NCBI GenBank assembly: GCA_964019135.1
Contig: OZ025258.1
Coordinates: 34,355,202-34,419,201 of the forward strand
DNA length: 64,000 nt
Origin: Arenicola marina
Lineage: Eukaryota; Annelida; Polychaeta; Arenicolidae
Direction: 5' to 3'
This document shows positions 1-64,000 of the stretch, one piece after another; positions within the stretch are counted from its first letter, which is position 1, and the number at the start of each line of letters is the position of its first letter. Under the pieces are notes generated by a model. It was given only the letters and a program-made list of their open reading frames with translations. It made no database searches and was not told where the DNA came from. Position numbers and translations under genes: made by a program.

Positions 1-416
1 TGGGTGTCTTCTGGATGTGGAAATCGCGACATAATGATGACACTAAGATTGAATGAAGCCTTGCATTATACTGTGCAATCTTTGTGTCTTCGTTATATCA
101 CGATTGCACCAATTAAGATGTCATTAAAGGCAGCCATCTAGGGCGCTCTGATCTGCTGGGGGATGTTGAAATGATGCATGTCATGCACAATGTCCTTAAT
201 ATTCATGAAGGGAGACCCATATACTCCTTCTCCTTCCATGTTCCATCATTTCATGGTCATTATAGGCTTACCTGAAGCTAACAGATGATCTGGAAAACAC
301 TATAAGAATCAAATAGTCACGATCTGATAGAGAACCTATGTTTGACAATTGTAAGACCTAAATGTTTTACTTTCACTTTCAGGCTGCAACGACATACAAC
401 ACTGACCAGCTTTATA
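1..416 (+). other. SIAE upstream region
   Basis: AT-rich single-copy DNA. No TATA box or CpG-rich promoter is evident close to the ATG, so a non-coding first exon further upstream is possible. An in-frame pyrimidine tract ending ctttcag at 383 could be an acceptor for the exon that carries the ATG. Confidence 0.4.
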
Positions 417-507
417 ATGGGGTACGAAGCTGTGTCCTGTACAGTATTGCTCTCTGTCATCACTCTATCTGTAGTGATATGCTTGCCCAGGATTCAAGCA
501 TATACAG
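417..507 (+). CDS. SIAE: SIAE exon 1 (signal peptide)
   Basis: Encodes residues 1-30 plus one base. MGYEAVSCTVLLSVITLSVV is a short N-region followed by a hydrophobic core, with likely cleavage near IQA. The ATG at 417 is the first in frame before the core. The donor ACAG|GTAAGG leaves phase 1, which the next exon completes as Glu. The 5' UTR and promoter are not resolved. Confidence 0.8.
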
Positions 508-3500
508 GTAAGGTTTGCTTGAATCATATAATCCAACAGGCTCTTGTTATATGCTGTTGTATGTGGTGATAAGCTTGCACAGGATTATGGAATATCAAAG
601 GTATGGTTTGCTCATGCATAGGCATGTACGCAAAAGAGCAAAAAACCAAGTACATATAGTCACATACTATTAGAGGTGACCAGCAATGCCACATGTAACT
701 GGTTGTAGTGTGATAATATGTACAACAGAAATGTATCTTCGAGGCCATTGTCATATATGCCCTGGATACTGTCTTGCCTTGAGCACCTATTTAAAATGCA
801 TGCAATTTATATTAGATTATAATGCCTGGCATGAAGCTTCACTTTTGACCAGACTCCACATCAATGTTATGATGTATTAACCACTTATGGCCTCTCCACA
901 GTTTTTAAGATGTCCAGATTAGGAACTAGCTGATGATCTTAAAAACAAACGTTTTTGGCCTCGACTAGTTGGTTTTTGACTCATACCTCTTGCACTGGAA
1001 GCTGTGCCTCTTTCATCTGGAGTGTCTTTTTTGAGAGTAACTGTAGTTCAACTACTGATGGCGTGGTTGTGGATATAGAAGGTCCACATACCATCAGTCC
1101 TTAATGTTGATATCGTTTTATGTTGTTTTTTTAGAGCACAATGGATCATTCAAGGTTGCTAAGGATGACTTTGCCTTCGCCTCGTACTTTGCTAGTCACA
1201 TGGTGCTGCAGCAGTCGCCCGCCTCTGCCGGAATCTGGGGATACGCACCGCTCAGTCACGTGGGACAAAATGTCACAGTCAAGGTCACAGCTGGGGCCGT
1301 CGTCCTTGACAGCCAGCTGGTAGTGGTCAGGAAAGGTGAGTTAGTGATACAGAAACACATGAACATCTGATGTGGTTGTTATTTTGTGTCGTGCATCATT
1401 GTTCTAAAAGTACCATATAACCCGTGGATGTCAAAATGCCATACGTTAATTAACAACTCACCAGCCGTCAATCGTATTAGCTGCCAGATCTTTAGGCGAT
1501 ATGGTTAATGTTACCAAGCGCTGCCTTACCAAGCGTATGGGATGGATCGTGTAACATGAGAACAAAGGTCTTCGTGGCGCTACCATTTACTTGTAGGCCT
1601 ACGTGTCTCTCGCCACCCCCCCCCCCTACCCCCGACACACCCACACACCATCCTCAACCCACCGCAACTCAGTCATTAGTTTAATGTTCACAATGTGGTT
1701 ATTTAGTCGACAATGCTAAGAAGCGATGCAGTCAATTACCAAGCGATAACCAAGCGAGACAACAAATACGTAAGCGGCAGCAAAATATATTATTTGATCA
1801 GGGACGTCCCCTTTTCTTTTATTGATTTCGTTTACAAACCCACACATGCACTTTCCACAGGTGAATTTATCTTAGAACAATAGAAACCTCTTTATATCTG
1901 CTGGCCTGTATTTACTTGCACATGTACTCCATCACCCGCTCCCGTGACGTAGTGACCAGCGTAGTGTCCTTCATCCTGATTGGTTGATAGGAGGCCAGGC
2001 GGGATTAAATGTCTGCGTCCACCAAAAGTACACTTATGGGCGATAACAGAGGTTTATATAAGCATAAACATTATTTTTCTCTGCGAATTCGTAACTATAA
2101 TTTTTTTCTTTTAGAAAACGTATCAGAAATGGCTTGCCCTTTAATAAAGTCCGTGCTCATCAGCCAGTACATATATTTATGCATGAATCTCCTTATATAG
2201 TCAGTGCCCACCAGCCAGTACATGTATGTGAATGTGATTCGCGTCACCAGGGCCCTTCACGGAGAGAGCAGTGTGGAGTGTCAAGCTGAATCCTCGACCT
2301 AACACCGATGAAGTGGTGATCTCTGCTCGTCTGGATGGCTTCCCGACCCTGATGCTCAAGGATATTCTCTTCGGGGATGTGTGGATCTGCTCGGGGCAGA
2401 GCAACATGCAGTTCACCGTCGGACAGGTGAGCCTCTGGGCCAGGGTTGGGAAGAGAAAACAGCCCGTGGCTGGGGTCTGAACCCCACCTGTGAAAATGTC
2501 TATATGTAGAGGGATAAAGATCGGATGTTTTTTCCCTGAAAACTGTAGGGACACTCATAGGATGCCGCTAATCAAAGCACCTATTTCCCTTCCCATTGTT
2601 GCTATATGACTTTTATTTGCGGAATAATCTATAAGGCCCATATAGACAGGGGTGACATTGTTCCGCTTTTTCTCGGCCAGCAGCGCAGCACCTACGAGTT
2701 ACAGATATAGGTAAACACTGTATGGTAAATAAGCCTTCAAAGTTCAAATGGCGCCTTCTTGCCCTTAAATCGCTGTCATTTTGTGCTTGGTCATGCAAGA
2801 GGGGTTCCACCCTCTACTAGGGCTGCTTCGTGTGAATAGGTGTTCCATCCCTTCTAGGGCTGCTTGGTGTGAAGGGGTTCCACCCTCTACTAGGACTGCT
2901 TGGTGTGAATAGGGGTTCCATCCCTTCTAGGGCTGCTTGGTGTGAACGGGTTCCACCCTCTACTATGGCTGCTTGGTTATGCAAGAGGGGTTCCACCCTC
3001 TACTAGGGCTGCTTCGTGGGAAAAAGGGTTCCATCCCTTCTAGGGCTGCTTAGTGTGAAGGGGTTCCACCCTCTACTAGGGCTGCTTGGTGTGAAAAGGG
3101 GTTACATCCCTTCTAGGGCTGCTTGGTGTGAAGGGGTTCCACCCTCTACTGGGGCTGCTTGGTGTGAAGGGGTTCCACCCTCTACTGGGGCTGCTTGGTG
3201 GGTAGGGGTTCCACCCTCTGCTAGGGCTGTTTGGTGTGAAGGGGTTCCACCCTCTACTAGGGCTGCTTGGTGTGAAGGGGTTCCACCCTCTACTAGGGCT
3301 GCTTGGTGTGAAGGGGTTCCACCCTCTGCTAGGGCTGTTTGGTGTGAATAGGGGTTCCATCCCTTCTAGGGCTGCTTGGTGGGAAGGGGTTCCACCCTCT
3401 ACTGGGGCTGATTGGTGTGAAAAGGGGTTCCATCCCTTCTAGGGCTGCTTGGTGGGAAGGGGTTCCACCCTCTGCTAGGGCTGCTTGGTGTGAAGGGGTT

Positions 3501-6500
3501 CCACCCTCTACTAGGGCTGCTTGGTGTGAAGGGGTTCCACCCTCTGCTTGGTGTGAAGGGGTTCTACCCTCTACTAGGGCTGCTTGGTGTGAAGGGGTTC
3601 CACCCTCTGCTTGGTATGAAGGGGTTCCATCCTCTGCTTGGTGTGAAGGGGTTCCACCCTCTGCTTGGTGTGAATGGGGTTGCATCCCTTCTAGGGCTGC
3701 TTGGTGTGAAGGGGTTCCACCCTCTACTGGGGCTGATTGGTGTGAAAAGGGGTCCCATCCCTTCTAGGGCTGCTTGGTGGGAAGGGGTTCCACCCTCTGC
3801 TAGGGCTGCTTGGTGTGAAGGGGTTCCACCCTCTACTAGGGCTGCTTGGTGTGAAGGGGTTCTACCCTCTACTAGGGCTGCTTAGTGTGAAGGGGGGACC
3901 ACCCTCTGCTTGGTGTGAAGGGGTTCCACCCTCTGCTTGGTGTGAAGGGGTTCTACCCTCTACTAGGGCTGCTTGGTGTGAAGGGGTTCCACCCTCTACT
4001 AGGGCTGCTTGGTGTGAAGGGGGTTCCACCCTCTGCTTGGTGTGAAGGGGTTCCACCCTCTGCTTGGTGTGAAGGGGTTCTACCCTCTACTAGGGCTGCT
4101 TGGTGTGAAGGGGTTCCACCCTCTGCTTGGTGTGAAGGGGGTTCCACCCTCTGCTAGGGCTGCTTAGTTTGAAGGGGTTCCACCCTCTGCTTGGTGTGAG
4201 TGGGGTTCCATCCCTTCTGGGGCTGCTTGGTGTGAAGGGGTTCCACCCTCTACTAGGGCTGCTTGGTGTGAAGGGGTTCCACCCTCTGCTTGGTGTGAAG
4301 GGGTTCTACCCTCTACTAGGGCTGCTTGGTGTGAAGGGGTTCCACCCTCTGCTTGGTGTGAAGGGGGTTCCACCCTCTGCTAGGGCTGCTTAGTTTGAAG
4401 GGGTTCCACCCTCTGCTTGGTGTGAGTGGGGTTCCATCCCTTCTGGGGCTGCTTGGTGTGAAGGGGTTCCACCCTCTACTGGGGCTGCTTGGTGTGAAAA
4501 GGGGTTCCATCCTTTCTAGGGCTGCTTGGTGGGAAGGGGTTCCACCCTCTACTGGGGCTGCTTGGTGTGAAGGGGTTCCACCCTCTACTAGGGCTGCTTG
4601 GTGTGAAGGGGTTCCACCCTCTGCTTGGTATGAAGGGGTTCCATCCTCTGCTTGGTGTTAAGGGGTTCCACCCTCTGCTTGGTGTGAATGGAGTTGCATC
4701 CCTTCTAGGGCTGCTTGGTGTGAAGGGGTTCCACCCTCTACTGGGGCTGATTGGTGTGAAAAGGGGTTCCATCCCTTCTAGGGTTGCTTGGTGCGAAGGG
4801 GTTCCACCCTCTGCTAGGGCTGCTTGGTGTGAAGGGGTTCCACCTTCTACTAGGGCTGCTTTGTGTGAAGGGGTTCCACCCTCTGCTTGGTGTGAAGGGG
4901 TTCTACCCTCTACTAGGGCTGCTTGGTGTGAAGGGGTTCCACCCTCTGCTTGGTGTGAAGGGGTTCCACCCTCTGCTTGGTGTGAAGGGGTTCCACCCTC
5001 TGCTTGGTGTGAAGGGGGTTCCACCCTCTGCTTGGTGTGAAGGGGGTTCCACCCTCTGCTAGGGCTGCTTAGTGTGAAGGGGTTCCACCCTCTGCTTGGT
5101 GTGAGTGGGGTTCCATCCCTTCTAGGGCTGCTTGGTGTGAAGGGGTTCCACCCTCTACTGGGGCTGCTTGGTGTGAAAAGGGGTTCCATCCCTTCTAGGG
5201 CTGCTTGGTGGGAAGGGGTTCCACCCTCTACTGGGGCTGCTTGGTGTGAAGGGGTTCCACCCTCTACTAGGGCTGCTTGGTGTGAAGGGGTTCCACCCTC
5301 TGCTTGGTGTGAAGGGGTTCTACCCTCTACTAGGGCTGCTTGGTGTGAAGGGGTTCCACCCTCTGCTTGGTGTGAAGGGGTTCCACCCTCTACTAGGGCT
5401 GCTTGGTGTGAAGGGGTTCCACCCTCTGCTTGGTGTGAAGGGGTTCCACCCTCTACTAGGGCTGCTTGGTGTGAAGGGGTTCCACCCTCTGCTTGGTATG
5501 AAGGGGTTCCATCCTCTGCTTGGTGTGAAGGGGTTCCACCCTCTGCTTGGTGTGAATGGGGTTGCATCCCTTCTAGGACTGCTTGGTGTGAAGGGGTTCC
5601 ACCCTCTACTGGGGCTGATTGGTGTGAAAAGGGGTTCCATCCCTTCTAGGGCTGCTTGGTGGGAAGGGGTTCCACCCTCTGCTAGGGCTGCTTGGTGTGA
5701 AGGGGTTCCACCCTCTACTAGGGCTGCTTGGTGTGAAGGGGTTCCACCCTCTGCTTGGTGTGAAGGGGTTCTACCCTCTACTAGGGCTGCTTGGTGTGAA
5801 GGGGTTCCACCCTCTGCTTGGTGTGAAGGGGTTCTACCCTCTACTAGGGCTGCTTGGTGTGAAGGGGTTCCACCCTCTGCTTGGTGTGAAGGGGGTTCCA
5901 CCCTCTGCTAGGGCTGCTTAGTTTGAAGGGGTTCCACCCTCTGCTTGGTGTGAGTGGGGTTCCATCCCTTCTAGGGCTGCTTGGTGTGAAGGGGTTCCAC
6001 CCTCTACTTGGGCTGCTTGGTGTGAAAAGGGGTTCCATCCTTTCTAGGGCTGCTTGGTGGGAAGGGGTTCCACCCTCTACTGGGGCTGCTTGGTGTGAAG
6101 GGGTTCCACCCTCTACTAGGGCTGCTTGGTGTGAAGGGGTTCCACCCTCTGCTTGGTATGAAGGGGTTCCATCCTCTGCTTGGTGTTAAGGGGTTCCACC
6201 CTCTGCTTGGTGTGAATGGGGTTGCATCCCTTCTAGGGCTGCTTGGTGTGAAGGGGTTCCACCCTCTACTGGGGCTGATTGGTGTGAAAAGGGGTTCCAT
6301 CCCTTCTAGGGTTGCTTGGTGCGAAGGGGTTCCACCCTCTGCTAGGGCTGCTTGGTGTGAAGGGGTTCCACCCTCTACTAGGGCTGCTTGGTGTGAAGGG
6401 GTTCCACCCTCTGCTTGGTGTGAAGGGGTTCTACCCTCTACTAGGGCTGCTTGGTGTGAAGGGGTTCCACCCTCTGCTTGGTGTGAAGGGGGTTCCACCC

Positions 6501-9500
6501 TCTGCTAGGGCTGCTTGGTGTGAAGGGGTTCCACCCTCTGCTTGGTGTGAAGGGGGCCACCCTCTGCTTGGTGTGAATGGGGTTCTACCCTATGCTAGGC
6601 CTGCTTGGTGTGAAGGGGGTTCCACCCTCTGCTTGGTGTGAATGGGGTTCCACCCAATGCTAGGCCTGCTTGGTGTGAAGGGGTTCCACCCTCTGCTTGT
6701 TGTGAAGGGGGTTCCACCCTCTACTAGGGCTGCTTGGTGTGAAGGGGTTCCACTCTCTGCTTGGTGTGAGTGGGGTTCCATCCCTTCTAGGGCTGCTTGG
6801 TGTGAATGGGGTTCCACCCAATGCTAGGCCTGCTTGGTGTGAAGGGGGTTCCACCCTCTGCTAGGGCTGCTTGGTTTGAAGGGGTTCCACCCTCTGCTTG
6901 TTGTGAAGGGGGCCACCCTCTGCTAGGGCTGCTTGGTGTGAAGGGGTTCTACCCTCTACTAGGGCTGCTTGGTGTGAAGGGGTTCCACCCTCTGCTTGTT
7001 GTGAAGGGGGCCACCCTCTGCTAGGGCTGCTTGGTGTGAAGGGGTTCCACCCTCTACTAGGGCTGCTTGGTGTGAAGGGGTTCCACCCTCTGCTTGGTGT
7101 GAAGGGGTTCTACCCTCTACTAGGGCTGCTTGGTGTGAAGGGGTTCCACCCTCTGCTTGGTGTGAAGGGGTTCTACCCTCTACTAGGGCTGCTTGGTGTG
7201 AAGGGGTTCCACCCTCTGCTTGGTGTGAAGGGGTTCCACCCTCTACTAGGGCTGCTTGGTGTGAAGGGGTTCCACCCTCTGCTTGGTGTGAAGGGGTTCT
7301 ACCCTCTACTAGGGCTGCTTGGTGTGAAGGGGTTCCACCCTCTGCTTGGTGTGAAGGGGGTTCCACCCTCTACTAGGGCTGCTTGGTGTGAAGGGGTTCC
7401 ACTCTCTGCTTGGTGTGAGTGGGGTTCCATCCCTTCTAGGGCTGCTTGGTGTGAATGGGGTTCCACCCAATGCTAGGCCTGCTTGGTGTGAAGGGGGTTC
7501 CACCCTCTGCTAGGGCTGCTTGGTTTGAAGGGGTTCCACCCTCTGCTAGGGCTGCTTGGTGTGAAGGGGTTCTACCCTCTACTAGGGCTGCTTGGTGTGA
7601 AGGGGTTCCACCCTCTGCTTGGTGTGAAGGGGTTCTACCCTCTACTAGGGCTGCTTGGTGTGAAGGGGTTCCACCCTCTGCTTGGTGTGAAGGGGGTTCC
7701 ACCCTCTGCTAGGGCTGCTTGGTGTGAAGGGGTTCCACTCTCTGCTTGGTGTGAGTGGGGTTCCATCCCTTCTGGGGCTGCTTGGTGTGAAGGGGTTCCA
7801 CCCTCAACTGGGGCTGCTTGGTGTGAAAAGGGGTTCCATCCCTTCTAGGGCTGCTTGGTAGGAAGGGGTTCCACCCTCTGCTTGGCTGCTTGGTGTGAAG
7901 GGGTTCCACCCTCTACTAGGGCTGCTTGGTGTGAAGGGGTTCCACCCTCTGCTTGGTGTGAAGGGGTTCCACCCTCTGCTAGGGCTGCTTGGTGTGAAGG
8001 GGTTCCACCCTCTGCTTGGTGTGAAGGGGGTTCCACCCTCTGCTAGGGCTGCTTGGTGTGAATAGGGGTTCCATCCCTTCTAGGGCTGCTTGGTGTGAAT
8101 GGGGTTCCACCCTTTGCTTGGTGTGAAGGGGTTCCACCCTCTGCTTGGTGTGAAGGGGGTTCCACCCTCTGCTTGGTGTGAAGGGGTTCCACCCTCTGCT
8201 TGGTGTGAATGGGGTTCCACCCTATGCTAGGCCTGCTTGGTGTGAAGGGGTTCCACCCTCTGCTTGGTGTGAATGGGGTTTCACCCTATGCTAGGCCTGC
8301 GTGGTGTGAAGGGGGCCCTCTGCTAGGGCTGCCGTCAACCTCCGTTTGCGTAGGTCGGAGTCGGCAGGTTATTCCTCGCGAAAAACTAGTTTCCTTTCTC
8401 TTTATTCGTTTTTTTGTATGCTTACTATGTATGCTTACCTTGATGTCTCACCCCTGTATATCTGCATGATCAGTAATGTTAACAATGTATACTTACCTTC
8501 ATGTATCACCCCTGCATATCTGCATGATCAGCAATGTTATCTATGTCTACTGACCTTGATGCCCGTCCTTCCTCAACGCCAGATGTTCGGCTCCAGCCGA
8601 CAAGTGAAGTCTGCCACCAAATACGACAAGGTCCGACTGTTTAACAACCAACGAGTTCTGTCATTAACGCCGTTATACGACCTCAAGGAAATAATCTACA
8701 ACTGGCGAAAGCCGACGACAAGTGAGTTTGGTGTCACGGTGCATACCAAACAATAAGTGTTTTGCTGTCGAAGAGGCTTGCGTTGTACTCACCCTTGTCC
8801 ATGCGACTCAGCCCTCTCTTGTTTTGTGTTTATTTTTTACTTCTCTCGCCGGACGTTATAGTCTCTTTGTGGCCAAACGGCTGTAGAGACAGTCGTGTAC
8901 CTTTACTTATATTTGGCTTGGAACAATCTCTATAACGTATTAGCTAATCAGATCAAAAGTCAAGGTCATTGTCCACAGAAAAAAAATGTGTAACAGGTTT
9001 AGTTTTATTTATATTAGTCATAGCGACCTGGGACTTATGTCGCCATGTTCTACTCATTCGAGTACACACTACGTCATACTCGTTTTAGCGCAAAAGGACA
9101 TCATAGTTCACCGTGTTGACGTGTCAGAAGTTGATGTATATGGGTTTTCTACTTTCGCTATTTTGGTCATCTTCGAACTCCACGGGCGTGAATGCCTTAA
9201 TACTTAGTCCGTAAAAGCTCTCGGTTTGAATCGGACTGTTCAGAATGACTGGCGATATGAACCGGAAGTATAAACTGTTGTATGCCGATTCTCAGTCAGT
9301 CTCCCACAAGATTCTTGGTTTTTTTTTGAAATCAACATTTGTGACTTGCGTCAAACAAATGTGTCGGCTAATAAATTACGGTAACAGCGCATTAAGATTA
9401 GGGTGTTGCATCTTAAATAGTATTTGTAATGTGAATAAAAATGTCTAGAGTCTACGTGCATTCTCAATATATGGTGAATTCCAAATTAAGAAAAGAATCA

Positions 9501-12500
9501 AGGGTTCGCATTAGTTAAGATATACTGGACGTTGGGGATCTGTCTTTGGTAAGTTGTAATGTGCATTGGTGACTTTGCCTTGTTAAGATGTACTGAACAT
9601 TGGGAAATTTGCTTTGTTATGATGTATTGGACATTGGGGACTTTGCTTTGTTAGGATGTATTGGACATTGGGGACTTTGCTTTGTTAAGATATACTGAAC
9701 ATTGGGAAATTTGCTTTGTTATGATGTATTGGACATTGGGAAAATTGCTTTGTTATGATGTATTGGACATTGGGAATTTTGCTTTGTTATGATGTATTGG
9801 ACATTGGAGAATTTGCTTTGTTATGATATATTGGACATTGGGGACTTTAATTTGTTGAGATGTACAGGGCATTGGGGTATTTGCTTTGTTGCGATGTTCA
9901 GTACATTGGGGACTTTGTTGAGATGTACAGGGCATTGGGAATTTGCTTTTTTATCATGTATTGCATATTAGGGACTCTGCTTTGTAATAATGTTTTGAAC
10001 ATTAGGAACGTTGCAGACTTCGCTTTTGTAAGAAATAATATGCTTGGCGCTGTGATCTTTTGTTATTTCTACAGCGGCATTTCCAGGTGGCTGGGACGGC
10101 TTTTCTGCCGTGTGCTGGGTCTACGGCAAGCTGATGCACCTTGAGCTGGGCTACCCCGTGGGTCTGATCGACACTACGTGGGGTGGCACCCCCGTGGAGG
10201 CCTGGTCCTCACCCGAGGCTCTGGCTGCCTGCGGGCTGCACGGTCAACAGACGTAAGTAAGGCAGTGGAGGCCTGGTCCTCACCCGAGGCACTGGCTGCC
10301 TGCGGGCTGCACGGCCAACAGACGTAAGTAAGGGAGTGGAGGCCTGGTCCTCACCCGAGACACTGGCTGCCTGCGGGCTGCAAGGCCAACAGAAGTAAGT
10401 AAGGCAGTGGAGGCCTGGTCCTCACCCGAGACACTGGCTGCCTGCGGGCTGCACGGTCAACAGACGTAAGTAAGGAAGTGGAGGCCTGGTCCTCACCCGA
10501 GGCTCTGGCTGCCTGCGGGCTGCACGGTCAACAGACGTAAGTAAGGCAGTGGAGGCCTGGTCCTCACCCGAGGCACTGGCTGCCTGCGGGCTGCAAGGCC
10601 AACAGACGTAAGTAAGGCAGTGGAGGCCTGGTCCTCACCCGAGACACTGGCTGCCTGCGGGCTGCACGGCCAACAGGCGTAAGTAAGGAAGTGGAGGCCT
10701 GGTCCTCACCCGAGACACTGGCTGCCTGCGGGCTGCACGGTCAACAGACGTAAGTAAGGCAGTGGAGGCCTGGTCCTCACCCGAGACACTGGCCGTCTGC
10801 GGGCTGCACGGTCAACAGAAGTAAGTAAGGAAGTGGAGGCCTGGTCCTCACCCGAGGCTCTGGCTGCCTGCGGGCTGCACGGTCAACAGAAGTAAGTAAG
10901 GCAGTGGAGGCCTGGTCCTCACCCGAGGCTCTGGCTGCCTGCGGGCTGCACGGTCAACAGAAGTAAGTAAGGAAGTGGAGGCCTGGTCCTCACCCGAGAC
11001 ACTGGCCGTCTGCGGGCTGCACGGTCAACAGACGTAAGTAAGGAAGTGGAGGCCTGGTCCTCACCCGAGGCTCTGGCCGTCTGCGGGCTGCACGGTCAAC
11101 AGACGTAAGTAAGGCAGTGGAGGCCTGGTCCTCACCCGAGGCACTGGCCGTCTGCGGGCTGCACGGTCAACAGGCGTAAGTAAGGCAGTGGAGGCCTGGT
11201 CCTCACCCGAGACACTGGCTGCCTGCGGGCTGCACGGTCAACAGCCGTAAGTAAGGCAATGGAGGCCTGGTCCTCACCCGAGACACTGGCTGCCTGCGGG
11301 CTGCACGGTCAACAGACGTAAGTAAGGCAGTGGAGGCCTGGTCCTCACCCGAGGCTCTGGCTGCCTGCGGGCTGCACGGCCAACAGACGTAAGTAAGGCA
11401 GTGGAGGCCTGGTCCTCACCCGAGACACTGGCTGCCTGCGGGCTGCACGGTCAACAGACGTAAGTAAGGGAGTGGAGGCCTGGTCCTCACCCGAGACACT
11501 GGCTGCCTGCGGGCTGCACGGTCAACAGACGTAAGTAAGGAAGTGGAGGCCTGGTCCTCACCCGAGACACTGGCTGCCTGCGGGCTGCACGGCCAACAGG
11601 CGTAAGTAAGGAAGTGGAGGCCTGGTCCTCACCCGAGACACTGGCTGCCTGCGGGCTGCACGGTCAACAGACGTAAGTAAGGCAGTGGAGGCCTGGTCCT
11701 CACCCGAGACACTGGCTGTCTGCGGGCTGCACGGTCAACAGACGTAAGTAAGGCAGTGGAGGCCTGGTCCTCACCCGAGACACTGGCCGTCTGCGGGCTG
11801 CACGGTCCACAGAAGTAAGTAAGGAAGTGGAGGCCTGGTCCTCACCCGAGGCTCTGGCTGCCTGCGGGCTGCACGGTCAACAGAAGTAAGTAAGGCAGTG
11901 GAGGCCTGGTCCTCACCCGAGACACTGGCCGTCTGCGGGCTGCACGGTCAACAGACGTAAGTAAGGCAGTGGAGGCCTGGTCCTCACCCGAGACACTGGC
12001 TGCCTGCGGGCTGCACGGTCAACAGACGTAAGTAAGGCAGTGGAGGCCTGGTCCTCACCCGAGGCTCTGGCTGCCTGCGGGCTGCACGGTCAACAGAAGT
12101 AAGTAAGGCAGTGGAGGCCTGGTCCTCACCCGAGGCACTGGCTGCCTGCGGGCTGCAAGGCCAACAGACGTAAGTAAGGCAGTGGAGGCCTGGTCCTCAC
12201 CCGAGACACTGGCTGCCTGCGGGCTGCACGGTCAACAGACGTAAGTAAGGCAGTGGAGGCCTGGTCCTCACCCGAGGCTCTGGCTGCCTGCGGGCTGCAC
12301 GGCCAACAGACGTAAGTAAGGCAGTGGAGGCCTGGTCCTCACCCGAGACACTGGCTGCCTGCGGGCTGCACGGTCAACAGACGTAAGTAAGGGAGTGGAG
12401 GCCTGGTCCTCACCCGAGACACTGGCTGCCTGCGGGCTGCACGGTCAACAGACGTAAGTAAGGAAGTGGAGGCCTGGTCCTCACCCGAGACACTGGCTGC

Positions 12501-15500
12501 CTGCGGGCTGCACGGCCAACAGGCGTAAGTAAGGAAGTGGAGGCCTGGTCCTCACCCGAGACACTGGCTGCCTGCGGGCTGCACGGTCAACAGACGTAAG
12601 TAAGGCAGTGGAGGCCTGGTCCTCACCCGAGACACTGGCTGCCTGCGGGCTGCACGGTCAACAGACGTAAGTAAGGCAGTGGAGGCCTGGTCCTCACCCG
12701 AGACACTGGCCGTCTGCGGGCTGCACGGTCAACAGAAGTAAGTAAGGAAGTGGAGGCCTGGTCCTCACCCGAGGCTCTGGCTGCCTGCGGGCTGCACGGT
12801 CAACAGAAGTAAGTAAGGCAGTGGAGGCCTGGTCCTCACCCGAGACACTGGCCGTCTGCGGGCTGCACGGTCAACAGACGTAAGTAAGGCAGTGGAGGCC
12901 TGGTCCTCACCCGAGACACTGGCTGCCTGCGGGCTGCACGGTCAACAGACGTAAGTAAGGCAGTGGAGGCCTGGTCCTCACCCGAGGCTCTGGCTGCCTG
13001 CGGGCTGCACGGTCAACAGAAGTAAGTAAGGCAGTGGAGGCCTGGTCCTCACCCGAAACACTGGCCGTCTGCGGGCTGCACGGTCAACAGACGTAAGTAA
13101 GGCAGTGGAGGCCTGGTCCTCACCCGAGACACTGGCTGCCTGCGGGCTGCACGGTCAACAGACGTAAGTAAGGAAGTGGAGGCCTCGTCCTCACCCGAGA
13201 CACTGGCTGCCTGCGGGCTGCACGGCCAACAGACGTAAGTAAGGCAGTGGAGGCCTGGTCCTCACCCGAGGCACTGGCCGTCTGCGAGCTGCACGGCCAA
13301 CAGACGTAAGTAAGGCAGTGGAGGCCTGGTCCTCACCCGAGACACTGGCTGCCTGCGGGCTGCACGGCCAATAGACGTAAGTAAGGAAGTGGAGGCCTGG
13401 TCCTCACCCGAGGCACTGGCCGTCTGCGAGCTGCACGGCCAACAGACGTAAGTAAGGAAGTGGAGGCCTGGTCCTCACCCGAGACACTGGCTGCCTGCGG
13501 GCTGCACGGTCAACAGACGTAAGTAAGGCAGTGGAGGCCTGGTCCTCACCCGAGACACTGGCTGCCTGCGGGCTGCACGGCCAACAGACGTAAGTAAGGA
13601 AGTGGAGGCCTGGTCCTCACCCGAGGCTCTGGCTGCCTGCGGGCTGCACGGTCAACAGACGTAAGTAAGGAAGTGGAGGCCTGGTCCTCACCCGAGACAC
13701 TGGCTGCCTGCGGGCTGCACGGTCAACAGACGTAGGTAAGGAAGTGGAGGCCTGGTCCTCACCCGAGGCTCTGGCTGCCTGCGGGCTGCACGGTCAACAG
13801 ACGTAAGTAAGGCAGTGGAGGCCTGGTCCTCACCCGAGACACTGGCTGCCTGCGGGCTGCACGGTCAACAGAAGTAAGTAAGGCAGTGGAGGCCTGGTCC
13901 TCACCCGAGACACTGGCTGCCTGCGGGCTGCACGGTCAACAGACGTAAGTAAGGCAGTGGAGGCCTGGTCCTCGCCCGAGACACTGGCTGCCTGCGGGCT
14001 GCAAGGCCAACAGAAGTAAGTAAGGCAGTGGAGGCCTGGTCCTCACCCGAGGCTCTGGCTGCCTGCGGGCTGCAAGGCCAACAGAAGTAAGTAAGGCAGT
14101 GGAGGCCTGGTCCTCGCCCGAGACACTGGCTGCCTGCGGGCTGCAAGGCCAACAGAAGTAAGTAAGGGAGTGGAGGCCTGGTCCTCACCCGAGACACTGG
14201 CTGCCTGCGGGCTGCAAGGCCAACAGACGTAAGTAAGGCAGTGGAGGCCTGGTCCTCACCCGAGACACTGGCTGCCTGCGGGCTGCACGGTCAACAGACG
14301 TAAGTAAGGCAGTGGAGGCCTGGTCCTCGCCCGAGACACTGGCTGCCTGCGGGCTGCAAGGCCAACAGACGTAAGTAAGGCAGTGGAGGCCTGGTCCTCA
14401 CCCGAGGCTCTGGCTGCCTGCGGGCTGCAAGGCCAACAGAAGTAAGTAAGGCAGTGGAGGCCTGGTCCTCACCCGAGACACTGGCTGCCTGCGGGCTGCA
14501 CGGCCAACAGACGTAAGTAAGGCAGTGGAGGCCTGGTCCTCACCCGAGGCACTGGCTGCCTGCGGGCTGCACGGTCAACAGACGTAAGTAAGGAAGTGGA
14601 GGCCTGGTCCTCACCCGAGACACTGGCTGCCTGCGGGCTGCACGGCCAACAGACGTAAGTAAGGAAGTGGAGGCCTGGTCCTCACCCGAGGCTCTGGCTG
14701 CCTGCGGGCTGCACGGTCAACAGACGTAAGTAAGGAAGTGGAGGCCTGGTCCTCACCCGAGACACTGGCTGCCTGCGGGCTGCACGGCCAACAGACGTAA
14801 GTAAGGAAGTGGAGGCCTGGTCCTCACCCGAGACACTGGCTGCCTGCGGGCTGCACGGCCAACAGACGTAAGTAAGGAAGTGGAGGCCTGGTCCTCACCC
14901 GAGGCACTGGCTGCCTGCGGGCTGCACGGTCAACAGACGTAAGTAAGGAAGTGGAGGCCTGGTCCTCACCCGAGACACTGGCTGCCTGCGGGCTGCACGG
15001 CCAACAGACGTAAGTAAGGAAGTGGAGGCCTGGTCCTCACCCGAGGCACTGGTCGTCTGCGGGCTGCACGGTCAACAGTAATGGAGTAGAGGCCACGGCC
15101 TAAGACAGAGTTCATACAGGGGGCATCTTCCATGTTAGAGCTGAGGAAATCTATTACTGTAGTAAAAGTTAGGTGTGAGTAATACGTGAGCTATGCTAAA
15201 ACAATGGTGCGCCCTTACTTATACGAATTATACGGATTATCTTTTTTTTTTCATTGTTTTTATTTTAAGATGGGACACCTACGTGCCACCGCCGCGGGAA
15301 TACTGGAGCGAGCACGAGGCGAACATGGGTGAGATGTACCACCGGCTGGCGTTCCCGCATGGAGACAACCCGACCCCGCCGCGCACCAACTCCGTGCTGT
15401 GGAACGCCATGATTCACCCATTCCTTAACATGACCATCAAGGGCGCCATCTGGTATCAAGGTAACCAACTACCACAGCCATTCCTGGATATTTAATGCTG

Positions 15501-18500
15501 GTGTGGAATGAATTGAAATAAAGTGGTGTTTTAGGCTGCTTTTGTGGGCACAAGTGCTAAACTGGGTCTTAAATGGTGAAACTATTACTTCAACCGACAA
15601 AATATGTATAACGGTCCCGGCCGTTTCGAACTTACGGGCCAAGCTCAGTCTGCTTACGAACTGAGCTAGGGTGCCTCGCCCGCACTGTGATCATGCATTG
15701 TGACATAGAACCACTCTGAAATTATCACATACGTTCATATATATACGGGTCAAGAAAGTATCAATTTACGAAGTAATACCGGTTCCAATGTAAGCACCTA
15801 TGCATTGGCCTAAGTGGCTGTGCGGGTAAACTGACTCTGCAATGTTAAGGTGGGGACCCCGTTGCTGCATGCCCCTACCCACAAGATTTATAAACCATAT
15901 GTGTCCTGTGTATAACCTCAGTGGGACGTTGTAATGGACATAGTTTCAATGAAACGTTGTTTGCACAGTATGTAGCCTAAATGGAACGTTTATTTCAATA
16001 AACATGCGTTACCATTTGAGAGTTTGTGTTTTAGGTGAAGCCAATGCCGGTTACCACGTGGACCTGTACAAGTGTACCTTCGAGTCGATGGTCAGCGACT
16101 GGCGAAGCCACTTCCACCGAGGCACCGAGGGGCGTAACGAGAAGCTATTCCCCTTCGGCTTCGTCCAGGTACATACGTCAACCTTTATATCCTGTATCAT
16201 GTCCTGCCTTCGTCCAGGTACATACGTCAACCTTTATATCATGTATCATGTCCTGGCTTCGTCCAGGTACATACGTCAACCTTTATATCCTGTATCATGT
16301 CCTGGCTTCGTCAAGGTACATACGTCAACCTTTATATCCTGTATCATGTCCTGGTTTCGTCCAGGTACATACGTCAACCTTTATATCCTGTATCATGTCC
16401 TGGCTTCGTCCAGGTACATACGTCAACCTTTATATCCTGTATCATGTCCTGGCTTCGTCCAGGTACATACGTCAACTTTGATATCCTGTATCATGTCCTG
16501 GCTTCGTCCAGGTACATACGTCAACCTTTATATCATGTATCGTGTCCTGGCTTCGTCCAGGTACATACGTCAACTTTGATATCCTGTATCATGTCCTGGC
16601 TTCGTCCAGGTACATACGTCAACCTTTATATCATGTATCGTGTCCTGGCTTCGTCCAGGTACATACGTCAACTTTGATATCCTGTATCATGTCCTGGCTT
16701 CGTCCAGGTACATACGTCAACCTTTATATCCTGTATCATGTCCTGGCTTCGTCCAGGTACATACGTCAACCTTTATATCCTGTATCATGTCCTGGCTTCG
16801 TCCAGGTACATACGTCAACTTTGATATCCTGTATCATGTCCTGGCTTCGTCCAGGTACATACGTCAACCTTTATATCCTGTATCATGTCCTGGCTTCGTC
16901 CAGGTACATACGTCAACCTTTATATCATGTATCATATCCTGGCTTCGTCCAGGTACATACGTCAACCTTTATATCCTGTATCATGTCCTGCCTTCGTCCA
17001 GGTACATACGTCAACCTTTATATCCTGTATCATGTCCTGGCTTCGTCCAGGTACATACGTCAACCTTTATATCATGTATCATATCCTGGCTTCGTCCAGG
17101 TACATACGTCAACCTTTATATCCTGTATCATGTCCTGGCTTCGTCCAGGTACATACGTCAACCTTTATATCCTGTATCATGTCCTGGCTTCGTCCAGGTA
17201 CATACGTCAACCGTTATATCCTGTATCATGTCCTGGCTTCGTCCAGGTACATACGTCAACCTTTATATCCTGTATCATGTCCTGGCTTCGTCCAGGTACA
17301 TACGTCAACCTTTATATCCTGTATCATGTCCTGGGACAGATCACACAATGCCGTTGTACGAAATATCCCGGAACCGGGGTCCTGAGAAAGTGTTCGGAAC
17401 AATGTCTTCAGCTCCGATAATGACAGCGTGGGATAGAGCGTCTAACCGACTAACAGACTTCCCGGGACAGTTGAATTTCAGGGTCGGACGGCCTGTGTGC
17501 CCGGCGGGGCAGGTGAAGATTTAGACTGCGATCTCTCGCTATTCAGCAATGTTCAGCAGCTACACTGAACAAACAACATGCAGGCACTGATCAATGCGAA
17601 CAATAACTGCATGGTATATTTCTTGGCCCCGACAATATGACATCGGAAAACTGTACCCTTAATCATAGGCCGTTCGCTTTTCGGAACATGACTTTGGAGA
17701 ATGGTCTTAGTGTGTATTAGTTGCTTCTCAACTTGATAGGACAGGTACATTTTCAGGGGGGCAGGTCGACCTCAATACTACATGCCCAACAGGACAGGCG
17801 ACATCCAAAGTTAACTCATGTCTGTCGGTGCGAGTGGCCCCTCATGGTGTTGTCTCTGGACGATATGGCTTGTGATGTCATGTATATGTCCACGCTGGCA
17901 GTCCTTTATATAACGGCAAGATGTTTGAGTTGGAGGTGCCGCGCTGCATGACACAGCTATTACCTGTGGTTCTAGATTGGTCCTAACAAGCCCGGAAACG
18001 TGACACGGGGGTATCCGGATGTGCGCTGGCACCAGAGCGGCGACTCGGTGTCCGGACCAACGATCCCGAACTCCTTCATGGCAGTCTCCATTGATCTCAC
18101 TGACCCGGATTCCCCTTACGGACGGTCAGTGACGTCACGAGATCACGAACCCTATGTAATATAATAACAGGCAGTTTGTAGTTTGATATCGCTAAAGTCT
18201 TTACACCACCAAGGGATCGGTGACGTGTATGCGAGCACTGTGACATGTCGAGCGCTGTGACACATGCTCTGTTATTAACCTGTTTATGTCTGCCCCAGGG
18301 TTCACTATCGCGATAAGCTGACGGCCGCTGAGAGGCTGGCTAGCGCTGGCCTCATTAAGGTCTTTAAGCGTGGCCAAGATACGTCCCTGTATCCAACGAA
18401 GGAAGTGCTTAACACCAAGGATAAGACACTTAGCATCCAGTTCCAGCACGGCCAGTACGACATCAACGTGCGCAACGTGTTGGGCTATGAGGTATGTATA

Positions 18501-19637
18501 ACGAGATAGATCTTTTTGAATCTTCACGTATCGAGACCACTTGCCACAGAAACCGGTTAATTTATAGAGGATATATCGGGAATTGTGAATCTTTAATATA
18601 TGCGCTTTGAACTAAACTTAAAGTCAAATCTGATGCATGTATTTATATATATATATATAGGGAGGGTCATTTATTGGGCAGTGTCGCCATATTGTCAGGG
18701 AGATGCGGTGTTCAAACTCACAACAAAAGGCTGGCTGTACGCACTGAAAATATCAAGGTGTGTCGCCCGCTAGCCGTTTGTGTTATGCGGATCATTATGT
18801 GGACTGCCTGGTTCCCTGTGAATCATGCATGTCATTATGTGGACTGGCTGGTTCCCTGTGAATCATGCTTGTCGTTTTTTGGACTGGCTGGTTTCCTGTG
18901 AATCATGCATGTCATGTGGACTGGCTGGTTCTGGTTCCCTGCGAATCATGCATGTCATTCTTTGGACTGGCTGATTCTCTGTGAATCATGCATGTCATTA
19001 TGTGGACTGGCTGGATCCCTGTGCATCATGCATGTCATTATGTTGACTGGCTGGTTCCCTGTGAATCCTACATGTCATGTGGACTGGCTGGTTCCCTGCG
19101 AATCATGCATGTCATTATGTGGACTGGCTGGTTCCCTATGAATCATGCATCTCATTATGTGGACTGGCTGGTTCCCTGTGAATCATTCAGGTCAGTATGT
19201 GGACTGGCTGGTTTCCTGTGAATCATGTAGTTCAGTATGTGGACTGACTGGTTTCCTGTGAATCATACTGGTCAGTATGTGAACTGGCTGGGTGATGGTA
19301 TCTTTGTGAATTTCTTATAATATTATAATAGTCGCTAAATTATCATTATAATTATTATTATCCAACCTAGGTTTGCTGCGCCGCGACCCCCGCTCTCTGC
19401 CCGCTAGGTGGCCTCGAAGGATGGCTGTCCGCACCCATCGTCAGCAATAACAACACGTGGATTACGTTGTCATGGAAATCGTGCGGGGAGAAGGCGCCGC
19501 TGGGGTACCGGTATGAGTGGCGTGAGTCCCCCTGTCCCTACCTCCGCTGTGCTGTCTACAGCGACTGGAACCAGCACCCACTGCCCCCCATGGTTCAGAT
19601 GTTCAAACCGGATCAGCTGACGGCAGGCAACGAATAG
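417..19637 (+). CDS. SIAE: Sialate O-acetylesterase, complete ten-exon gene
   Basis: Exons: 417-507, 1135-1335, 2251-2426, 8583-8721, 10075-10252, 15270-15460, 16035-16168, 17976-18124, 18299-18491, 19371-19637. Every junction is GT-AG, all phases agree, and the sum is 1,719 nt (572 residues plus TAG). The protein aligns along its whole length with vertebrate SIAE (human 523 residues as I recall it): an N-terminal signal peptide, then the SGNH/GDSL-type esterase fold. Visible landmarks are FGDVWICSGQSNMQ with the nucleophile Ser148, WGGTPVEAWSS, VLWNAMIHPF, WYQGEAN, RWHQ and the catalytic-type His422 in VHYRDK; human Ser127 and His377 correspond. Sequons at NVT, NMT, NVT and NNT fit a glycosylated lysosomal or secreted enzyme. 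The family removes O-acetyl groups from sialic acids. Introns 3, 4, 5, 7 and 9 are swollen by minisatellites; those of introns 5 and 7 start inside the preceding exon. No close AATAAA follows the stop, so the 3' UTR end is unknown. Identity is certain by homology; activity is inferred. Confidence 0.95.
1135..1335 (+). CDS. SIAE: SIAE exon 2
   Basis: Acceptor tttttttag|AGCAC, donor GAAAG|GTGAGT. Encodes the family N-terminal block FASYFASHMVLQQ followed by IWGYAP and a beta-rich stretch with sequon NVT (residues 31-97), the first conserved segment of SIAE proteins. Confidence 0.93.
2251..2426 (+). CDS. SIAE: SIAE exon 3 (catalytic serine block)
   Basis: Acceptor gcgtcaccag|GG, donor GGACAG|GTGAGC. 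Encodes WSVKLNPRP and FGDVWICSGQSNMQF; Ser148 of GQSNM is the SGNH nucleophile. Ends in phase 0. A GTG at 2271 is an internal codon, not a start. Confidence 0.95.
2783..8330. repeat. 36/27-bp minisatellite in SIAE intron 3
   Basis: About 5.5 kb of head-to-tail units with core GAAGGGGTTCCACCCTCT. Two main unit lengths alternate: 36 bp (with CTAGGGCTGCTTGG) and 27 bp (the same unit lacking 9 bp). Rarer variants add G residues (GGGGG) or carry CATCCCTTCT. Most lengths are multiples of three, so long artificial frames stay open on both strands. A block at 4395-4661 recurs with the same translation at 5923-6189 (offset 1,528 bp), so multi-unit segmental duplication has occurred. The array touches neither exon 3 nor exon 4, unlike the arrays in introns 5 and 7. 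Confidence 0.97.
8583..8721 (+). CDS. SIAE: SIAE exon 4
   Basis: Acceptor caacgccag|ATG, donor ACAA|GTGAGT. Encodes residues 157-202, ending in YNWRKPTT, which aligns with the human segment LQWSKPTSEN. The exon begins with a Met codon, but this is internal. Ends phase 1. Confidence 0.92.
8985..9195. repeat. Interspersed repeat copy A (SIAE intron 4)
   Basis: Shares patchy but collinear similarity with 20560-20755: a TTCTACTCATT block, CATAGTTCACCGTGT, and a downstream pyrimidine-rich TTTTCTACTTTCGC stretch occur in the same order at both sites. Two diverged copies of one dispersed element; the family is not recognised and no coding potential was seen. Confidence 0.45.
9528..10012. repeat. 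About 34-bp minisatellite in SIAE intron 4
   Basis: Some fourteen diverged units with core TTTGCTTTGTTATGATGTAT followed by TGGACATTGGG. Ends about 60 bp before exon 5 and contains no exon sequence. Confidence 0.9.
10075..10252 (+). CDS. SIAE: SIAE exon 5
   Basis: Acceptor tttctacag|CGG, donor CAGAC|GTAAGT (phase 2). Encodes FSAVCWVYGKLMHLELGYP and WGGTPVEAWSSPEAL, the strongly conserved central segment of the esterase. Its last 59 bp, together with the first 12 bp of the intron, form the repeat unit of the adjoining 71-bp array. The first copy of the donor is the one that keeps the frame. Confidence 0.95.
10194..15078 (+). repeat. 71-bp splice-donor-spanning minisatellite (SIAE exon 5/intron 5)
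   Basis: About 69 units of 71 bp. Each holds a copy of the exon 5 end (from GTGGAGGCCTGGTCC to CAACAGAC) followed by GTAAGTAAGG, a near-ideal 5' splice site. The first unit is the real exon end; all others lie in the intron. Units differ at a few sites (GCTCTGG/ACACTGG, CTGCC/CCGTC, ACGG/AAGG, CAGAC/CAGAA). Blocks recur at offsets of 13 units (about 11355 and 12278). The last unit (CAACAGTAATGG) has lost the donor. 71 is not a multiple of three, and TAA follows directly in frame, so any downstream donor or retention would truncate SIAE after GLHGQQT. Confidence 0.97.
15270..15460 (+). CDS. SIAE: SIAE exon 6
   Basis: Acceptor ttttattttaag|A, donor CAAG|GTAACC (phase 1). Encodes WDTYVPPPREYW through VLWNAMIHPFLNMTIKGAIW to WYQ. 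VLWNAMIHP and WYQG are family signatures, and NMT is a sequon shared with human SIAE. Confidence 0.95.
15528..15690 (-). mobile_element. tRNA-derived SINE (family 1) in SIAE intron 6
   Basis: Read on the - strand, the head GGGCGAGGCACCCTAGCTCA is tRNA-like, with an A-box-like TAGCTCAGTTCGTAAGC and a degenerate B box AGTTCGAAAC. The tail, CACAAAAGCAGCCTAAAACA, matches that of the copy at 32533-32706. Antisense to SIAE. Confidence 0.7.
16035..16168 (+). CDS. SIAE: SIAE exon 7
   Basis: Acceptor gtgttttag|GTGAA, donor TTCGTCCAG|GTACAT (phase 0). Encodes GEANAGYHVDLYKCTF through FPFGFVQ, aligning with the human block from GESN to FPFGLVQ. The last 12 bp seed the 49-bp array that fills the start of intron 7. 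Confidence 0.95.
16157..17334 (+). repeat. 49-bp splice-donor-spanning minisatellite (SIAE exon 7/intron 7)
   Basis: About 24 units. Each ends in GGCTTCGTCCAG, the real 3' end of exon 7, and is followed by GTACATACGTCAACC, the start of intron 7, so each repeats the exon-intron border. Variants: CTTTATATCC/CTTTGATATCC/CTTTATATCATG and one TCAAG|GTACAT. The unit is 49 bp (3n+1) and almost free of stops in all three forward frames. Donors three and six units downstream (16315 and 16462) would therefore restore the exon frame with 49 or 98 extra codons. Confidence 0.96.
17976..18124 (+). CDS. SIAE: SIAE exon 8
   Basis: Acceptor gtggttctag|ATT, donor GGACG|GTCAGT (phase 2). Encodes NVTRGYPDVRWHQSGDS and NSFMAVSIDLTDPDSPYG, aligning with human IRWHQTAD and NTFMAVAMDLCDRDSPFG. 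Confidence 0.94.
18299..18491 (+). CDS. SIAE: SIAE exon 9 (catalytic histidine block)
   Basis: Acceptor ctgccccag|GG, donor TATGAG|GTATGT. Starts with VHYRDKLTAAERLA; His422 aligns with human His377 of IHPRDK, the SGNH catalytic histidine. The remainder is the beta-rich C-terminal part, more diverged from vertebrates. Confidence 0.94.
18790..19290. repeat. About 40-bp minisatellite in SIAE intron 9
   Basis: Roughly twelve units with core TGTGGACTGGCTGGTTCCCT followed by GTGAATCATGCATGTCATTA; several units are shortened. Purely intronic. Confidence 0.92.
19371..19637 (+). CDS. SIAE: SIAE exon 10 (C-terminus, stop TAG)
   Basis: Acceptor tccaacctag|GTT. Encodes VCCAATPALC, sequon NNTW, ITLSWKSCG, RYEWRESPCPYLRCAVY and PLPPMVQMF before TAG. 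This matches the Cys-rich human end (ISCCSDHRC, RYAWTTWPCEYKQCPLY, LPAPPFIAF). Confidence 0.94.
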   Translation, partial: VCCAATPALCPLGGLEGWLSAPIVSNNNTWITLSWKSCGEKAPLGYRYEWRESPCPYLRCAVYSDWNQHPLPPMVQMFKPDQLTAGNE

Positions 19638-19854
19638 GACGCTCGTGATATATTTCGATAATTGCTAAGCTATAAAGATGATTTTTTACATGCATAGTTT
19701 TGCATTATTGGTGGGTACCACGTGTCTTTATTGGCAATCACTGAGAAGGTTTTTTTTGTAACAATTACAGTACATGTATTTCTATTAATGAACAGTAAGG
19801 AGATGTACTCCGCCCTTCGCGTAATCTATGCAACAACCGTGAGAGAGGCACCAG

Positions 19855-19990
19855 CAGATGGCGGGTTCAATCCCAACCCGAGGGGGCCGCCGTGGTCGAG
19901 AGATAGCGCTCTCCACTGCAGGCCAACAGGTTGCGGGTTCAATCCCCTCCCGAGGGGGTCACCGTGGTCGAGAGGTAGCACTCTTTGTCC
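19855..19990 (+). mobile_element. Tandem tRNA-like SINE heads
   Basis: Two adjoining copies of a tRNA-like segment: CGTGGTCGAGAGATAGCG (A-box-like) and GGGTTCAATCCCCTCCCGAG (B-box-like), then CGTGGTCGAGAGGTAGC again. A preceding GGGTTCAATCCCAACCCGAG belongs to a third, partial copy. No complete acceptor stem could be paired, so these are read as SINE-type remnants rather than tRNA genes. Confidence 0.5.
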
Positions 19991-20559
19991 CATGGTTATT
20001 TAGTGTTAGACCAGGTGTGCGCGAAAAGGGCATAGTACACCAATCATCCAGGGACATTTCGCTTTACATAGAGATCTTGATATGTGTGATGGTTTGGCTC
20101 CCTCTGAGCTACTTTTACAATGTTGATTCGCTGCTATTTTAACCTATTTTAATGAAGTGTTTGGTCGTAATTCTTATATCAGTACCAATGATGTTTGCGA
20201 TTTAGTGTGAGAGTGTTAGTGTCACATATGGATTAACTCTTAGATCGGGTCCAATTTCTGTTGTTGTTAACTTGTGATAATACTAATATTTTAGAAGAAC
20301 AAATATTTAGCCAGCTGTCCGGTACCTACTAACTGTGATATAGTCAAATCACGTGGCTTTGTCACATAATTAGGGTGATAGTTATACTGACATATCTCAT
20401 TTGCAGTAAAAATATATATCATAAGGTTGCTGATTTGATGTGTGAAAATAACGGTTTTAATTTAATTTCATATATTTTATATTGTAAGATATACATTGTA
20501 TTTACCGTCTTAGCGGTAGGTCATAATAGGGATAATAAACGTTTCCATGGTTGTATGGG

Positions 20560-20755
20560 TTACATTCCTGCTATTGTTTTGTCATTTAAAAAAGTCCTCA
20601 AAATGTTCCACTCATTGGGGGACACTTTATCATGCATCGTTATAGTTTGCGTCATCCAGTTTTCGACCAAAATGACTTCATAGTTCACCGTGTCCGTGTG
20701 TTAAGAAATGAAGCATATGGTTTATTTTCTTTCCGCTTCACCCATCGCGTTCTAA
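20560..20755. repeat. Interspersed repeat copy B
   Basis: Collinear with 8985-9195 (CCACTCATT, CATAGTTCACCGTGT and a TTTATTTTCTTTCCGC tract in the same order). Family not recognised. Confidence 0.45.
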
Positions 20756-21104
20756 ATTCAAAGTATTGTTAAGGACATGGACAGGATCCATTTTCGTCAT
20801 TTTACGGTAAGAAATTAACAATTTAAACGTGAAATAAATTCACAACGCGCTTAACACTTGGGGTATAGTGATAGTTTTGACGTCAAAAGTATAATTTTAC
20901 TTCCTAGTTGTTTATTAATTAAACTATACTTCCTATTTTACTTTTTCCGCGAGAGGGCAAAAATTTTTCCTATGGAGATTCCCGTGATGAAAGTCATGGG
21001 TAAGACAAAACCTCGTTATACAGAACAATATCAAGTATGTCGAGTCGTGAATGGCTTCAAAACACGCACAACGCTACTTATAAAACTTTGTCGGCATATA
21101 CCGT

Positions 21105-22425
21105 AAGTGTGTCGGGTCTTCTGTGTATTATGTGTCCTCCGGGCCTTATGTGTTCTCCGGGCCTTCTGTGTATTATGTGTTCTCCGGGCCTTCTGTGTAT
21201 TATGTGTCCTCCGGGCCTTATGTGTATTATGTGTCCTCCGGGCCTTCTGTGTATTATGTGTCCTCCGGGCCTTCTGTGTATTATGTGTCCTCCGGGCCTT
21301 CTGTGTATTATGTGTCCTCCGGGCCTTCTGTGTATTATGTGTCCTCCGGGCCTTATGTGTATTATGTGTCCTCCGGGCCTTATGTGTATTATGTGTCCTC
21401 CGGGCCTTATGTGTATTATGTGTCCTCCGGGCCTTTTGTGTATTACGTGTCCTCCGGGCCTTTTGTGTATTACGTGTCCTCCGGGCCTTATGTGTATCAT
21501 GTGTCCTCCGGGCCTTATGTGTATTATGCGTCCTCCGGGCCTTCTGTGTATTATGTGTCCTCCGGGCCTTCTGTGTATTACGTGTCCTCCGGGCCTTATG
21601 TGTATTATGTGTCCTCCGGGCCTTTTGTGTATTATGTGTCCTCCGGGCCTTCTGTGTATTACGTGTCCTCCGGGCCTTCTGTGTATTATGTGTCCTCCGG
21701 GCCTTCTGTGTATTATGTGTCCTCCGGGCCTTATGTGTATTATGTGTCCTCCGGGCCTTCTGTGTATTATGTGTCCTCCGGGCCTTATGTGTATTATGTG
21801 TCCTCCGGGCCTTCTGTGTATTACGTGTCCTCCGGGCCTTCTGTGTATTACGTGTCCTCCGGGCCTTCTGTGTATTATGTGTCCTCCGGGCCTTCTGTGT
21901 ATTATGTGTCCTCCGGGCCTTCTGTGTATTATGTGTCCTCCGGGCCTTATGTGTATTATGTGTCCTCCGGGCCTTCTGTGTATTATGTGTCCTCCGGGCC
22001 TTCTGTGTATTATGTGTCCTCCGGGCCTTCTGTGTATTATGTGTCCTCCGGGCCTTCTGTGTATTATGTGTCCTCCGGGCCTTCTGTGTATTATGTGTCC
22101 TCCGGGCCTTATGTGTATTATGTGTCCTCCGGGCCTTCTGTGTATTATGTGTCCTCCGGGCCTTCTGTGTATTATGTGTCCTCCGGGCCTTCAGTGTATT
22201 ATGTGTCCTCCGGGCCTTCTGTGTATTACGTGTTCTCCGGGCCTTATGTGTATTACGTGTCCTCCGGGCCTTCTGTGTCCTCCGGGCCTTCTGTGTATTA
22301 CGTGTTCTCCAGGCCTTATGTGTCCTCCGGGCCTTCTGTGTATTATGTGTCCTCCGGGCCTTCTGTGTATAATGTGTCCTCCGGGCCTTCTGTGTATTAC
22401 GTGTCCTCCGGGCCTTCTGTGTTCC
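21105..22425. repeat. 27-bp minisatellite
   Basis: About 49 units with core GTGTCCTCCGGGCCTTCTGT followed by GTATTAT. C/A, T/C and T/A variants define sub-types. 27 is a multiple of three and no unit contains a forward stop, so frames of 420-470 codons stay open. Their 9-residue periods (for example SSGPSVYYV) follow the DNA period and carry no other protein signal. Confidence 0.96.
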
Positions 22426-22454
22426 TCATGGCCGTTTCACTCTGCAGATTTTTG

Positions 22455-22838
22455 TTAGGCTCTGGGATTAAGGGTTAGGGGTCATCGGTTAGGTATTTGG
22501 GGTCAGGGGTTGAAGATTCTGGGCCAGATATTAGGGATTAGGGCTCAGGCTTTGGGGCTTAGGGATTAGGGGTCATCGGTTAGGAATTATTGGCCAGGCA
22601 TGGGGGATTGAGTCGGGGATTGAGGATTATGGGTCAGATATTGGGGATTAGCTGGGACTGATGGATTAGGTATTAGGGGTCAGGGATTGAGGATTATGGG
22701 TCAGATATTGGGGATTAGCTGGGACTCATGGATTAGGTATTAGGGGTCAACGATTGAGGATTATGGGTCAGATATTGGGGATTAGCTGGGACTCATGGAT
22801 TAGGTATTTTGGGTCAGATATTAGGGGTTAGGCATTGG
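22455..22838. repeat. G-rich degenerate TTAGGG-like repeat
   Basis: Many variants of GGGATTAG, GGGTCAG and GGGGTCA, with a nested triplication of about 70 bp (GATTGAGGATTATGGGTCAG then ATATTGGGGATTAGCTGGGA). Similar sequence resumes at 23093-23150 after a tRNA-derived insertion, so the two parts were one array. Confidence 0.85.
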
Positions 22839-22849
22839 GAGTTTGGTTG

Positions 22850-23092
22850 GTTGTATATTCAGGACGCTTTAACGACTTTTGGTCATATCGCGTCAGTGGG
22901 AGAAGGAAGGGAGAGTGGAGCTATGTCCCGGGTTAACCCCCTACTCTTTGCGAAGAAGGACATGGGATCTTTATCCTGCGACCAAACAGACATGACCACA
23001 GCGTGGCACGATCCACGTGCCGTTAGGCTATCAGGTGGCCAGAGCACTAAAGGCGAGCGCTCTAGCCCACTGAGCTAACGGGCCGGCCCCTT
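22850..23092 (-). mobile_element. tRNA-derived SINE (family 2) inserted in the G-rich array
   Basis: On the - strand it begins CCCGTTAGCTCAGTGGGCTA followed by GAGCGCTCGCCTTTAG, an excellent tRNA-like A-box half. No matching B box was found, and the downstream part is unrelated to tRNA. G-rich repeat lies on both sides. Confidence 0.6.
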
Positions 23093-25104
23093 CGGGATTA
23101 GGAGATAGGGATTAGTGGTCAGAGATTGGAATGAGAGTTATGAGTTAGGGCACATGCATAGGGCCCACGGCTTAAGGATAGGGGCTATATTTAATGCCCA
23201 CAGCGTGGCGCCACCTGGCGGGTGGAACGGCGTTAAGGGACAAATACATGGCTGCGATGAGCACCTCGACCTACAGGTGATTGTGAATGGTGAAATCCAT
23301 CCACGTACGCAGTTTCGTTGCTGAAATAGCAGTGATCATTTAGAAAAACTGTCTGTGACACACACTAGAAATGCTTATAAAGCTTCTCATGCCCACATTC
23401 ACTATGGCGACCGAACTACGAAACGTATATTGCATATCAACCACCTTGATATAGATAATAAACACGAGATCAGTGATCAGTTTTTATGTAAGTGGGGTAT
23501 AGCGACAGCTTTAGACTGCATGGCTATACCGTGCCATAACCATTCATGTCGGAATAATAAACATAACACGTGTAATATGATATATATATATATTATATGA
23601 TATATATTACACGTGTAATATAACTTTGATGAATAACAGAGATATCATTCTTATAAATATAGCAAAGCGGTGACCAAATTACTCATGTATGAGAAAGACA
23701 CTGCATAGGGATCACTACTGGTCAGTGATCTAAACATCATAGCAGCGGAAGCATTCATATGAAACATTACCACTTTTCGTTTAATGATAATGAGAAAACA
23801 CACTGACGTGAAGGAGTTTTATACTAATAGATAAGCGTAATGCTTATCTCCTCAAGCATAATCCCACATATAGGGGCACATATAATAAAGGGCTCACACC
23901 AGCAAAATGTACAACGAATTTCTATAAATAAAACGGTCAAAGGTTGCTGCATTAGCAGCTTTACAATGTAAACGTAATGATTTTCGATTACATGTAACAC
24001 GTACTAGAAAATATGAAACGATTTTCCATTATATGTAACACGTACTAGAAAATATGCAGTGAAAACCTACTCGGCACGGGCAATAAACACGTGACGATTA
24101 ACAACTATACATATATCGGTAGGCACACGACCAGAAAACCAAGCTTCAGAAGATAATATTCCTTCCAATCTTGGGCAAAGTGTGAACAATGCCAAGAATC
24201 ATATATCAGTAGACTTACATTTGTTGACTATTTGTCACGTCAAATCTTGAATCTTCCATAAAAAAACAGACCCCATGACCTTTTGAGATATTTCACCTGG
24301 ATCGCATTAGATGCTGATACAGGTGGGAGTCGGATTCCAGAATCCTGCGGTTTGATTAACAGCACGAGTCGTTTGACCTTCACTGTAATTATACTTGGCA
24401 TACACCAGCAAGTTCAGTGCCTTTTTTTCAGTAACTTAGATACCTAAACTTCGCTACACACATCAGTGGAAGCGGATGTTTCGTATAGTACCGTGTTACT
24501 CCCATACTTGGCGCCAATGCCTAGCCATGGCTGACAAGAATCAACCATGCAGTGGCTACGTGTCAATGCTGCAAAAACTACTCATCTGTTTCCCCAAGAA
24601 CACGCTAAAACTTTTATTACAACTGAAATAAAGTTACTGAAGTTTGCAGAACGCTCCAGCAAGCTTCCAAGATTCCAAAACATGGTTTCATCTATATGAA
24701 GGGCGCAAGTGCTATGTAAGGTATATTGAAAAAATGATTTTAACTAGCTTGTGCCAAAGAGTGTCATATAACAAGAGGGCGCACTCCGGTCAAAACCCGT
24801 GCTCGCTGCGATCAGCGCCCCGTGCGGGCTGCGAAGTACTGTGCAGAGCGCGTCACACGGCAACGTATAGGAAGTGACGGTACTGTGCAGAGCGCGTCAC
24901 ACGGCAACGTATAGGAAGTGCTCCGTCTTTGGTGATACAAGCCACAGCTACATCATAATATGTAATTGTAATATAAAATGTGTGACACAATCAACAGGTA
25001 CATCATAATATATAATACGGTAATAAGCTGACTAAAAAAGTTCGACCCAGTACATAATTTTAGTGACAAAAGTCGCCTCGATTGGCTGGTGAAGTCACAA
25101 CTCG
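23093..25104. other. AT-rich intergenic DNA and B3GLCT 3' flank
   Basis: No supported gene. Small structures: a perfect inverted repeat around 23567-23620 (TTACACGTGTAA arms about an AT core); two tandem copies of a segment ending GTAACACGTACTAGAAAATA at 23970-24055; and a 44-bp direct duplication at 24835-24919 (GTACTGTGCAGAGCGCGTCA). A - strand AATAAA lies at 24613-24618, about 0.9 kb beyond the B3GLCT stop, and is a candidate poly(A) signal. Confidence 0.55.
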
Positions 25105-25530
25105 TGACCGGTGACGTCCCAATTACTCGTGGCCGGTGTGACGTCACCACTCGTGGCCGGTGTGACGTCACCACTCGTGGCCGGTGTGACGTCGCAATTT
25201 GTCACGGGCGATGACGTCACAGTTCCTCACAGCCGGTGTGCCGTAACAGGTCCTTTAGGCCGGTGTGACGCCACAATATATTCCTCATTCGGTGACAGTC
25301 ACAATTCCTCGCGGCCGGGGTGACGTAACAGGTCCTCGTGGCCGGTGTGAGGTCACAATTCCTCATTCGGTGACGTCACAATTCCTCGCGGCCGGTTTGA
25401 GGTCACAATTCCTTGCAGCCATTGTGACGTGACAACTCCTCCTGGCCCGTCTGACGTCACAATTCCTCGTGGTCGGTGTGACGTCACAATTCCTCGGGGT
25501 CGGTGTGACGTCACAATTCCTCGTGAGACG
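25105..25530 (-). repeat. Stop-codon-spanning minisatellite with repeated TGACGTCA (B3GLCT 3' end)
   Basis: About fifteen diverged units of roughly 27 bp. On the + strand the core is GGCCGGTGTGACGTCACAAT followed by TCCTCG. The unit nearest the gene is the end of the coding sequence itself: read on the - strand, CGAGGAATTGTGACGTCACA includes Glu-Glu-Leu-stop. Seven units carry a perfect TGACGTCA, the CRE palindrome bound by CREB/ATF proteins; others differ by one base. Confidence 0.92.
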
Positions 25531-25648
25531 GCGTCTCCTCATGGAGCCACTGATTGTAGGTCTTGACTGGGTCCAGCATCCAGTGTTTGTGGAATGATAC
25601 AGGGATTTGTCGGTCCAGATAACCCTCGGAATAGTCATTAGGACGGGC
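25511..25648 (-). CDS. B3GLCT: B3GLCT exon 14 (C-terminus, stop TGA)
   Basis: Acceptor ctgccccacag|GCC. Encodes [30 protein letters not shown] and the terminal HEEL. Human is ARPVDYPKDYLSHQVPISF with REEL at the end. The final coding bases and the stop are the seed of the TGACGTCA array. Confidence 0.95.
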
Positions 25649-28600
25649 CTGTGGGGCAGAAAGTGAGAGAGGTAAAATTCAAGTAATTCATTGAATATAG
25701 ACTTACTGGCTGTATCCTTGATTCACAACAGAGGATAATAGCATTCAGAAGCGGTATGTCTTCTGAAGCGTTAAGGCTCAAGGGGAACTAATATATATTT
25801 ATAGCCGATACCTTGGCCGAGACTTTAACCGATATGTTACCGGAGATGTTAGCCGAAACTTTACCCGAGATGTTAGCCGAGACTTTACCTGAGTTTAACA
25901 GCTACCTGAGCCGAGAAGTCCACTATAGACCACAGAATGACCATCGCTACCCCAATAGACCACACAGGACGACCATTTGCCCTTTAATAACCAGATGGAA
26001 CGGCTTAAAGAATGACCTGGTGGAAGAGTGCACTGTGGGTGATGGGTAGCGATACATGACTGACCTGGTGGAAGAGTGCACTGTGGGTGATGGGTAGCGA
26101 TACATGACTGACCTGGTGGAAGAGTGCACTGTGGGTGATGGGTAGCGATACATGACTGACCTGGTGGAAGAGTGCACTGTGGATGATGGGTAGCGATACA
26201 TGACTGACCTGGTGGAAGAGTGCACTGTGGGTGATGGGTAGCGATAACCGACTGACCTGGTGGAAGAGTGCACTGTGGGTGATGGGTAGCGATACATGAC
26301 TGACCTGGTGGAAGAGTGCACTGTGGGTGATGGGTAGCGATACATGACTGACCTGGTGGAAGAGTGCACTGTGGGTGATGGGTAGCGATAACCGACTGAC
26401 CTGGTGGAAGAGTGCACTGTGGGTGATGGGTAGCGATACATGACTGACCTGGTGGAAGAGTGCACTATGGGTGATGGGTAGCGATACACGACTGACCTGG
26501 TGGAAGAGTGCACTGTGGGTGATGGGTAGCGATACATGACTGACCTGGTGGAAGAGTGCACTGTGGGTGATGGGTAGCGATACATGACTGACCTGGTGGA
26601 AGAGTGCACTGTGGATGATGGGTAGCGATACATGACTGACCTGGTGGAAGAGTGCACTGTGGGTGATGGGTAGCGATACATGACTGACCTGGTGGAAGAG
26701 TGCACTGTGGATGATGGGTAGCGATACATGACTGACCTGGTGGAAGAGTGCACTGTGGGTGATGGGTAGCGATAACCGACTGACCTGGTGGAAGAGTGCA
26801 CTGTGGGTGATGGGTAGCGATACATGACTGACCTGGTGGAAGAGTGCACTGTGGGTGATGGGTAGCGATACATGACTGACCTGGTGGAAGAGTGCACTGT
26901 GGGTGATGGGTAGCGATAACCGACTGACCTGGTGGAAGAGTGCACTGTGGGTGATGGGTAGCGATACATGACTGACCTGGTGGAAGAGTGCACTATGGGT
27001 GATGGGTAGCGATACACGACTGACCTGGTGGAAGAGTGCACTGTGGGTGATGGGTAGCGATACATGACTGACCTGGTGGAAGAGTGCACTGTGAGTGATG
27101 GGTAGCGATACACGACTGACCTGGTGGAAGAGTGCACTGTGGGTGATGGGTAGTGATAACCGACTGACCTGGTGGAAGAGTGCACTGTGGGTGATGGGTA
27201 GCGATACATGACTGACCTGGTGGAAGAGTGCACTGTGGGTGATGGGTAGCGATAACCGACTGACCTGGTGGAAGAGTGCACTGTGGGTGATGGGTAGCGA
27301 TAACAGACTGACCTGGTGGAAGAGTGCACTGTGGGTGATGGGTAGCGATACACGACTGACCTGGTGGAAGAGTGCACTGTGGGTGATGGGTAGCGATAAC
27401 CGACTGACCTGGTGGAAGAGTGCACTATGGGTGATGGGTAGCGATACATGACTGACCTGGTGGAAGAGTGCACTGTGGGTGATGGGTAGCGATAACCGAC
27501 TGACCTGGTGGAAGAGTGCACTATGGGTGATGGGTAGCGATAACAGACTGACCTGGTGGAAGAGTGCACTGTGGGTGATGGGTAGCGATACACGACTGAC
27601 CTGGTGGAAGAGTGCACTGTGGGTGATGGGTAGCGATACATGACTGACCTGGTGGAAGAGTGCACTGTGGGTGATGGGTAGCGATACATGACTGACCTGG
27701 TGGAAGAGTGCACTGTGGGTGATGGGTAGCGATACATGACTGACCTGGTGGAAGAGTGCACTGTGGGTGATGGGTAGCGATACATGACTGACCTGGTGGA
27801 AGAGTGCACTGTGGGTGATGGGTAGCGATACACGACTGACCTGGTGGAAGAGTGCACTGTGGGTGATGGGTAGTGATAACCGACTGACCTGGTGGAAGAG
27901 TGCACTGTGGGTGATGGGTAGCGATAACAGACTGACCTGGTGGAAGAGTGCACTGTGGGTGATGGGTAGCGATACATGACTGACCTGGTGGAAGAGTGCA
28001 CTGTGGGTGATGGGTAGCGATACATGACTGACCTGGTGGAAGAGTGCACTGTGGGTGATGGGTAGCGATACATGACTGACCTGGTGGAAGAGTGCACTGT
28101 GGGTGATGGGTAGCGATACACGACTGACCTGGTGGAAGAGTGCACTGTGGGTGATGGGTAGTGATAACCGACTGACCTGGTGGAAGAGTGCACTGTGGGT
28201 GATGGGTAGCGATAACAGACTGACCTGGTGGAAGAGTGCACTGTGGGTGATGAGTAGCGATAACAGACTGACCTGGTGGAAGAGTGCACTGTGGGTGATG
28301 GGTAGCGATACACGACTGACCTGGTGGAAGAGTGCACTGTGGGTGATGGGTAGCGATAACCGACTGACCTGGTGGAAGAGTGCACTATGGGTGATGGGTA
28401 GCGATACATGACTGACCTGGTGGAAGAGTGCACTGTGGGTGATGGGTAGCGATAACCGACTGACCTGGTGGAAGAGTGCACTATGGGTGATGGGTAGCGA
28501 TAACAGACTGACCTGGTGGAAGAGTGCACTGTGGGTGATGGGTAGCGATACACGACTGACCTGGTGGAAGAGTGCACTATGGGTGATGGGTAGCGATACA

Positions 28601-31600
28601 CGACTGACCTGGTGGAAGAGTGCACTGTGGGTGATGGGTAGCGATACATGACTGACCTGGTGGAAGAGTGCACTGTGGGTGATGGGTAGCGATACACGAC
28701 TGACCTGGTGGAAGAGTGCACTGTGGGTGATGGGTAGCGATACATGACTGACCTGGTGGAAGAGTGCACTGTGGGTGATGGGTAGCGATACATGACTGAC
28801 CTGGTGGAAGAGTGCACTGTGGGTGATGGGCAGCGATACACGACTGACCTGGTGGAAGAGTGCACTATGGGTGATGGGTAGCGATACACGACTGACCTGG
28901 TGGAAGAGTGCACTGTGGGTGATGGGTAGCGATAACCGACTGACCTGGTGGAAGAGTGCACTGTGGGTGATGGGTAGCGATACATGACTGACCTGGTGGA
29001 AGAGTGCACTGTGGGTGATGGGTAGCGATAACCGACTGACCTGGTGGAAGAGTGCACTATGGGTGATGGGTAGCGATACATGACTGACCTGGTGGAAGAG
29101 TGCACTGTGGGTGATGGGTAGCGATACACGACTGACCTGGTGGAAGAGTGCACTGTGGGTGATGGGTAGCGATACACGACTGACCTGGTGGAAGAGTGCA
29201 CTGTGGGTGATGGGTAGCGATAACAGACTGACCTGGTGGAAGAGTGCACTATGGGTGATGGGTAGCGATACACGACTGACCTGGTGGAAGAGTGCACTGT
29301 GGGTGATGGGTAGCGATAACAGACTGACCTGGTGGAAGAGTGCACTGTGGATGATGGGTAGCGATAACCGACTGACCTGGTGGAAGAGTGCACTATGGGT
29401 GATGGGTAGCGATAACCGACTGACCTGGTGGAAGAGTGCACTATGGGTGATGGGTAGCGATACACGACTGACCTGGTGGAAGAGTGCACTGTGGGTGATG
29501 GGTAGCGATACATGACTGACCTGGTGGAAGAGTGCACTGTGGGTAATGGGTAGCGATAACCGACTGACCTGGTGGAAGAGTGCACTATGGGTGATGGGTA
29601 GCGATAACCGACTGACCTGGTGGAAGAGTGCACTATGGGTGATGGGTAGCGATACACGACTGACCTGGTGGAAGAGTGCACTGTGGGTGATGGGTAGCGA
29701 TACATGACTGACCTGGTGGAAGAGTGCACTGTGGGTGATGGGTAGCGATAACAGACTGACCTGGTGGAAGAGTGCACTGTGGGTGATGGGTAGCGATAAC
29801 CGACTGACCTGGTGGAAGAGTGCACTATGGGTGATGGGTAGCGATAACAGACTGACCTGGTGGAAGAGTGCACTATGGGTGATGGGTAGCGATACACGAC
29901 TGACCTGGTGGAAGAGTGCACTGTGGGTGATGGGTAGCGATAACAGACTGACCTGGTGGAAGAGTGCACTATGGGTGATGGGTAGCGATACACGACTGAC
30001 CTGGTGGAAGAGTGCACTGTGGGTGATGGGTAGCGATAACAGACTGACCTGGTGGAAGAGTGGACTATGGGTGATGGGTAGCGATACATGACTGACCTGG
30101 TGGAAGAGTGGACTGTGGGTGATGGGTAGCGATAACAGACTGACCTGGTGGAAGAGTGCACTGTGGGTGATGGGTAGCGATACATGACTGACCTGGTGGA
30201 AGAGTGGACTATGGGTGATGGGTAGCGATACAGGACTGACCTGGTGGAAGAGTGGACTGTGGGTGATGGGTAGCGATAACAGACTGACCTGGTGGAAGAG
30301 TGCACTGTGGGTGATGGGTAGCGATACATGACTGACCTGGTGGAAGAGTGCACTGTGGGTGATGGGTAGCGATAACAGACTGACCTGGTGGAAGAGTGCA
30401 CTGTGGGTGATGGGTAGCGATACACGACTGACCTGGTGGAAGAGTGCACTGTGGGTGATGGGTAGCGATACACGACTGACCTGGTGGAAGAGTGCACTGT
30501 GGGTGACGGGTAGCGATACATGACTGACCTGGTGGAAGAGTGGACTGTGGGTGATGGGTAGCGATACACGACTGACCTGGTGGAATAGTGCACTATGGGT
30601 GATGGGTAGCGATACATGCCTGACCTGGTGGAAGAGTGCACTGTGGGTGATGGGTAGCGATAACCGACTGACCTGGTGGAAGAGTGCACTATGAGTGATG
30701 GGTAGCGATACATGACTGACCTGGTGGAAGAGTGCACTATGGGTGATGGGTAGCGATAACAGACTGACCTGGTGGAAGAGTGCACTGTGGGTGACGGGTA
30801 GCGATACACGACTGACCTGGTGGAAGAGTGCACTGTGGGTGATGGGTAGCGATACATGACTGACCTGGTGGAAGAGTGCACTGTGGGTGATGGGTAGCGA
30901 TACATGACTGACCTGGTGGAAGAGTGCACTGTGGGTGATGGGTAGCGATACATGACTGACCTGGTGGAAGAGTGCACTGTGGATGATGGGTAGCGATACA
31001 TGACTGACCTGGTGGAAGAGTGCACTGTGGGTGATGGGTAGCGATAACCGACTGACCTGGTGGAAGAGTGCACTGTGGGTGATGGGTAGCGATACATGAC
31101 TGACCTGGTGGAAGAGTGCACTGTGGGTGATGGGTAGCGATACATGACTGACCTGGTGGAAGAGTGCACTGTGGGTGATGGGTAGCGATAACCGACTGAC
31201 CTGGTGGAAGAGTGCACTGTGGGTGATGGGTAGCGATACATGACTGACCTGGTGGAAGAGTGCACTGTGGGTGATGGGTAGCGATACATGACTGACCTGG
31301 TGGAAGAGTGCACTGTGGGTGATGGGTAGCGATACATGACTACCTGGTGGAAGAGTGCACTGTGGGTGATGGGTAGCGATAACCGACTGACCTGGTGGAA
31401 GAGTGCACTGTGGGTGATGGGTAGCGATAACCGACTGACCTGATGGAAGAGTGCACTGTGGGTGATGGGTAGGGATACATGACTGACCTGGTGGAAGAGT
31501 GCACTGTGGGTGATGGGTAGCGATACATGACTGACCTGGTGGAATAGTGCACTATGGGTGATGGGTAGCGATACACGACTGACCTGGTGGAAGAGTGCAC

Positions 31601-34600
31601 TGTGGGTGATGGGTACCGATACATGACTGACCTGGTGGAAGAGTGCACTATGGGTGATGGGTAGCGATACACGACTGACCTGGTGGAAGAGTGCACTGTG
31701 GGTGATGGGTAGCGATACATGACTGACCTGGTGGAAGAGTGCACTATGGGTGATGGGTAGCGATACATGACTGACCTGGTGGAAGAGTGGACTGTGGGTG
31801 ATGGGTAGCGACAGACGCTTCAGACACATCCCCAAGGTCATGTCATCAGGGGAGTCCGGCTTCGCGCACTGACACAGGTGGCTGTCAATCAGCATTTGGA
31901 CGGCTGTGTGACTCAGCACAATTCTGAGCGATAATAAGGGAATGCGTTATTCAAACCGCGTTTTGTCACACAATGAATTACAAGGTGAAAGAAAAAGACA
32001 AAATACAACAGTAAATGCGAAAAAAAAAGTTGCAATTAACGATGATAGATTTACTTGATATGATACTAAGGAGGTCAGAGTTCGTACACATAATGTACAC
32101 ACATAATTATAACCAACGACGAGGATACGCATACCGTAGTCACACGAACAAGCGCCCGGGAGGTTATTTTTGTCGAGTGAACAATTCCCCGGGAACTTAT
32201 TCAAATAGAGGCGCTACCCACCCCTCCCCCCTCCCGAACAGTGACCCCCCCGTCGTACAGTCCATACTCACTCCCCGCCCCCGGTGATGCATTCGTAGCC
32301 CCCTCCCCCCCCCCCCCCACCTGAAGGCGGTAGCCACCCCTCCCCCCTCCTGACCAGTGACCCCTCCCCCCCGTCGTACAGTCCATACTCACCCCCCACC
32401 CCCCGTGATGTAGTCGTAGCCCCCCCACTGGAGGCGGTGCCCGAAGCCGTAGCGTTCCCCGAGGGCAACTGGCTCGACAGGGTCGTAACAGGCCAGTAGT
32501 CTGCGCAGGCGCGGAATGCTGAAACAAATCAATTGGTGTTTTAGGCCGCTTTTGTGCACATAAGGCCTAAACCGGGCCAATAAACCTTCCGGGTGATGAA
32601 GGATAAAACATGACCGGATTCGGCGTCCGGGCCCGGATTCGAACCCAGGACCTATTGATCTGCGGTCTAGTTTGCTAACCACAACACCAGGCCCCGTGTT
32701 AAAGCGGGTGTCCAACCGAATCTAATCGCGACCTGCACCGAAAGGTTACATCTTAAAATTAATTTGGCGAGTGTTAACGCTTCGTTTCGGCTGACTGGTG
32801 AGGAGAAACAAATGAAGCCAACCGGCCCCCATCAAAGTCGAGCAGCGCGCCATTTTGCCGGAGCAAGTGACGTATTTTGTGAAATTTTATGTGGCGCCAC
32901 CTTACGTTAGAACTGGAAGTTATCTCGCGGAGGGAACTCATCACATAGCAGGTAACCTTCAGGAACAACGCGTGAAACGAGAGATCAGGGCCGCGATTTA
33001 AGGATGAATTGCTGCAGTTCTAACCCGCGCAGTATACCATGATCTTAGTGTTTCATGGAAAAATATCATCAAAACATATTGATCTTTCTCTTGCAACTCT
33101 TTCTCTTTGTCTGCGTAAAAAAGCCATGATTGGAGTTAGAATCGCAGCAATTTATATTTGCGATGACCGAAATAAATTTTATTGTGAGCTACAGACAGGA
33201 CGGAAAATTCTGTAATGATATGATTATAATTATAATAGATTATAACACTTGATTATATGAATCGGTAAAGCAGCGTTAGAGGCCAGGCTGGCGGCTTCCT
33301 TTAACTAATAGCCCTAAACTTAGAGGTCCTAGATGGGAGACTGCCTACCTGATCAGTGTATCGTCATCCACAATTACTAGCCAGTTTTTAGCCTTGATGT
33401 GTGGCTGGGTGTGAGCTCTATGCAGAATGGCGAGAGTCTTGGCGCAGTGACCTGTGACACCAACATATTATATTAGTACCCTATTAACAGGCACTTCTGT
33501 TTCTGTCCACAACATAAACTTATAATGATTCAGCTACTTCTATAGAAGGTCTTGGTCCCACCTGTTTTTCAATAATCATGAATCATGATTTGTTCAAGTT
33601 TATGGACTAACACATTAAATTGTTCCATTTATACAAAATTAGGCAGAAATCTGATCCCAGTTGTGAAGAAGCTAGCTTCCCTGGCGTCATGTGGCCATTA
33701 CCACATCAATAACATTACTTCAATCGTAGCAGAGGTGTTGCACGTATTGTCAGAATGCTGGAGGAGCATCACTTCGTTGCATTTCCTTTCATTGTCGAAT
33801 TCCGCCTATGATAGAGTACAATGCCGCCAAACCGTAGCCGTACACCGTCACCCATGCGTGAGGGGTGTATTTCGTACGCATGGGTGGGTCCCTGCATCAG
33901 ATAGTGTCTACGACATTCGGAACCGAAATGAAGATCCCTAAAACGTTCGGATGTTCCGGTCATTATTTGCCACAGGTTAAGATCAATAATTGAGACGCGC
34001 CGAACCAAAGCGATATCTAATTACCAGTGTCGGTGTTTGGGATGCCGAAGCTGATGGTGGGGATGACGTCATCGACGGTGTCGCTGTAGATCTCCACGTG
34101 CTTGGCGTCCGTGAGCCACGTGGTCTGTACCACGGGGACTACAGCCCAGAGACGCACGGGTAAAACCGAATGCTCTCTAATACGTTACCATAGTTACGTC
34201 TTACCAAACAAGCCTCTTAGACAATAATAACACAAAATAAAACAAATTGTTACAAAAACAATTGAGTTCGGTCAGTTCAATTGTTGTTTAATAATGCCTC
34301 TCGAATTATTGGTATTTCTCACTAATATCGATGTCGAAGAAAAACCATTAACACCAGGAAAGTTATTCAGCATCTGAAGAAATTGCCTTTGCAATAGCGT
34401 TTCTCCTGTCTGATCGAACTTACTTCTATCCGTGTGAAATTTCGTGCAGGTCTTCACAGCAATAAATACATCGTCTTCCGGAATTGGTTTCCCCTGCAAT
34501 AAAATCACATCTATTCATAGCAATGACAAATCACTTTAACAATACCTCTCAACTGAATATCACTAACACCGGCTTGTTTTATCCCGGAACGAATGTTATT

Positions 34601-37600
34601 GCATAACGACCTCATTTATTCAATAAGAACAACAGTTAAGTAAAGCGAAATTAAGGCTCTTTAAAAAATAAATAAAGGCAACTTTCAGACGAAGTTTTGT
34701 AATTCAAGTCATTCGCGGAAGTCGTTAAAATTACTCGATATTGGTGCTAATTTTTCATTACGATATGAGGCACTTTGATGAGTTCTGGATTGGGTGAAGA
34801 ATTTTCTATGAACATCCTTACACATTGTGGGAACTTAACCCGGTACGAAGTCGCGCAGGTTTCCGATTCACCGGTGGTGCAGAGAAAGGGAGCTTCTGTG
34901 AGACTCAAACCCTCCCCTTTGTTGTAGATAAACTGCGCTAACTGAAAGAGAATCCAAATCTTATTTCTTCAGCAACTACTCAATGAAACTTTGCTCTTTT
35001 ATGCAACGTGCTGTACACATGAAGGCTACACTGTACAATGAAATGAAACAATTTTCGAACAGATCTGTGATCGAGTGTACTACCACTGTACAATAAACAT
35101 TGGTTAGATGGGAGATGGAAGCAGATCCACATGCCGGGGCGAACCCACGACCTGTTGATCTGCAGGTCAGCCAGCTTACTCGCCGCGCGGAGGAGGCTAT
35201 CCCTAGCTCGTACTGTAAATACTGATGTCCGATGACCAGGCCGCTAACCTTACCTCGTGCTTGGCATCAATGGTGAAGTCAGCATCGTTGGACGGAGTCT
35301 GCAGCCGCGTCCCCAAACTTATCAGATCGCATTGAAAACAGAATCACAACATGGTAGGGTGGGTATAGATGTATATGAAAACAAGGCAATTTCGTCAAGA
35401 ACCATACTTGCAATAACTTCAAGCGGCTCAGACAGTAACTTCCACCTGTATAATACTTTCACGATGATGGGTTGTTTTAGACCATCTTTGCGCACACATT
35501 GCCATTCGGGAACGCTACCTCTCGATCGGCGTGGTTCTAGCATTGGACTTTGCAAGATGCCAATCATGAGCAATAAGTGAGCTTGTCTGAAACAGGTCAC
35601 AACCACAATGGATGATAAACTGAAAGCTTGACGCCCGATGGAAAGCCCCAGCAAAAACAGATACAAATTTCTCATCCAAACAAGCGTAGATCACAAAATC
35701 CACTTTTAGAAACTGAATTTGAGATCATATGTAATTCATATGCAAAATACACACCGACATTTCCTTATATCCTATAATCACACTAGAAATCATGTTTCTT
35801 TTTCGTGAATCCCACGAAACTCCGTTTGCAAAGCGTATCCTATCTATCAACAACGCACTGGGTGTTACTTGTTTCAAACACTATCGCAACATTGCTGCGT
35901 ATCATATCCTTTCAGTATCCATAATTTGAACGATTGTATCATATTCCACATTCAAATGACCATTATCGTCTGTATAATGACACATAATCCATGCGAAGTA
36001 GCCTACGCGCCTTGATGCAAAACACGACTTCATTCTTGAAATCTGATAGCGAAATCAACTGACTTGTGGCTGCAGCGTCCGACATTCTTCCATGTCAGGG
36101 GAAACCACTGTTTCAGCTTAGCTCACGTATGACTCAAGTTTACCATTGCTACAACAATACATTTCGTGGGTTCTCAGACAGAATATAGGAACCGACTTCA
36201 GTCAGCTATTTTATTGGTTTCGATTGGCTTTTATTGGAAGCGAGAGATGCAATGTACATCTTAAAAGAACTCTTATTCACGCTACATGGACCAGGTGAGG
36301 CTCACCGACCGTACTTTAAGTCAGAGAATACCCGTGTAACAGTTCATTCTTGAAAAGATATGTACTCGGCTTGCGCCTCGTAATTCTTTTCCAAGAATGT
36401 ACTGTTACATGGGCATTCTCCTTACCGTAATAAAATCCAATCGTACATAATAAAAAGCACATCAGTATACATGGAAAGTAGCAACATCTACAGATAAAGC
36501 ATGTGTACTTTTTCCGGCCAAAGCCGTTCGTGGCATCTTCCAGAAATAAATCTGTTTGCGCCATTTGGCTCGATACTGACCTTCGCAGGAGTGGCATAGA
36601 AACCAAGAAGCCGGCAGCGAAATCCGGATAGGCGAAGCTTGCTGGGTCCTCGTGGTAGGCGAAGTGGTGAATAATAGTGGCTTCCCGGTCTCTGAGGACC
36701 TTGCCGAGGAACAGCTCCTGCAACCACGTGCGCCAAGCGACGTCGGACATATAGTGTAGGTGGCTGTACAGTGCATAGAGCTATTCAGGACCACAGCGAA
36801 TATTCAGTAACACTGATATGATCCTGAAATACACGTACCTTATGTCTGAACTCCACATATTGGTACATGTAACAATGAATAACCCATGGAACCACAACTA
36901 AACAAGTTCAATTAAGTAGCGATGCGTGTTTTATATTTCTCTCCTCATATCCCCTATTTATGCAAAGTATCAAGTTGTCTTGTACGACTAATTTAATTGC
37001 GATTAAGTAATAAATGTTGTAATACCTGAGAATAGTTGAGCTTGCCCAGTTCTGTTGTGAGTTTGTCTACATTTATGGTTGTTTCGTCTTCACAGAAAAA
37101 CACACCAGCCTTCGTAGGGAACTTCTTCAGTATGCTTAAAGTAAATACTAAAACATAAATACATTGATTGCTAAGGGTTATTTAAAAAGATTAATGCACA
37201 GATCATTATAGGAGTTTTTACTTTCATTCGTTTACACTGGGTACCATCTTAAACTTTAAGTAAAGCTTTTATACTGACTTATAAAGATAAAGATTATTGT
37301 CCCCCATGTAACAACCCTTATTTCAAACATGACATCTACTTGAAAAAACACAGATACATACTTCTTTCTGCATCACAAAGATAGGAAATGTTGCGGTTCT
37401 AGACCGCTCTTGTGAACGTGAAGGCTACAGTGCGCCAAGACACCTCACGGGACAATGAAATGGTCTGGGTGAAAGTTGTCTTTGACGCAGGTGTCAGGGT
37501 TCGAACCCAAGACGTTTTGATCTGCAGCATTGTCTACTTACAAACTGAGTCAGGGCGGCTCCCTGAATCATACAGTGCACGTGTACCGAGGTACATATAT

Positions 37601-40600
37601 AATTTAGTACACTAAGGCCACAGCAAATACCACGGTATGATGAAAGTACACATGTACCTACTCCGGTCTGATGAAAGTTCACATGTACTTACTCCAGTAT
37701 GATGAAAGTACACATGTACTTACTCCGGTCTGATGAAAGTACACATGTTTTTACTCAGGTCTGATGAAAGTACACATGTTTTTACTCAGGTCTGATGATA
37801 GTACACATGTACTTACTCCGGTCTGATGAATTTGAACATGTACTTACTCTGGTCTGATGAAAGTACACATGCACTTACTCAGGTCTGATGAATTTGCACA
37901 TGTACTTACTCCGGCACAATGGGCAGAATGCTCCAAGCTCCCACTTGAGACCAGCGCTCATGAAGCTGGTGATAATCTGGTGGTTTCTGGTTTCAGAAAA
38001 AGAGATTACGGGTAAGAATGATATATTTACCAAGGGCGACGCGTTGTGGTATAATTTAGCGTGTATCGATCGGTACTATACTAAAAAATGTGAGAATAAA
38101 ATATATTTGTATATATACTAAAACAAGCCAGTCCACGACCATTGGGCCTGCATGAATTTCTCCTTTCTTTCGAATCAGCAACTACTTTTGTATTTAGGTC
38201 CTTACATGGACCCAGACAAAATGTAACTGATCAATATCTTCATAATCTTTGTCAATTATTGTAACTTTATTAATCATTATATATGATTTTATATTGTCAA
38301 ATGTACCACTGTCACAGACCTTTCCGCTGTCTCTGATCTGATCCATGAATTCCTTCTTCCTCATGCCTGCCCGCATAGCATGGTAAATGTTTCCCTGTGT
38401 CAGCACTACAAACACCACATCGCTGAGCTATGAAACAACAAGGCGGCTTTATTCCCGAGTAACAAAGGCATGCATATAATTACTTAATTAATTGTACATA
38501 AAATTACCTTTAGTTTCTTATAAAATGATATACATGCATGACAAATTCGCCTGATCACGACCATTTTTTTCTCAGCTCTAAATTGATCATATCATCAACA
38601 TAATCTATTGGAACCTATGAGTAACATATGTAAGATACATCTATCTTTACATAGAGATAACACGCTATATTTATAACTTATACACAAGCTGAGATGATTT
38701 CTCTCTTTGTATAATGGCTAACAATATATGGTTCTCTGAACCTAGTTGATCTCAACTGGTTGCTAGACATTACATGCCAAGATGAATCTAGACTTAATAA
38801 TTATATCGTATTTAAAGCCATTTTAACAGATACATAGAAAAAATGTCAGTGATAATTTAATAAAAAATTTGGTGTAGTACATCTACAGCAAAGGATAGAC
38901 AAACCACCTACCAAATTGTTGATCATCAATTGGTTGAAAGAGCTCTGCATTATTGACAGTGACATAGCCCCCTGCAACAAATGATAATAATGTCATTATA
39001 ATAGTTATACAATGCCAGTTAGAAAATGAATATTCATCAACATGGAATGCATATGTAAGACCTGCTTGTTAAGCCTAATGACATATAACCTATGAGAGTG
39101 GTAGAGGTGCACAGTATTCATATTTAACCTAGTTAATACCTATCAACTAGTAGTCCTGTGAGCAGACTTCTCTGGGAGATTGCACTGCAGCAATGACTCA
39201 AATTATTGGGGAAGATAATGATACATCCTTGGAATTACTCAACTAATAATTCCGTGGTCTGTATTGGTAACACCCTGCATGTAGTTGTGGATGAAGCTTA
39301 AGGGTAGATGTACTTGCAGAAACATACTTTCATTACTTTATTCATATGCAACAAGGTCTGGACTTTTACCAGACAGATGTCTTAGTGTACGACAGCTACC
39401 TGGGTGTTCATTTTGTAAGATTCTAAATGATCTACATATCATTTGTATGAACTTTTACATGATATGCAATCGATGATAGCTACGAAATAAGATGTATAGA
39501 CAGTTTGGCCAAACCAACAACCTGGCTGTATGAGTTTTGGTGGGTGGGGTGCCTGAGAGAAGGGTGTGTAGGGAGGATGGCAGTCAGCTGAAGTCGGAGT
39601 CAGGGGATCGGGAGAAAGATAAAAGGCTATTGTGTCACTTGAAAACTTTGTAACTAATGTCAAGCCAGCAGATTCCCAGGGAATGCTTGTTGCCACAGCT
39701 CTAATTAGCTACCAGAGCTTTATTAAGCTGCCCTGATAAGTCCTAACCCCATGACCTCCGCATGTAATTGAAATGAATCAAAAATCCCTTCCTATCTGTG
39801 ATGTCTGATGAGAAATAAGATACCTACACATCCTCCCTCCAGGTATTAAATACACACTATAACAACTGCAGAATAGGATGTAACTAACTGGATATACAAA
39901 TTACAATGGTCCCTACATTATGCAGTCCCTCCCCATCATCCTGTCTTTTTGCTATACTAGTCGCCTAACGCTGTTTCCGCTGCTTTGATGACAGTTTGAG
40001 CATTGCTACCAGTATGACTATGGGCTTGCCACAGATATTTGATATGGCGTTGAATTTGGTGATAAGGCATTGGGACCATGAGCGCTGGACTCCTTCATAT
40101 ATTCGAGGACCCCAGCCGCCATTCAATACCTAATATATTATGGTATATACCATAATATATTCAAGGACCCAGCCACCATACAATACTTAATATATTCAGT
40201 ATATACATAATATATTTAATACCCTGCCCGCTCTACAATACCTGATATATTATGGTATATACCTAATATATTAAGTATTGTATGGCGGGCTGGGTCCTCG
40301 AATATATTATGGAGTCGAGCACTCATGGTTGGGACTAATGACTACTATTATTAGTATTGGCATCTAGCCAGGTATTGGTGACTGCAGAAAAAGCAATAAG
40401 CACCCAGCGACAATGTTGACACAGTTAATATATTTAAGGCGGCTACTTGTACCAATGTGCTGGTGCATCCTCACTTGCATCGTGTGCATAGCCATATAGG
40501 TGGGACAGACAGACGGACAGCTTCATTTTATTAGCCTAGTAAGCTAATACATATGCTTGTACTTGTCTTACCAGGCCAGCCTCTAAGCAGCATGTGTGCC

Positions 40601-42202
40601 ATTAGAGCCAGGCAGCATTTGCTGTCTGTGTGGTGTTGCAGCATATATTTTCGCGTATAGGGCACCCAGTTTTTAACTATCCGACATAATATACATCTTT
40701 CCAAAAACCCTTATGCAATTTACTGACCTGGCGGAAAGAAAATACTTTGAATTCATTATCTTAACTTGCAATGTCAGGGCTTTTCTGGCCAAATTTATTC
40801 GATCAACGCCAGCCACGCCAATATGGGCTGCAAAACTGCAAAGACAACAAATGCTGCCCGGCTCTAACAGCACCCTGTGATGAGACAATAAGTTAGAGAC
40901 AGGCCTGGTAAGTAGGCTGGTGTACACTCATAATGGCCGAATGGCTAAACGGCCGAAGGATTTAAGGGGTGTGGGGGGAATGGGGGATGGGGGGATGTAG
41001 CGAGCCAGCGGATTAGTCTGCGCGCCTCAACAATTGGGTGTCGGCCGACTGGGAGGGGGAGGGGGTGGGGGGTAGGTGGTTGGGCTTCCTGAGGGACCTT
41101 TTTGCACATTTTTGGGGGAATCCCTCAGAGCCCCGTAATGAGCATGGATAACGCAGATTTTAATGGCAATGAGGGTGTAGAGCCTGGATTTTTGCGGATA
41201 TTCACGTAGATTTTTGCACATGGCCAATTTACCGTGGGGAGCCCTGTAATAAGTATTGATAACATAGATTTTAATGGTAATGAGGGTGTAGAACAAAGAT
41301 TTTTGCAGATATTCAATTTCGTTTTTGATTTAACTTCTGGCTTTCACCCATTTACTGGCGCATAACTCGCATATATTACAAATTGAGAACAGCATTATAA
41401 CAATCCACGACACAACGCCATATCATTTGATAACAACTTGTTAAATTCGCCGGCTTATTAAATTATTTATGACTTCCCTGCCATCTGGAACTGGTAGCCC
41501 TTTGATAACAACTCCATAGTCATATTGGCATGTAATTTAATCCTGGCTTCTTCTTTGCCAAAGCTGTCTTTAGCAGTTTAGGGGTTGTCACTATCTACCT
41601 GCCTAAAGGTTTCAGTACAGCAATCCAACGGTTGATTATAGGTATCATGGATAAATTGGGTATAAAAGGAGTTGTTGGTCTATGTTAAATAAATTTGTTG
41701 TTAAATCTCTATAAATCTCTATAAACTTTCGCTGCCTATTTGTCCATACAATCAATTACACCAACCCAGACCTTGTATACAACTCTGCAATAGCCTCGCT
41801 GTCACTCTGGCGAGACGGCGCAAACAACAACAGACAGTCCAATCGCCGCAGGCTAATCCCCCCAACCCCCTCCCCCCCCCCCTCAATCGCCACTGACTAA
41901 TCCCCCCCACCTATCATGGTAGGGGGTGGTGAGAGCGACGCTGCCGTTATGTCGTTCGGCCATTAAGCATAGCATTCAGTAGTAGTGACTATAGTCGCAA
42001 CGGAATCTCTCCGAACATCGAAATTTCCCGTTTACAAGAAAATATTCAATGATTCGAAGAAAAAATTACTTTCTGTGTGAACTTCAAATCGGGGCCTAAT
42101 AAGTGTATGTCAACTCACGTTTCCTGAGACACTTGCAAATAAACTACAAGCAAATGTTGCTTTGCTGCACTTCGAAGCAGCCGATCGGCTTGATGGCGCC
42201 AT
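25511..42202 (-). CDS. B3GLCT: Beta-1,3-glucosyltransferase (O-fucosyl TSR), fourteen exons
   Basis: Exons in transcript order: 42119-42202 and 38912-38971 (both probable), then 38320-38427, 37910-37986, 37026-37134, 36581-36717, 35254-35317, 34822-34941, 34424-34493, 34025-34138, 33349-33451, 32393-32518, 31776-31923, 25511-25648. All phases agree; 1,458 nt encode about 485 residues (human 498 as recalled). Landmarks: [42 protein letters not shown], the GT31 DDD motif in WLVIVDDDT (343-345), [37 protein letters not shown] and IPVSFHKHW. It ends in HEEL, a KDEL-like ER-retention tail (human REEL). The family adds glucose to O-fucose on thrombospondin type 1 repeats in the ER, after POFUT2. 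Convergent with SIAE. The last intron is a 5.8-kb 48-bp array, and three introns carry sense-strand SINEs. Identity is certain; the N-terminus is the weakest part. Confidence 0.95.
26007..31812 (-). repeat. 48-bp splice-donor-spanning minisatellite (B3GLCT exon 13/intron 13)
   Basis: About 121 units. On the - strand each contains CCCATCACCCACAGTGCACT CTTCCACCAG, the end of exon 13 ([10 protein letters not shown] with Pro changed to Ala), then GTCAGT, the real donor, plus a few intron bases. The first unit, at 31776-31812, is the functional exon end. The variable stretch next to the donor comes in four main forms (ATG, ACG, ACCG, ACAG on +), arranged irregularly. 48 is a multiple of three: the exon frame runs on for about nine units until a 47-bp unit near 31340, and another open frame then continues to 25947. 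Confidence 0.97.
31776..31923 (-). CDS. B3GLCT: B3GLCT exon 13
   Basis: Acceptor tatcgctcag|AATT, donor CACCAG|GTCAGT (phase 0). Encodes [33 protein letters not shown] and [11 protein letters not shown]. Human is MVFSREAVRRLL, APDDMVLGMCF and [11 protein letters not shown]. It includes the PDD motif typical of this GT31 subgroup. Confidence 0.95.
32214..32440 (-). repeat. Two-copy duplication spanning the exon 12 splice donor
   Basis: A segment of about 115 bp is present twice. The copy at 32330-32440 contains the true exon 12 end (TACGACTACATCACGG and its GTGAGTATGGACTG donor). The copy at 32214-32329 repeats it with changes (TACGAATGCATCACCG, GTGAGTATGGACTG) and G-tract length differences. 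It has the same geometry as the long donor-spanning arrays, but with only two units. Confidence 0.85.
32393..32518 (-). CDS. B3GLCT: B3GLCT exon 12
   Basis: Acceptor gatttgtttcag|C, donor GGGGG|GTGAGT (phase 2). Encodes [33 protein letters not shown] and YDYITGGG. Human is [23 protein letters not shown] and YITGGGG. Confidence 0.95.
32533..32706 (-). mobile_element. tRNA-derived SINE (family 1) abutting the exon 12 acceptor
   Basis: On the - strand: head GGGGCCTGGTGTTGTGGTTA, B box GGGTTCGAATCCGGG (a perfect GGTTCGANTCC), and tail TGTGCACAAAAGCGGCCTAA AACACC shared with the copy at 15528-15690. The 3' end lies about 14 bp before the exon 12 acceptor AG. Sense to B3GLCT. Confidence 0.8.
33349..33451 (-). 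CDS. B3GLCT: B3GLCT exon 11 (DDD motif)
   Basis: Acceptor ggtgtcacag|GT, donor ATCAG|GTAGGC. Encodes [13 protein letters not shown] and [13 protein letters not shown]. The Asp triad is the metal and nucleotide-sugar binding DxD-type motif of GT31 enzymes. Human is HCGKTFAILERF and [12 protein letters not shown]. Confidence 0.95.
34025..34138 (-). CDS. B3GLCT: B3GLCT exon 10
   Basis: Acceptor tgggctgtag|TCC, donor ACACTG|GTAATT. Encodes [20 protein letters not shown] and [14 protein letters not shown]. Human is [20 protein letters not shown] and SIPTVDLGIPNTDR. Confidence 0.94.
34424..34493 (-). CDS. B3GLCT: B3GLCT exon 9
   Basis: Acceptor tttattgcag|GGG, donor GATAGAA|GTAAGT (phase 1). Encodes [16 protein letters not shown] and TKFHTDR, the first strand of the GT31 catalytic domain (human DIFVAVKTCKKFHGDR). 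Confidence 0.94.
34822..34941 (-). CDS. B3GLCT: B3GLCT exon 8
   Basis: Acceptor ctctttcag|TTA, donor CAATGT|GTAAGG (phase 0). Encodes [33 protein letters not shown]. Human is IALYIWDKGGG, LTPVPEFC, CATTFHSFLPLC; the Cys spacing is conserved. Confidence 0.92.
35003..35206 (-). mobile_element. tRNA-derived SINE in B3GLCT intron 7
   Basis: On the - strand: CGGCGAGTAAGCTGGCTGAC, then B-box-like GGGTTCGCCCCGG. The tail (TACAGTGTAGCCTTCATGTG) is shared with the copy at 37388-37566. It begins 47 bp after the exon 7 donor, sense to the gene. Confidence 0.65.
35254..35317 (-). CDS. B3GLCT: B3GLCT exon 7
   Basis: Acceptor atctgataag|T, donor CACGAG|GTAAGG. Encodes [20 protein letters not shown] plus Glu, aligning residue for residue with human [20 protein letters not shown]. 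A nearer AG (gctgcag) would break both alignment and phase, so the upstream acceptor was chosen. Confidence 0.88.
36581..36717 (-). CDS. B3GLCT: B3GLCT exon 6
   Basis: Acceptor acgtggttgcag|GAG, donor CGAAG|GTCAGT (phase 2). Encodes [20 protein letters not shown] and [19 protein letters not shown]. Human is [20 protein letters not shown] and VFKYPDFAAGWALSIPLV. Confidence 0.95.
37026..37134 (-). CDS. B3GLCT: B3GLCT exon 5
   Basis: Acceptor atttactttaag|C, donor TCTCAG|GTATTA (phase 0). Encodes [20 protein letters not shown] and [12 protein letters not shown]. Human is SSWIFFCEEETRI and LLETLRRYDPSK. The polypyrimidine tract is weak. Confidence 0.9.
37388..37566 (-). mobile_element. tRNA-derived SINE in B3GLCT intron 4
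   Basis: On the - strand: GCCGCCCTGACTCAGTTTGT (A-box side), then TTGGGTTCGAACCCTGAC (B box GGTTCGAACC), then a body ending ACTGTAGCCTTCACGTTCAC. Related to the copy at 35003-35206; sense to the gene. Confidence 0.75.
37630..37912 (-). repeat. 31-bp splice-donor-spanning minisatellite (B3GLCT exon 4/intron 4)
   Basis: About nine units. On the - strand each reads CCGGA|GTAAGTACATGTG (the exon 4 end plus the functional donor), then ACTTTCATCAGA. Only the last few bases of the exon are repeated. Units vary (CCAGAG, CCTGAG, CATGTTTTT). The unit at 37910 is the real exon end. Confidence 0.9.
37910..37986 (-). CDS. B3GLCT: B3GLCT exon 4
   Basis: Acceptor tctgaaaccag|AAA, donor CCGGA|GTAAGT (phase 2). 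Encodes [20 protein letters not shown] and VP. Human is LHQLAKQEGAWTILPLLP. A second acceptor 10 bp downstream exists, but only this one keeps phase 0. Confidence 0.88.
38320..38427 (-). CDS. B3GLCT: B3GLCT exon 3
   Basis: Acceptor tgtttcatag|CTC, donor GGAAAG|GTCTGT (phase 0 at both ends). Encodes [20 protein letters not shown] then [16 protein letters not shown]. Human is [20 protein letters not shown], the start of the folded N-terminal domain. Confidence 0.9.
38912..38971 (-). CDS. B3GLCT: B3GLCT probable exon 2
   Basis: A 60-bp phase 0 block between good splice sites (catttgttgcag|GGG and TTTG|GTAGGT). Encodes [20 protein letters not shown], which joins in frame to exon 3. It falls where vertebrate proteins have a poorly conserved linker, so homology cannot confirm it. 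An alternative is that exon 3 joins exon 1 directly, which phase also allows. Confidence 0.5.
40076..40329. mobile_element. MITE-like element, about 254 bp
   Basis: Inverted ends of about 70 bp. Left is CCATGAGCGCTGGACTCC then ATATATTCGAGGACCC; right, reverse-complemented, is CCATGAGTGCTCGACTCC then ATATATTCGAGGACCC. The centre is AT-rich with further TATGGTATATACC palindromes. No coding capacity. Confidence 0.75.
40565..40915. mobile_element. Imperfect inverted-repeat element, about 350 bp
   Basis: The left end, CTTACCAGGCCAGCCTCTAA then GCCATTAGAGCCAGGCAGCA, reappears inverted at the right end as CTTACCAGGCCTGTCTCTAA then TGTTAGAGCCGGGCAGCA. The arms are about 70 bp with several mismatches. 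Probably a non-autonomous DNA transposon. Confidence 0.55.
40927..41967. mobile_element. Possible TIR element, about 1 kb
   Basis: Left end TAATGGCCGAATGGCTAAAC GGCCG; right end, reverse-complemented, TAATGGCCGAACGACATAAC GGC. Both are followed by G-rich tracts containing GGATTAG. Inside, a segment of about 105 bp with GATTTTAATGGCAATGAGGG is tandemly duplicated at 41120-41320. No transposase seen. Confidence 0.4.
42119..42202 (-). CDS. B3GLCT: B3GLCT probable exon 1 (N-terminus)
   Basis: An ATG followed by 28 codons and the strong donor GGAAAC|GTGAGT, phase 0. Encodes [20 protein letters not shown] then LFASVSGN. The [10 protein letters not shown] core resembles human TCSLAFGLAS of the signal segment. 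Adding it brings the length to 485, near the human 498. The hydrophobic core is short, so it is a probable rather than proven start. Confidence 0.5.
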
Positions 42203-42217
42203 TCACTGTTTACTGTG

Positions 42218-42229
42218 ACGTCACTGGGC
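42218..42229 (-). promoter_or_regulatory. CRE-like TGACGTCA just upstream of B3GLCT exon 1
   Basis: A palindromic GTGACGTCAC lies roughly 20 bp 5' of the candidate ATG on the - strand. TGACGTCA is the CREB/ATF full site, often proximal in promoters. No TATA box was found next to it. Confidence 0.35.
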
Positions 42230-42755
42230 GATACCATTTACATCTTTGTAAGGGGTCATAGGTTTGAATTCCTTTGTAGTGTTTTATCATTAACTCTGTT
42301 TTTAAGCATTGACGCATAGTTAAAGTGACCCAGAAGAAACTTGAAATCAGTTTAGTATCAATGGAGGCTAAACTTAAATTCATTGCGCCTCCTGCAAAAG
42401 TGGGTACAGCAGAGCAACTATTACCCCCTGACCACTCCATTCAACCTCGGTACCCTCGTCAAATGACGCGATGGACTTTGCCAACCTGACCCAGATTTTG
42501 AACCAATCAGGCAGCAGTTGGACAACCTTTACATTTGCGCGACTGACAAGAAAACGATAAAAACAACATCGTCTGCTCTATTAAATAGCATGGCAGGTCA
42601 TGGGTTGTGAGGATAGGAATCGAACTGCAGATCGGATAAACAATTGCTCAGACAGGCCCCAGTTCATAGGTAAGGAATATGCATAGATTTCGTCCTCAAC
42701 TCGTAGAGTAAACTAATAATTCGCAAATTTCGATGTTCGGACAGTTTCCGTTTTG

Positions 42756-43337
42756 ACTAAAGTCAAAGTCATAAATGCCGTAGACAAACGTTTCGGCCTA
42801 TATTTTCCGCGATTGTGCTGCGATCGCTCTACAAATCACTGACAGGAGAAAGCAACACTAGACCATTTTAATGATACCAAACTTACGTTTGTACTGCGAT
42901 GTTATCCTTTTTTATGACACAAACAATATTTCTCCATGCTGACACTCCATTGGCAGCAGACACACTTTCGCAAATAGACTAAATCCCAGACAATGAAAGG
43001 CTCTTTAGTTGCCATGGCATCCTCGTGGCTTGTATAAATATAGAGCATGTATTGTTCAAAGCAAGTTCGGCGCCATGGCAACCATCATTTTATGACGCGT
43101 GTTTTAGTATTTTGGCGACAGAGCGTTTTCTACCAATGGCGTGTCAGCATGGAGAAATATTCTTTGTGTCATAAAAAAGGATAACATCGCATTACAAACG
43201 TAAGTTTGGTATCATTAAAATGGTCTTGTGTTGCTTTCTCACGTCAGGAATTTCGAGAGTGATTGAGGCAAATTCGCGGAAAATATGGGCCGAAACGTGT
43301 GTCTACGGCATTTATGACTTTGACTTTATAGTGTCAG
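42756..43337. mobile_element. MITE-like element with about 200-bp imperfect TIRs
   Basis: The left end TAAAGTCAAAGTCATAAATG CCGTAG recurs inverted at the right end (CTACGGCATTTATGACTTTG ACTTTA). The arms continue inward through CCATTTTAATGATACCAAAC TTACG and GTGTCATAAAAAAGGATAAC at the right (matching inverted copies at the left). TA flanks both ends, consistent with a TA target duplication of Tc1/mariner-type elements. No transposase. Confidence 0.75.
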
Positions 43338-43348
43338 TAGGCCTACTT

Positions 43349-43471
43349 GCCTGAAAATCAAACGTTAATGTCGTGACAGTCTGAAGGTGTCGATCCTTCA
43401 GACTGTCACGACATTAACGTCTGATTGTCGATCCTTCAGACTGTCACGACATTAACGTCTGATTTTCAGGC
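43349..43471. repeat. Compound hairpin
   Basis: A 39-bp left arm (CCTGAAAATCAAACGTTAAT then GTCGTGACAGTCTGAAGG) is followed by two inverted copies of it, separated by TCGATCCTTC joints. The RNA or single strand could fold into either of two stems. Confidence 0.85.
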
Positions 43472-43684
43472 TATAGATCTAGGCCTACTTGTCTACTTGA
43501 CTTGTCATGCTTGTATTTGTAGTTGTACAAGTTGTGGACGGCATTGACAAACATAAGCATAGATATCCAAAAAGCGCATATCAAGAAATGTACCAATGAA
43601 CAGAGTAACCCAGTAGAGCCTCATGGTGTTGTCACGTGTCGGAGATCTATTTAAATTGAGGCTGGTCCTAAAAGGACCTCTTAA

Positions 43685-43990
43685 AAGTACAAGCACAGTC
43701 GGTCGCTAGCAAATATTGCACCGGTCTCTCGAAGCTGAGTGACAAACGGAATGCTCCCCGCCACATAACTAAACGCCGAAAAACTATCGTTCATCTCCGG
43801 CATGTCCATGTACTCCAGGCAGGTCAGCTCGGGGAACCAGCGAACCGCTCAACACATACTCCCCCTCGTCGTATAGACTGTAGGTGATCATCAGCCAATA
43901 GCGTGTTATGTGGCGTTCCAAGTTCAGTGAGCTCGGCGATGTCACTTTATTAACGCGCGTGCAAATATATGGAGAAGACGAGGAAGCGAT
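43685..43990 (-). other. Protein-like remnant, unidentified
   Basis: Upstream of B3GLCT, - strand. One frame contains LERHITRYWLMITYSLYDEG and an overlapping frame contains FPELTCLEYMDMPEMND and FSAFSYVAGSIPFV. Both look more like protein than chance, but neither is long and no splice signals link them. I do not recognise the family; it may be a decayed gene or element fragment. Confidence 0.25.
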
Positions 43991-44228
43991 CTTTGGTATA
44001 ACTAAGTTACACCGAAGCAATGCTTATTTATGAATATAATATGGATAGGTGCTAGATCTACCTAAAAACTGCGAGCGCATATTTATTAATTCAGTTATTG
44101 CGTGGTGATACATGTAGATTAATATTCAAAATAAATCCCACTTCGGCTTGCCAAAATGCAAATCGTATAGCCTTGGTATACCATGCTTTTGCTTGTGGCA
44201 TATCATGCGGTTGCTTAGCAACTCCCAT

Positions 44229-44263
44229 CGTGACGTCATTTTTATAACATTTTGACGTCACAA
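44229..44263. promoter_or_regulatory. Paired TGACGTCA sites
   Basis: Two CRE-type palindromes 14 bp apart (GTGACGTCATTTTTATAACA then TTTTGACGTCAC) form a near-perfect inverted pair. The role is unknown; 2 kb upstream of B3GLCT. Confidence 0.3.
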
Positions 44264-44859
44264 CTACTCAGTAGTATTAGAGCCGCACAAAGCCTTGAGC
44301 CGCGACAAAGTCTCGAATTCCGTTTTAAAACGTCAAATTGTTCTTGTTAATAAATTATAGAACATAAAACGAGAGGTAATTTTTTTTGAAATCGGTTTTA
44401 TTGATATATACATATCTGTAATCAATCTTCGACGGAAGAACATGCGTTCATAACATGCGATCTCTTCCGCTTTCCCCAGTGGAGGTCGACTTCCGGTGGA
44501 TTTCACCAGTTCATAACAGTATGGCATTCAGATATAGTTTTGTAAAAAAAATTACGTGTGTGTTATCTAAAGATCTCGCTACGCTCGCTACAATATTTAT
44601 TTTTCGTGTTGGTTCATTATCTGTATCACTGTAAAAAGCTTACTATACCAGAAAGAAGTATTTTAAGGTATAGGCTAATTTGGAAAATCTAAATTACATG
44701 CATGCAGGCACACCGGGGATAAATATCACATTTTCGTATAGATTAATGTGTTAGCGATCACATTCTTAGAAACAATCAAAACGATTTCTCACTTGTATCT
44801 GTGTTTGCAAGATGTTTTACAGAACACCCGGCAACGTCCGATCGGGCGCCATATTTGTC

Positions 44860-45105
44860 GTGCCCGCCTTCCCAACGCCTCCTCCTCACTGTCCCTACCG
44901 TCCACACCGTCCCCGCCATCCCTCGCCCCTCCGTCCCCGCCGCCCTCTCGGTCCTCCATCCCCTCCCTCGCCACCATCCCCGTCGTCCCCACCGCCCCTG
45001 CCGTCGCCTCCGTCTCCATTATCCCCGCCGTCCCCGCCGCCCCCCGTCGTCCTTTCCGTCCCCTCCGTCTCCCATCATCGCCGCCGCCCCCTCAAGCCCA
45101 GTACA
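44860..45105. repeat. Pyrimidine-rich low-complexity tract
   Basis: C-rich imperfect repeats of CCGTCCCCGCC/CCCTCC type. All three + frames translate to Pro/Ser/Arg-rich strings with no other protein feature. Confidence 0.8.
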
Positions 45106-45143
45106 CACCTAAAAAAGTTTCTGACACTGGTGTGTACCGGGAT

Positions 45144-48100
45144 GTATGAGCAGTTTTAATTAACCAGGAGGCGCTATATAACCAACTGAAAATTACAGTT
45201 TTTCATGCTTTTACAATTATTTTACCATGGACCCTGATTCTGCCCCCTTTTAAAAGAAGAAGGCCGTTTTTCAATGTCAAATTTAGGCCATCTGAGGCGT
45301 GAACCCCCCCGCCCCTCCCCCTCCTCTTTTTGAAGAAGAACGCTATCTGAGGCGGCATTGACCCCGGTCGCAAGTATTTAGTGCGCGCCCCCCCTCCCGG
45401 TCGCAAGTTTGGATCCCTCCCCTTTTCAAATTCCTGGACCCACCCGTGCTATGAGAAAACATTTCCTAAATGGAAAACCTTCACAAATGCCTTTCCCAAC
45501 CCACGTGTGCATCCTGAGTCACAGTTGCCTCTAGTTACCGTACCGTCCAAGTCGCTTCGCCTCAGCTGTGAAGATGGTGCGACATGTGGTACTTTTCTCT
45601 CTTAGGTAATTTTTTTTTTCTCAGATAGGGACATAGAATGAAAATGCAGGTTTGTAAGCCGGGGAACGAAGGCGAAAACAATTATTTCATTGCTCAACGA
45701 TGTCTGGCTCCATCTCAGATGTAACCGGTTAATTTAAACCCTTGTCTGGCGATGGTAGTAGATGGCAGTGACGGGTAATGATGGTCTAACACAGTGACTG
45801 GTAATGGTGGTCTAACACAGTGACTGGTAATGATGGTCTAACACAGTGACTGGTAATGATAGTCTAACACAGTGACTGGCGATGATGGTCTAACACAGTG
45901 ACTGGCGATGATGGGCTAACACAGTGACTGGCAATAATGGTCTAACACAGTGCTGGCGATGATGGTCTAACACAGTGACTGGCGATGATGGTCTAACACA
46001 GTGACTGGCAATAATGGTCTAACACAGTGCTGGCGATGATGGTCTAACACAGTGACTGGCGATGATGGTCTAACACAGTGACTGGAAATAATGGTCTAAC
46101 ACAGTGACTGGCGATGATGGGCTAACACAGTGACTGGAAATAATGGTCTAACACAGTGACTGGCGATGATGATCTGACACAGTGACTGGCAATGGTGGGC
46201 TGACATAGTGACTGGCAATAATGGTCTAACACAGTGACTGGCGATGATGATCTGACACAGTGACTGGCAATGACGGTCTAACACAGTGACGGGCAATGAG
46301 GGTCTAACACAGTGACTGGCAATGATGGTCTAACACAGTGACTGGTAATGGTGGGCTGACATAGTGACTGGCAATAATGGTCTAACACAGTGACTGGCGA
46401 TAATGGTCTAACACAGTGACTGGCAATGACGGTCTAACACAGTGACGGGCAATGAGGGTCTAACACATTGACTGGCGATGATGGTCTAACACAGTGACTG
46501 GTAATGATGGGCTAACACAGTGACTGGTAATGATGGTCTAACACAGTGACTGGCGATGATGGGCTAACACAGTGACTGGCGATAATGGTCTAACACAGTG
46601 ACTGGTAACGATGGGCTAACACAGTGACTGGCGATGATGGTCTAACACAGTGACTGGCGATGATGGGCTAACACAGTGACGGGTAATGAGGGTCTAACAC
46701 AGTGACTGGCGATGATGGGCTAACACAGTGACTGGCAATGGTGGGCTGACACAGTGACTGGCAATAATGGTCTAACACAGTGACTGGCGATGATGGTCTA
46801 ACACAGTGACTGGCGATGATGGTCTAACACAGTGACTGGCGATTATGGTCTAACACAGTGACTGGCAATGATGGGCTAACACAGTGACTAGTAATGATTG
46901 TCTGACACAGTGACTGGCGATGATGATCTGACACAGTGACTGGCGATGATGGTCTAACACAGTGACTGGCGATGATGGGCTAACACAGTGACGGGTAATG
47001 ATGGTCTAACACAGTGACTGGCGATGATGGGCTAACACAGTGACTGGTAATGGTGGTCTAACACAGTGACTGGCGATGATGGGCTAACACAGTGACTGGT
47101 AATGGTGGGCTGACACAGTGACTGGCAATAATGGTCTAACACAGTGCTGGCGATGATGGTCTAACACAGTGACTGGCGATGATGGTCTAACACAGTGACT
47201 GGCAATGATGGGCTAACACAGTGACTGGTAATGGTGGGCTGACACAGTGACTGGCAATAATGGTCTAACACAGTGCTGGCGATGATGGCCTAACACAGTG
47301 ACTGGCGATTATGGTCTAACACAGTGACTGGCAATGATGGGCTAACACAGTGACTAGTAATGATTGTCTGACACAGTGACTGGCGATGATGATCTGACAC
47401 AGTGACTGGCGATGATGGTCTAACACAGTGACTGGCGATGATGGGCTAACACAGTGACGGGTAATGATGGTCTAACACAGTGACTGGCGATGATGGGCTA
47501 ACACAGTGACTGGTAATGGTGGTCTAACACAGTGACTGGCGATGATGGGCTAACACAGTGACTGGTAATGGTGGCCTAGCACAGTGACTGGTAATGGTGG
47601 GCTGACACAGTGACTGGCGATGATGGTCTGACACAGTGACTGGCGATGATGGGCTAACACAGTGACTGGCGATGATGGTCTAACACAGTGACTGGCGATG
47701 ATGGTCTGACACAGTGACTGGCGATGATGGTCTAACACAGTGACTGGCGATGATGGTCTGACACAGTGACTAGTAATGATTGTCTGACACAGTGACTGGC
47801 GATGATGGTCTGACACAGTGACTGGCGATGATGGTCTGACACAGTGACTGGCGATGATGGTCTAACACAGTGACTGGCGATGATGGTCTAACACCGTGAC
47901 TGGCGATGGTGGTCTGACACAGTGATTGGTAATGAGGGTCTAACACAGTGAGTGGTAATGATGGTCTAACAATGTGGCTGGCGATGATGGTCTAACACAG
48001 TGACTGGTAATGATGGTCTATCACAGTGACTGGCGATAATGGTCTAACACAGTGACTGGCGATGATGGTCTAACACAGTGACTAGTAATGATGGTCTAAC

Positions 48101-51100
48101 ACAGTGACTGGCGATAATGGTCTAACACAGTGATTTGCGATGATGGTCTGACCCAGTGACTGGCGATGATGTTCTGACACAGGGATTGGCGATGATGGTC
48201 TAACACAGTGACTGGTCATGATGGTCTAACACAGTGACTGGCGATGATGGTCTAATACAGTGACTGGCGATGATGGTCTAACACAGTGGCTGGCGATGAT
48301 GGTCTAACACAGTGACTGGCGATAATGGTCTAACACAGTGACTGGCGATGATGGTCTAACACAGTGACTGGCGATGATGGTCTAACACAGTGACTGGCGA
48401 TGATGGTCTAACACAGTGACTGGCGATGATGGTCTAACACAGTGACTGGCGATAATGGTCTAACACAGTGACTGGCGATGATGGTCTAACACAGTGACTG
48501 GCGATGATGATCTGACACAGGGACTGGCGATGATGGTCTGACACAGTGACTGGCGATGATGGTCTAACACAGTGACTGGCGATGATGGTCTGACACAGTG
48601 ACTGGCGATGATGGTCTAACACAGTGACTGGCGATGATGGTCTGACACAGTGACTGGCGATGATGGTCTGACACAGGCACTGGCGATGATGGTCTAACAC
48701 AGTGACTGGCGATGATGATCTGACACAGTGACTGGCGATGATGGTCTGACAATGTGACTGGCGATGATGGTCCGACACAGTGACTGGCGATGATGATCTG
48801 ACACAGTGACTGGCGATAATGATCTGACACAGTGACTGGCGATGATGGTCTGACACAGTGACTGGCGATGATGGTCTAACACAGTGACTGGCGATGATGG
48901 TCTGACACAGTGACTGGCGATGATGATCTGACACAGTGCTGGCGATGATGGTCTGACACAGTGACTGGCGATGATGGTCTGACACAGGCACTGGCGATGA
49001 TGGTCTGACACTGACTGGCGATGATGATCTGACACAGTGACTGGCGATGATGGTCTGACAATGTGACTGGCGATGATGGTCTAACACAGTGACTGGCGAT
49101 GATGGTCTAACACAGTGACTGGCGATGATGGTCTAACACACTGACTGGCGATAATGGTCTAACACAGTGACTGGCGATGATGGTCTAACACAGTGACTGG
49201 CGATGATGGTCTAACACAGTGATTGGCGATAATGGCCTAACACAGTGACTGGCGATGATGGTCTAACACAGTGACTGGCGATGATGATCTGACACAGGGA
49301 CTGGCGATGATGGTCTGACACAGTGACTGGCGATGATGGTCTAACACAGTGACTGGCGATGATGGTCTGACACAGTGACTGGCGATGATGGTCTAACACA
49401 GTGACTGGCGATGATGGTCTGACACAGTGACTGGCGATGATGGTCTGACACAGGCACTGGCGATGATGGTCTAACACAGTGACTGGCGATGATGATCTGA
49501 CACAGTGACTGGCGATGATGGTCTGACACAGTGACTGGCGATGATGGTCTGACACAGTGACTGGCGATGATGGTCTGACACAGTGACTGGCGATGATGAT
49601 CTGACACAGGGACTGGCGATGATGGTCTGACACAGTGACTGGCGATGATGGTCTAACACAGTGACTGGCGATGATGGTCTGACACAGTGACTGGCGATGA
49701 TGGTCTAACACAGTGACTGGCGATGATGGTCTGACACAGTGACTGGCGATGATGGTCTGACACAGGCACTGGCGATGATGGTCTAACACAGTGACTGGCG
49801 ATGATGATCTGACACAGTGACTGGCGATGATGGTCTGACAATGTGACTGGCGATGATGGTCCGACACAGTGACTGGCGATGATGATCTGACACAGTGACT
49901 GGCGATAATGGTCTGACACAGTGACTGGCGATGATGGTCTGACACAGTGACTGGCGATGATGGTCTAACACAGTGACTGGCGATGATGGTCTGACACAGT
50001 GACTGGCGATGATGATCTGACACAGTGCTGGCGATGATGGTCTGACACAGTGACTGGCGATGATGGTCTGACACAGGCACTGGCGATGATGGTCTGACAC
50101 TGACTGGCGATGATGATCTGACACAGTGACTGGCGATGATGGTCTGACAATGTGACTGGCGATGATGGTCTAACACAGTGACTGGCGATGATGGTCTAAC
50201 ACAGTGACTGGCGATGATGGTCTAACACACTGACTGGCGATAATGGTCTAACACAGTGACTGGCGATGATGGTCTAACACAGTGACTGGCGATGATGGTC
50301 TAACACAGTGATTGGCGATAATGGCCTAACACAGTGACTGGCGATGATGGTCTAACACAGTGACTGGCGATGATGATCTGACACAGGGACTGGCGATGAT
50401 GGTCTGACACAGTGACTGGCGATGATGGTCTAACACAGTGACTGGCGATGATGGTCTGACACAGTGACTGGCGATGATGGTCTAACACAGTGACTGGCGA
50501 TGATGGTCTGACACAGTGACTGGCGATGATGGTCTGACACAGGCACTGGCGATGATGGTCTAACACAGTGACTGGCGATGATGATCTGACACAGTGACTG
50601 GCGATGATGGTCTGACACAGTGACTGGCGATGATGGTCTGACACAGTGACTGGCGATGATGGTCTGACACAGTGACTGGCGATGATGGTCTGACACAGTG
50701 ACTGGCGATGATGGTCTAACACAGTGACTGGCGATAATGATCTGACACAGTGACTGGCGATGATGGTCTGACACAGTGACTGGCGATGATGGTCTAACAC
50801 AGTGACTGGCGATGATGGTCTGACACAGTGACTGGCGATGATGGTCTGACACAGGCACTGGCGATGATGGTCTGACACTGACTGGCGATGATGATCTGAC
50901 ACAGTGACTGGCGATGATGGTCTGACAATGTGACTGGCGATGATGGTCTAACACAGTGACTGGCGATGATGGTCTAACACAGTGACTGGCGATGATGGTC
51001 TAACACACTGACTGGCGATAATGGTCTAACACAGTGACTGGCGATGATGGTCTAACACAGTGACTGGCGATGATGGTCTAACACAGTGATTGGCGATAAT

Positions 51101-54100
51101 GGCCTAACACAGTGACTGGCGATGATGGTCTAACACAGTGACTGGCGATGATGATCTGACACAGGGACTGGCGATGATGGTCTGACACAGTGACTGGCGA
51201 TGATGGTCTAACACAGTGACTGGCGATGATGGTCTGACACAGTGACTGGCGATGATGGTCTAACACAGTGACTGGCGATGATGGTCTGACACAGTGACTG
51301 GCGATGATGGTCTGACACAGGCACTGGCGATGATGGTCTAACACAGTGACTGGCGATGATGATCTGACACAGTGACTGGCGATGATGGTCTGACACAGTG
51401 ACTGGCGATGATGGTCTGACACAGTGACTGGCGATGATGGTCTGACACAGTGACTGGCGATGATGGTCTGACACAGTGACTGGCGATGATGGTCTAACAC
51501 AGTGACTGGCGATAATGATCTGACACAGTGACTGGCGATGATGGTCTGACACAGTGACTGGCGATGATGGTCTAACACAGTGACTGGCGATGATGGTCTG
51601 ACACAGTGACTGGCGATGATGATCTGACACAGTGCTGGCGATGATGGTCTGACACAGTGACTGGCGATGATGGTCTGACACAGGCACTGGCGATGATGGT
51701 CTGACACAGTGACTGGCGATGATGATCTGACACAGGGACTGGCGATGATGGTCTGACACAGTGACTGGCGATGATGGTCTGACACAGTGACTGGCGATGA
51801 TGATCTGACACAGGCACTGGCGATGATGGTCTAACACAGTGACTGGCGATGATGGTCTGACAATGTGACTGGCGATGATGGTCTAACACAGTGACTGGCG
51901 ATAATGGTCTAACACAGTGACTGGCGATGATGGTCTGACACAGTGACTGGCGATAATGATCTGACACAGTGACTGGCGATAATGATCTAACACAGTGACT
52001 GGCGATGATGGTCTAACACAGTGACTGGCGATAATGGTCTAACACAGTGACTCGCGATGATGGTCTGACACAGTGACTGGCGATAATGATATGACACAGT
52101 GACTGGCGATGATGGTCTAACACAGTGACTGGCGATGATGGTCTGACACAGTGACTGGCGATGATGGTCTGACACAGGCACTGGCGATGATGGTCTGACA
52201 CAGTGACTGGCGATGATGGTCTGACACAGGCACTGGCGATGATGGTCTGACACAGTGACTGGCGATGATGGTCTGACACAGGCACTGGCGATGATGGTCT
52301 AACACAGTGACTGGCGATGATGGTCTGACACAGTGACTGGCGATGATGGTCTAACACAGTGACTGGCGATGATGGTCTGACACAGTGACTGGCGATGATG
52401 GTCTAACACAGTGACTGGCGATGATGGTCTGACACAGTGACTGGCGATGATGGTCTAACACAGTGACTGGCGATGATGGTCTGACACAGTGACTGGCGAT
52501 AATGATATAACACAGTGACTGGCGATGATGGTCTGACACAGTGACTGGCGATGATGGTCTGACACAGTGACTGGCGATGATGGTCTAACACAGTGACTGG
52601 CGATGATGGTCTGACACAGTGACTGGCGATGATGGTCTGACACAGGCACTGGCGATGATGGTCTGACACAGTGACTGGCGATGATGGTCTGACACAGGCA
52701 CTGGCGATGATGGTCTGACACAGTGACTGGCGATGATGGTCTGACACAGGCACTGGCGATGATGGTCTAACACAGTGACTGGCGATGATGGTCTGACACA
52801 GTGACTGGCGATGATGGTCTAACACAGTGACTGGCGATGATGGTCTGACACAGTGACTGGCGATGATGGTCTAACACAGTGACTGGCGATGATGGTCTGA
52901 CACAGTGACTGGCGATGATGGTCTAACACAGTGACTGGCGATGATGGTCTGACACAGTGACTGGCGATGATGGTCTAACACAGTGACTGGCGATGATGGT
53001 CTGACACAGTGACTGGCGATGATGATCTGACACAGTGACTGGCGATGATGGTCTGACACAGGGACTGGCGATGATGGTCTAACACAGTGACTGGCGATGA
53101 TGGTCTGACACAGTGACTGGCGATGATGGTCTAACACAGTGACTGGCGATGATGGTCTGACACAGGCACTGGCGATGATGGTCTGACACAGTGACTGGCG
53201 ATGATGGTCTGACACAGGCACTGGCGATGATGGTCTGACACAGTGACTGGCGATGATGGTCTGACACAGTGACTGGCGATGATGGTCTGACACAGTGACT
53301 GGCGATGATGGTCTGACACAGTGACTGGCGATGATGGTCTAACACAGTGACTGGCGATGATGGTCTGACACAGGCACTGGCGATGATGGTCTGACACAGT
53401 GACTGGCGATGATGGTCTGACACAGTGACTGGTAATGATGGTCTGACACAGTGACTGGCGATGATGGTCTGACACAGTGACTGGCGATGATGGACTAACA
53501 CAGTGACTGGCGATGATGGTCTGACACAGGCACTGGCGATGATGGTCTGACACAGTGACTGGCGATAATGGTCTAACACAGTGACTGGTAATGATGGGCT
53601 AACACAGTGACTGGCGATGATGGTCTAACACAGTGACTGGCGATGATGGGCTAACACAGTGACGGGTAATGAGGGTCTAACACAGTGACTGGCGATGATG
53701 GGCTAACACAGTGACTGGCAATGGTGGGCTAACACAGTGACTGGCAATAATGGTCTAACACAGTGCTGGCGATGATGGTCTAACACAGTGACTGGCGATT
53801 ATGGTCTAACACAGTGACTGGCAATGATGGGCTAACACAGTGACTAGTAATGATTGTCTGACACAGTGACTGGCGATGATGATCTGACACAGTGACTGGT
53901 AATGGTGGGCTGACACAGTGACTGGCGATGATGGGCTAACACAGTGACTGGCGATGATGGGCTAACACAGTGACGGGTAATGATGGTCTAACACAGTGAC
54001 TGGCGATGATGGGCTAACACAGTGACTGGTAATGGTGGTCTAACACAGTGACTGGCGATGATGGGCTAACACAGTGACTGGTAATGGTGGCCTAGCACAG

Positions 54101-55057
54101 TGACTAGTAATGATTGTCTAACACAGTGACTGGCGATGATGGGCTAACACAGTGACTGGTAATGGTGGCCTAGCACAGTGACTGGTAATGGTGGGCTGAC
54201 ACAGTGACTGGCGATGATGGGCTAACACAGTGACTGGCGATGATGGTCTAACACAGTGACTGGCGATGATGGTCTGACACAGTGACTGGCGATGATGGTC
54301 TAACACAGTGACTGGCGATGATGGTCTGACACAGGCACTGGCGATGATGGTCTGACACAGTGACTGGCGATGATGGTCTGACACAGTGACTGGTAATGAT
54401 GGTCTGACACAGTGACTGGCGATGATGGTCTGACACAGTGACTGGCGATGATGGTCTAACACAGTGACTGGCGATGATGGTCTGACACAGGCACTGGCGA
54501 TGATGATCTGACACAGTGACTGGCGATGATGGTCTGACACAGGCACTGGCGATGATGGTCTGACATAGTGACTGGTAATGCTGGTTTACCAAAGACAAAC
54601 GTGACTGACTGGTGGTTTAAAGTGAAATCGGATTCAACGCAGTAACTAGAGACAACTGAGACTGTGAAACGCACTTGTGAAGGTCATCTCTCGGATAGCC
54701 AGTAGTTTTCAATTGAGGAAATGTTTTCTCATAGCACGGGCGGTTCCAGGAATTTGAAAAGGGGAGGGGTCCAAACTTGCGACCGGGGGGTGGGGTGGAG
54801 GGGCACTAAATACTTGCGACCGGGGTGAGGGGTCAATGCCGCCTCAGATAGCGTTCTTCTTCAAAAAGAGGAGGGGGGGCGGGGGGGGGGGGGGGGTTCA
54901 CGCCTCAGATGGCCTAAATTTTGCATTGAAAAACGGTCTTCTTTTTTAAAAAGAGGGGCAGAATCAGTGCCCATGGTCAAATAATCGTAAAAGCATGAAC
55001 AACTTTAATTTTCAGTTGGTTATATAGCGTCTCTTGGTTAATTAAAACTGCTCACAC
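45144..55057. mobile_element. 9.9-kb unit: 26-bp satellite between about 400-bp inverted arms
   Basis: The left arm 45144-45545 and the right arm 54640-55057 are inverted copies (GAGCAGTTTTAATTAACCA, CGCTATATAACCAACTGAAA, GGCGTGAACCCCC/inverse, CTTGCGACCGGG/inverse, CTATGAGAAAACATTTCCT, TTGCCTCTAGTTAC). They share outer edges at TGAGCAGTTTT and diverge inside. Everything between is the 26-bp array plus about 200 bp of left unique DNA. No transposase or clear target duplication was found. It resembles a foldback-type non-autonomous DNA transposon whose interior has expanded. Two oppositely oriented solo insertions around a satellite are the alternative. Confidence 0.7.
45770..54590. repeat. 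26-bp satellite array, about 340 units
   Basis: Core GGTCTAACACAGTGACTGGC then GATGAT. The ends (45.8-48.0 and 53.6-54.6 kb) hold many variants (GGTAATG, GGCAATAATGG, GGGCTAACA), while the centre (48.4-53.5 kb) is uniform with TCTAAC/TCTGAC alternation. Large blocks repeat: the junction with ACAATGTGACTGG recurs at about 49087, 50176 and 50954 (offsets about 1,089 and 778 bp). Open - strand frames come from a 78-bp (3-unit) period. Confidence 0.97.
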
Positions 55058-55514
55058 AGCAATTCTCGGCATATATTGAGATCTGTTTGAGAAATGTCCT
55101 GGACATATTTTCTGACTAAGTGAATGTCAGAAATATATGGGATATCATATATAAGAAGGCAGTCATGCCCATATTTTGATGACGATATACACAATTAGAA
55201 AGCCACGTTTTTCTGTACGGGATGCACCTGTTGGACCAAACCGCAGTGGCTTGGCAACATGTACTGTCAATGATTCTGTACAATGTGTTCTTATACAATA
55301 CGAACATAAATTGTGTAACAAGTTTAAAGTGTCTGAGCGAAAATTATGATCTAATGACTGTTCGCAAAAATGTTTTAACGACAAGACGAACGTCACTAAG
55401 TTATGCGATACCTAGACGATGAAACAGCTACCATGGTGTAGTAGGTCTAAGAGTGATGAGCCTTAAGAAGGCTCAGCTGCAGATCAACAATTCATGGGTT
55501 CACCTGCATGTGTG
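55058..55514. other. Unique spacer between two satellites
   Basis: AT-rich single-copy DNA of about 450 bp. No exon-like block with splice sites and no recognised repeat. Confidence 0.5.
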
Positions 55515-58500
55515 GCAACCCTTACCCGACCCTGTGTCATTGTCTTGGGAGGTTTATTGGGCAGCCTTCACCCGACCCTGTGTCATTGTCTTGGGAGGTT
55601 TATTGGGCAGCCTTCACCCCACCCTGTGTCATTGTCTCGGGAGGTTTATTGGGCAACCCTCACCCCACCCTGTGTCATTGTCTCGGGAGGTTTATTGGGC
55701 AGCCTTCACCCCACCCTGTGTCATTGTCTCGGGAGGTTTATTGGGCAGCCTTCACCCGACCCTGTGTCATTGTCTTGGGAGGTTTATTGGGCAGCCTTCA
55801 CCCCACCCTGTGTCATTGTCTCGGGAGGTTTATTGGGCAACCCTCACCCCACCCTGTGTCATTGTCTCGGGAGGTTTATTGGGCAGCCTTCACCCCACCC
55901 TGTGTCATTGTCTCGGGAGGTTTATTGGGCAACCTTCACCCCACCCTGTGTCATTGTCTCGGGAGGTTTATTGGGCAGCCTTCACCCCACCCTGTGTCAT
56001 TATCTCGGGAGGTTTATTGGGCAGCCTTCACCCCACCCTGTGTCATTGTCTCGGGAGGTTTATTGGGCAACGTTCACCCCACTCTGTGTCATTGTCTCGG
56101 GAGGTTTATTGGGCAACATTCACCCCACCCTGTGTCATTGTCTTGGGAGGTTTATTGGGCAACCTTCACCCCACCCTGTGTCATTGTCTTGGGAGGTTTA
56201 TTGGACAACCTTCACCCCACTCTGTGTCATTGTCTCGGGAGGTTTATTGGGCAACCTTCACCCCACTCTGTGTCATTGTCTCGGGAGGTTTATTGGGCAA
56301 CCCTCACCACCCTGTGTCATTGTCTCGGGAGGTTTATTGGGCAACCTTCACCCCACTCTGTGTCATTGTCTCGGGAGGTTTATTGGACAACCTTCACCCC
56401 ACTCTGTGTCATTGTCTCGGGAGGTTTATTGGGCAACCCTCACCACCCTGTGTCATTGTCTCGGGAGGTTTATTGGGCAGCCTTCACCCCACTCTGTGTC
56501 ATTGTCTCGGGAGGTTTATTGGGCAACCCTCACCACCCTGTGTCATTGTCTCGGGAGGTTTATTGGGCAGCCTTCACCCCACTCTGTGTCATTGTCTCGG
56601 GAGGTTTATTGGGCAACCTTCACCCCACCCTGTGTCATTGTCTCGGGAGGTTTATTGGGCAACCTTCACCCCACTCTGTGTCATTGTCTCGGGAGGTTTA
56701 TTGGGCAACCCTCACCACCCTGTGTCATTGTCTCGGGAGGTTTATTGGGCAACCCTCACCCCACCCTGTGTCATTGTCTCCGCAGGTTTATTGGGCAGCC
56801 TTCATCCCACCCTGTGTCATTGTCTCGGGAGGTTTATTGGGCAGCCTTCACCCCACCCTGTGTCATTGTCTCGGGAGGTTTATTGGGCAGCCTTCACCCC
56901 ACCCTGTGTCATTGTCTCGGGAGGTTTATTGGGCAGCCTTCACCCCACTCTGTGTCATTGTCTCGGGAGGTTTATTGGGCAACCCTCACCACCCTGTGTC
57001 ATTGTCTCGGGAGGTTTATTGGGCAACATTCACCCCACCCTGTGTCATTGTCTCGGGAGGTTTATTGGGCAGCCTTCATCCCACCCTGTGTCATTGTCTC
57101 GGGAGGTTTATTGGGCAGCCTTCACCCCACCCTGTGTCATTGTCTCGGGAGGTTTATTGGGCAACCTTCACCCCACCCTGTGTCATTGTCTTGGGAGGTT
57201 TATTGGACAACCTTCACCCCACTCTGTGTCATTGTCTCGGGAGGTTTATTGGGCAGCCTTCACCCCACCCTGTGTCATTGTCTCGGGAGGTTTATTGGGC
57301 AGCCTTCACCCCACCCTGTGTCATTGTCTCGGGAGGTTTATTGGGCAGCCTTCACCCCACTCTGTGTCATTGTCTCGGGAGGTTTATTGGGCAGCCTTCA
57401 TCCCACCCTGTGTCATTGTCTCGGGAGGTTTATTGGGCAACATTCACCCCACCCTGTGTCATTGTCTCGGGAGGTTTATTGGGCAGCCTTCATCCCACCC
57501 TGTGTCATTGTCTCGGGAGGTTTATTGGGCAGCCTTCACCCCACCCTGTGTCATTGTCTCGGGAGATTTATTGGGCAACCTTCACCCCACCCTGTGTCAT
57601 TGTCTTGGGAGGTTCATTGGACAACCTTCACCCCACTCTGTGTCATTGTCTCGGGAGGTTTATTGGGCAGCCTTCACCCCACCCTGTGTCATTGCCTCGG
57701 GAGGTTTATTGGGCAGCCTTCACCCCACCCTGTGTCATTGTCTCGGGAGGTTTATTGGGCAGCCTTCACCCCACCCTGTGTCATTGCCTCGGGAGGTTTA
57801 TTGGGCAGCCTTCACCCCACTCTGTGTCATTGTCTCGGGAGGTTTATTGGGCAGCCTTCACCCCACCCTGTGTCATTGTCTCGGGAGGTTTATTGGGCAG
57901 CATTCACCCCACCCTGTGTCATTGTCTCGGGAGGTTTATTGGGCAGCCTTCATCCCACCCTGTGTCATTGTCTCGGGAGGTTTATTGGGCAGCCTTCACC
58001 CCACCCTGTGTCATTGTCTCGGGAGGTTTATTGGGCAACATTCACCCCACCCTGTGTCATTGTCTTGGGAGGTTTATTGGGCAACCTTCACCCCACTCTG
58101 TGTCATTGTCTCGGGAGGTTTATTGGGCAACCCTCACCACCCTGTGTCATTGTCTCCGGAGGTTTATTGGGCAACATTCACCCCACCCTGTGTCATTGTC
58201 TCGGGAGGTTTATTGGGCAGCCTTCATCCCACCCTGTGTCATTGTCTCGGGAGGTTTATTGGGCAGCCTTCATCCCACCCTGTGTCATTGTCTCGGGAGG
58301 TTTATTGGGCAACCTTCACCCCACCCTGTGTCATTGTCTTGGGAGGTTTATTGGACAACCTTCACCCCACTCTGTGTCATTGTCTCGGGAGGTTTATTGG
58401 GCAGCCTTCACCCCACCCTGTGTCATTGTCTCGGGAGGTTTATTGGGCAGCCTTCACCCCACCCTGTGTCATTGTCTCGGGAGGTTTATTGGGCAGCCTT

Positions 58501-61500
58501 CACCCCACTCTGTGTCATTGTCTCGGGAGGTTTATTGGGCAGCCTTCATCCCACCCTGTGTCATTGTCTCGGGAGGTTTATTGGGCAACATTCACCCCAC
58601 CCTGTGTCATTGTCTCGGGAGGTTTATTGGGCAGCCTTCATCCCACCCTGTGTCATTGTCTCGGGAGGTTTATTGGGCAGCCTTCACCCCACCCTGTGTC
58701 ATTGTCTCGGGAGGTTTATTGGGCAACCTTCACCCCACCCTGTGTCATTGTCTTGGGAGGTTTATTGGACAACCTTCACCCCACTCTGTGTCATTGTCTC
58801 GGGAGGTTTATTGGGCAACCCTCACCACCCTGTGTCATTGTCTCGGGAGGTTTATTGGGCAGCCTTCACCCCACCCTGTGTCATTGTCTCGGGAGGTCTA
58901 TTGGGCAGCCTTCACCCCACCCTGTGTCATTGTCTCGGGAGGTTTATTGGGCAGCCTTCACCCCACTCTGTGTCATTGTCTCGGGAGGTTTATTGGGCAG
59001 CCTTCACCCCACCCTGTGTCATTGTCTCGGGAGGTTTATTGGGCAGCCTTCATCCCACCCTGTGTCATTGTCTCGGGAGGTTTATTGGGCAGCCTTCACC
59101 CCACCCTGTGTCATTGTCTCGGGAGGTTTATTGGGCAACATTCACCCCACCCTGTGTCATTGTCTCGGGAGGTTTATTGGGCAACCTTCACCCCAACCTG
59201 TGTCATTGTCTTGGGAGGTATATTGGACAACCTTCACCCCACTCTGTGTCATTGTCTCGGGAGGTTTATTGGGCAACCCTCACCACCCTGTGTCATTGTC
59301 TCGGGAGGTTTATTGGGCAACCTTCACCCCACTCTGTGTCATTGTCTCGGGAGGTTTATTGGGCAACCCTCACCACCCTGTGTCATTGTCTCGGGAGGTT
59401 TATTGGGCAGCCTTCACCCCACTCTGTGTCATTGTCTCGGGAGGTTTATTGGGCAACCTTCACCCCACCCTGTGTCATTGTCTCGGGAGGTTTATTGGGC
59501 AACCTTCACCCCACTCTGTGTCATTGTCTCGGGAGGTTTATTGGGCAACCCTCACCACCCTGTGTCATTGTCTCGGGAGGTTTATTGGGCAACCCTCACC
59601 CCACCCTGTGTCATTGTCTCCGCAGGTTTATTGGGCAGCCTTCATCCCACCCTGTGTCATTGTCTCGGGAGGTTTATTGGGCAGCCTTCACCCCACCCTG
59701 TGTCATTGTCTCGGGAGGTTTATTGGGCAGCCTTCACCCCACCCTGTGTCATTGTCTCGGGAGGTTTATTGGGCAACCTTCACCCCACTCTGTGTCATTG
59801 TCTCGGGAGGTTTATTGGGCAACCCTCACCACCCTGTGTCATTGTCTCGGGAGGTTTATTGGGCAACCTTCACCCCACTCTGTGTCATTGTCTCGGGAGG
59901 TTTATTGGGCAGCCTTCACCCCACCCTGTGTCATTGTCTCAGGAGGTTTATTGGGCAACCTTCACCCCACTCTGTGTCATTGTCTCGGGAGGTTTATTGG
60001 GCAACCTTCACCCCACTCTGTGTCATTGTCTCGGGAGGTTTATTGGGCAACCCTCACCACCCTGTGTCATTGTCTCGGGAGGTTTATTGGGCAACATTCA
60101 CCCCACCCTGTGTCATTGTCTCGGGAGGTTTATTGGGCAGCCTTCATCCCACCCTGTGTCATTGTCTCGGGAGGTTTATTGGGCAGCCTTCACCCCACCC
60201 TGTGTCATTGTCTCGGGAGGTTTATTGGGCAACCTTCACCCCACCCTGTGTCATTGTCTTGGGAGGTTTATTGGACAACCTTCACCCCACTCTGTGTCAT
60301 TGTCTCGGGAGGTTTATTGGGCAGCCTTCACCCTACCCTGTGTCATTGTCTCGGGAGGTTTATTGGGCAGCCTTCACCCCACCCTGTGTCATTGTCTCGG
60401 GAGGTTTATTGGGCAGCCTTCACCCCACTCTGTGTCATTGTCTCGGGAGGTTTATTGGGCAGCCTTCATCCCACCCTGTGTCATTGTCTCGGGAGGTTTA
60501 TTGGGCAACATTCACCCCACCCTGTGTCATTGTCTCGGGAGGTGTATTGGGCAGCCTTCATCCCACCCTGTGTCATTGTCTCGGGAGGTTTATTGGGCAG
60601 CCTTCACCCCACCCTGTGTCATTGTCTCGGGAGGTTTATTGGGCAACCTTCACCCCACCCTGTGTCATTGTCTTGGGAGGTTTATTGGACAACCTTCACC
60701 CCACTCTGTGTCATTGTCTCGGGAGGTTTATTGGGCAGCCTTCACCCCACCCTGTGTCATTGTCTCGGGAGGTTTATTGGGCAACCTTCACCCCACCCTG
60801 TGTCATTGTCTCGGGAGGTTTATTGGGCAGCCTTCACCCCACCCTGTGTCATTGTCTCGGGAGGTTTATTGGGCAGCCTTCACCCCACTCTGTGTCATTG
60901 TCTCGGGAGGTTTATTGGGCAGCCTTCACCCCACCCTGTGTCATTGTCTCGGGAGGTTTATTGGGCAGCCTTCACCCCACCCTGTGTCATTGTCTCGGGA
61001 GGTTTATTGGGCAGCCTTCATCCCACCCTGTGTCATTGTCTCGGGAGGTTTATTGGGCAGCCTTCACCCCACCCTGTGTCATTGTCTCGGGAGGTTTATT
61101 GGGCAACATTCACCCCACCCTGTGTCATTGTCTTGGGAGGTTTATTGGGCAACCTTCACCCCACCCTGTGTCATTGTCTTGGGAGGTTTATTGGACAACC
61201 TTCACCCCACTCTGTGTCATTGTCTCGGGAGGTTTATTGGGCAACCCTCACCACCCTGTGTCATTGTCTCGGGAGGTTTATTGGGCAGCCTTCACCCCAC
61301 TCTGTGTCATTTTCTCGGGAGGTTTATTGGGTAACCTTCACCCCACCCTGTGTCATTGTCTCGGGAGGTTTATTGGGCAACCTTCACCCCACTCTGTGTC
61401 ATTGTCTCGGGAGGTTTATTGGGCAACCCTCACCACCCTGTGTCATTGTCTCGGGAGGTTTATTGGGCAACCCTCACCCCACCCTGTGTCATTGTCTCCG

Positions 61501-62883
61501 CAGGTTTATTGGGCAGCCTTCATCCCACCCTGTGTCATTGTCTCGGGAGGTTTATTGGGCAGCCTTCACCCCACCCTGTGTCATTGTCTCGGGAGGTTTA
61601 TTGGGCAGCCTTCACCCCACCCTGTGTCATTGTCTCGGGAGGTTTATTGGGCAACCTTCACCCCACTCTGTGTCATTGTCTCGGGAGGTTTATTGGGCAA
61701 CCCTCAGCACCCTGTGTCATTGTCTCGGGAGGTTTATTGGGCAACCTTCACCCCACTCTGTGTCATTGTCTCGGGAGGTTTATTGGGCAGCCTTCACCCC
61801 ACCCTGTGTCATTGTCTCAGGAGGTTTATTGGGCAACCTTCACCCCACTCTGTGTCATTGTCTCGGGAGGTTTATTGGGCAACCTTCACCCCACTCTGTG
61901 TCATTGTCTCGGGAGGTTTATTGGGCAACCTTCACCCCACTCTGTGTCATTGTCTCGGGAGGTTTATTGGGCAACCTTCACCCCACCCTGTGTCATTGTC
62001 TCGGGAGGTTTATTGGGCAACCTTCACCCCACCCTGTGTCATTGTCTCGGGAGGTTTATTGGGCAACCTTCACCCCACTCTGTGTCATTGTCTCGGGAGG
62101 TTTATTGGGCAACCTTCACCCCACCCTGTGTCATTGTCTCGGGAGGTTTATTGGGCAACCTTCACCCCACCCTGTGTCATTGTCTCCGCAGGTTTATTGG
62201 GCAACCCTCACCCCACCCTGTGTCATTGTCTCGGCAGGTTTATTGGGCAACCCTCACCCCACCCTGTGTCATTGTCTCGGCAGGTTTATTGGGCAGCCTT
62301 CACCCCACCCTGTGTCATTGTCTCAGGAGGTTTATTGGGCAACCTTCACCCCACCCTGTGTCATTGTCTCGGCAGGTTTATTGGGCAGCCTTCATCCCAC
62401 CCTGTGTCATTGTCTCGGCAGGTTTATTGGGCAACATTCATCCCACCCTGTGTCATTGTCTCAGGAGGTTTATTGGGCAACACTCACCCCACCCTGTGTC
62501 ATTGTCTCGGCAGGTTTATTGGGCAACCCTCACCCCACCCTGTGTCATTGTCTCGGCAGGTTTATTGGGCAACATTCACCCCACCCTGTGTCATTGTCTC
62601 AGGAGGTTTATTGGGCAACCTTCACCCCACCCTGTGTCATTGTCTCGGCAGGTTTATTGGGCAGCCTGCATCCCACCCTGTGTCATTGTCTCGGGAGGTT
62701 TATTGGGCAACATTCATCCCACCCTGTGTCATTGTCTCGGGAGGTTTATTGGGCAACATTCACCCCACCCTGTGTCATTGTCTCGGGAGGTTTATTGGGC
62801 AACCTTCACCCCACCCTGTGTCATTGTCTCGGCAGGTTTATTGGGCAGCCTTCACCCCACCCTGTGTCATTGTCTCGGCAGGT
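55515..62883. repeat. 46-bp satellite array, about 160 units
   Basis: Core GGTTTATTGGGCAGCCTTCA then CCCCACCCTGTGTCATTGTCTCGGGA split by small variants: CAGCC/CAACC/CAACA, CCCTG/CTCTG, TTGGG/TCGGG, and a 3-bp-shorter form (TCACCACCCTG). Blocks with CTCCGCAGG recur near 56751, 59590 and 61460. Towards the right end CTCGGCAGG and CTCAGGAGG forms take over. No forward stops in any frame, so three overlapping frames of 1,946-2,492 codons result. Each pyrimidine-rich CAG/GG border resembles a 3' splice site. Confidence 0.97.
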
Positions 62884-63478
62884 CTTTAATTGGCCCCATG
62901 TAGCCTCTATGTGCGCACAAATGGCACCAAAAATCATCTCGAAGTGCTCGATCGCCACTGCATGCAGAAAACAAACCCACTTTTGACATCGATACCTGCA
63001 CCTGCACGGTAAGCGAATTCCATGTAAACCGCTGACATCGCGGGTTACCCGACATCATAGTGACTAACTTCAAGCGTCTTGAAGAAACAAATAAGCCTAC
63101 AACCGGAGGGGATGGCATGGCGAAAAAAACACACTAAGCGTGTGGGGAGAGACAAGGGATGGGGGTGGTCAATAAGGGTAAGGCTGGGCGATGAGGGAGC
63201 GGGGAGGGAGCGTTAAGGGGCCACACTCTCCCAATCCCTGCCAGGTAGCATTTCAGGGAACCGGATGACGCATTCGCACTACTACCGAGAATCTCTCCCA
63301 CGCATGCTGCGACATCGGCACAATAGCCCTGGAGATGTAGGTCGCGAAGGAATCAAGTGGACCACAGGGACAGTCGGCAAAAACTCCAGAACTCCAGCGA
63401 GGTATTTAAGACCGCGCCGTACGTGGTGGCTGGTAAACAACGTGCTGTGCTTAACCTGGGACGTCGTCATCGGATACC
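62884..63478 (+). promoter_or_regulatory. Promoter region of the downstream gene
   Basis: Single-copy DNA between the satellite and the first exon of the next gene. A TATA-like GGTATTTAAGACC lies at about 63400-63412, about 70 bp before the ATG at 63479, which places a transcription start near 63430-63440 with a short 5' UTR. No other gene seen; the + frame from 63265 crosses this box and is rejected. Confidence 0.4.
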
Positions 63479-63557
63479 ATGCGTACTGCCAGTATTCTCC
63501 TTGCCTTCGTGGCCGTCGCAGTCCTTGTCACAACCGCTACACGCCGAGAGGCATCGG
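63479..63557 (+). CDS. First exon of an unidentified secreted or membrane protein (partial)
   Basis: The ATG opens MRTASILLAFVAVAVLVTTA then TRREAS, a textbook signal peptide: basic Arg2, a core of about 14 hydrophobic residues, and likely cleavage after TTA. The strong donor ATCGG|GTAAGC ends the exon in phase 1. A TATA-like box stands about 70 bp upstream. The rest of the gene lies beyond 64000, since no downstream exon is evident in 63558-64000, so the family cannot be named. Confidence 0.6.
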
Positions 63558-64000
63558 GTAAGCTTTAAATATTCTTTATTCATCAACTTAGCAAGGCTCT
63601 TAATTTAATTTAGCCTTTTTAAAAAAATTGTTTTTTTATTATAATGCTCTTTTATATGTAATATTATACTCATTTTTGAGATATTTCCTGCAAAACATTT
63701 TAGTTCTGACTGGACTGACCCCCCCCCCCCCTCAAGGGCCCTAAAAGTTAACTTGACACTCAGATTTTGCAAAACATGTGTTTTGGATTGACAACTGATA
63801 GGATGGAGGAATATATATCATATGAGCGTTTTTTGTTTCAGGTTTACTTGTAGGTACCCGTTTAACTTAAACCCCGCTCGATAGAACGTTCTTTATTCTC
63901 AGGTGTAGCAAATTGAACAAAACAAGTGGAAACGCGAACCGTAATCGCTCAACATCGCACATTTGTCTATAATGGACTGATTTTTGTATGTTCTACCTTC
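63558..64000 (+). other. Intron 1 of the downstream gene (partial)
   Basis: AT-rich with a poly-C run near 63720. No acceptor followed by a coding block that I would support. Confidence 0.4.

Follow-up and report, generated by a model that had tools for sequence, protein, structure and literature searches.

Tandem arrays spanning the 3' ends of coding exons in two adjacent genes of the annelid Arenicola marina

Background

Why should the tandem arrays of two neighbouring genes begin so frequently inside the last bases of a coding exon, and never inside the first? This question is raised by a stretch of 64,000 nucleotides from Arenicola marina (assembly GCA_964019135.1, contig OZ025258.1, positions 34,355,202 to 34,419,201), which was analysed at its full length and is called the window below. 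Repeats of a similar kind are known from amphioxus as 'mirages', which the portions of the literature considered here define as tandem repeats with a unit spanning an exon-intron border and report from Adh3, BflGb6, BflGb9, TnC and PGBD5 (PMC3087553, PMC3902484). Each description there is confined to a single gene or gene family. Their mechanism is called unclear in the part of PMC3087553 considered, and they are proposed as a source of new introns.

Results and discussion

Gene models and border arrays

SIAE and B3GLCT are adjacent genes on opposite strands (Table 1). The SIAE model encodes an uninterrupted protein of 572 aa with a Pfam SASA domain (8.3e-11). The B3GLCT model is uninterrupted over 451 aa from exon 2 to the stop codon behind HEEL; its exons are numbered as in the first-pass annotation, exon 1 not being located in the model. 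It carries a Pfam Fringe domain (1.6e-65), and matches the beta-1,3-glucosyltransferase of PDB 12em (E = 6.5e-143), with which the protein aligns over the ends of exons 4, 12 and 13. A gap of 6 residues in this alignment makes the nearby join of exons 8 and 9 the least certain one. Scans for tRNA genes and Rfam families gave no matches in the window.

Table 1. Genes, exons and repeats of the window (positions counted from its first nucleotide)
Feature	Position	Strand	Description
SIAE	417-19637	+	10 exons; hand-made model with consensus splice sites
SIAE exon 1 donor duplication	470..612	+	two copies at 92-bp spacing; exon 1 ends at 507
Longest SIAE array	2800-8315		merged TRF locus, not exon-seeded
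SIAE exon 5	10075..10252	+	71-bp unit seeded by the final 59 nt (gene model and copies)
SIAE exon 5 array	10194..15078	+	TRF 71 bp x 68.8; unit of 59 exon and 12 intron nt
SIAE exon 7	16035..16168	+	49-bp unit seeded by the final 12 nt
SIAE exon 7 array	16157..17334	+	TRF 49 bp x 24.0; unit of 12 exon and 37 intron nt
B3GLCT	38971-25511	-	13 exons found, called 2-14; hand-made model with consensus splice sites
B3GLCT exon 4 array	37633..37914	-	TRF 31 bp x 9.1 at the donor (exon 37910-37986); unit of 5 exon and 26 intron nt
B3GLCT exon 12 repeat	32209..32424	-	two copies of ~112-121 bp over the donor (exon 32393-32518); TRF 121 bp x 1.8
B3GLCT exon 13	31776..31923	-	48-bp unit seeded by the final 35-36 nt
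B3GLCT exon 13 array	26013..31811	-	TRF 48 bp x 120.8; unit of 35 exon and 13 intron nt
B3GLCT stop-codon array	25111..25523	-	TRF 27 bp x 15.7; stop at 25511-25513 (HEEL*), runs into 3' flank

The first-pass annotation had listed six border arrays in SIAE and B3GLCT, and all of them were found by TRF at borders with which the gene models agree. Its estimate that the units take in the last 5-59 exon bases also held, the TRF limits enclosing 59 and 12 exon bases at SIAE exons 5 and 7, and 13, 36, 32 and 5 at the stop codon and exons 13, 12 and 4 of B3GLCT. The list was nevertheless one short, as the duplication over the SIAE exon 1 donor had been missed; in the probe scan described below its two copies are 80% identical over 51 nt (-38 to +12; E = 2.6e-7), and we regard it as an old duplication. 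The idea that seeding takes place near donors fits five TRF arrays and fails for the sixth, which lies at a stop codon. The unit of this sixth array comprises 13 nt of exon, stop included, and 14 nt of flank, and its copies are more diverged (71% matches). Segmentation into copies gave 69 for SIAE exon 5, 24 for SIAE exon 7, 121 for B3GLCT exon 13 and 9 for B3GLCT exon 4, and halted at 3 in the stop-codon array, for which the TRF number of 15.7 was used. In the exon 12 repeat ~32 exon bases are included according to TRF and BLAST limits and 40 in the unit used for segmentation. This anatomy is directly observed.

Inspection of the array edges by eye showed shared nucleotides at SIAE exon 7 (GG, 2 nt), B3GLCT exon 4 (CCG, 3 nt) and B3GLCT exon 12 (CGCCTC, 6 nt), of which sharing of 2-3 nt is the chance expectation. 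The exon 13 array terminates in the middle of a unit, so that either a deletion must have followed or filler bases have been added where the array ends. The edges at SIAE exon 5, SIAE exon 1 and the B3GLCT stop codon are too worn to read.

The seven mirage-border probes found no match to a unit on the same strand of the window more than 6.5 kb away, and the local origin of the arrays within the window is thus as direct an observation as their anatomy. Together with the differing unit lengths and sequences, this bears out the earlier suggestion of independent events, and the arrays look like separate local ones. An introner-like mobile intron, that is, one element at scattered sites, was rejected as a source because no same-strand probe match occurs elsewhere in the window.

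Exon 3' ends against other positions

TRF reported 37 rows at a score of at least 50, which were merged by hand into 22 loci covering 59% of the window. An exon 3' end is crossed by six of these loci (five donors and one stop codon) and an exon 5' end by none; the other 16 are intronic or intergenic and cross no exon 3' end, and not one of the 22 lies wholly within an exon. Lowering the score to at least 30 (72 rows) leaves the set of six crossed borders unchanged, still without an exon 5' end, and the only exon-internal row is an 8-bp x 2 repeat at 16115-16130 inside SIAE exon 7. Five of the 11 merged loci of SIAE and B3GLCT are not exon-seeded, the longest SIAE array among them, and array DNA of this sort amounts to 6733 of the 19506 bp (35%) of merged array DNA in both genes. 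To speak of a general mode of intron growth, as the first-pass annotation does, is therefore too strong for this one window. Five unanchored intron arrays stop 21-268 bp from an acceptor, none of them crossing it.

The largest arrays of the window (45766-54575 and 55514-62883) were considered as mirages of further genes and set aside, no exon being recognisable in the neighbouring reading frames by eye rather than by Pfam; the frames to the right of the first array and beside the second were inspected, and the sequence to the left of the first was read as DNA only.

Probes of 120 nt placed at all 46 exon borders of both genes detected a local repeat across the border at 6 of the 21 donors and at one of the 2 stops, but at none of the 22 acceptors and not at the single start. 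In this one window, 7 of 23 exon 3' ends are thus affected as against 0 of 23 exon 5' ends, a contrast that, with the stop codon included, replaces anecdote by a bias that can be counted. All statistics given here come from a window picked for showing the pattern, and their P values are therefore flattering. Read in this way, they agree with the first-pass annotation in its expectation of an excess at donors, both over acceptors (one-sided Fisher test, P = 0.0089; 0.021 without SIAE exon 1) and over random placement, and in its remark that no array is built on an acceptor, since the 0 of 22 acceptors in the probe scan are matched by 0 exon 5' ends in TRF. Acceptors are, however, not measurably depleted, and the absence of arrays from them is not significant by itself, because only about one crossing or fewer is expected there.

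For the comparison with random placement, each unit was placed at random on the array-collapsed sequence. For the whole window this gave an expectation of 0.87 crossings of 3' ends, as against 6 observed (P for six or more = 1.4e-4), and for the 11 loci of the two genes the expectation was 0.88 (P = 6.0e-5). When only intronic or border-crossing placements were allowed, the expectation was still no more than 0.90 against 6 observed (P = 7.8e-5, again for the picked window). When each array was cut down to two units on the collapsed sequence, a local repeat remained at 5 of 23 exon 3' ends and at 0 of 23 exon 5' ends; B3GLCT exon 4 and the stop codon, which have the shortest units, were the 3' ends lost. 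The background on this sequence was 60 of 1802 positions in intron interiors, 148 of 2600 between genes and 0 of 128 inside exons; these positions were sampled 5 bp apart and are non-independent.

Neither donor score, GC, skew, hairpin energy, CpG nor exon length distinguished the six mirage donors from the 15 others (all P > 0.1), and hence no sequence correlate of biased seeding emerged among the donor features compared. An R-loop or a compositional cause was rejected, as GC, skew, CpG and hairpin energy fail to separate the two groups.

Proposed formation and survival of the arrays

We consider the arrays to be, most probably, minisatellites of the 'mirage' type, i.e. local tandem duplications over exon 3' ends that were amplified in place and are tolerated through the first donor or stop. 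According to this scenario, a short tandem duplication (27-121 bp) would arise in place over a coding exon's 3' end, perhaps through a seeding error such as slippage or faulty end joining. The array would then grow and be made uniform by internal exchange and block duplication, with the exon copy held by selection. Splicing and translation run 5' to 3' and, as protein conservation suggests, would settle on whichever donor or stop comes first behind the intact exon; later copies would fall into the intron or the 3' flank and hence be harmless and invisible to the protein. A duplicated acceptor or start, on the other hand, would place the wrong copy first. At SIAE exon 5, for instance, reading beyond the exon end meets TAA immediately, so that splicing from a later donor would cut the protein short, and the intact protein implies that the first donor serves. 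To explain the excess over intron interiors, a local seeding bias would also seem to be required.

This last step is where pure survivorship differs. It holds that a genome rich in minisatellites produces duplications evenly, without any seeding bias, and that those in exons or at acceptors are removed while those at donors and stops stay. We regard it as possible, if somewhat doubtful. A window that is 59% tandem array, with 16 of 22 merged loci crossing no exon 3' end, is what it would lead one to expect, and so are the 0 of 22 acceptors and the five unanchored arrays that end just short of one. It does not account for the 6 crossings against 0.90 expected when exon interiors are forbidden, nor for the 5 of 23 exon 3' ends as compared with 60 of 1802 intron-interior positions on the collapsed sequence, although the former comes from a picked window and the latter additionally from non-independent positions. 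Since the excess persists with intron and border placements only, survival alone is insufficient, and biased seeding, or the luck of this window, has to be added. The earlier proposal that only copies leaving the first exon end intact survive therefore explains the difference between donors and acceptors, but not the excess that remains with exon interiors barred.

Seeding at exon 3' ends seems to have recurred, in view of the wide range of identities, which is observed directly and extends from 71-80% (stop codon, SIAE exon 1) to 95-96% (SIAE exons 5 and 7, B3GLCT exon 13); divergence is, however, a poor clock for arrays that homogenise. Runs of copies that occur repeatedly reach 9 copies in the exon 13 array and 5 in the SIAE exon 5 array, compared with maxima of 6 and 4 in 100 shuffles, which points to block duplication inside these two large arrays. 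No such excess exists in the SIAE exon 7 array (3 copies, against 5 in 100 shuffles). The copies form a mosaic of variants, with 37 distinct units among 69 at SIAE exon 5, 29 among 121 at B3GLCT exon 13 and 9 among 24 at SIAE exon 7. The functional copy of exon 13 keeps CCA (Pro, in THSPLFHQ) and in this matches PDB 12em; a G replaces the C at -15 (giving Ala) in 113 of 118 full-length copies of the array. The same exon base was tried as a guide to the order of seeding and abandoned, as the copies concerned (1, 27, 33, 34, 36 and 37 of 119 full-length ones) form no gradient away from the exon.

It might also be supposed that the repeated donors are useful, as spare donors, as U1 binding sites guarding a long intron, or, in the exon 13 array, as a means of making a regulated longer protein, but we find this very improbable. 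GT is indeed retained in all 216 full-length non-functional copies counted in four donor arrays (the count left out three odd-length copies, one of exon 5 and two of exon 13, as well as exons 12 and 1). With only 9-17 variable columns per unit, however, such retention is expected under homogenisation, and selection on the repeated donors was rejected since the column-wise test for GT was not significant (separate P = 0.58, 0.66, 0.44 and 0.37). Similarly, the coding frame runs open through the exon 13 array, for 1970 codons from the start of the exon, but this follows from a 48-bp unit free of stops, another frame being open for 1846 codons, and a coding role was discarded. The stop right behind the SIAE exon 5 donor also argues against usefulness, as does the presence of a stop-codon array at a border without a donor.

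That the repeats were inflated or invented by the assembler is least credible of all: arrays 1-9 kb long do pose difficulties for assembly, and the portions considered of PMC3087553 and PMC3902484 mention, respectively, a globin mirage apparently misassembled in the B. floridae draft and PGBD5 repeat numbers that vary between two assemblies (2 vs 7 and 3 vs 6), but the mosaic of copy variants and the involvement of seven borders in two genes stand against an artefact, and the PGBD5 repeats were upheld by re-examined Sanger and new Illumina data (PMC3902484).

Returning to the reading of the arrays as mirages amplified in place, we may tentatively extend it to a polarity rule, under which the lineage would seed duplications preferentially at the ends of coding segments, stop codons included, keep them mainly at signals where the first one wins (donor, stop) and seldom at acceptors or starts, and have in them a main source of intron lengthening; we hold this rule to be a speculative one. 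If the bias holds genome-wide, it would separate the sites where duplications start from their survival, and an exon with dozens of identical donors in competition would provide a natural test of first-donor choice by the spliceosome.

Comparison with known border-spanning repeats

The phenomenon itself is already known. The likeness to amphioxus mirages that the first-pass annotation had pointed out is confirmed by the published descriptions, as far as the portions of PMC3087553 and PMC3902484 considered here go, and relative to these the density, the ~69 and ~121 copies and the stop-codon version are new; a stop-codon mirage is not described in them. Among the matches listed from the open-licence literature, no title announces a genome-wide survey of mirages, and border-spanning repeats are not described in the part of PMC2632668 considered.

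Like amphioxus mirages, five of the TRF arrays and the old SIAE exon 1 duplication span an exon-intron border, here always a donor, the stop-codon array being a mirage only in a wider sense. Length polymorphism, somatic instability and occurrence in cephalochordates likewise count among the marks of mirage minisatellites. The units of 27-121 bp found here compare with 10-72 bp in the Adh3 mirages and 150-160 bp in that of BflGb6, according to the relevant portions of PMC3087553, and copies carry the splice signal in both systems, with GT in 216 of 216 counted copies in Arenicola. The BflGb9 mirage lies at the 3' boundary of exon 2, and the BflGb6 mirage, with 6 units in one haplotype and 3 in another, is an acceptor case, made of an intron end and an exon start, and as such counts against the reading favoured here; data on Adh3 and RT-PCR of globins suggest that regular splicing is undisturbed (PMC3087553, same portions). 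Unlike the published amphioxus cases, the arrays described here reach up to ~121 copies and affect six donors and one stop of neighbouring genes, with no acceptor case.

Internal tandem repeats of human duplicated genes are likewise expanding minisatellites at exon-intron borders, but in the portion of PMC2812944 considered they average 30 bp x 4, belong to recent primate paralogues and are connected with novel introns or alternative transcripts, and the arrays in Arenicola are far larger. Published intron gain by tandem duplication also involves a duplication over an intron-exon border; it makes a new intron, whereas here existing introns appear to have been lengthened. Set beside these systems, the bias towards donors and stops is the part most worth pursuing.

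Additional repeats and sequence features

The 26-bp minisatellite looks like the cargo of a foldback or terminal-inverted-repeat element, as it is flanked by two stretches with 88% identity in inverted orientation (see table). A separate imperfect palindrome of ~575 bp (42758-43328, self-complementarity 80%) is followed by another self-complementary stretch (43336-43489, 78%), within which a 38-bp exact direct repeat lies at 43388-43464.

Tandem and interspersed repeats
Feature	Position	Size
26 bp x 339 array	45766-54575	8.8 kb
Inverted-repeat pair around 26-bp array	45143-45478 + 54705-55058	~350 nt each
46 bp x 161 array	55514-62883	
Interspersed stretches, mutually similar by eye	15530-15750, 32540-32700, 35100-35180, 37390-37560	

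Each of the three + strand frames at the 46-bp array has a very long open stretch (2488, 2508 and 1955 codons), and no gene was recognised in its neighbourhood when the flanking reading frames were judged by eye. Close to the right edge of the window, 63479-63560 reads MRTASILLAFVAVAVLVTTATRREASG with GT directly after, and is possibly the first exon of a secreted protein.

The interspersed stretches perhaps represent one SINE family. Box motifs resembling those of tRNAs were seen in them by eye only; ARAGORN (bacterial code setting) detected no tRNA in the window.

The CRE-like palindrome TGACGTCA recurs in the array across the B3GLCT stop codon (25111-25523): of 13 perfect matches to it in the window, 7 are in this array.
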